27,833 nucleotides of DNA from the IMG/VR virus record IMGVR_UViG_3300027687_000057, positions 1 to 27,833 of that record; one strand, given 5' to 3'. The notes beneath the pieces are model-generated. The model was given only the letters and a program-made list of their open reading frames with translations, had not been told where the DNA came from and did no database searches. Of this stretch, positions 1 through 27,833 are shown piece by piece. How positions within the stretch are numbered: the first letter of the stretch is position 1; the number at the start of each line of letters is the position of its first letter. Source of the DNA: a virus. The position numbers were made by a program, and so were the translations under genes.

Positions 1-2
1 AA

Positions 3-575
3 GCTAATAGTGAATTGATACAGTTAAACAAGCAGTTAAAGGAATCCCTTAGGCAAGTTAACCTAACACCTACTGTGTCTACTCAAGCCTATGACATAGC
101 ATGGAAGAACAATGAGGTACTCAAGGAACAAGTTAAGCATTGGAAGAAACTTGCTGAAGATAACTTCATACAATCTGTAGACGATAGCGAAACTTCTGAT
201 ACATTCAAAAATAAGTATGAGGAGTTACGTAAAACATATGCAGTATTGTTAGAAGATTACAACAGAGATACAGGCAGAGATATATGGAAGAAAAGATATG
301 AGCAGGAGTTAGAAAATGCAGAGTTTTGGAAGAAAGCATATATGGATTATGACCCTAAACCTAAAGGTTGTAACTATACTTTCAGCGAGATACCTAACGA
401 TACTGATGGTCAAGAGTTTGTTGACACCATGAAGAAGTACTTCAATAAAAAATCATACAAGATGCGAGTACGAGGTCAGCACATCAAGCCTGAGTTAAAG
501 GGAACAGGTGCTACCTATTGGGGTCAGAACAAAGATGAATCATCACACATGAGAGTTTACATTGATGTCAAGTGA
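3..575 (+). CDS. Coiled-coil-rich hypothetical protein, 5' end outside window
   Basis: The reading frame is open to the left edge of the window, so the true start is upstream; about 190 residues are visible. The visible part is rich in Lys, Glu, Gln and Trp-Lys-Lys segments (WKKLAEDN, WKKRYEQELENAEFWKKAYM) that look like an alpha-helical coiled coil over roughly the first 120 residues. A more compact C-terminal part ends in VYIDVK. I do not recognise a family and see no catalytic motif or membrane segment. It overlaps the next gene by 11 bases, as expected in a phage early operon. A role as an early phage protein is inference from position only. Confidence 0.7.
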   Translation, partial: ANSELIQLNKQLKESLRQVNLTPTVSTQAYDIAWKNNEVLKEQVKHWKKLAEDNFIQSVDDSETSDTFKNKYEELRKTYAVLLEDYNRDTGRDIWKKRYEQELENAEFWKKAYMDYDPKPKGCNYTFSEIPNDTDGQEFVDTMKKYFNKKSYKMRVRGQHIKPELKGTGATYWGQNKDESSHMRVYIDVK

Positions 576-897
576 AGATGTGTGGAGAGTTAATCCTAAC
601 ATGTTAGTTCCTTACTATCTCATGCACTCATACATCTACTATGAGATTAATGATTCAATCATAACTGACTACGAGTATGATGAGATATGTAAGGAGCTGA
701 AGGATAAGTGGGATGATATCAAACACTACCATAAGCACTTAGTAGATGTTACTGCTTTAGGTGCAGGTACAGGTTATCAAGTTAAATATAACCAACGTAT
801 TGCAAATGCAGCAATTATGATGTATAACAAACATCATGGGTTACCTAGCCCATTAGATAAATTAAATGAGAAAGGAGATTCAATATGGCAACAATAA
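565..897 (+). CDS. LigA N-terminal (Ia domain)-like small phage protein
   Basis: About 110 residues. The N-terminal part has paired Tyr residues followed by INDSIITDYEYDEICKEL. This resembles the Ia domain of NAD-dependent DNA ligases (LigA), where a Tyr-rich helix followed by an ISDxEYDxLxxEL motif binds the NMN half of NAD. The ligase adenylation core and its KxDG lysine motif are absent, so this is not a complete ligase. Similar stand-alone proteins occur in marine phages with unknown function. I chose ATG 565; an in-frame TTG lies directly upstream at 562. The gene overlaps its neighbours on both sides (11 and 13 bases). The ligase-fold resemblance is a motif judgement, not an alignment. 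Confidence 0.7.
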   Translation: MSSEDVWRVNPNMLVPYYLMHSYIYYEINDSIITDYEYDEICKELKDKWDDIKHYHKHLVDVTALGAGTGYQVKYNQRIANAAIMMYNKHHGLPSPLDKLNEKGDSIWQQ

Positions 898-1061
898 ATT
901 TAACTGAAGGAACAGAGATACGAGAAGAACCACACGTGGTAAAACTTAATCAAGTACGTATTGATATACAATTACTGTATGGTAATAAGGACTTTGAAGA
1001 ATATAAACCACTACTACTTAGAGTACTTAAAAATATAGATGAAATATTGGAGGAGATATAA
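885..1061 (+). CDS. Small hypothetical protein (58 aa)
   Basis: A 58-residue reading frame starting MATINLTEGTEI and ending LKNIDEILEEI. It has a good ribosome binding site (AAAGGAG, about 8 bases before ATG 885), which lies inside the end of the preceding gene. The composition is acidic and helical at the C-terminus. I recognise no family. Tight packing between genes with strong binding sites supports a real gene; the function is unknown. Confidence 0.65.
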   Translation: MATINLTEGTEIREEPHVVKLNQVRIDIQLLYGNKDFEEYKPLLLRVLKNIDEILEEI

Positions 1062-1062
1062 A

Positions 1063-1194
1063 ATGTGGCACAGACTAATAGACTTCTTTCATGAAGACTT
1101 TAATAAAAAATATGGTGAGGGTACTAAATATGACCTTGACTATGGTAAACTATTAATAATAGCATTATGTATTTATATAGCATTGGAGGTATAA
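1063..1194 (+). CDS. Small membrane protein (43 aa)
   Basis: A 43-residue frame with a charged N-terminal part (MWHRLIDFFHEDFNKKYGEG) and a C-terminal hydrophobic stretch KLLIIALCIYIALEV, which could be one transmembrane helix with the N-terminus in the cytoplasm. A strong GGAGGAG binding site precedes ATG 1063, and the start follows the previous stop by one base. No family is recognised. Small single-span proteins in phage early regions often modify host membrane functions, but nothing here shows which. Confidence 0.6.
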   Translation: MWHRLIDFFHEDFNKKYGEGTKYDLDYGKLLIIALCIYIALEV

Positions 1195-1195
1195 C

Positions 1196-1450
1196 ATGAC
1201 TAAAAAGAAACCTATAGAAGTTAATAAAATTATAAACTTAAATAAACAAGATACTAAAACACTATTGCAAATATTAGAAAATCTAAGAAGTATAAATGCT
1301 CATACAGATGATAAGTGTCCAATAGACTATGACCAAGTATGTCAGTTAGATGCTATGGAACATCAAATTGCTAACATGGTAGGTGCTGAGGTCAAGTGTG
1401 AACATGACCATTATAGTAGATGGAGTGGTTCATATGAATATAAAACTTGA
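1196..1450 (+). CDS. Small hypothetical protein (84 aa)
   Basis: An 84-residue frame with a GGAGG binding site six bases before ATG 1196. The N-terminus is Lys-rich (MTKKKPIEVNKIINLNKQD). The middle has helical LLQILENLRSINAHTDDKC, and the C-terminal part has Cys and His residues (CPIDYDQVCQLDAMEHQ, KCEHDHYSRW) that could hold a metal. It does not match a zinc-finger family I know. It is the last gene before the promoter at 1447-1475, so it probably ends the upstream transcription unit. Function unknown. Confidence 0.65.
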   Translation: MTKKKPIEVNKIINLNKQDTKTLLQILENLRSINAHTDDKCPIDYDQVCQLDAMEHQIANMVGAEVKCEHDHYSRWSGSYEYKT

Positions 1451-1475
1451 CATGTCTTTAATAACTTAGTATAAG
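1447..1475 (+). promoter_or_regulatory. Sigma70-type promoter for the DUF932/integrase unit
   Basis: A perfect -35 box TTGACA (1447-1452) is followed by a 17-base spacer and the -10 box TATAAG (1470-1475, five of six matches to TATAAT). The predicted transcript start is near 1482, in the only sizeable gap of this part of the + strand. The -35 box lies within the palindrome GACATGTC (1449-1456), which could be an operator half-site. It would drive the DUF932 gene and the integrase behind it. Confidence 0.75.
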
Positions 1476-1494
1476 CAGTTATCAGTTACCCAAC

Positions 1495-1509
1495 GCCACA
1501 TGTTGTGGC
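1495..1509 (+). promoter_or_regulatory. Small inverted repeat in the leader of the DUF932 gene
   Basis: GCCACA-TGT-TGTGGC forms a six-base-pair stem with a three-base loop. It lies between the predicted transcript start (about 1482) and the binding site AAGGAG before ATG 1535. There is no T-run, so it is not an intrinsic terminator. It could act as an RNA element that controls translation or stability, or as a DNA operator; both are inference. Confidence 0.4.
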
Positions 1510-1534
1510 ACAATTAGCAAAAAGGAGAATTAAT

Positions 1535-2389
1535 ATGCCATTAGATTTCGTAACAAACCCACTATTTACTATAGAAGATACCAATTTAGACTTTGGAGTA
1601 GCCTATGAGCCAACTAAAATGGAAGGAAAGAAGTATGTTATCAACGATAGAACAGGAAAATATATAGGAATAGTAGGCGATGGCTTCACATGTGCATCAC
1701 ACCCTACATTTTTTAACTCTATCAAAGAAGTTATACAAGACAATCGTATGCCACATGAGTTGGATAATGCTAACGTTAAAATATCAACGTCTAGGAATGG
1801 TGCATGGGCATTAATAGATGTGACTCTGCCTAATGTTAAGCATACTATCTTTACAGATAAGCATCAGACAGAGATAAGTGAAAGAGTTATAGCCTTACAT
1901 GGTGTTGATGGCTCATGCTCTAATCAAGTATATCAAGGAGCAATAGATATGTTCTGCACCAATGGTCAAATCTCAGGTGACTACGATAAGATACGTAAGA
2001 AGAATACAAGTGGCTTTAACATAGATAGGTTCATACAAGAACTTAAAGATGCTAAGACTAACTTTGATATACGTTGTAGTCAGATGCAAAGATGGGCAGA
2101 AACTCCTGTTAGAGTTAATGTCAAGCTATTACTTGAGGATATCATAAAATCTGATAGGCAGTCTAAGAAGATGTACTCCCTTGCTCAACAAGAGTTCAGT
2201 AAGAGAGGTAAGAATGTCTTTGCATTATACTCTGCTTTCACTAACTACTCGTCATATGCTGATGAAAGAAATGGTTTTAACATTCGTAATACAGGCAATG
2301 ATACTCAAGCAGAAACTATGTGGAAACGTGAGCAGGAAGTTGCCAAATGGATTTCAGCACCACGATTCAAACAGTTATTAGTAGCTTAG
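1535..2389 (+). CDS. DUF932 (phage/plasmid-like) protein
   Basis: A 284-residue protein with the features I associate with the DUF932 family: an N-terminal part with NDRTGKYIGIVGDGFTCASH (the usual variant is 'vg..Y..v'), a central GVDGSCSNQVYQGAIDMFCTNGQ segment and a helical C-terminal half with conserved Trp residues. Family members are common in phages and plasmids, and their biochemical role is unknown. I chose ATG 1535 because AAGGAG lies at the right distance. An in-frame GTG at 1505 would add ten residues, but it falls inside the leader hairpin. The gene is preceded by a strong promoter and followed directly by the integrase, one base after its stop. Confidence 0.85.
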   Translation: MPLDFVTNPLFTIEDTNLDFGVAYEPTKMEGKKYVINDRTGKYIGIVGDGFTCASHPTFFNSIKEVIQDNRMPHELDNANVKISTSRNGAWALIDVTLPNVKHTIFTDKHQTEISERVIALHGVDGSCSNQVYQGAIDMFCTNGQISGDYDKIRKKNTSGFNIDRFIQELKDAKTNFDIRCSQMQRWAETPVRVNVKLLLEDIIKSDRQSKKMYSLAQQEFSKRGKNVFALYSAFTNYSSYADERNGFNIRNTGNDTQAETMWKREQEVAKWISAPRFKQLLVA

Positions 2390-2390
2390 T

Positions 2391-3332
2391 ATGAAAATAA
2401 AAACACTCATACAGGATTACTATTTATCCTTTGAATACAATAACTTACGAGAAGAAACTAAAGCACAGTATAAGTACTTTTTAGAGATAATGGCTAGTAC
2501 TACTGTTAAAAATAAAGAAAGGCTAGGCAGTATTTTACTGTCTAGTCTCACTACTAAGATGGCTAAGATGTCATATAATATATGGTGTGAAAGAGGATTG
2601 TCTATGGCTAATCACATCATGTCTGTAACTAGGGTACTACTAAATTACGGAATAAATATGGAGCATTGTATAGTGAATCCATTTAGTAATATAAAGAAAC
2701 GTGTCGTAGCTAACAGAAAAATAGTGTGGTCAAAGAAAGACGTTATCAGGTTTCTTGATATCGCTTACTCTGATTTTAATACAAGGAGTATTGGTCTCAT
2801 TGCTCACATGGCATACGAATGGTGTCAAAGAGTTGGAGATATGCGATTGTTAGAATGGTCTAACATAGATTTTGAGGAGAAACGTATGAATATAGAACAG
2901 TCTAAACGTAGGGCAGAAGTATTTTTACCTATCTCTGATGAATTATGTGAGATGCTTCTACAGCAACAGGAAGATTATGGCTTTCAGAAGTATGTAGCAC
3001 CTCGCCCAAGAGCATACAGAGGTGTCTACACACCTTACACACTTACTAAGCTACCCATACTAGCTAGAAAGTTAATGGACTCTGTTGGTCTGTCTAAGGA
3101 ACTTAGGCTTTCTGACTTACGTAGAACAGGAACAGTTGAGATGGTTGATGCAGGTGTATCTATGGGTAATATTATGTCTGTCACAGGACATGCTAACCCA
3201 CAATCTGTAAAGCCTTATATGAAGAACACATATACTAGTGCGAATTTAGCATTACAAACTCGCAGGGGGTTGACAGAAAAAAAATCTCATGCTACAAGCA
3301 TCTCACATGCCGACAAGGAAGGTTTAGTATAA
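2391..3332 (+). CDS. int: Tyrosine recombinase (phage integrase) with an atypical active site
   Basis: A 313-residue tyrosine recombinase. An N-terminal SAM-like core-binding domain (about residues 5-105) precedes the catalytic domain. Catalytic residues I assign are R147 (CQRVGDMRLLEW), K172 on the beta hairpin, R244, H267 (VTGHANPQSV) and nucleophile Y276 (KPYMKNT). The first His of the usual HxxR box is replaced by Ser (S241-D-L-R244). This position tolerates substitution in some family members, so activity remains plausible. Such enzymes join phage attP to host attB, often in a tRNA gene, but no tRNA or att core was visible nearby. It is co-transcribed with the DUF932 gene. It may serve true integration or another recombination role. 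Confidence 0.9.
   Translation: MKIKTLIQDYYLSFEYNNLREETKAQYKYFLEIMASTTVKNKERLGSILLSSLTTKMAKMSYNIWCERGLSMANHIMSVTRVLLNYGINMEHCIVNPFSNIKKRVVANRKIVWSKKDVIRFLDIAYSDFNTRSIGLIAHMAYEWCQRVGDMRLLEWSNIDFEEKRMNIEQSKRRAEVFLPISDELCEMLLQQQEDYGFQKYVAPRPRAYRGVYTPYTLTKLPILARKLMDSVGLSKELRLSDLRRTGTVEMVDAGVSMGNIMSVTGHANPQSVKPYMKNTYTSANLALQTRRGLTEKKSHATSISHADKEGLV
3270..3298 (+). promoter_or_regulatory. Weaker sigma70-like promoter candidate before the primase
   Basis: A perfect TTGACA (3270-3275), a 17-base spacer and TACAAG (3293-3298, four of six matches) lie inside the end of the integrase gene. The predicted start near 3305 is about 32 bases before primase ATG 3337. The perfect -35 box and 17-base spacing match the other promoters of this window, but the weaker -10 box and the coding context make it less certain. 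Confidence 0.4.
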
Positions 3333-3336
3333 CAAT

Positions 3337-4113
3337 ATGATTAATATATATGAATATGTAGAACAATTAAGTGTAGAGAATGGAGAAACTAAAAGGATGA
3401 ATTGTCCTTTGTGTAATTCTTACAAAACTTTCTCTGTCACAAATAATATGGGTTCATTACTTTGGAATTGTTACAAAGCAAGTTGTAACATAAAAGGTAG
3501 TAGTCGTGTACATTTAACTGTTGAAGAAATACGTGCTATACAAAAGAAAACAGTTAGTACAGATACTAAGAAATTTGCATTACCTGAATACGTTGTTCCT
3601 CACTCTGATAACAAAGCAGTTAAAGAATGGTGTGCTGAATGGCTTATTGATGCGAATGAATTAGATTTATATTATGATGTTAAGGAAAGCAGAGTTGTCT
3701 TCCCTATTAAATCTGATGGCAGGATTGTTGATGCTACAGGCAGGTCTATCTACAACAAAATACCTAAGTGGAAACGTTATGGTGACTCAGGCTTGCCATA
3801 TTCATTTGGCTATGGTAGTATCGCAGTTGTAGTCGAGGATTGCATCAGTGCAGTTTGTGTGGGTAGTGATGTATATGTTGGGGTAGCAGTTTTGGGTACG
3901 TCATTATTAGACTCACATAAAAGATTCCTGTCTCAATTCTCGACTACTATCATCGCACTTGACCCTGATGCTTTACCAAAGACACTTTCTTTTGCTAAAG
4001 AGTTACGTTCTTATGTAAAGGATGTTAAGATACTAAAACTAAAAGATGATATAAAATATAGATTGGAAGAAGATATAGAAAATTTGAAAACCCTAACCCC
4101 AAAGGAGATATAA
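3337..4113 (+). CDS. DNA primase, T7 gp4A-like zinc ribbon plus TOPRIM
   Basis: A 258-residue stand-alone primase that would make RNA primers at the phage replication fork. The N-terminal zinc ribbon has C23, C26, C45 and C50 (CPLC and CYKASC), as in T7 gp4 and DnaG-type primases. The TOPRIM domain shows the acidic motif VVVEDC (E167) and the metal-binding D209-P-D211 (IIALDPDAL). A basic linker with WKRYG lies between them. In T7 the primase and helicase are one protein; here the helicase is a separate gene that follows directly, with one base between stop and start. AAGGAAGG at 3315 lies unusually far (14 bases) from the start. Confidence 0.9.
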   Translation: MINIYEYVEQLSVENGETKRMNCPLCNSYKTFSVTNNMGSLLWNCYKASCNIKGSSRVHLTVEEIRAIQKKTVSTDTKKFALPEYVVPHSDNKAVKEWCAEWLIDANELDLYYDVKESRVVFPIKSDGRIVDATGRSIYNKIPKWKRYGDSGLPYSFGYGSIAVVVEDCISAVCVGSDVYVGVAVLGTSLLDSHKRFLSQFSTTIIALDPDALPKTLSFAKELRSYVKDVKILKLKDDIKYRLEEDIENLKTLTPKEI

Positions 4114-4114
4114 T

Positions 4115-5338
4115 ATGGAACTAGCATTAGTAAGAAGTTTAATGGATAAATCGTTTTACGATGAACATAGAGGAGCTAGGTGTCCTGATAGATTATTTAG
4201 TAAGGATACACGAAAGATAAAACAGGCTATAGATAATGCCATGAGTAGATATGAACGTACTGTAACACCTGATGAGATTGAAGCATTGTTTATGGCAAAC
4301 AATCCATCTATGACTACTGCTCAAAAGCAAGCCTATAGTTCTTTGTTTAGACAGATAAAGAATGAGAAACCATTAGGAGAAGATGTAGCACAAGAAGTTT
4401 TGTCTAAACTATTCCAACAGATTGTTGGAGAAGATATTGCTAACATAGGTTTTGATTATGTGAATGGAACACATTCAAGCTTAGAACCTATTAGAAGTAT
4501 ACTAGAATTGTACGGAGATGATTTTACACCTAACCTAAATGTGGAGTGGGATGACATGGATATAGAAACACTATTAGCTAAGAACGACCTAGAAGCACGT
4601 TGGACTTTCAATGTACCTACACTTACAAGACAAGTAGAAGGTATCAATGCAGGTCACTTAATTGAGATAGGTGCTAGACCTAATACAGGTAAGACATCTT
4701 TCCATGCAAGTATGATTGCAGGACCAAATGGTTTGGCTCATCAGGGTGCTAATTGTATTATCTTATGTAACGAAGAAGGAAGTCATAGAGTTGGTGCTAG
4801 ATACTTAACTGCATCAACAGGTATGACTATGAGAGAGATAAAAAATAATCCTACTAAGGCTCGTGACTTGTATGCACCTGTCAAAAACAATATTAAGATA
4901 AAGGATGCAACAGGTAGAGATATGTCTTGGGTTGAGAGTGTATGTAAATCTTATAAGCCTGATGTAGTTATACTAGACATGGGAGATAAGTTTGCTAGGA
5001 CAGGTGGCTTTGCTAGGACAGACGAAGCACTCAAAGCTAATGCAATTTATGCTCGTATGATTGCTAAAGAACATCAGTGTGCTATGTTTTATATGTCACA
5101 ATTATCTGCTGATGCTGAAGGTAAGGTGTTGCTTAATCAAAGTATGATGGAAGGTAGTCGTACAGGAAAAGCAGCTGAAGCTGACCTGATGATTTTAATA
5201 GCTAAGAATCCACCACGACAAGATGAGACAGAAGAAGATTTACAAAGACATTTAAATGTGGTAAAGAATAAACTTACAGGATGGCATGGTGTCGTTCATT
5301 GTAATTTAAATTATCAAATAGGAAGGTATGAAGCATGA
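4115..5338 (+). CDS. Replicative DNA helicase, DnaB/gp4B-like
   Basis: A 407-residue RecA-fold hexameric helicase expected to unwind DNA ahead of the phage polymerase. The N-terminal 150 residues are helical and may mediate primase contact. The C-terminal motor has Walker A GARPNTGKT (residues 186-194), a DnaB-type motif 1a with catalytic Glu in CNEEGS (about 218-223), Walker B DVVILDMGD (D288) and the motif 3 sensor Gln in MSQL (Q329). A basic segment NKLTGWHG near 385 may hold the arginine-finger region. AAAGGAG precedes ATG 4115. The gene overlaps the polymerase start by four bases (ATGA), which implies coupled translation. Confidence 0.92.
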   Translation: MELALVRSLMDKSFYDEHRGARCPDRLFSKDTRKIKQAIDNAMSRYERTVTPDEIEALFMANNPSMTTAQKQAYSSLFRQIKNEKPLGEDVAQEVLSKLFQQIVGEDIANIGFDYVNGTHSSLEPIRSILELYGDDFTPNLNVEWDDMDIETLLAKNDLEARWTFNVPTLTRQVEGINAGHLIEIGARPNTGKTSFHASMIAGPNGLAHQGANCIILCNEEGSHRVGARYLTASTGMTMREIKNNPTKARDLYAPVKNNIKIKDATGRDMSWVESVCKSYKPDVVILDMGDKFARTGGFARTDEALKANAIYARMIAKEHQCAMFYMSQLSADAEGKVLLNQSMMEGSRTGKAAEADLMILIAKNPPRQDETEEDLQRHLNVVKNKLTGWHGVVHCNLNYQIGRYEA

Positions 5339-7347
5339 AATTAACACTTGATGTAGAAAACACTGTTACAAATCGTAATGGTAAGATGCATCTTGACCCA
5401 TTTGAACCTACTAACAAACTCGTTATGATTGGTTGCTTAACAGATACAGGTAAAGAGTATCTATATAGAGACAACTATGATGGAGTGCAGGAGTTATTAG
5501 ATAGTGCTACTATACTGATAGGACATAATATAGTACATGATTTAATGTGGTTATGGGAATGTGGTTTTAACTATGAAGGCTCTGTATTTGATACTATGTT
5601 GGGCGAGTACATATTACAACGTGGTAACAAACAACCTTTATCTCTTGATGCTTGTGCAGAGAGATATGAATTAGAAACACAGAAACAAGATACGTTGAAA
5701 GAATACTTTAAGAAAGGTGTAGGGGTAGATGAGATACCACCTGAAGAATTGGCTAGTTACTTATCAGCAGACTTACATGCAACACAACAACTGTCTGACG
5801 TTATCTATAAAAAGTTAAACACTACTGAGTATAGTTCTTTGATGGATACAGTTATACTAACTAATAAAGTTGCTATAACGTTAGGTAAAATCTATAGAAG
5901 AGGTTTTAAGGTAGATGTATCTAAACTAGATGAGGTTAGAGTTGAGTTTGAGAAAGAGAAACAAGACATAGAAATACGTCTCAACAAACAAGTACGTAAT
6001 CTAATGGGTGACACCCCTATTAACTTAAATAGTCCTGAACAAATGTCTTGGGTTATATATAGTAAGAAACCTATAGATAAGTCTATGTGGTCAAATAACT
6101 TTACTCCTTATATGGATAACTCAGAGTATAAGGAAAAGGTAAATGAGTACTCTAACAATTTATATAAGACACAAGCTGTAAAGTGTTTTGAGTGTAGAGG
6201 AGAGGGTTATATTAGAAAGGTAAAGAAAGATGGAAACTTATACTCTAAGCCAAGTAGGTGTGTTCATTGTAATACTTCTGGCTACTTATTTAATAATACG
6301 AATACGATAGCAGGGTTAAAGTTCACTGCTCCTACTGCTAAATGGGTAAGTAATAGTGGGTTTACCACAAACAAATCCTATTTAGATATACTAAGAAATG
6401 TAGCTAAGAAAAATGATTTGACAGATGCAGTCAATTTTCTGACAGACTTACAGAGGTTGTCAGCTTTAGATACATACCTATCTTCTTTTGTAGAAGGTAT
6501 TAATACTTACGTTAAACCTGATGGTATGCTCCATGTTCGTTTACTACAACATAGAACATCTACAGGTAGGTTCAGTGGTGCTGACCCTAATATGCAGAAT
6601 ATGCCAAGAGGTGGTACGTTTCCTGTCAAGAAGGTATTCGTGTCACGTTGGGAAGGTGGCAAGATACTTGAAGCTGACTTTGCTCAGTTGGAGTTTCGTG
6701 CTGCGGCATATTTATCACAAGATAAGGTAGCAATGGATGAAGTCTCTACTGGATTTGACGTTCACTCATATACGTCTCAAGTTATTAGCGATGCAGGTCA
6801 ACCGACTTCTCGCCAAGATGCGAAAGCACACACGTTTGCACCACTCTACGGAGCAACAGGGTTTGGAAGAACCAAAGCAGAAGCTGAGTACTACGAACAC
6901 TTTACAGAAAAGTACAAAGGCATCAAAGCTTGGCACTCCAGATTGGCTAAAGAAGCTTTAGAGACAGGTATGATAACTACACCATCAGGCAGACAGTTTG
7001 TCTTCCCTGATGTAGAAAGAAAAAGAAATGGTACAGTTACTTATTTTACACAGATAAAGAATTATCCTGTGCAGTCATTTGCTACAGCAGATATAGTTCC
7101 TTTAGTACTAATGCATATAGATAAGCAACTTGACAACATACAGTCTTGTGTGGTAAATACTGTACACGACTCTATCGTAATAGACGTACACCCAAATGAA
7201 AGGGTAATGGTATTGAATATTATTCGTAATACAAATGAGACACTTATTAATTTAATTAATTTAACATTTAAAATAGACTTTAATGTGCCTTTATTATTAG
7301 AAGCGAAAATAGGAGATAACTGGCTTGACACAAAGGATGTGTCGTGA
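5335..7347 (+). CDS. polA: Family A DNA polymerase with inserted DnaJ-type zinc finger
   Basis: A 670-residue replicative polymerase with proofreading. The exonuclease domain shows motif I D6-V-E8, motif II GHNIVHD (D69) and motif III Y142-x3-D146. Polymerase motif A is D448-FAQLEFR. The O-helix is R493-QDAK497-AHT-F501-APLY505-G. Motif C is H611-D612-S613, with Ser where HDE is usual. Between the two halves lies a cysteine module, C284-x2-C287-RGEG and C309-x2-C312, matching the CxxCxGxG pattern of the DnaJ cysteine-rich domain. This insertion is known from HMO-2011-type phages. F501 aligns with E. coli Pol I Phe762. It follows the helicase with a four-base overlap. Confidence 0.95.
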   Translation: MKLTLDVENTVTNRNGKMHLDPFEPTNKLVMIGCLTDTGKEYLYRDNYDGVQELLDSATILIGHNIVHDLMWLWECGFNYEGSVFDTMLGEYILQRGNKQPLSLDACAERYELETQKQDTLKEYFKKGVGVDEIPPEELASYLSADLHATQQLSDVIYKKLNTTEYSSLMDTVILTNKVAITLGKIYRRGFKVDVSKLDEVRVEFEKEKQDIEIRLNKQVRNLMGDTPINLNSPEQMSWVIYSKKPIDKSMWSNNFTPYMDNSEYKEKVNEYSNNLYKTQAVKCFECRGEGYIRKVKKDGNLYSKPSRCVHCNTSGYLFNNTNTIAGLKFTAPTAKWVSNSGFTTNKSYLDILRNVAKKNDLTDAVNFLTDLQRLSALDTYLSSFVEGINTYVKPDGMLHVRLLQHRTSTGRFSGADPNMQNMPRGGTFPVKKVFVSRWEGGKILEADFAQLEFRAAAYLSQDKVAMDEVSTGFDVHSYTSQVISDAGQPTSRQDAKAHTFAPLYGATGFGRTKAEAEYYEHFTEKYKGIKAWHSRLAKEALETGMITTPSGRQFVFPDVERKRNGTVTYFTQIKNYPVQSFATADIVPLVLMHIDKQLDNIQSCVVNTVHDSIVIDVHPNERVMVLNIIRNTNETLINLINLTFKIDFNVPLLLEAKIGDNWLDTKDVS

Positions 7348-7353
7348 TATAAC
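7325..7353 (+). promoter_or_regulatory. Sigma70-type promoter for the ssDNA-binding/nuclease unit
   Basis: TTGACA (7325-7330), a 17-base spacer and TATAAC (7348-7353, five of six). The -35 box lies inside the end of polA and the predicted start is near 7360, giving a leader of about 20 bases before ATG 7380. The arms GACAC (7327-7331) and GTGTC (7339-7343) form an inverted repeat that overlaps the -35 box and spacer. This could be an operator. Confidence 0.7.
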
Positions 7354-7379
7354 TATGGTTCTTTAGAAAGGAGAATTAC

Positions 7380-8303
7380 ATGAATGAAATAACTACAATT
7401 AATGAAGATAACTATGCATCTATGGCTAAAGCTATGGGTCTACCAACACCTTCTGTAAATACACAGAAAAAGGCTAGTCTTTTAAATAGGTTCAGGGTTT
7501 GGCATAATCCTACTATGGGAAAGAAAAAGTTAGATGGTAAGGAGTTTAATACGGAAGTTGTTGAAGGTGGGCTATTTAGACTTGAAGTAGTGGGTGACCC
7601 TTCTACTTTTTACTTTGCAGAGAAGGTAAAGATAAGACCTTTCATGCAAAGGTTTATGTATAAAAGATTTATTATGGGTGTAGGTGATATACCAAATGCT
7701 TATAATAAAACTATTATGGCAGACACTTTAAATATAGATTTAAAAGATGATGCAGGTACATTCAACTGTGGTAAACCAGCAGGGTATGTAGAAGACTTTC
7801 AAGCATTACCTGAGAATACTAAGAAGTTAATTAAATCTATTAAGAGGAACAGGGTAATCTTTGGCATTGCTGAATTAATCAATCCTGTTCAAGGCATAGA
7901 TGGCGAAGAAGTAAAGGACTTACCTAGCTTTCCAATTATATGGGAGATTGATAATAGAGATGCATTTAAATCATTAGGTGATATCTTTACTAAGCTTTCT
8001 AAGATGGAGAGATTACCATTACAACATATGATAAACTTAGATGGTACTACAGGCTTTAGTACTAATAATGGTAGTAAGTATTATATTCCCAATGTTAATT
8101 TAGATTTAACTAAGAAGTTAGATATAGTTGAAGAAGACCATAAAACATTTGGAGACTTTATGGATTGGGTAAAGGTATATAATGATGGCATTGTTAAGAA
8201 GTGGGATGAGAAAGTATCTATAAGGCAGGATGAAGTATCTGAAGAAGATATGAATACTGTTGAAGCTTTTATAGATGTGGAAATGGAAGATGCTAATGCC
8301 TAG
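7380..8303 (+). CDS. Putative single-stranded DNA-binding protein
   Basis: A 307-residue protein of no family I can name with certainty. It sits between the polymerase and two recombination nucleases, where T7-like phages carry gene 2.5 (ssDNA-binding protein). Its C-terminus is strongly acidic (EVSEEDMNTVEAFIDVEMEDANA), the kind of tail by which phage SSBs contact polymerase and helicase. The central region has alternating beta-like segments, such as GLFRLEVVGDPSTFYFAEKVKIRPF, that could form an OB fold. AAAGGAG precedes ATG 7380, and a strong promoter lies just upstream, which fits a protein needed in large amounts. The SSB assignment is inference from tail, size and position. Confidence 0.55.
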   Translation: MNEITTINEDNYASMAKAMGLPTPSVNTQKKASLLNRFRVWHNPTMGKKKLDGKEFNTEVVEGGLFRLEVVGDPSTFYFAEKVKIRPFMQRFMYKRFIMGVGDIPNAYNKTIMADTLNIDLKDDAGTFNCGKPAGYVEDFQALPENTKKLIKSIKRNRVIFGIAELINPVQGIDGEEVKDLPSFPIIWEIDNRDAFKSLGDIFTKLSKMERLPLQHMINLDGTTGFSTNNGSKYYIPNVNLDLTKKLDIVEEDHKTFGDFMDWVKVYNDGIVKKWDEKVSIRQDEVSEEDMNTVEAFIDVEMEDANA

Positions 8304-9162
8304 TATGTCACACCCTGCTGAATTGTCCTTGCATCAGTATATGTCTGATGCTGTTAATGGTAAGTCTACTATGTCAGAAGAAGTTATTGAACAGGTAGGC
8401 AACGATGTAAAGGATGCATTGAGAAAACAATTTGGTGGGGGTCAAAATCGTGGTGACTTTCGCCTACGTATGTCCAACTTAGGCAGACCAACTTGCCAAC
8501 TATGGTTTGATAAAAATAAACCTGAAGTAGCCCTAGATAAACCTAATAGCTTTATGATGAATATGATGTTAGGTGATATAGTAGAAGCTGTGTTTAAAGG
8601 TTTATTAAAAGCATCAGGAGTTAAGTATGAAGAACCTGAACATGTATCATTAGAAGTAGATGGTACAAAAATTAATGGTACTTATGACTTAGTGATTAAT
8701 GATGCAGTTGATGATGTTAAGTCTGCTTCAGCTTGGTCTTATGATAATAAGTTTGAATCTTTTGAGACGTTAAGTCAGGGCGATGCATTTGGTTATATAG
8801 CACAACTTGTTGGCTACGCAAAAGCTGCTAAAAAGAAAGTTGGTGGTTGGTGGGTAGTCAACAAAGCTAATGGCAAGTTTAAATATGTGTCAGCTCAAAA
8901 TGTTGACGAACCTAAAGAGATGAACAAAATCAAAGCAACAGTTCAAAAAGTTAAAGATAATACATTTGAAAGGTGCTTTGAGCCAATAGAGGAGACGTTT
9001 AGAGGTAAGCCTACAGGCAATACTATACTAGGTATAAGTTGTGGGTTTTGTGACTATAGAAATGATTGTTGGGAAAACTTAAAAACTCTTCCATCTGTGA
9101 TGTCTAAAGCACAATTTCCTAAAGTAGTTAACTATGTAGAACTAAATAATGTCTCCTCATAA
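8296..9162 (+). CDS. RecB/Cas4-like PD-(D/E)XK exonuclease with probable Fe-S cluster
   Basis: About 288 residues from ATG 8296. The nuclease core shows GTYD (D131), D140-V-K142 and the RecB-family QLVGY motif (Q170, Y174). Four cysteines are placed as in Cas4 and AddB: C67 before the core, then C249-x2-C252-x5-C258 after it. This suggests a 4Fe-4S cluster clasping the nuclease fold. The likely role is 5'-end resection in recombination or degradation of host DNA, in the slot of T7 gene 6. The start is uncertain: in-frame ATGs occur at 8275, 8290, 8296 and 8305. GGAAG at 8285-8289 favours 8296. The gene overlaps both neighbours. Confidence 0.85.
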   Translation: MPSMSHPAELSLHQYMSDAVNGKSTMSEEVIEQVGNDVKDALRKQFGGGQNRGDFRLRMSNLGRPTCQLWFDKNKPEVALDKPNSFMMNMMLGDIVEAVFKGLLKASGVKYEEPEHVSLEVDGTKINGTYDLVINDAVDDVKSASAWSYDNKFESFETLSQGDAFGYIAQLVGYAKAAKKKVGGWWVVNKANGKFKYVSAQNVDEPKEMNKIKATVQKVKDNTFERCFEPIEETFRGKPTGNTILGISCGFCDYRNDCWENLKTLPSVMSKAQFPKVVNYVELNNVSS

Positions 9163-9607
9163 AATAAGAAGAGAAGCTATAAAGTATGGGTATAGGAGTG
9201 GCTTAGAGCATAAGTTATCACAGTATCTTGACTCGCTTAAACATAAGTATCAATATGAAAGCATCAAGATTGAATGGGAAGACTTAGCCTATCGCACCTA
9301 TACCCCTGACTTTATACTTGAGAATGGTATCATCATAGAAACTAAAGGTAGGTTTCTAGTAGCAGACAGAAGAAAACATTTAGCTATACAAAAGCAACAT
9401 CCTAAATTAGACATTAGGTTTGTATTTACAAATAGTAAAAGTAAATTAAATAAAGGAGCAAAGTCTACATATGAACAGTGGTGTATAAAACACAAATTTA
9501 GATACTACGATAGAATCATACCTGAAGATTGGTTAAAAGAAAAAGGTAAAAACAAACATCCTGAATTTATAAAATTCGTAGGAGCAAAAGTGAGGAGAGA
9601 AAAATGA
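9149..9607 (+). CDS. T7-type endonuclease I (Holliday junction resolvase)
   Basis: A 152-residue protein, close to the 149 residues of T7 gp3. The catalytic set of the family is clear: E20 (SGLEHKL), D54 (YTPDF), E64 and K66 (IIIETKGRF). These correspond to E20, D55, E65 and K67 of T7 endonuclease I. The C-terminal part is very basic (KEKGKNKHPEFIKFVGAKVRREK), consistent with binding branched DNA. The enzyme resolves branched replication and recombination intermediates before packaging and helps degrade host DNA. It overlaps the upstream exonuclease gene by 14 bases and the next gene by four, so the recombination genes form one translationally linked unit. Confidence 0.92.
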   Translation: MSPHKIRREAIKYGYRSGLEHKLSQYLDSLKHKYQYESIKIEWEDLAYRTYTPDFILENGIIIETKGRFLVADRRKHLAIQKQHPKLDIRFVFTNSKSKLNKGAKSTYEQWCIKHKFRYYDRIIPEDWLKEKGKNKHPEFIKFVGAKVRREK

Positions 9608-9945
9608 CAATACAAATGGATAATAAAGGTAATCATTTCTTCATAGAAATAGTTCCTAACATTGATGATACAGGCAAATGGTTAGGAGAGTTTCAATTAG
9701 TAATAAATGCTAGAAAAACTAATATTGATGACGATAGCTTCTATCAACTAGAACAGTTATGCCAAATGGGATGTGCTGCCCTTTCACTAATGGAAGAGGA
9801 CAAGGATATTCAAAATAAAGTGTATGATTATATGGAAAGTCCTGAAACTATAACTAATAAAAGTGTTCCTAAAAATACAGCCTTAATACATGAGGTATCA
9901 GATAACGTTATATCTGTAAAATTTGATAAGGGTATTAAGAGTTGA
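9604..9945 (+). CDS. Hypothetical protein (113 aa)
   Basis: A 113-residue acidic protein beginning MTIQMDNKGNHFFIEIVPNIDD. It has an alpha/beta look with a helical middle (YQLEQLCQMGCAALSLMEED) and a C-terminal beta segment (HEVSDNVISVKFDKG). AGGAG precedes ATG 9604, which overlaps the endonuclease stop. I recognise no family and no motif. It is the last gene of the replication and recombination unit before the promoter at 9942. Confidence 0.65.
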   Translation: MTIQMDNKGNHFFIEIVPNIDDTGKWLGEFQLVINARKTNIDDDSFYQLEQLCQMGCAALSLMEEDKDIQNKVYDYMESPETITNKSVPKNTALIHEVSDNVISVKFDKGIKS

Positions 9946-9970
9946 CACTAGCTAAAGGGGAGTATATAAA
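9942..9970 (+). promoter_or_regulatory. Sigma70-type promoter for the nucleotide-metabolism unit
   Basis: TTGACA (9942-9947), a 17-base spacer and TATAAA (9965-9970, five of six). The -35 box overlaps the stop codon of the preceding gene. Its first three bases (TTG) could be mistaken for a start codon. The predicted transcript begins near 9977 and would cover DUF3310, the 55-residue protein, the RNR gene and probably everything to MazG. Confidence 0.75.
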
Positions 9971-10022
9971 AGATATGAGACACATGGAATACATGAAACA
10001 CCTAGCAGAAAAGGAGACAGCA

Positions 10023-10256
10023 ATGAAATACAACAAAGATGATGACATGGTTAATCATCCTGAACATTATAACAAAGCAGGTATTGAAACTATTGATGCC
10101 TTAGAAGCTATGTTAGGTGATGGATTTGAAGCCTATCTACAAGGTAATATTATGAAATACTTATGGCGATACAAGTATAAGAATGGCTTAGAAGATTTAA
10201 AGAAAGCTGAGTGGTACTTACATAAATTAATAGAGGTCAAAGATGTCAAAAGTTAA
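10023..10256 (+). CDS. DUF3310 family protein (T7 gp1.7-like)
   Basis: A 77-residue protein with the full DUF3310 signature: NHPEHYNKAGIETIDALEAM, then GNIMKYLWRYKYKNGLEDLKKAEWYLHKLI. This family includes the nucleotide kinase-like region of T7 gp1.7, which phosphorylates dTMP and dGMP, though most short members are untested. It fits the neighbouring nucleotide genes. I chose ATG 10023 because AAGGAG ends seven bases upstream. Longer in-frame starts at 9942 (TTG) and 9975 fall within or at the edge of the promoter. It overlaps the next gene by 14 bases. Confidence 0.88.
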   Translation: MKYNKDDDMVNHPEHYNKAGIETIDALEAMLGDGFEAYLQGNIMKYLWRYKYKNGLEDLKKAEWYLHKLIEVKDVKS

Positions 10257-10410
10257 AATTATGATGAGTATTTCTGTAGACCCTGACGAATATTCAGTAC
10301 CCTCTGATGGCAGAATAGGCGAAGAAATAGAAGACTATATTACTGATGTAATACACGAGTTAGACGGAGTTAAAATTACAAGCATAAGAAGTATAACTGA
10401 GGAGACATAA
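10243..10410 (+). CDS. Small acidic hypothetical protein (55 aa)
   Basis: A 55-residue frame starting MSKVKIMMSISVDPDEYSVP and ending GVKITSIRSITEET. The pattern is a short beta strand, an acidic loop, a helix (GEEIEDYITDVIHEL) and a second strand, as in many small ferredoxin-like phage proteins. GAGG lies upstream of ATG 10243 inside the DUF3310 gene, and the RNR gene begins one base after its stop. Its own final codons contain GGAG, which serves as the RNR ribosome binding site. Function unknown. Confidence 0.65.
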   Translation: MSKVKIMMSISVDPDEYSVPSDGRIGEEIEDYITDVIHELDGVKITSIRSITEET

Positions 10411-10411
10411 A

Positions 10412-12343
10412 ATGATAAATAACTTTCTACCAACAGACTATCAGAACTTCATAGCACTCTCTCGCTATGCTAGATGGAAAGAAGATGAACAAAGAAGAGA
10501 GAATTGGGGTGAAACTGTAGACAGATACTTTGACTATATGACTACTCATCTTAAAAAGAACCATCAATATACTATGACCAAAGCATTAACTAACATGCTT
10601 AAAGAGCAGATACTTTCTCTTGGTGTAATGCCTAGCATGAGAGCCTTGATGACATCAGGACCTGCTTTAGACAGATGTCATGTAGGTGGTTATAATTGTA
10701 GTTATATACCTGTAGATAGCCCACGAGCCTTTGACGAATGTATGTATGTATTAATGTGTGGTACAGGTGTTGGTTTCTCTGTTGAACGTGAGGTTGTAGA
10801 CAAGTTACCTATAGTAAATGAGCATTTTGAAGACAGCACTACTATCATCAAAGTTGGAGATAGCAGACCGGGTTGGGCAAGAGGATTGAGAGAACTAATA
10901 GCTATGCTATATGCAGGGCAAGTTCCTACATGGGATATGTCAGAGGTCAGACCAGCAGGTGCTAGGCTCAAGACCTTTGGTGGTAGAGCATCAGGACCAC
11001 AGCCATTAGTAGAGTTGTTTCAATTTTGTATTGACATATTTAAGAGTGCCAAAGGTAGAAGACTATTTCCTATTGAGTGTCATGATATCATGTGTAAGAT
11101 TGGTGAAGTAGTTGTAGTAGGTGGTGTTAGACGTTCTGCTCTCATCTCACTATCTAACTTAGGTGATGACCAAATGAGACATGCCAAGTCAGGTCAATGG
11201 TGGGAGAATGAAGGACAGAGAGCATTAGCTAATAACTCTGTAGCATTTAAAGGTAAGCCTGAGATGGGTACATTCATGAGAGAGTGGACTGCATTATACG
11301 AATCTAAGTCAGGGGAACGTGGTATCTTCAATAGACAGGCTGCCAAAGTGAAAGCATTAGAGAATGGCAGAAGAGATGCTGACCATTACTTTGGATGTAA
11401 TCCTTGTAGTGAAATAATACTAAGACCATATCAGTTCTGTAATCTTACTGAGGTGGTAGCACGTTCAGTAGACACGTTAGATATACTCAAAGAAAAGGTT
11501 AGACTAGCTACTATTCTTGGTACATTTCAATCCACTCTTACAAACTTTAAGTACTTACGTAAGATATGGAAAGATAATACAGAGGAGGAAAGACTATTAG
11601 GAGTTTCCCTAACAGGTATATTAGATTGTCCTACACTCAATAATGTATACTATGAATTAGATGACGTACTTGAACAGCTAAGAGCAGTAGCAGTAGAAAC
11701 TAACAAGAAGATTGCTAAAGAATTAGGCATACAACAGTCAACTGCTATTACTTGTGTCAAACCTAGTGGTACAGTTAGTCAATTAGTTGACAGTGCATCA
11801 GGAATACATGCAAGACATAGTGACTACTACGTTAGAACTGTACGTGGAGATAACAAAGACCCACTAACACAGTTCATGAAACAGAGTGGCATACCATTTG
11901 AACCTGACGTTATGAAGCCTGACAGCACAACTGTGTTTAGTTTCCCTATGAAAGCTCCTGATGGTGCAATCACGAGGACAGCTATGACAGCAATAGAGCA
12001 GTTAAAGTTTTGGCTAGTCTATCAAAGACATTGGTGTGAACACAAACCATCTGTTACTATATCCGTTAAAGAAGACGAGTGGATGGAAGTAGGAGCATGG
12101 GTGTATGAAAACTTTGATGAAGTATCAGGCATATCTTTCTTACCGTTTAGTGAGCATACATACCAACAAGCACCTTATCAAGATATAGATGCTGATAAGT
12201 ATGCCAAGTTAATGGAGACTATGCCTAAAGCTATTGATTGGAGTAAACTAAAAGACTTTGAAAAAGAAGATACGACTAGTGGTGGAAGAGAGTTAGCTTG
12301 CACAGCAGATGCTTGTGAAATGGTTGACTTGGTGTCTAACTGA
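10412..12343 (+). CDS. Monomeric class II (B12-dependent) ribonucleoside-triphosphate reductase
   Basis: A 643-residue enzyme that converts ribonucleotides to deoxyribonucleotides with adenosylcobalamin. Its active-site motif is C329-N330-P-C332-S-E334, in which C332 is the expected thiyl radical residue with catalytic N330 and E334. C96 (GGYNCSY) and C343 (QFCNLTE) fit the reducing pair. The C-terminal relay is C630-x4-C635 (LACTADACEM). The layout matches the Lactobacillus RTPR type, but it is about 100 residues shorter than that enzyme, so part of an allosteric or insertion region may be missing. Phages use RNR to recycle host ribonucleotides for their own DNA. It depends on cobalamin supplied by the host. 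Confidence 0.93.
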   Translation: MINNFLPTDYQNFIALSRYARWKEDEQRRENWGETVDRYFDYMTTHLKKNHQYTMTKALTNMLKEQILSLGVMPSMRALMTSGPALDRCHVGGYNCSYIPVDSPRAFDECMYVLMCGTGVGFSVEREVVDKLPIVNEHFEDSTTIIKVGDSRPGWARGLRELIAMLYAGQVPTWDMSEVRPAGARLKTFGGRASGPQPLVELFQFCIDIFKSAKGRRLFPIECHDIMCKIGEVVVVGGVRRSALISLSNLGDDQMRHAKSGQWWENEGQRALANNSVAFKGKPEMGTFMREWTALYESKSGERGIFNRQAAKVKALENGRRDADHYFGCNPCSEIILRPYQFCNLTEVVARSVDTLDILKEKVRLATILGTFQSTLTNFKYLRKIWKDNTEEERLLGVSLTGILDCPTLNNVYYELDDVLEQLRAVAVETNKKIAKELGIQQSTAITCVKPSGTVSQLVDSASGIHARHSDYYVRTVRGDNKDPLTQFMKQSGIPFEPDVMKPDSTTVFSFPMKAPDGAITRTAMTAIEQLKFWLVYQRHWCEHKPSVTISVKEDEWMEVGAWVYENFDEVSGISFLPFSEHTYQQAPYQDIDADKYAKLMETMPKAIDWSKLKDFEKEDTTSGGRELACTADACEMVDLVSN

Positions 12344-12498
12344 TGGTAGAATCACCTGAAATGTTATGGTGGCAATGGTGGTTAATTACTGCTATTTCCA
12401 TCAACACCACTATAAACACTATAGTATTCTTTAAAGGTAGAAAACTACATATAAAAGAAATGCTACACCTTAAACCTAAAACAAAAAAGGAGAAGTAA
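12343..12498 (+). CDS. Small Trp-rich membrane protein (51 aa)
   Basis: A 51-residue frame whose ATG overlaps the RNR stop codon by one base (TGATG). A Trp-rich head (MLWWQWW) leads into a hydrophobic segment LITAISINTTINTIVFF, about one membrane span, followed by a very basic tail (KGRKLHIKEM, KPKTKKEK). The positive-inside rule puts the C-terminus in the cytoplasm. The AAAAAAGGAG at its end provides the binding site of the next gene. No family is recognised. Confidence 0.6.
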   Translation: MVESPEMLWWQWWLITAISINTTINTIVFFKGRKLHIKEMLHLKPKTKKEK

Positions 12499-12912
12499 AT
12501 GGAAAACCTACAGCCTAGCACAGAGAATAGAAAAAAGTTTGACCTAGATTTAGAGTATGGTCAAGTAAGAGAAAAACAAGTAGCTGATATGCTACAAGGT
12601 AAAAAGATTGAAGTTAAGAGTGAGAGAGGTATGTGGCAGAAGACAGGTAACATAGCTATAGAGTTTGAAAGTTATGGTAAACCTAGTGGTATAGCAGCTA
12701 CGGAATCAGACTATTGGTTTCACAATCTATGTGTAGGAGAAGAAACATTCTGCACCTTAGTCTTTGATGTTAAAAGCTTGAAGAAAATTATAGATAAGCT
12801 TGACACAAAGAAGTGGGTAGCAGGTGGAGATAACAAAGCAAGTAAAATGTATTTACTTAACCTACAAAAACTATTTTCTTCAGATGTAATTAAAACCTTT
12901 AAAGGAGTATAA
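12499..12912 (+). CDS. Putative PD-(D/E)XK nuclease-like protein (137 aa)
   Basis: A 137-residue protein whose N-terminal half shows the spacing of a small PD-(D/E)XK nuclease. A conserved acidic helix (FDLDLEYGQVREKQVADML) is followed by I-E38-V-K40-SERG and then a beta strand, GNIAIEFE. The E-V-K fits the (D/E)XK part; the preceding acidic residue could be D15 or D17. The C-terminal half (KWVAGGDNKASKMYLLNL) is not recognised. Similar short proteins are widespread in marine phages, usually unannotated. A DNA-processing role is inference. Its start follows the previous stop directly. Confidence 0.55.
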   Translation: MENLQPSTENRKKFDLDLEYGQVREKQVADMLQGKKIEVKSERGMWQKTGNIAIEFESYGKPSGIAATESDYWFHNLCVGEETFCTLVFDVKSLKKIIDKLDTKKWVAGGDNKASKMYLLNLQKLFSSDVIKTFKGV

Positions 12913-12917
12913 GTATT

Positions 12918-13148
12918 ATGAAAAAACAAAGAAATCCAAATCTAAGTAAATATGATGCACCTCTAAAAATACAATTTAGTAGGGGTATGAGTGACTTTAA
13001 GAGGGGTAAAGTCAATAATCCTTACCCTGTTAATACTATGCAAGAACGTGAATGGCTTAGGGGTTTTAACATCTCATATTTTCATACATTAGAAAAGGTT
13101 AAACGCAATGAAACTAGAAGAAGAAGCGAGAAAATACATGCAGGATAA
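12918..13148 (+). CDS. Rmf/CrpP-like small basic protein
   Basis: A 76-residue basic protein. Its core FSRGMSDFKRGKVNNPYP, then a gap and EWLRGF, matches the order of key residues in ribosome modulation factor (Rmf): G-x-x-x-x-x-x-G, an N/C-P-Y turn and a W-x-x-G-aromatic helix. Here these are G23, G30, N34-P-Y36, W46 and G49-F50. Rmf dimerises and silences bacterial ribosomes; phage and plasmid proteins of the Rmf/CrpP group have mixed or unknown roles. The Cys of Rmf before Pro-Tyr is Asn here. The 3' end overlaps the MazG gene by 41 bases. The match is by eye and needs a profile search. Confidence 0.6.
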   Translation: MKKQRNPNLSKYDAPLKIQFSRGMSDFKRGKVNNPYPVNTMQEREWLRGFNISYFHTLEKVKRNETRRRSEKIHAG

Positions 13149-13497
13149 GCTAATAATAACTGAAGTCATAACTCCTGACTTATACGAAAGGTTAGCAGGA
13201 GAGACAGCTATCTTCCCAAAAGAAAAAGCCTTAGAGTATTTAGCTCTAGGCTTGACTAGTGAAGCAGGTGAAGTTGCAGGTAAAGTAAAAAAACTTATAC
13301 GTGATGGAGAAGATAAGGAAGGCTTTGAGTTAAAGAAGATTGCCATATCACACGAGATAGGTGATGTACTTTGGTACTGTGCTATGATGGCTAGAGAGGT
13401 TGGTGTTCCATTGAATACTATTATGCAAGAAAACTTGTTAAAGTTGCATAGTAGGAAGGAACGTGGAACATTACATGGTTCAGGAGATGAACGTTAG
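13108..13497 (+). CDS. mazG: MazG-like nucleotide pyrophosphohydrolase
   Basis: A 129-residue all-alpha NTP pyrophosphatase of the MazG superfamily. It shows LTSE52-AGE55-VAGKVKK and, after a short loop, E83-IGD86-VLWYCAMMA. Together these give the Mg-binding E-x2-E and E-x2-D pattern, followed by a Lys/Arg-rich ENLLKLHSRKERG segment. Such enzymes hydrolyse non-canonical or excess NTPs. In marine phages they have been proposed to adjust (p)ppGpp or dNTP pools; which applies here cannot be told from sequence. It is the last + strand gene and its stop lies one base from the end of the convergent gene block. Confidence 0.9.
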   Translation: MKLEEEARKYMQDKLIITEVITPDLYERLAGETAIFPKEKALEYLALGLTSEAGEVAGKVKKLIRDGEDKEGFELKKIAISHEIGDVLWYCAMMAREVGVPLNTIMQENLLKLHSRKERGTLHGSGDER

Positions 13498-13498
13498 T

Positions 13499-16400
13499 TT
13501 ATTGTATAGAGCCTTTTACATCTTTACCTAAAGCAAGAAATTCTTGGTCTTCTTTACCAAACATTTCTATGTAATACTCAATACCTTTTAGGTAATCTCC
13601 TGTAGTCTTGTCATGATTTTTATGTATATACAGGCTTTCACCTTCTTTATATTTGTATCTCTCCGTCACAATATCTCGTTTTTCTGCCGGAAGGGATATG
13701 AATATAGCTTTTAATTTCCTGTTTCTATCTACAGGGGTATCATTCATTAAAGGTTGTAATACCTTTACTCTAGACAATGTTCTATATTCATTTATTAAAC
13801 TTCTTAACTCATATCTTTTTAGTTTATCTGTTTCTAACTTGTTATAATCTTCACTTAATATATAGGGAAGTACATATTTATCCATACTATAACCCATCTC
13901 ACCTTTTGCTAAATTAGCGAATGGTGCATCTCCTTTTATCTTTCTTGGTGCATACTCACGATAATCAAATCTTAATCTTGCCATTTCATTTTCAACTGCT
14001 GTTCTAGTTTCTTGCTCGTTAAAACCTGTTAGCATTTTCATAAACGGATTTACATTATATAATGGTTTATTTCTTGATGGTCTATACACAGGTATATCAC
14101 CTTCTTCAGGCTCATACTTATTAGGCAATGACCTAGTGGCTTGCTTCAACATGTATTCTACCATATCTACACTAGAATTATCTTGCACAACTCTGTATGC
14201 AGGGTCTAATATAGTTCCTGCTATATCCTTTAACATACCTGCTGGAACAAGAGCAGAGTTAAAAAAGTTACCTGCAAACTTAAACATAACTTCGTCTAGT
14301 GTCATATCAGAAGGACCACCAACGTCTTTTGAATTTATAATTGAATCAACAGAACTGTCTACTATCCATAAACCTGAACCACCTTTAGCAGAGCCACCTA
14401 AGAAAGCATTTATAGCATCTCTAGGTTTACCACTAATACCAACAGCAACTTTGTCATTATCGTGTAATTGAGGTAAATCCATGCCTAAAACACTTCCTTG
14501 TTTTTTAGGACCTGTGTGCCTGTACAACCAATCAGCAATCCAAGCAGCTCCCATAAAAGGACCTAATGCTGCTTCCAAGTTATATGTAGAACCACCTATT
14601 TTAAATTCGTATGGTCCTGTATTCTCATCACCAAATTTATTACGTATTCCATAAAAAGCTGCTATAGTGGCTAAACCACTTAGTTGCTTTCCTATAGCTT
14701 CATCATCTAAGGCTAGTCTAGTACTAAAAGATTCTAGTCCAATATCAACACCACGTACACCCTTTTTACCACCTTTTTTATTTAGTATTCCACCAAAGTT
14801 TATTAGTCCTAATATAGGAGCATGTTCGTATTGAAATATGAGTTGATTAACTAAGTATCTAGGGAAGGGAACAATGGAAGAAAAAAGTATATTCTTAGAT
14901 GCACCAGAAATAAATGAATCAGCAAGTTTATTAAAACCACCTTCTTTACTAGCAAACTTACCTGTTTGATAAGAGAACTCTAATGCTTTTTCCATAGCTT
15001 CACCAATAGCTTTAGGGTCAAGCTGACTAAATTTACCTATGGTTTTACCTGCTTTTGCAGGGTCTAAATAACTATCTTCAAAAAATCCTTTTAGTCCACC
15101 CTTTATATTATTAGCATACATATATTTATCTATTTCTCTAGAAAATATAGCACGTTTAAATAAATTATCACTCATAGTATTAAGTACGTTAGCCATTCTA
15201 GCTACTTTAACAATACCACCTTCTGTACTTACTTCTTCTCCAATATCACCCATTTCTCTAAATAACATTTTGGCTGTGTCGCTGTCAGCAAATCTTTTAT
15301 CTCTAAACAATAATTCTAAAGCTTCTGTTTCCCAAGACTTTGTACCAAGCCACAAGTCCTTCATATAAGCAGACTGCCCACCTGTTCTCATTTGTGCTAA
15401 TCCTTTAGCAACAGAACGAGATGCTTCTTTAGCCATATCCCTGTTTGCTAGACCTATTAAACCTTGTCCACCAGCTTTAGTAACATTATATAAACCTGCA
15501 CCTAGATTATCTAGTGCATAGACATAATTTCTCATATATCCATTAGTTGTATTACGTGCTGTTGTAGCAGTTTGAATTGTCATAAAACCAATACGAGCTT
15601 TATTTAATGCAGGTAAACCTAACCATTGACTCATAACATTTCTTACCCTAGAGCCTACAGCTTTTTCACTTTCTTCTAAAGCTTTTTTAGCAGGGGTCAT
15701 TATATCTGAAAGGTTAATTAATTTTTGGTCAACCTCAGTTAATTCTTTTAATAATTGTTCTTTTTCTTTTTTGGCTAACTTACCTGCTTTACCTAATAAT
15801 CTACCTGCCTGACTGTACTCTTCCACAAGTAAAGAAGAAAGTTGATTCATGGATAACCCATGTTCATCTAATATTTTAAGTATACCAACATCTGTAATCT
15901 TACCATTAGTCAAACCACGTGCTAATCTAGATGTAATTCGTTCTTCTGCTAGTGCATCCTTACCCTTTTTAGTTTTTACTGTTTTTACTATAGGGTCTAC
16001 TTTTGCTAATATCTTAGATGCGGCAGAAGCAATATTGTCGTGAAACTTTTCTTCTAGTGTAGGTACAAACTTACCTGATATAAATTCTAAGTCTCCTGCC
16101 AAACCACCTTCAGGTGTCTTCATCTTCTTACCTTCAGCTATCTTTTCAGGAACAGTATCTAATAAAGACAATTTACGTTTTATCTTTTTAAAATCACCTG
16201 CTGTTTTTCTGTTTGTTTTTGTTTTAGTTGTTATGTTTTTGTGTACAGATTCAATAACTTTAGACTCTTTACCTATAGCAACCTGTCTTATCTGTTCTGC
16301 TACATTTGAGCTTAAAGTACGTTTAGTTCCAGTTATAGCACCTATAGTTCCACTACCCAATAAACTAAAGGATGTTGCCAAACCAATATTACTTAAACTA

Positions 16401-17089
16401 ACCTCATCTGTAATACCCAATTCTTTTCTAGTTCTTTCTTGTTGAGTAACCGTGTAAGCAGCAAATGTTCCATCAACTGCCATAGCACCTGTCATAGTCT
16501 TCCAACCACCTGCTTTAAAACCTTGATAAGCAGAACTAGTTTTAGCAACTAATCTTTTACCAACACCTGCTTTAGCTGTTTCTTTTGCAATATTACCTGC
16601 TGATGCCCTTAGACCTTGTTTCTTTAAACTTTCTGTAGCACCTTTTTTTAGTATCTCACGAATACCTAGCTTTATGCCTTGTTGTGCAGCCAATGCACCT
16701 GCTTTAGCAGCACCAAAAGAAAACATACCTGCATAAGTTGATGGTGCTGTAAACACACCTTCTACGTAATCACCTGCAGCTTTCCAACCTAACTCACCAT
16801 CCATAGTATCAAAAGTATTCATAAGTCTATTCATTCTAGCTTTACTTTCTTCATCAGCAGTTTGAGCATAAAATAAATCTTTAGTAGCAGTAACTTCATT
16901 TACATTTTGAACACGAAAATGCTCCATATAAGCATCATATATATCTTGTTTAGCTTGTGTTTCATTACTATAATCAAACTCGTAACCTTCTCTATCTTCT
17001 AAAAATAAAGCTGCATCCTCGATAAATGATTCATCGTTGATTAAGTTTTCTTCTTTTAAATCTTGCTGGTCTAAGTAGGTATAACTCAT
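13499..17089 (-). CDS. Large putative internal virion/DNA-ejection protein (1196 aa)
   Basis: At 1196 residues this is the largest gene of the window. It has no recognisable enzymatic motif. The N-terminus (MSYTYLDQQDLKEENLIND) is acidic. Residues about 90-250 hold Ala/Gly-rich amphipathic segments (GMFSFGAAKAGALAAQQGI, SFSLLGSGTIGAITG), followed by a Lys/Glu-rich helical region and more hydrophobic patches (GLATIAAFYGI, ALGPFMGAAWIADWLY). Size, position at the end of the virion block and helical, membrane-prone composition resemble ejected core proteins of podoviruses such as T7 gp16, but no lysozyme domain is visible. I chose ATG 17089, which overlaps the preceding stop (TAATG); a longer start at 17119 lacks support. 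Confidence 0.65.
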   Translation of the reverse strand: MSYTYLDQQDLKEENLINDESFIEDAALFLEDREGYEFDYSNETQAKQDIYDAYMEHFRVQNVNEVTATKDLFYAQTADEESKARMNRLMNTFDTMDGELGWKAAGDYVEGVFTAPSTYAGMFSFGAAKAGALAAQQGIKLGIREILKKGATESLKKQGLRASAGNIAKETAKAGVGKRLVAKTSSAYQGFKAGGWKTMTGAMAVDGTFAAYTVTQQERTRKELGITDEVSLSNIGLATSFSLLGSGTIGAITGTKRTLSSNVAEQIRQVAIGKESKVIESVHKNITTKTKTNRKTAGDFKKIKRKLSLLDTVPEKIAEGKKMKTPEGGLAGDLEFISGKFVPTLEEKFHDNIASAASKILAKVDPIVKTVKTKKGKDALAEERITSRLARGLTNGKITDVGILKILDEHGLSMNQLSSLLVEEYSQAGRLLGKAGKLAKKEKEQLLKELTEVDQKLINLSDIMTPAKKALEESEKAVGSRVRNVMSQWLGLPALNKARIGFMTIQTATTARNTTNGYMRNYVYALDNLGAGLYNVTKAGGQGLIGLANRDMAKEASRSVAKGLAQMRTGGQSAYMKDLWLGTKSWETEALELLFRDKRFADSDTAKMLFREMGDIGEEVSTEGGIVKVARMANVLNTMSDNLFKRAIFSREIDKYMYANNIKGGLKGFFEDSYLDPAKAGKTIGKFSQLDPKAIGEAMEKALEFSYQTGKFASKEGGFNKLADSFISGASKNILFSSIVPFPRYLVNQLIFQYEHAPILGLINFGGILNKKGGKKGVRGVDIGLESFSTRLALDDEAIGKQLSGLATIAAFYGIRNKFGDENTGPYEFKIGGSTYNLEAALGPFMGAAWIADWLYRHTGPKKQGSVLGMDLPQLHDNDKVAVGISGKPRDAINAFLGGSAKGGSGLWIVDSSVDSIINSKDVGGPSDMTLDEVMFKFAGNFFNSALVPAGMLKDIAGTILDPAYRVVQDNSSVDMVEYMLKQATRSLPNKYEPEEGDIPVYRPSRNKPLYNVNPFMKMLTGFNEQETRTAVENEMARLRFDYREYAPRKIKGDAPFANLAKGEMGYSMDKYVLPYILSEDYNKLETDKLKRYELRSLINEYRTLSRVKVLQPLMNDTPVDRNRKLKAIFISLPAEKRDIVTERYKYKEGESLYIHKNHDKTTGDYLKGIEYYIEMFGKEDQEFLALGKDVKGSIQ

Positions 17090-18564
17090 TAAATAATACT
17101 TCCATATGTAGACAACCAATCTTTGCCAGTATTCTGCTTAAATTGATTTTTTCTATCTTGTTCTGTTACTACATTTTCTTGTGTAAAATATTTCTTCCAC
17201 ATTCTAGCACTAGTGCCTGTAGGTTTATTGGCAAATGTAGTCTTTAATACATTTAAATCCATTTTTACAGTACCTAAAGGGGTAAGTGTATTTGGTGTAC
17301 TTTGCTTAAAGACTTTATTATTAGTAAGACCTGAATTTGTTGCAGAATTATTTAACTCAGCCATATCAAACTCTATTTTTCCTGTTGCAACTATATAGGG
17401 GTTGCCATTGTTTTTATCTTCGTAATCTCTTGTAGCAATCATTTCTTTTGATACTCTCATAACATCAATACCATTTCTTGCTGCCAACTCTATCATAGTA
17501 TTTGGTTCTATAGGTTTGTCAAAGAAAGTATCTGATATTTCAGAAAATTCATTAGCTAATGTAGCTGGTATAAAACCTCTAGCTGTTTGTTGATTTTCAC
17601 CTCTACCATTAACGCTTTTTGCCCACATCACTGTATCTTTAAATTTAGTACTAAAGTCACTAGCTATACCTGCATTAACAGCTTTTTTATTAACACTATT
17701 CCAAGAACCATCATATTCTAATCTACCACCAATATTTGCATAGGAACTAAGCATAGATTCATACGAGCCTTTTGTTGATTTTTGTTGAGCTACGGTTAAT
17801 TGTTTATCGCCAATATTGGATATAAGACTTGCTAATCTTTTTTGTTCTGTTATCAAAGCTTCAGGTGCTTCGTCACCTAATTGGTCTGTTCTACCTCTAA
17901 TTAATTTTAAATCTGCAGCATAGCTTTGCCCTAATTGCAAATCAAATTTATCCACATTAATATCAGAAGCCGCTGATAACTCCCCAAAGTCAGGTTTTAA
18001 ATTTGATGCACCTGCTAGTGCTCTATCTGCTTTTATTCTGTTAGAAACATACTTTGCTACATTGTCTTCTCCTCTAGCAAATATATTAAGTATACCCATA
18101 CCAGTACCTTTTAAAGCATCATCATCTAAACTGTCATCTCCAATATTCATAGGTATCGTTATTAAATTAGCTAATTGCTTAGATGAAGGTATTTTATATC
18201 CATCAACAGTTTCTCCTAAAGGCATATAAGTATCACCTGCAACTAAACCGTTGCTATTTAATCTTTTGACAATAGAAGGAACTAAAGCTTTAGCACCTGT
18301 CCAACTTTCTTTATTAATCAAAGAATGTAAAACTTCCATACCTCTAGTTCCACCATTTACATTTAATTGATTAGCTAAAAATTTAATTTCTTCTTCATTT
18401 CCTCTAAAATCTTCATCAAATCTACCACGTTCATTTATTTCTCTATTTATCTTTTTTTCAGATAATCTGCTTACCCTACCATCTAAATCATTCATAGCAT
18501 CATTAACACCCTTAGTAGTAGACTTTGCTAAACCCTCTAATAAACCCATGCCAAAACTTCTCAT
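17089..18564 (-). CDS. Putative internal virion protein (491 aa)
   Basis: A 491-residue protein with no family I recognise. The N-terminus is an amphipathic helix (MRSFGMGLLEGLAKSTTKGV) followed by a charged helical stretch (DGRVSRLSEKKINREINERG). The rest is mixed helical with many Asn, Gly and Thr. AGGAG lies before its ATG at 18564, directly after the preceding stop. It is translationally coupled to the 1196-residue gene through a TAATG overlap. Two adjacent large proteins at the end of the virion operon suggest core or ejection components, as T7 gp15 and gp16 are adjacent; this is positional inference. Confidence 0.55.
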   Translation of the reverse strand: MRSFGMGLLEGLAKSTTKGVNDAMNDLDGRVSRLSEKKINREINERGRFDEDFRGNEEEIKFLANQLNVNGGTRGMEVLHSLINKESWTGAKALVPSIVKRLNSNGLVAGDTYMPLGETVDGYKIPSSKQLANLITIPMNIGDDSLDDDALKGTGMGILNIFARGEDNVAKYVSNRIKADRALAGASNLKPDFGELSAASDINVDKFDLQLGQSYAADLKLIRGRTDQLGDEAPEALITEQKRLASLISNIGDKQLTVAQQKSTKGSYESMLSSYANIGGRLEYDGSWNSVNKKAVNAGIASDFSTKFKDTVMWAKSVNGRGENQQTARGFIPATLANEFSEISDTFFDKPIEPNTMIELAARNGIDVMRVSKEMIATRDYEDKNNGNPYIVATGKIEFDMAELNNSATNSGLTNNKVFKQSTPNTLTPLGTVKMDLNVLKTTFANKPTGTSARMWKKYFTQENVVTEQDRKNQFKQNTGKDWLSTYGSII

Positions 18565-19101
18565 TTAATTTCTCCTCGCCATTAAACCTGAAGGCTGTTC
18601 TTCTTCCATTATAATTTCTTCAGGCATTTCTGCTTCTGTTTTCATTATATCTTCAGGTAACTCTCCTTCTACTTCGTCACCCTTTTTGTTTTTTATCTCA
18701 GCTTTTAATTTCTCAACAGTTCTTTTGGCTAAACTATCTCTATCACTACGAGGTGCATCATCTAAACCTGTCTTGTATTTAATACCTGCTGAATCTCCTA
18801 TCAACATCATTGTCTCTATTAACACAGGTAATAACAACAAACCTACATCTACAGTATGTTTACCTTCCATAACCCCTGCTAACTGTATTGTATTAGCAAT
18901 AGTCGTTAAAGGTATGCCCATATCCATAATATCTACAAGTTGGTCAGAGAACTCATCACTCATCATTCTTGATGTGTAATGTTCTACAGCATCCTCTACA
19001 GTTGGAAACTGTGCAGGTTGTTGCCAAGGTCTAGCACCAAGTTCATGTGTTAAAGACATCCCCGGAATCGGAGCATCTAGTCTAGGCTGTTTCGCTTCCA
19101 T
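18565..19101 (-). CDS. Virion-block protein with hydrophobic helix and acidic tail (178 aa)
   Basis: A 178-residue protein. Residues 1-30 are Pro-rich, followed by a helical region (VEDAVEHYTSRMMSDEFSDQL). A hydrophobic segment VDVGLLLLPVLIETMMLIG (about 85-103) may be a membrane-interacting or buried helix. Then comes a charged linker and a strongly acidic C-terminus (ELPEDIMKTEAEMPEEIIMEEE) ending in a basic cap. I recall similar unnamed proteins in marine podovirus and myovirus virion clusters, but no family name. Its first 20 bases overlap the end of the upstream 75-residue gene. Confidence 0.55.
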   Translation of the reverse strand: MEAKQPRLDAPIPGMSLTHELGARPWQQPAQFPTVEDAVEHYTSRMMSDEFSDQLVDIMDMGIPLTTIANTIQLAGVMEGKHTVDVGLLLLPVLIETMMLIGDSAGIKYKTGLDDAPRSDRDSLAKRTVEKLKAEIKNKKGDEVEGELPEDIMKTEAEMPEEIIMEEEQPSGLMARRN

Positions 19102-19309
19102 TGTTTTTCATTTCCATTCTTTTGTTTCTTATGGTATTGGTATATCTAGCTATTCTATAAGATGGTTGTACGTCATTCTCATTACGATTGTTTTTCATAA
19201 AGTTTTTTACAGGAGCTAGTAACCCACTACCCTTTTTTTTAGTTTCAGTAGGTTGCATCTTTATCTGTTGAATCATTTTATACATATTCTTTGCGTGATT
19301 AGTTACCAT
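19082..19309 (-). CDS. Small basic hypothetical protein (75 aa)
   Basis: A 75-residue, Lys/Asn-rich protein (MVTNHAKNMYKMIQQIKMQP at the start), with a Gly-Leu-Leu patch after KKKGS and a basic C-terminal half. ATG 19309 lies one base after the stop of the 689-residue gene; a TTG further upstream at 19321 would lie inside that gene. The binding site is weak, so translation probably depends on coupling. No family is recognised. Confidence 0.55.
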   Translation of the reverse strand: MVTNHAKNMYKMIQQIKMQPTETKKKGSGLLAPVKNFMKNNRNENDVQPSYRIARYTNTIRNKRMEMKNNGSETA

Positions 19310-19310
19310 G

Positions 19311-21380
19311 TTACATTCCAAACCTTAAATAAGCAGTACCTAGTGTACCAATTAAACTTCCAATAGCACTACCTGCACTAGATGAGCTTTGTTCAGCAGC
19401 TACTTCTTTTCTAGTTCCTGCATCTATTTGTGCTTCAGCTAGAGTAGTTACTCTGTCAAGTTCATTCTCTGCTGATGTCCATGCCCATTCCATGCTATCA
19501 GCATAGTACTGCCATAGATTGTCGTAAGAGTTCTTAGATATATCAAGTAATGCATTAGCATTTAATTCATTAGAACGATTGATAGAAGCAGTATCTGCTG
19601 TAGCAATCTGCCTTCTCCACGTAGCATTACTCTGTGATATAACCATTTGATTCTGTGCATTAAATTGGTCACGTTGATTATTTAACTCTGCGTTAAATCT
19701 TTCTACAGTATTAGCTTGACCTGCATTAAACTGCCCTTGAGCATTAGCTTGAGTAGCATTAAACTGTGCTGTCTGTGTAGATAAGTTAGCAAAAAATTGG
19801 TCTACTTGATTTTGACTAGATGCATTAAATTGTTTAGCAGCATTTGTAGCAGCTTGGTCTGTAAACAAACTTTGTGTTCTTTGCTGTGCCTTAAATAAAT
19901 CAGTCTGTTGTTGATTTGATAAATTAGCCATATCTAACTGCATAAAGTTCTGTGCATTTTGTACAGCAGACTGTTGTCTATTGTTTAAGTTAGACATATC
20001 TAAATTAGCTAATGCTGATGCTTCAGTCATAGTCAAAGCTTGTCTATTTGATAAGTTATTTAAATTCATAGTGTTAGCAGCTCTACTGTTTTCCAAAGCA
20101 ATAGATTGTTCAGCAGTAAAGTTTTGATTAGCTATATCAGCAATCCTAGCAGAGTTTTGTACTCTTGATTGAAATGCTTGGTCAAACTCCTGCCCTATAA
20201 ATGTTGCACGTTGTTGTGCCGCAAGCATAGCACGTTGTTGTCTGTTAGATAAATTTTGTGCTTCAAATGATGCTACCGTTTTAGCATCTGCTTGAGCAAT
20301 AGGAAGTGCTGATTCCAATGCACCTTGTATCATAGCTTGTCCTGCCATTGAAGATGCACCTAAACCTCTAGCAGCCATCTGTGCTTGTACAGCACGTAAT
20401 GTTCCTGCTGCCCATGCAGGTGGATTACTTGCATCAAAGTTAGCAGTAAGTGTCGCAAGCTGTCCTTGAACAGTAGCTTGATTTGTTGGGGTAGCTGTGG
20501 CGGCTTGTATTTGTTCAGCATAAGTAGAAGCAGTCTCTGCATTAGCTACACCTGATATTAGTTCACCTGTTTGTACTTGTCTTTGTACAGGATTCTCTAA
20601 AAGAATAGCATTACCTTGAGCAGAAGTTAAACTACCTACGCTTGATGCAGTTTGTTGTGCTGCAAGTATCTGAGAACGAGGGTCTGTTTCATTTGTTTGA
20701 GCTGCTTGTAATGTGTCTAAAGAAGTGTTTACTTGCTCTGCAACACCTTGAGCATCTACAATATTTGCTGTAGTAGCAGTAGGCTGTTCAGCCATAGTAG
20801 TCTGAGCCATAGCTGTTGGTACAGAAACAGTTCCTGATAATTGACCACTTGTAGGTGCAAGCATTTGTTCTTGAGTTAATTGAGTTCCTACAGGAACAGT
20901 TGTTCCACCTGTAGGTAGTGCAGGAGTAATAGCTTGTTGTGAGGATACTTGCCCTATTGTAGAATCTGTTGGCACACTTAACTGTGGAATATTTTGTTGT
21001 GGTAATGCACGTGGGTCAGGTTGAGGTGCAGGTTGTGTTTGTATAGGTGCAGGTTGAGGTGCTACAGGCATATTTTGTCCTGTGTAAGCTACAAGAGCCG
21101 ATGGGTCAGGAGCTGCTTCTCTATTTAAGTATTGTTGTCCTGTAGTAGGATTAATAAAATTAGGTATAACAGCAGCCCCGGGAACACCACCCACTGCCAT
21201 CTTCTTAACCATACCACCTCTAGCCATCTCTTGTGCCCTACCTTGATACACAATCATCTCTCGTTGCTTATCAGGGTTCTGTTGTAGGTACTGGTCAAAC
21301 TCTTCCATCCTACCTGCATAGCCCATCTTAGAAGCTATCTTCTGTAATCCCTGTGGCTTAAAGCCTGTAAACATTGCCAT
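19311..21380 (-). CDS. Repeat-rich virion protein with a 20-unit hendecad coiled coil (689 aa)
   Basis: A 689-residue structural-type protein in three parts. Residues 1-90 are a mixed domain starting MAMFTGFKPQGLQKIASKMG. Residues 100-340 are a low-complexity Gln/Pro/Ala/Thr region (PAPIQTQPAPQPDP). Residues 376-595 form exactly twenty 11-residue units, for example NATQANAQGQF, NAGQANTVERF and NAELNNQRDQF. The last part ends with a Ser/Gly-rich hydrophobic tail (SSSSAGSAIGSLIGTLGTAY). Hendecad repeats form straight or right-handed coiled coils, suited to a long stalk, tail needle or core tube. AGGAA lies before the ATG. Function is inference; no named family. Confidence 0.65.
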   Translation of the reverse strand: MAMFTGFKPQGLQKIASKMGYAGRMEEFDQYLQQNPDKQREMIVYQGRAQEMARGGMVKKMAVGGVPGAAVIPNFINPTTGQQYLNREAAPDPSALVAYTGQNMPVAPQPAPIQTQPAPQPDPRALPQQNIPQLSVPTDSTIGQVSSQQAITPALPTGGTTVPVGTQLTQEQMLAPTSGQLSGTVSVPTAMAQTTMAEQPTATTANIVDAQGVAEQVNTSLDTLQAAQTNETDPRSQILAAQQTASSVGSLTSAQGNAILLENPVQRQVQTGELISGVANAETASTYAEQIQAATATPTNQATVQGQLATLTANFDASNPPAWAAGTLRAVQAQMAARGLGASSMAGQAMIQGALESALPIAQADAKTVASFEAQNLSNRQQRAMLAAQQRATFIGQEFDQAFQSRVQNSARIADIANQNFTAEQSIALENSRAANTMNLNNLSNRQALTMTEASALANLDMSNLNNRQQSAVQNAQNFMQLDMANLSNQQQTDLFKAQQRTQSLFTDQAATNAAKQFNASSQNQVDQFFANLSTQTAQFNATQANAQGQFNAGQANTVERFNAELNNQRDQFNAQNQMVISQSNATWRRQIATADTASINRSNELNANALLDISKNSYDNLWQYYADSMEWAWTSAENELDRVTTLAEAQIDAGTRKEVAAEQSSSSAGSAIGSLIGTLGTAYLRFGM
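19596..20255 (-). repeat. Region encoding twenty 11-residue (33-base) repeats
   Basis: This part of the 689-residue gene encodes residues 376-595. Every eleventh residue falls in the same register across 20 units with no phase break. A 22-residue pair repeat is visible at residues 442, 464 and 486 (NLSNRQ, NLNNRQ and NLSNQQ), and NLSNRQ also starts the array at 376. The last seven units share QF/RF followed by NA. The repeat is seen at protein level; the bases have diverged. Confidence 0.8.
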
Positions 21381-21391
21381 ATATTATATTC

Positions 21392-21586
21392 CTATTTCAA
21401 TACTATTGCGACAATCAAAGCTACTACACCTAATGTACCTGCCATAGACATAGCTTCTAATCGCCACATTCTTTTGTCTAAAGTGCATAGCTTATCATCT
21501 ACTGCTTGATAACGTATGGCACATTCTTTCTCGTGAGCATCTAACTCTAGTTGTACCTTGAGTTCAGGTCGCAAATCCATCTTCAT
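21392..21586 (-). CDS. Small coiled-coil membrane protein, holin-like candidate (64 aa)
   Basis: A 64-residue protein. A charged helical N-terminal part (LELDAHEKECAIRYQAVDDKLCTLDKRMWRLE) is followed by a single C-terminal membrane span (AGTLGVVALIVAIVLK). This order, coiled coil then tail anchor, resembles XhlA-type haemolysin/holin helpers and small phage lysis proteins. No endolysin gene is near it within the window, so the lysis role is only a suggestion. It lies between a fibre gene and the repeat-rich gene, with gaps of 3 and 11 bases. Confidence 0.5.
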   Translation of the reverse strand: MKMDLRPELKVQLELDAHEKECAIRYQAVDDKLCTLDKRMWRLEAMSMAGTLGVVALIVAIVLK

Positions 21587-21589
21587 CTG

Positions 21590-22909
21590 TTAACTTTCTA
21601 ATGCTGTGATACGTGCTTCTAATTCTTGTATGGTTTTCACGAGTAAAGGTACTAGTTTGGATTGGTCAATGCCTTGCATAACTGGAATAGTCTTACTAGC
21701 AACCCAAGTTGTGTCACTTGCATAGATTGGGTCTACTGTGTTTCCATCTGCATCAGTAGTAGATAGTTTGCCCTCTTCCCAATCTGCTTCAGATATATCT
21801 TGAGTTAATACTGTACCATCTGCATTGAGAACAACATTAGTTATATCTTCAGTCGCATCTTTAGTACCAGTAACACACTCAGGAACTACTGCTTGTGCTT
21901 CGTGTGCCAAAAACCCATCTACTGTAGTGTCAGCATCTGCAATAAAGTTAAATCTACTTGGCTTGAGTTGCTTCAATCTTGTGGTTGCATCCCAGTCTGT
22001 TACTACGTTTTCTTTTAGTCTGTAGTCGGAAGATGTGGCGTAGGCTGTAGCTGAACCATTTGTACTTATTGTGCCAATATTACCATTCCCATTATAGAAC
22101 AAAATTTGATTTGAGGTTGATGTGGCATTTATTGAAAAACGTCTTTGTGATTGTGTAGAAGCAAGAGATACACCATCAGCACTTCCATCAGGTAATGCTG
22201 TGCAACCATAAAAAACAGTTCCTGATGAGGATATTCTCATACGTGCTGAACCATCAGTATAAAATATCATAGCATTAATACTAGCATGAGCATACTCAAT
22301 AGCACCAACAAATGGAGAAGATGTATTATCAGCAAATTGCATCCTTGCACTATTAGCAGTACCACTAACAATAGTTAAACCATGTTCCCCTGATGTTGTT
22401 CCTATAACTAAATCAGAAGCAAGACTTCCAAAATCATTAGGGTTATTATTTCCGATACCAACTTTGTCATTACCACCATCAACAAAAAGCATATTAGCAT
22501 TGCCATTTGATTCAACACGAAAGTCTACGTCTTTACTTTCTTCGTTAAAAACAATTTCGGCTGGAGTCACATTCATTCTATTACTTAATGCTCCACCAAC
22601 CATAGTGCTTATATAATAACTACCATCTTCAGAACCATCACTTACATCATTAGCTTGTGATGTTATTTGCACATATCTTACATCTTGAGAGTTATCATTC
22701 CGACCTTCATACTCTATAACCCCTAAAATATCGGCATCGGCAGGACTACCAGAGTTTCTATACATTCTAAGATTAGGACCAGCATTAGCATCTGCATCTG
22801 TAGATAATAGTGTAAGTTGGTCTGTGTTATCAGCAGTACTTATAGTTGTACCATCTAATATGGTAGCACCTGCTCCTAATAGTTTTGCTGTATCGCTTGC
22901 TCTAGTCAT
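21590..22909 (-). CDS. Tail fibre/spike protein with C-terminal S74 chaperone
   Basis: A 439-residue fibre-type protein, rich in Ser, Thr, Gly, Asn and Asp. It has a short N-terminal attachment part (MTRASDTAKLLGAGATILDG), a beta-rich shaft with NGNANMLFVDGGNDKVGIG-type segments, and a C-terminal S74 intramolecular chaperone from about residue 290. The S74 signature is S294-DYRLK299-EN, with Ser and Lys five residues apart as in endosialidase-type chaperones, then DGFLAHEAQ (331-339) and a coiled-coil end (LVKTIQELEARITALES). In this family the chaperone drives trimer folding and cuts itself off before the Ser. Host receptor binding is the likely role. It shares a 40-base repeat with the fibre gene upstream of it. 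Confidence 0.88.
   Translation of the reverse strand: MTRASDTAKLLGAGATILDGTTISTADNTDQLTLLSTDADANAGPNLRMYRNSGSPADADILGVIEYEGRNDNSQDVRYVQITSQANDVSDGSEDGSYYISTMVGGALSNRMNVTPAEIVFNEESKDVDFRVESNGNANMLFVDGGNDKVGIGNNNPNDFGSLASDLVIGTTSGEHGLTIVSGTANSARMQFADNTSSPFVGAIEYAHASINAMIFYTDGSARMRISSSGTVFYGCTALPDGSADGVSLASTQSQRRFSINATSTSNQILFYNGNGNIGTISTNGSATAYATSSDYRLKENVVTDWDATTRLKQLKPSRFNFIADADTTVDGFLAHEAQAVVPECVTGTKDATEDITNVVLNADGTVLTQDISEADWEEGKLSTTDADGNTVDPIYASDTTWVASKTIPVMQGIDQSKLVPLLVKTIQELEARITALES
22493..22532. repeat. 40-base direct repeat, copy A (in the 439-residue fibre gene)
   Basis: This stretch is identical base for base with 23706-23745. On the - strand it encodes DVDFRVESNGNAN. A further shared 17-base segment (CTTCGTTAAAAACAATT) lies just beyond it, at about 22539-22555. 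The copies lie in the same orientation in two separate fibre genes. Confidence 0.9.
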
Positions 22910-23000
22910 ATCTTCTCCCTAACCTATAAATGTGTCTGCCTGACACCTGACCATTGGTGGAGACTTCACCCCATTTTGCTAACTCTGCTGCTTTACTCAT
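22902..23000 (-). CDS. Very small fibre-N-terminus-like reading frame (32 aa)
   Basis: A 32-residue frame with a strong AAGGAG binding site before ATG 23000. It begins MSKAAELAKWGEVSTNGQ, which resembles the first residues of marine phage tail-fibre proteins (MSKAAELA followed by N-G-Q), but it stops after RHIYRLGRRYD. The stop codon overlaps the start region of the 439-residue fibre gene, so the two are coupled. It could be a real leader-type small protein or the vestige of a fibre gene that lost its body. In the second reading frame the same bases spell a tail (QADTFIG, then stop) like the C-termini of two neighbouring genes. Confidence 0.45.
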   Translation of the reverse strand: MSKAAELAKWGEVSTNGQVSGRHIYRLGRRYD

Positions 23001-23010
23001 TTGTTACTCC

Positions 23011-24528
23011 TTACCCACAATATAAAACGCAAGACACTAATTTTACGTCTGTTGTACTATTACCGATTGTCACTTTACCAATAGTTTTACTTCTTACAAT
23101 ATCGTCTGATTGAACTTTTGCTGTGCCATCACCATTACTTTCTAGCAAGTCACCTTTAGCACAAGCACCAGTCACTCTAATTGAGCCAATGCCCACAGAA
23201 GCAATCATTACTTTATCTTGTTTTGAAAATTCTGCTACTACTCCATATACACAAGCATCACCAACAGTATCAGAAATTTTTACTTTTGGGTGGTCTGCTC
23301 TTGTTTGCCCAGCTTTTGGATGTGTTTCATCATTACCAAGAGTATCAGACTGTGTGCTTGGATAAGTATCTAATTCATCTATACTGCTAACAACAGTACC
23401 AACTGCTGTGTTTGTAGCAATTCCAGAACTTTCATGTTGCCCAGAAAAACCATTATAAGTTACAGTTGCACCACTAATAGTTATTGTTCCTTCTACTGAG
23501 TTTGCGTGTCTAATACTTACAACTTCACCATCTGAGCCTTGTCTATTTAAAAAAAGTAAGGCACTAACGTCACTAGTTTGTGTATTTGCTACAGCAAGAT
23601 GTGCATTATTAGCTCCTAAATGGAAATAAGCACCATTAGCTGTAGAATCAGCTGAAGCTTGACCAAACAATACATTGTCAGCACCAGCATCTACAAGAAG
23701 AGCATTAGCATTGCCATTTGATTCAACACGAAAGTCTACGTCTACGCCACCTTCGTTAAAAACAATTCCAGTAGGAAGAAAGTCTGCATTATTAACATAA
23801 GTTATTGTACCTCCAGCAGAACCACTTACTGCTGTGTCTATTGTTATACCTGAACCAAAATCTATTTTTGCTGCCGTATTAGTTATGTCGTATGTTTGAT
23901 TTCCACTACTGTCAACGCTATTACTGTTACTTGCGATAAACCCTTGTCCGTTACTATTATTTATATTGAAGGCTACTTTTTTGTTAGAACCATTGTAACG
24001 AGCACTTACTGGAGAATTGACTGTGTTAGTTTGCGTAAAGGCGGCAGTAGCCCCTGTAATAGCTCCAGTGACAGCCAATGTTGAAGCCATATCCACAGCA
24101 CCATCTATGTCCACGACATCAAGATTAGCTGTGCCATCTACGTCTATGTCTCCAGATATATCAAGAGATGTACCTGTAAGAACACCTGTAACACCAAGAG
24201 TACCTGCCATTGTAACATTACCATCAAACGTACCACCATCTGCTTTACTTACAGTGTCAGCTACGGAGAATACATCAAATGCTATTATCTCAACTATGTC
24301 ATCAGCAGATGCACCTTGAGCTAGTACAATGGCTGTGCCACTAGTAGCTGTGTAATCTTCATCTGCTAGTTTCACACCATTTTGATACACGTCAACGTAA
24401 TTGCTATCTCTGTACGCTAGAGTAATACCTTCATCCCCTGCACCACTAAAACTAGTTTGGGATGCAGTAGCTGTGTATGTATGTTTTTTTCTTACTCCGT
24501 TGGAAGGAGATACTCCTATGTATGCCAT
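23011..24528 (-). CDS. Tail fibre protein with conserved N-terminal attachment domain (505 aa)
   Basis: A 505-residue fibre protein. Residues 1-100 (MAYIGVSPSNGVRKKHTYTA, then YVDVYQNGVKL, QGASADDIVEIIAFDVFSVADTV) form the N-terminal domain I recognise from many marine phage fibres, which probably anchors to the tail. Residues 100-165 are repetitive 'GTLGVTG' and 'DVDGTANLD' beta segments. The shaft includes DVDFRVESNGNAN (residues 263-275), identical to a stretch in the downstream fibre. The C-terminal part (KAGQTRADHPKVKISD to VKLVSCVLYCG) is compact with several Cys and no S74 motif, so this fibre matures differently from its two neighbours. AAGGAAA lies before ATG 24528. Confidence 0.85.
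   Translation of the reverse strand: MAYIGVSPSNGVRKKHTYTATASQTSFSGAGDEGITLAYRDSNYVDVYQNGVKLADEDYTATSGTAIVLAQGASADDIVEIIAFDVFSVADTVSKADGGTFDGNVTMAGTLGVTGVLTGTSLDISGDIDVDGTANLDVVDIDGAVDMASTLAVTGAITGATAAFTQTNTVNSPVSARYNGSNKKVAFNINNSNGQGFIASNSNSVDSSGNQTYDITNTAAKIDFGSGITIDTAVSGSAGGTITYVNNADFLPTGIVFNEGGVDVDFRVESNGNANALLVDAGADNVLFGQASADSTANGAYFHLGANNAHLAVANTQTSDVSALLFLNRQGSDGEVVSIRHANSVEGTITISGATVTYNGFSGQHESSGIATNTAVGTVVSSIDELDTYPSTQSDTLGNDETHPKAGQTRADHPKVKISDTVGDACVYGVVAEFSKQDKVMIASVGIGSIRVTGACAKGDLLESNGDGTAKVQSDDIVRSKTIGKVTIGNSTTDVKLVSCVLYCG
23706..23745. repeat. 40-base direct repeat, copy B (in the 505-residue fibre gene)
   Basis: Identical to 22493-22532 over 40 bases; the flanking base differs on the left (C here, T there). 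A 17-base segment shared by both loci follows about seven to nine bases beyond it. Such an exact match between two diverged fibre genes suggests recent duplication, gene conversion or recombination. Confidence 0.9.
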
Positions 24529-24537
24529 ATATTTTCC

Positions 24538-24783
24538 TTAACCTGTAATTTTATCTGCCACACTTATTGGTGCATCAATAACTTCCTCACTCTTCAAAGA
24601 AGCAATCAATGAATTAGTGAATGCATTTTGTGCCACAGATACTTGGTCTAATTGAAATCTAAGACTAGCACCTTTAGTCTGTAAGTCTTTTATCTGATTG
24701 ATTAGATAAGTTTGTTTATCATCTAAATCTTCTTGATTGTATTCTTTACCATCAATGGTTATTACGTTTGACTTTGTTTCCAT
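24538..24783 (-). CDS. Small tail-region protein, DUF6447-like (81 aa)
   Basis: An 81-residue protein: METKSNVITIDGKEYNQEDL, then a helical hairpin (LINQIKDLQTKGASLRFQLDQVSVAQNAF) and the tail EEVIDAPISVADKITG. The 'ITIDGKEYxxxDL' start and helical body resemble the DUF6447 group seen beside fibre genes of marine phages; I am moderately sure of that name. I chose ATG 24783, which has an AGGGGA binding site and lies two bases after the upstream stop; an in-frame earlier ATG at 24813 lies inside the neighbour. Possible fibre chaperone or adaptor (inference). Confidence 0.65.
   Translation of the reverse strand: METKSNVITIDGKEYNQEDLDDKQTYLINQIKDLQTKGASLRFQLDQVSVAQNAFTNSLIASLKSEEVIDAPISVADKITG
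24541..24582 (-). repeat. C-terminal tail motif, copy 2
   Basis: Encodes VIDAPISVADKITG, the last 14 residues of the 81-residue protein. A related internal segment, SVADKLSG, occurs near the end of the 121-residue protein (26991-27014). An out-of-frame relative (QADTFIG, then stop) lies at 22919-22942. Confidence 0.6.
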
Positions 24784-24784
24784 C

Positions 24785-25057
24785 TTATTCCCCTGTAAAT
24801 GTATCTGCTGCACTTATAGCTGAATCAATAACTGTAAAGTCCTCTGAACCCCAATCATCTAATGTCTTCTGATGTTTCAGATAACCAACACTACGAGTAA
24901 CTCTTTCTTTCTTCTCGTCATGTGTGAGGTCATTCCCATAGTCATCTATAGTTGCATCATTACCTTTGTTATGGGTAGCAATTACAACATTTATTGTATC
25001 TGCTCCATCTAAACAAGCCTTATGTGCTTGTGTTATTTCTTCTGCTGTTCTAGTCAT
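24785..25057 (-). CDS. Small tail-region protein (90 aa)
   Basis: A 90-residue acidic, helical protein starting MTRTAEEITQAHKACLDGAD with a central NDLTHDEKKERVTRSVGYLK segment. Its last residues, VIDSAISAADTFTGE, closely match the end of the next gene product (VIDAPISVADKITG), although the two bodies are not alike. AGGAT lies before ATG 25057. It sits between two fibre genes with two- and four-base gaps, so a role in fibre assembly or attachment is a reasonable guess. No family name known. Confidence 0.6.
   Translation of the reverse strand: MTRTAEEITQAHKACLDGADTINVVIATHNKGNDATIDDYGNDLTHDEKKERVTRSVGYLKHQKTLDDWGSEDFTVIDSAISAADTFTGE
24788..24832 (-). repeat. C-terminal tail motif, copy 1
   Basis: Encodes VIDSAISAADTFTGE, the last 15 residues of the 90-residue protein. 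It matches copy 2 (24541-24582) in V-I-D, I-S, A-D, T-G. Bases agree in most positions, so it appears to be a duplicated gene end. Confidence 0.6.
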
Positions 25058-25060
25058 TGT

Positions 25061-26962
25061 TTATCCTTCTAATGTTTTAATTCGTGCTTCAAGTGCATCA
25101 TTCTTAGCTGATAATTCTTGTACTGCTTTTACAAGTATAGGTACAAACTTGCTGTACTGTAAACCCATCTGCTTGCCATCACTTGATGTAGATACAGTAA
25201 GGTTTGTTTTATCTGCAATTTTGTAACCAGATGATTCTTCTAATGCGTTTACTTCTTGTGCCTTAAATCCAACATCTAACCAATCTTCTTTATGTGTGCC
25301 ATCTGGTGTCTGTGCGTTTAAATCATAGTCATCTGCGTATTTATCACCATATTTTGACCTCTTATCCCATTTATAAGTAACAGGAGCTAATGCCTTAACA
25401 AAATCTAAACCTACATCTAAATCAGCAAAGTCTGTTTTATCTCTTTGGTCTGATGCTATAGTCCAATCTACTTGAACGTTACATTTTGAAATATTTTCAT
25501 CACCTAACACTATTCTGTTACTTACTGTTGTGTAATTACCATCAGGACTTCCTGTTGTTCCTGCATCATTTCCTAAAAGCAAATTATTAGCACCACTTGT
25601 TAAATTATTTCCTGCTGAATTCCCCATAGCAGTATTACTATTGCCTGTTACAACACCTGCACCACCTGCAGCAATTCCAATAAAAGTATTAGCTGAACCA
25701 GTTTGCATTGCATCACCAGCAAGACTACCAATTATGGTATTGTGAGTTCCTGTTGTTATTGCTCTACCTGCATCATGACCCATTGCTACATTGTAAGAAT
25801 TAGTTGCACTAGTAAAGTTTTGAACTAACAATGTGTTATAACCAATAGCAGTATTTCTACTACCTTTAGTATCAGCACCTAAAGAATTAATCCCCAGAGC
25901 AGTATTGTTGCTCCCCTCAGTCAGAGCATCACCTGCTTGACTACCAATGAGGGTGTTGTTGATGCCTGTTGTTAATGCTGTAGCAGCATTGTATCCAATT
26001 GCCACATTATTAGTGTCTGTAGCAGAGGTAAAGTTTTGTGTTGATAAAGCATTTTTACCAATAGCAATTGTCCTACTTCCTAAAGTATCTGTACTTAAAG
26101 CACCAACTCCGATTGCTACGTTGTGGTCAGCATCAGTAAGGGCATCCCCAGCAAGGTTGCCCATAAAAACATTGGCAGACCCTGTTGTTATTGATAAACC
26201 AGCACTATAACCAACTGCTGTATTATTGGCATCTTGTCCACCTGCGTTATTTTGAGTGAATAATGCTGCTCTACCAATAGCCGTACTTTTTGTACCTGTT
26301 GTTTCAGAACTTAATGCGTTGTACCCAATTGCAATATTCTCAATACCTGTTGTTAGTGCATCTCCAGCGTTTGCTCCAATTAAAACTACACCTGTTGCTG
26401 TTGTTACTGCATATCCTGAACGATACCCTACTGCAACATTATTCATATCGGCATTGCCTGAAGGATTTTGTACAAGAAGAGCTTCAGTTCCTATTGCAAC
26501 TGATTGGTCACCAGCTACGTTACCACCTAAAGCGGCATCTCCCACAGCAACATTTGATGTGCCTGTTGTGTTTGCATCTAATGCTGTATAGCCAACAGCC
26601 GTATTAACACCTGATGTATTTGCAGTTAAAGCGTGTCTACCAATACCTGTGTTATTACTTCCAGTAGTTGCAGTTCCAGCATTTTCCCCCACAAAGGTGT
26701 TATGAGAACCTGTAGTTAGTGCATCACCTGCCGCATATCCAATTAAAGTATTGTTATCCCCTGTACTAATAGCAGTTCCTGCTTCATCTCCTATTGTCAC
26801 ATTGTAATTTCCACCACTTTCTATGGAGTTACCTGCATTGACACCTGCCCTGAAATTAGATGTTCCTGCTGTGGCTGTGATTATGTCACCACTAAATGTA
26901 CCTGTAGTAGTATCAACAGCAGTTGCTATTATATCAGCAGGTTTTTTTCCTATATATGGCAT
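25061..26962 (-). CDS. YadA-head-like tail fibre with C-terminal S74 chaperone (633 aa)
   Basis: A 633-residue fibre. The N-terminus (MPYIGKKPADIIATAVDTTT) is a typical attachment start. From about residue 50 to 470 the protein consists of NTAIGYNA-type repeats (N-x-A/L-I/V/L-G), the pattern of YadA-like trimeric beta-roll heads. The C-terminal S74 chaperone carries S504-DQRDK509-TDF, then WLDVGFKAQEV and a closing coiled coil (LVKAVQELSAKNDALEARIKTLEG). Self-cleavage before S504 is expected. The fibre head would be trimeric and probably binds the host surface. Four tandem 72-residue super-repeats lie in the middle. GGAG lies before the ATG. Confidence 0.9.
   Translation of the reverse strand: MPYIGKKPADIIATAVDTTTGTFSGDIITATAGTSNFRAGVNAGNSIESGGNYNVTIGDEAGTAISTGDNNTLIGYAAGDALTTGSHNTFVGENAGTATTGSNNTGIGRHALTANTSGVNTAVGYTALDANTTGTSNVAVGDAALGGNVAGDQSVAIGTEALLVQNPSGNADMNNVAVGYRSGYAVTTATGVVLIGANAGDALTTGIENIAIGYNALSSETTGTKSTAIGRAALFTQNNAGGQDANNTAVGYSAGLSITTGSANVFMGNLAGDALTDADHNVAIGVGALSTDTLGSRTIAIGKNALSTQNFTSATDTNNVAIGYNAATALTTGINNTLIGSQAGDALTEGSNNTALGINSLGADTKGSRNTAIGYNTLLVQNFTSATNSYNVAMGHDAGRAITTGTHNTIIGSLAGDAMQTGSANTFIGIAAGGAGVVTGNSNTAMGNSAGNNLTSGANNLLLGNDAGTTGSPDGNYTTVSNRIVLGDENISKCNVQVDWTIASDQRDKTDFADLDVGLDFVKALAPVTYKWDKRSKYGDKYADDYDLNAQTPDGTHKEDWLDVGFKAQEVNALEESSGYKIADKTNLTVSTSSDGKQMGLQYSKFVPILVKAVQELSAKNDALEARIKTLEG
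25691..26554 (-). repeat. Four 216-base (72-residue) tandem super-repeats in the fibre head
   Basis: Residues 137-208, 209-280, 281-352 and 353-424 align unit by unit at a spacing of exactly 72. Each starts N-x-A-x-G and has about three head repeats, for example a GSR-x-x-AIG box, a 'QN' insert loop (QNFTSATDTNN) and an AGDAL box. The insert loops differ most (QNPSGNADMNN, QNNAGGQDANN, QNFTSATNSYN), as expected for exposed loops on a conserved scaffold. Confidence 0.85.
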
Positions 26963-26963
26963 A

Positions 26964-27329
26964 TTATGTTATCTCCATTATACTCAACGTACCTGAAAGT
27001 TTATCTGCTACAGAACAATCAATAGTTATTTGGTCAGTAGTTTCTAACACAACCTTGTTACCTGCCATCAGTTCTAAAGCACCACCCACAGGTATAGGAG
27101 CATTTTTTATAACTACACTCGTTCCGTTTGCTGTGTTGTTTGTAACTGCTCTGTTTCCTGTATCACTAACTAAGTTTACTGTAGCTGTAACTTGAGAGGT
27201 ATGTAGGTTGGAAAGAACCAATCCTAACACGATTGCTGTTACTCCTGAACCTGCTGTATACATCACATAGGGTGTACCTGCTGATGCAGGTTCTGCTGCG
27301 AAGTTTACAACTTTAAATGTATTAGCCAT
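26964..27329 (-). CDS. Small beta-rich virion protein (121 aa)
   Basis: A 121-residue beta-rich protein: MANTFKVVNFAAEPASAGTP, then TVNLVSDTGN, NAPIPVGGALELMAGNKVVLE and SVADKLSGTLSIMEIT. Proteins with the same pattern (MANTFK at the start, 'APIPAGGAL' and a 'LSVLEIT' end) are common in marine phages beside fibre genes and have been treated as structural, though I know no firm function. It is the first gene behind the strongest promoter of the window, with AAAGGA before ATG 27329. That fits a high-copy virion or decoration protein (inference). Confidence 0.7.
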   Translation of the reverse strand: MANTFKVVNFAAEPASAGTPYVMYTAGSGVTAIVLGLVLSNLHTSQVTATVNLVSDTGNRAVTNNTANGTSVVIKNAPIPVGGALELMAGNKVVLETTDQITIDCSVADKLSGTLSIMEIT

Positions 27330-27348
27330 TATCTTTTTCCTTTATATA

Positions 27349-27377
27349 ATTATACTCAATATTACTTTATTTGTCAA
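27349..27377 (-). promoter_or_regulatory. Perfect-consensus sigma70 promoter for the virion/fibre operon
   Basis: Read on the - strand, TTGACA (27377-27372), a 17-base spacer and TATAAT (27354-27349) match the bacterial sigma70 consensus at all 12 positions. The predicted start is near 27342, which is within the ribosome binding site AAAGGA (27343-27338), so the leader would be only about 13 bases. It lies in the 60-base gap between two virion genes and can drive the - strand genes from 27329 downwards. Confidence 0.85.
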
Positions 27378-27389
27378 GTAAAATATGTA

Positions 27390-27833
27390 CTAGCCAAGTG
27401 CAATAGCCAAGGCTGTGGCATTATCGTCTGTTACTGCTGTTAGTACACTCACATCCATTCTCTTGAGTGTGCCACCATCACTTACTAATAATTCGTCATC
27501 GTTAGCTAAACCTGAAGTTAGTGCAGTCTGTCCTGATATTGTGTTATCATTTAACATAGAACCTTCTACTGCATTTGCAGCAATAGTCACAGCACCTGTG
27601 TTAGCTATTGTAACATCACCACTTATAGCAACCTCTTGGAAGCTAGTTCCATCAGCTACAAGTATCTTAGTGGATGTAACATCAGGCATAATTAACTGAG
27701 TGCCTATAGTTACAACTCCTGTTGTTGTAATGTTTCTAAAACCTGTGTAGTCTTTGTTTGAATCTAGTATAACTGCCTTAGAAGCTATAGCTGTACCAAC
27801 TGCTGTTGCACCTAAGTCTAATGCATTTATCTC
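27390..27833 (-). CDS. Fibre-like structural protein, N-terminus outside window
   Basis: The frame is open to the right edge of the window, giving at least 147 residues. Visible from the edge are LDLGATAVGTAIASKAVILD and GTQLIMPDVTSTKILVADGT, then repeated short beta segments (GDVTIANTGAVTIAANAVEG, NDDELLVSDGGTLKRMDVS). The 'ASKAVILDSNKD' box followed by G-x-x-T/V-I-A repeats is typical of shafts of marine phage fibres or tail-associated proteins. It ends with TAVTDDNATALAIALG. An internal ATG at 27689 exists, but the open frame upstream continues the same protein style, so I treat the gene as cut by the edge. Confidence 0.75.
   Translation of the reverse strand, partial: EINALDLGATAVGTAIASKAVILDSNKDYTGFRNITTTGVVTIGTQLIMPDVTSTKILVADGTSFQEVAISGDVTIANTGAVTIAANAVEGSMLNDNTISGQTALTSGLANDDELLVSDGGTLKRMDVSVLTAVTDDNATALAIALG

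Follow-up and report, generated by a model that had tools for sequence, protein, structure and literature searches.

The question raised by this locus is why so long a stretch of viral DNA should contain no GATC at all. The window, by which we mean the whole stretch analysed, is the entire linear IMG/VR record IMGVR_UViG_3300027687_000057 (27,833 b); records of this class are often fragments. An exact count confirmed the sequence-only reading that GATC is missing from both strands (0 occurrences). This is far below every expectation: 92.7 from base composition alone, 78.2 from trimer counts (z -10.7), and 59.1 +/- 5.5 from 200 within-gene synonymous codon shuffles over the 30 called CDS (27,105 b), the lowest of which gave 43. 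GGCC, which had with less certainty seemed absent as well, is indeed so (0 versus 18.1 expected from trimers or 14.7 +/- 3.4 from shuffles). Given that GANTC (42) and GTAC (103) are kept in the window, the loss of GATC is specific, as had been proposed. Other words are short too, including CCWGG (0 versus 7.6 expected), GGNNCC (0 versus 15.9), TCGA (3 versus 27.6) and CCAG/CTGG (42 versus 129.8), with milder shortages such as that of AATT (152 versus 226.7).

The virus, a marine phage, had been placed among the HMO-2011-type phages, and this assignment holds. Along its entire length, its polymerase is 64-65% identical to those of HMO-2011 and CRP-345, and clusters of primase, helicase, polymerase, reductase and MazG proteins are common to the window and HMO-2011. 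A tRNA-Asn call at 772-860 was discarded as its position is inside an ORF. The features discussed below are:

5335..7347, + strand, DNA polymerase, the query used for finding relatives
8275..9162, + strand, PD-(D/E)XK exonuclease-like protein (PF12705, E 6e-06)
9149..9607, + strand, phage endonuclease I (PF05367, E 4e-47)
10412..12343, + strand, ribonucleotide reductase, upstream of c36 (clusters with HMO-2011 gp18, annotated ribonucleotide reductase)
12488..12492, + strand, AGGAG, likely ribosome-binding site of c36, six bases ahead of its ATG
12499..12912, + strand, c36, candidate GATC-specific PD-(D/E)XK nuclease of 137 aa (PHROG 13596; family found in GATC-free phages)
13108..13497, + strand, MazG-like pyrophosphatase, downstream of c36 (clusters with HMO-2011 gp21, annotated MazG-like)

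Across many unrelated phages, c36 and the absence of GATC are linked near-perfectly. In an unbiased screen of 32 genomes, the c36 cluster was present in 13 of 15 GATC avoiders and in 0 of 15 normal genomes; the runner-up among avoider-only clusters was found in 7 of the avoiders. The carrier lineages (256 sequences in 18 groups without 1 kb of mutual blastn similarity, GC 0.26-0.50) hold 14 GATC versus about 8,330 expected, and the word is wholly absent in 14 of the 18 groups. Close carriers (n = 80) have 2 versus 2874 expected, with zero in 79 of them; a Pelagivirus set, with c36 in 74 of 80 contigs, has 1 versus 1846; and loci found via the distant XacN1 and C72C1 versions of the gene (n = 82) have 11 versus 1981, with zero in 79. 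All 13 named carriers examined have zero GATC (78-184 expected in each), whereas all 16 named non-carriers examined have 60-292. As c36-free controls, the carriers of c51, a second gene that occupies the place of c36 in relatives, hold 4734 GATC versus 5271 expected. The record L030, which is without c36 and 96-98% identical to the c36-bearing L024 over 10.5 kb, has 6 GATC versus 71 expected, the site beginning to reappear. It is barely conceivable that gene and word loss were co-inherited by chance in a few clades and that their coincidence is meaningless. The HMO-type tree alone would leave room for this, with 2-3 independent pairs that agree, 0 that disagree and 2-3 that tie, too few for significance, but the many groups lacking blastn similarity and the named phages, which offer no exception, speak against it.

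The wider set does contain exceptions. Five HMO-type contigs (L007, L031, L050, L072 and L079) cover the c36 locus without c36, yet are GATC-free; the L079 record (55.3 kb) has 0 GATC versus 145 expected, and its 55 kb ORF list, inspected by eye, held no candidate for a replacement enzyme. Among carriers, L502 has 5 GATC versus 15 expected, L483 has 5 versus 9, all past 5.9 kb with c36 at the opposite end, and L498, L203 and L244 have 1-2 each, at contig tips. CRP-125, without c36, has only 69 GATC versus 186 expected, which implies that GATC is under other pressures as well.

Long selection by a GATC-cutting restriction system, or by host functions such as Dam or SeqA, had been suggested as the cause. 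The part of this claim that invokes a GATC-cutting enzyme fits, but the evidence points to one encoded by the phage rather than to host restriction or Dam/SeqA, since phages of the same strain differ according to c36. On HTCC1062, six c36 carriers (including HTVC019P) have 0 GATC, versus 149 in HTVC033P and 126 in HTVC010P; on FZCC0023, CRP-143 (with c36) has 0, versus 164 in CRP-1 and 167 in CRP-2; and the contrast by c36 between phages of one strain is also seen on HTCC7211. Avoidance of GATC by the host itself was rejected, as SAR116-type bacterial DNA has the word at a normal level. Dam- or DpnII-type host systems were rejected as well: PF02086 (Dam-family) was detected in 0 of 18 SAR116-type genomes, which were reached via msmA relatives and of which 11 are titled SAR116 or Puniceispirillum, and none of 136 genomes from the order matched PF04556 (DpnII), in a search that covered these two families.

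We therefore consider it quite improbable that GATC-cutting restriction systems of the hosts made the phages purge the site, with c36 as a passenger. The pattern is a known one: according to passages of one study, each of the 46 phages that infect hosts with genes for matching enzymes has GATC under-represented (PMC6286503). CRP-125, the five GATC-free contigs without c36 and the avoidance of other words without a known gene would all suit such a cause. Against it stand the split by c36 within host strains, the undepleted SAR116-type DNA with its lack of both families, and the coincidence of gene and absence in 18 groups over a wide range of GC. When the 32 genomes were screened with 19 words, no avoider-confined cluster covered most avoiders of the other words, including GGCC and CCWGG; the exception was a GCTAGC cluster, found in 7 of 9 avoiders but with only 3 normal genomes compared. 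The absence of GATC, once thought to give a clue to host range, is a poor one, given the same-strain phages that have or lack the word by c36 and the normal SAR116-type DNA.

The c36 protein matches PHROG 13596 (E 1e-42), a family annotated as 'unknown function' that was matched by 10 of 10 carrier proteins scanned, the HTVC011P fragment weakly (E 0.047). By sequence, no match to c36 was found among Pfam, NCBIfam and PDB families; in Pfam no family matched at E <= 1, the DpnII family (PF04556) included, and a PDB sequence search returned one row, at E 0.2, that is not a nuclease. Residues E25, E38 and K40 are invariant across 24 aligned sequences, and the E-x-K is retained in HTVC011P and in the distant L483 and L502; c36 has the acidic residue and the (D/E)-x-K motif of the PD-(D/E)XK superfamily. 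Among the matches listed for the AF2 model (pLDDT 80), the PDB rows are mostly PD-(D/E)XK enzymes with unrelated rows between them, and the best scores are weak (Foldseek E 0.12, VIA Z 4.6); no Foldseek match was listed at E <= 0.001. The predicted fold and the conserved E-x-K weakly suggest a restriction-type nuclease. The model aligns weakly with Type II PD-(D/E)XK restriction endonucleases (Eco15I-N, PvuII, MspI, MvaI and Sau3AI). Like these enzymes, c36 is small, has a helix followed by a strand with E-x-K, and has a 4-base palindrome as its implied target; unlike Type II systems, it is phage-borne, has no adjacent methylase in the window, and its phage would be protected by site loss. An hhalign comparison of c36 with c51, based on few sequences, found no relation between them. 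The gene was found in 0 of 385 bacterial genomes of the class, a search that had no positive control and is weak for that reason.

It is very improbable that c36 is not a nuclease and instead binds or alters GATC (editing, marking, repression), with the word lost by mutation or interference. Weak fold matches and a cleavage activity that is only inferred leave space for such a role, but the conserved E-x-K, like the fold, is suggestive of a nuclease. An editing signature was rejected: the one-step neighbours of GATC are at 0.63-1.07 fold in carriers of the Pelagivirus set and 0.95-1.43 fold in the HMO-type set, and none is enriched in both groups.

In our judgement c36 is very probably a phage-encoded GATC-specific nuclease with self-immunity by site erasure; its cleavage of DNA, its specificity for GATC and the choice of DNA that it cuts in the cell are what we infer. 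The phage would make its own small PD-(D/E)XK restriction-type enzyme, which would cut GATC-containing DNA, most likely the host chromosome, and the resulting fragments would supply the exonuclease, reductase and MazG functions for which genes lie around c36. The DNA of competing phages may perhaps be cut as well. Selection would have purged every GATC from the phage's own genome, and the phage would be safe from c36 because these sites were removed. No methylase was recognised among the neighbours of c36 in the window, and the annotations of HMO-2011 (65 features in 50 of 55 kb) and HTVC019P contain none; in C75C1, a C5 methylase gene adjoins c36, and plasmids searched for this version of c36 yielded none.

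A related possibility has the cleavage step in common with this explanation and differs in the target: c36 would act on GATC mainly in competing or resident phage DNA (exclusion) rather than in host degradation, and it would be co-infecting carriers that keep phages without c36 free of GATC. This would account for the five GATC-free contigs that lack c36, and there is a known satellite nickase against a rival phage, NixI of the Vibrio satellite PLE, which acts on phage ICP1 according to passages of PMC8844924. We regard exclusion as the main role as rather unlikely, as c36 sits amid reductase, MazG, polymerase and exonuclease genes, as for nucleotide recycling, and GATC-rich phages persist on the carriers' hosts.

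The gene c51 resembles c36 in its association with a missing word. Its residues D42, E57 and K59 are invariant in 17 sequences and its model (pLDDT 84) aligns with Hjc (VIA Z 10.2 over 103 residues) and NhoI (8.8); the predicted fold is clearly the PD-(D/E)XK core, with the D...(D/E)-x-K motif. The carriers of c51 hold 0 CGCG versus 795 expected in 106 loci. CGCG is also scarce in some phages that lack c51: it is nearly absent from the Pelagivirus loci (1 versus 294 expected), no Pelagibacter phage being among the 20 c51 records, and counts are 0 versus 35 in CRP-603, 0 versus 39 in CRP-2 and 1 versus 47 in CRP-143. The only strong contrast between c51 and CGCG is that of the GC-rich c51 set (0 versus 568 expected) with CRP-738 (78 versus 105). 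For SIO1, the prediction linking c51 to CGCG was set after the genome was obtained and before CGCG was counted.

Phage nucleases that degrade host DNA include EndoII and EndoIV of T4 and T7 gene 3; T4 spares its own DNA by base modification, whereas the c36 phages would do so by sequence. T5 A1 is described as another such nuclease in passages of PMC13250531, and the role proposed for c36 would be the same, to shred host DNA and spare that of the phage. Like the c36 phages, Burkholderia phage KL3 carries a restriction enzyme, in a phage-borne restriction-modification pair (gp45-gp47), but its DNA is said to be protected by an EcoRII-like methylase instead of lacking the site; bacterial DNA degradation and exclusion are among the phage nuclease roles discussed in passages of the same paper (PMC3091744). 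NixI, a mobile-element nuclease whose target is other DNA within the cell, resembles the proposed c36 in this respect. The GANTC deserts of pelagiphages, which are, like the GATC loss, word deserts in marine Autographivirinae, have been discussed as methylation-linked or as a trace of past defence (PMC9516812); the word 'endonuclease' occurs 0 times in the text of that paper, and its passages mention neither GATC loss nor a phage nuclease. The main text of the study of the HMO-2011 group (PMC9038755) has 0 occurrences of GATC, restriction, methylase or methyltransferase. A literature search, with most subscription papers and all preprints outside its scope, turned up no account of a phage nuclease against which the phage is immune because its own sites have been erased.

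We tentatively propose, with doubt somewhat outweighing confidence, that a class of phage 'orphan restriction enzymes' exists, with c36 and c51 as its first two members, held in exchangeable slots beside nucleotide-metabolism genes and relying on word erasure throughout the phage genome rather than on a methylase. If this is true, many phage word deserts (GGCC, CCWGG, GANTC, CATG, TCGA), so far ascribed to host restriction, would be marks of weapons that the phages themselves carry, and genome sequence alone would show what unknown genes target. Site avoidance in phages need not betray host restriction systems, which calls for caution in host prediction and touches earlier readings such as that of the pelagiphage GANTC deserts. 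An oddity of base composition leads here to a testable function for a family of unknown function common to SAR11, SAR116 and Roseobacter phages, and a restriction-type enzyme that told self from non-self by word erasure instead of DNA modification would follow a different logic.

GATC is absent from the window, as the sequence-only reading had claimed: the exact count is 0 against a trimer expectation of 78, and codon shuffling within genes, with proteins unchanged, gives 59 +/- 5.5 (minimum 43 in 200 shuffles). GGCC, which that reading had listed with less certainty, is likewise absent (count 0), and GTAC, described there as common, is not lost (103 occurrences; CTAG, 106). CCWGG, GGNNCC, TCGA and CCAG are also scarce. 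The window is an entire IMG/VR record, and two further features were recorded in it:

562-897: NAD-dependent DNA ligase-like N-terminal domain as a stand-alone protein (PF22745, E 2e-16)
25061-26962 (minus strand): putative fibre protein, rich in short T-G-x-x-N-T-A-I-G type repeats

An 89-b tRNA-Asn predicted by ARAGORN (772-860, minus strand) lies inside the 562-897 ORF and is probably false.

The phage belongs to the HMO-2011 type. Among 80 uncultured relatives retained from a polymerase search, 53 are GATC-free; the others range from a few sites to near the expected number and are scattered over several positions of the polymerase tree, so the loss is maintained by selection, yet reversible. 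HMO-2011 itself has 0/156 (observed/expected, here and below), and 149-292 sites occur in each of the ten other cultured phages of this group. GGCC is missing in all 80 relatives (L001-L080) as well as in the window, and CCAG/CTGG is almost gone in one subclade (6/673 across 19 contigs). A screen for a gene behind the GGCC absence or the CCAG/CTGG loss found none.

Within this group, the family of c36, a 137-aa protein and candidate GATC-specific nuclease encoded at 12499-12912 of the window, was detected in low-GATC members alone (6 of 58, versus 0 of 34 other sequences, most contigs stopping short of the locus). The c36 status is known for 22 HMO-type sequences: all six carriers have zero GATC, and the 16 without c36 comprise five with zero and 11 with GATC.

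The association extends across phages. The close IMG/VR carriers (80 loci, 937,437 b) have 2/2874 GATC, with zero in 79 of 80, and both sites fall in the first 510 b of a single contig. Homologues of c36 were detected by tblastn in 44 phage records; the named carriers counted (HMO-2011, HTVC019P, HTVC104P, HTVC011P, HTVC031P, Gjalp, HTVC025P, C72C1, CRP-143, XacN1 in part, HTVC115P, Eistla and C75C1) have zero GATC in 13 of 13, with 78-184 expected in each. In HTVC011P the c36 ORF is intact with a TTG start (L315:13747-14121), and the record annotates its 3' part alone as gp16. In the Pelagivirus set, gathered by polymerase similarity, c36 is encoded by 74 of the 80 contigs and GATC is 1/1846, the one site lying at base 19 of its contig; the six remaining contigs, likewise GATC-free, are cut off at the polymerase, short of where c36 would lie. 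Searches with the XacN1 and C72C1 versions gave more distant carriers, which have 11/1981 in 82 loci, with zero in 79. Of the other three, L498 has its sole GATC at the contig end and L483 has its five all past 5.9 kb with c36 at the opposite end; L502, with 5/15, is a genuine exception.

Pooled and grouped by 1 kb of blastn similarity, the 256 sequences (including the six cut Pelagivirus contigs) form 18 groups with 14 GATC against about 8,330 expected, and 14 of the 18 groups have none. The trimer expectation is low in one group because GAT and ATC are also scarce there; by composition, ~330 GATC are expected in eight of its loci and 5 are observed, all in L483. In one c36 lineage (L484-L488, L493, L496, L503) the ATC/GAT trimers are halved (683/1383), beyond the GATC loss.

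GATC is present in 16 of 16 non-carriers, that is, phages not among the 44 homologue records: ten HMO-type phages and HTVC010P (126/142), HTVC119P (100/113), HTVC200P (60/101), CRP-125 (69/186), S28C10 (128/132) and Atu_ph07 (in part, 154/225). As a control, 106 carriers of c51, a PD-(D/E)XK-fold protein, have 4734/5271. We screened 32 genomes for 19 words against every gene cluster found in at least three genomes, with 15 GATC avoiders, 15 normal genomes and two intermediates (CRP-125 and G143). The c36 cluster occurs in 13 of 15 avoiders versus none of the normal genomes; other clusters confined to avoiders reach at most 7. The longer C72C1 version, excluded from the cluster by the length rule, matches PHROG 13596, the c36 family, and with it counted the genome G157 is the only avoider without c36. 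Several pelagiphages (L233, L315-L318, L323) have few or no GANTC sites, including HTVC025P (0/61), HTVC011P (1/64) and Eistla (2/49), and deserts of GCWGC, CACTG, CATCC and CATG are each distributed in their own way.

Phages sharing a host strain bear on whether the pressure comes from host or phage. On HTCC1062, GATC is missing from six c36 carriers, against 149 sites in HTVC033P and 126 in HTVC010P; on HTCC7211, HTVC104P and HTVC115P have none and HTVC119P has 100; on FZCC0023, CRP-143 has none and CRP-1, CRP-2 and CRP-125 have 164, 167 and 69. CRP-125 is GATC-depleted without c36, and therefore other pressures on GATC exist. GATC depletion was not found in SAR116-type bacterial DNA, the Dam family (PF02086) was found in 0 of 18 SAR116-type genomes and DpnII (PF04556) in 0 of 136 genomes of the order.

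The relative L030 (without c36) aligns with L024 (with c36) at 96-98% identity along 10.5 kb, in an alignment that skips c36, and the L030 record has 6/71 GATC. Other c36-less relatives have 0/52 (L007), 2/36 (L008) and 25/76 (L013; 64/164 in the whole record). It looks as if GATC slowly comes back once c36 is lost. In L079, which lacks c36 and has 0/145 in 55.3 kb, recent loss of c36, another enzyme or pressure by co-infecting carriers may account for the absence.

The predicted structure of c36 (pLDDT 80, 24 sequences) places a helix bearing E25 before a strand with E38-V-K40. Top Foldseek matches include Eco15I-N, PvuII, MspI, EcoRV and I-Ssp6803I (E 0.12-0.6), interspersed with unrelated ones, and VIA returned Eco15I-N (Z 4.6), Rai1/DXO, IspDF, PvuII, RecU, NhoI, MvaI and Sau3AI (Z 2.6); for this model, the matches are weak and mostly of one kind. 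In the window c36 is flanked by a reductase and MazG, and in HTVC019P by a polymerase and an exonuclease; in C75C1 its neighbours are an exonuclease and a C5 methylase. The end of this methylase gene (L324:16131-17923) is overlapped by c36, and the C75C1 genome is still GATC-free; the overlap is possibly a trace of restriction-modification ancestry.

Comparison across genomes ties GATC to c36; DNA cleavage by c36, its timing and its target are inferred. Across 15 bacterial loci (nine titled SAR116 or Puniceispirillum), GATC occurs once per 287 b. A GATC cutter would break a chromosome of this kind into pieces suited to recycling, and the GATC-free phage genome would stay whole.

A second, likely pairing involves c51, the screen's best cluster for CGCG, whose model is clearly of the PD-(D/E)XK type. 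It follows the reductase, and CRP-345, CRP-1, CRP-3 and CRP-212 have it where c36 sits in the window. Its loci are:

L082, 18823-19275
L083, 17955-18401
L087, 13036-13464
L091, 13161-13583
L341-L446

CGCG is 0/795 in 106 c51 loci (0/227 in 80 and 0/568 in 26) and zero in the c51 phages CRP-345, CRP-1, CRP-3, CRP-212, CRP-235 and SIO1. Without c51, CRP-738 has 78 and CRP-207 has 26, and CGCG is also scarce in several c51-less phages; with controls thus mixed, the pairing is likely, not settled.

Phage nucleases that degrade host DNA are well known. A phage-borne restriction enzyme with a methylase has already been described for KL3 (PMC3091744). Our literature search found no report of a restriction-type nuclease rendered safe through erasure of its word. 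Further gene-word pairs would turn site-erasing phage nucleases into a separate class.

Follow-up and report, generated by a model that had tools for sequence, protein, structure and literature searches.

The DNA analysed here (hereafter, the window) is a 27.8 kb virus record and represents a fragment of an HMO-2011-type marine podophage. Phages of this type are among the most abundant marine viruses (PMC9038755). The window is laid out as in Puniceispirillum phage HMO-2011, with replication genes on the plus strand and structural genes on the minus strand. One of the minus-strand genes encodes a 689-aa protein carrying a hendecad repeat, and its homologue in HMO-2011, phage1322_25 ('hypothetical protein'), is 66% identical to it over the matched part. 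No family match was obtained for the 689-aa protein in Pfam, PHROGs, or NCBIfam, and a profile search against solved structures returned no homologue. The repeat gene, the parts of its product, and the genes downstream are as follows.

19311..21380 (-): gene for the hendecad-repeat protein, 689 aa, homologue of HMO-2011 phage1322_25
21183..21380 (-): residues 1-66, small conserved helical N-terminal domain with a GG-rich motif at its end, defined by conservation and predicted helices
20691..21182 (-): residues 67-230, variable Pro/Gln-rich linker with 22 Pro
20346..20690 (-): residues 231-345, conserved pre-array region, in which the N-anchor begins
19860..20255 (-): residues 376-507, proximal hendecad sub-array, 12 units arranged as six 22-mers (NLSN.QQ.AL.NAQ...)
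19662..19859 (-): residues 508-573, distal hendecad sub-array, six 'FNA' units, F being at position 11 of the unit
19431..19661 (-): residues 574-650, C-anchor, register of 11 unchanged, with conserved WRR, WQYYAD, and WAWTSAEN
19314..19430 (-): residues 651-689, Ser/Gly/Ala-rich C-terminal tail
19082..19321 (-): short ORF, at most 79 aa, that lies between the repeat gene and the 178-aa gene
18565..19101 (-): 178-aa gene whose product has a single strongly hydrophobic segment, putative gp14-like ejection protein by size and position
17089..18564 (-): fast-evolving 491-aa gene, putative gp15-like ejection protein by size and position only
13499..17089 (-): last gene, about 1196 aa (ORF of 1206 aa from an upstream TTG), whose product has fold matches to annotated internal virion proteins

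The N-anchor covers residues 301-368 (PAWAAG..RGLGASS..ESALPIAQ). The helices of the N-terminal domain were predicted with a pLDDT of about 80, and in some relatives (e.g. CRP-1) this domain is replaced or preceded by other domains. In the long homologues (L083, which is CRP-1, L051, L079, and others), the N-terminal part has been exchanged or lengthened by several hundred residues, to as much as 1670 aa for the whole protein, and the C-terminal half is constant despite these changes. The upstream neighbours of the repeat gene are tail-fibre-like genes; directly upstream lies a 64-aa ORF (21392-21586, minus strand) with one C-terminal hydrophobic segment and a holin-like look. Elsewhere in the window, residues 279-320 of the family A DNA polymerase (5335-7347, plus strand) weakly match the CXXCXGXG zinc region of DnaJ, and this region is likewise present in the annotation of the HMO-2011 DNA polymerase.

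Periodicity and predicted structure of the array

The initial annotation had placed the array at residues 376-595 of the minus-strand ORF, i.e. window positions 19596-20255, and these coordinates are correct. Within these residues, the identity at lags of 11, 22, and 33 was 0.23-0.24 as against ca. 0.11 in shuffled sequences (z about 6, range 5.7-6.4; 0 of 2000 shuffles reached it), and the same test gave no heptad signal at lag 7. The 11-residue repeat is therefore real. The 22-residue pairs reported at residues 442, 464, and 486 were found as N-L-x-N pairs, with a further one from residue 376. The F-N-A motif, which had been ascribed to all of the last seven units, is exact at five of the seven junctions (518, 540, 551, 562, and 573), the others being F-F-A (529) and S-N-A (584). 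The repeat does occupy the twenty units into which the array had been divided, but there is no natural boundary at twenty since the register of 11 runs on past residue 595 (596, 607, 618, 629, and 640), and the sequence is conserved and predicted to be helical to about residue 650 and beyond. Similarly, the Pro/Gln linker said to precede the array exists, but the conserved region of residues 231-345 intervenes between the two.

The hydrophobic periodicity of 210 relatives had a median of 98.0 degrees per residue in both sub-arrays, and this value was compared with 98.2 degrees for an 11/3 hendecad, 102.9 degrees for a heptad, and 100 degrees per residue. Together with an all-helical prediction, this agrees with the hendecad helix proposed in the initial annotation; a lack of signal at an 11-residue period, which would have spoken against it, was not borne out, the signal being present at the 11/3 periodicity. 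A periodogram of the window's array peaked at 3.68 residues. Since the hydrophobic-moment scan of the window's proximal part alone peaked at 81.5 degrees, the 98.0-degree result is a family-level one, and it is firm at that level.

The hydrophobic stripes of the proximal and distal parts face opposite sides of the helix. A 'two-seam, barrel-type' helical wheel of the proximal part was considered; it was not significant (permutation p 0.37) and is not claimed. In the distal part, there is a strong single F stripe, and such a stripe combined with an 11-residue periodicity would also suit an amphipathic membrane-binding helix of the alpha-synuclein or perilipin kind acting on the host envelope. 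However, the proximal part is amide-rich and lacks a single hydrophobic face, nor is the protein basic. We therefore regard a membrane-binding helix as very unlikely.

AlphaFold2 (single chain, 50 sequences) predicted one nearly continuous helix at residues 346-685 with low to moderate confidence (mean pLDDT 59; 80-88 around residues 550-620). A fold search of this model in the PDB gave no match, as is expected of a lone helix; matches to one long helix carry no meaning. A straight helix of residues 346-650 would measure about 46 nm, so the predicted helix is longer than the unique 33 nm rod of the initial annotation. The arithmetic itself is also unsafe, since the longest relative would form a straight rod of about 128 nm, too long for the capsid of a 50-60 kb genome. 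Either the helices fold back or bundle, or the length serves something else.

Array length among the relatives

Relatives were gathered from IMG/VR and annotated phages (212 distinct), profiles were built for the two conserved flanks (residues 301-368 and 574-647), and the separation between them was measured. The anchor separation took 15 values from 128 to 755 aa, all of which fell in one class modulo 11, and the array from anchor to anchor thus comprises 11-68 units across the family. This range contradicts the 'fixed length' of the initial annotation. On the other hand, its suggestion that repeat number be compared across relatives bore out the repeat itself: every relative found has it in register, and none lacks it. 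Only close relatives share the same number of units.

A held-out set consisted of relatives that were found later, in bacterial genome bins, and that played no part in profile building. All 13 rows (about 10 distinct) obeyed the modulo-11 rule and added three new lengths. The odds of 18 distinct lengths falling in one class by chance are near 2e-18, a figure that takes the lengths as independent and, because whole-unit duplications give the rule automatically, gauges the exactness of the rule rather than the selection underlying it. The linker from the N-terminal domain to the first anchor, which served as a control, showed 92 lengths among 125 sequences with an even spread modulo 11. The array is an in-register helical hendecad that is not of fixed length. 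Two rhizobial relatives appeared to be 2 residues off register when a loose text pattern was used; a different Trp had been matched, and the profile anchors placed both in register. The genome-bin loci L271-L274 are the same phage contigs binned under both Flavobacteriales and Neomarinimicrobiota, indicating that the bins are unreliable on host.

Most of the copy-number variation between relatives lies in the proximal sub-array. The distal units number six in 169 and eight in 37 of the 212 relatives. The number of proximal units is even in all 212, and not even in 2 of the about 10 later relatives; evenness is thus a tendency only, as is the +10-unit (110 aa) ladder on which many lengths lie. 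The longest arrays, with 56-68 units between anchors, are those of L159, L173, L176, L209, L211, L241, and L251, and a clear 110-residue super-repeat was observed in the longest.

These 110-residue duplications might suggest that the periodicity is a recent product of DNA slippage without structural meaning. However, no tandem repeat was detectable in the DNA of the window's repeat gene, where identity at a lag of 66 bases was only 0.41; in the long arrays measured, it was at most 0.62 at a lag of 330 bases. Moreover, the register persists at 25-30% protein identity. Slippage is already contradicted by these observations and is hardly credible as an explanation. The register of the protein outlives the similarity of the DNA, which points to a structural constraint and to a periodicity that is probably maintained rather than recent.

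On a tree of the flanks, which is based on few columns and has many unresolved forks, 26 changes in unit number are required. Short to very long arrays occur on near-complete contigs of roughly 50-68 kb, so array length does not track genome size. The array may be an ejected tape-measure-like rod or tube in short-tailed phages, tuned in length by 11, mostly 22, and often 110 residues, although we consider this specific proposal unlikely. If it is true, the dimensions of the conduit or core would evolve in steps of whole structural quanta and independently of genome size.

The downstream cassette and the exchanged C-terminal modules

A homologue of the 178-aa gene was located downstream of the repeat gene in every relative with enough flank, none being without it, and in 13 of the 14 genome-bin loci. 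No PHROGs or NCBIfam match, and no convincing Pfam match, was obtained for the repeat protein or for any of its three downstream neighbours. In podophages, gp14-, gp15-, and gp16-like ejection proteins are clustered in this order, with sizes of 181-240, 431-982, and 609-1337 aa (PMC8954989), and the order and sizes of the window's genes (178, 491, and 1206 aa) match them. The 1206-aa ORF (13499-17119, minus strand) begins with TTG; the ATG ten codons in (17089), at the stop of the preceding gene, is the likelier start. When the model of the 1206-aa product was compared with a viral predicted-structure library, it matched the internal virion proteins of Pelagibacter phage EXVC018P (E 9e-8) and Synechococcus phages S-CBP2 (2e-7) and S-RIP1 (7e-5); the fold search of the same model against the PDB yielded only unrelated transporters and the like, with E above 0.4. 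The last cassette gene of Pelagibacter phage HTVC103P has a lysozyme domain at its end (PF00959; phrog_2083 'internal virion lysozyme motif'). Enzymes that cut peptidoglycan (lysozyme, M15 peptidase, cell wall hydrolase) are annotated beside the repeat gene in five relatives, RHph_N3_19, CRP-3, CRP-738, ctYwJ313, and CRP-603 (L091-L095).

The repeat gene sits in a gp14/15/16-type cassette, in which the 178- and 491-aa genes are assigned by size, position, and one hydrophobic segment. Of the roles offered in the initial annotation, part of an ejection channel fits this gene context (the linkage to the 178-aa gene, the lysozyme domain, and the fold match of the last product).

The linkage to putative core proteins is also consistent with a scaffold or organiser in the head, whose long helices would guide assembly of the ejection core or contact the packaged DNA, forming no channel. 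The N/Q/A-rich helix, the net charge of about -14, and the variation of array length at contigs of about 50-68 kb, which implies that the length is not set by envelope or genome size, are likewise in line with this role. Since it leaves unexplained why whole hendecads are better conserved than total length, we think a head scaffold quite improbable.

Other modules are swapped in at the position of the C-terminal tail in relatives. A CWVAREVYG module of ca. 75 aa is appended past the Gly-rich tail in many of them (L004, L024, L046, L054, L056, L068, and L082) and is absent in the window. A Peptidase_S74 domain, absent from the window protein in the domain search, forms the C-terminus of the CRP-3 and CRP-738 relatives. 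Since Peptidase_S74 is a trimeric endosialidase-type chaperone, C-terminal modules are exchanged among relatives, and tail-fibre-like genes lie just upstream, the protein might instead be an external trimeric rod, either a tail needle or a fibre stalk, with the array as a three-stranded coiled coil and the C-terminal modules as tips or folding chaperones. However, 'DNA injection/ejection' proteins of phage 7-11 and its kin also contain S74 or S74-like domains, the match in 7-11 being 20.5 bits, just under the Pfam cut-off. In addition, most of the family lacks a tip domain, the gene goes with the cassette and not with the fibre genes, and the longest arrays would give rods of the 128 nm calculated above. 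For the needle envisaged in the initial annotation, the only positive evidence is the S74 domain found fused to the protein in two relatives, and an external rod appears doubtful.

A possible role in DNA delivery

Helices with 11-residue units are found in two kinds of phage protein. The DNA tube of phiX174 H is a Q-rich helical coiled coil of three hendecads followed by eleven heptads, and N, Q, and R account for 18 of its 23 lumen-facing residues (PMC7354561). The window protein likewise has N/Q/A-rich hendecad helices; unlike H, its family has 11-68 units and zero heptad signal. Siphophage tail tape measure proteins contain a variable count of an 11-aa F/W unit, in which a marker F occupies a fixed position (Belcaid 2011, PMC3271669). 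The family shares with them the variable number of 11-aa units and the F at a fixed unit position, but the described phages with the repeat gene are short-tailed and offer no long tail for the array to measure. Indeed, no long-tail context (major tail protein, assembly chaperones) was found around the gene, its neighbours being fibre-like genes and the cassette. These two cases show that 11-residue helices can serve DNA delivery, and they are analogies only.

In kuravirus SU10, gp20-24 are in the virion and missing from the genome-release intermediate (PMC9509320). As in SU10 and 7-11, the repeat gene lies near the end of the structural operon and is followed by a mid-sized gene and then a larger one, and the 'DNA ejection protein' gp020 of 7-11 has a C-terminal S74-like domain as the CRP-3 and CRP-738 relatives do. 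No hendecad periodicity was detected in SU10 gp21 and gp22 or in 7-11 gp020, and hhalign revealed no homology to phiX174 H, SU10 gp22, or 7-11 gp020 (probability below 3%, with reversed-sequence controls as high). The three downstream genes resemble the T7 and P22 cassettes (gp14/15/16 and gp7/20/16, respectively) in order and size classes, and the largest product does so also in its fold match to annotated internal virion proteins. Neither T7 nor P22 is known to encode an equivalent of the long hendecad protein immediately upstream of the cassette. The profile and fold searches gave no sequence or fold similarity of the repeat protein to a known ejection protein.

On balance, we favour, by a cautious judgement, the view that the repeat protein is an internal virion protein (an ejection or 'pilot' protein) and that its hendecad helices associate as a bundle or a tube, which helps build a DNA conduit. 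The protein's mode of action is best read as like that of phiX174 H or tail tape measures, with no demonstrated homology to either. From the gene context and the predicted helix, we infer the following course. The repeat protein, encoded first in the ejection-protein cassette, would be carried in the head. Its C-terminal half, one long helical hendecad array, would self-associate laterally to give a thin bundle or tube. The protein would leave the head with or ahead of the DNA and, with the gp14/15/16-like partners, may form or scaffold a conduit for DNA across the envelope. No virion proteomics of any relative was found in the literature. Several points count against the ejection reading: the searches above linked the repeat protein to no known ejection protein, neither its model nor that of the 1206-aa product had a structural hit in the PDB, the 491-aa gene is placed by size and position only, the fold match of the large neighbour proves nothing about the repeat protein's own role, the roughly sixfold variation in array length is hard to reconcile with a conduit of set length, and the S74 domains of the CRP-3 and CRP-738 relatives are typical of trimeric fibres.

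Although HMO-2011-type phages are abundant, the annotation of their genome-delivery proteins does not go beyond 'hypothetical'. The family provides a natural series in which arrays range from 11 to 68 units while genome size stays roughly constant, and with it one may ask what an ejection-associated helical rod measures and whether amide-rich hendecad helices have been arrived at repeatedly as a means of moving DNA.
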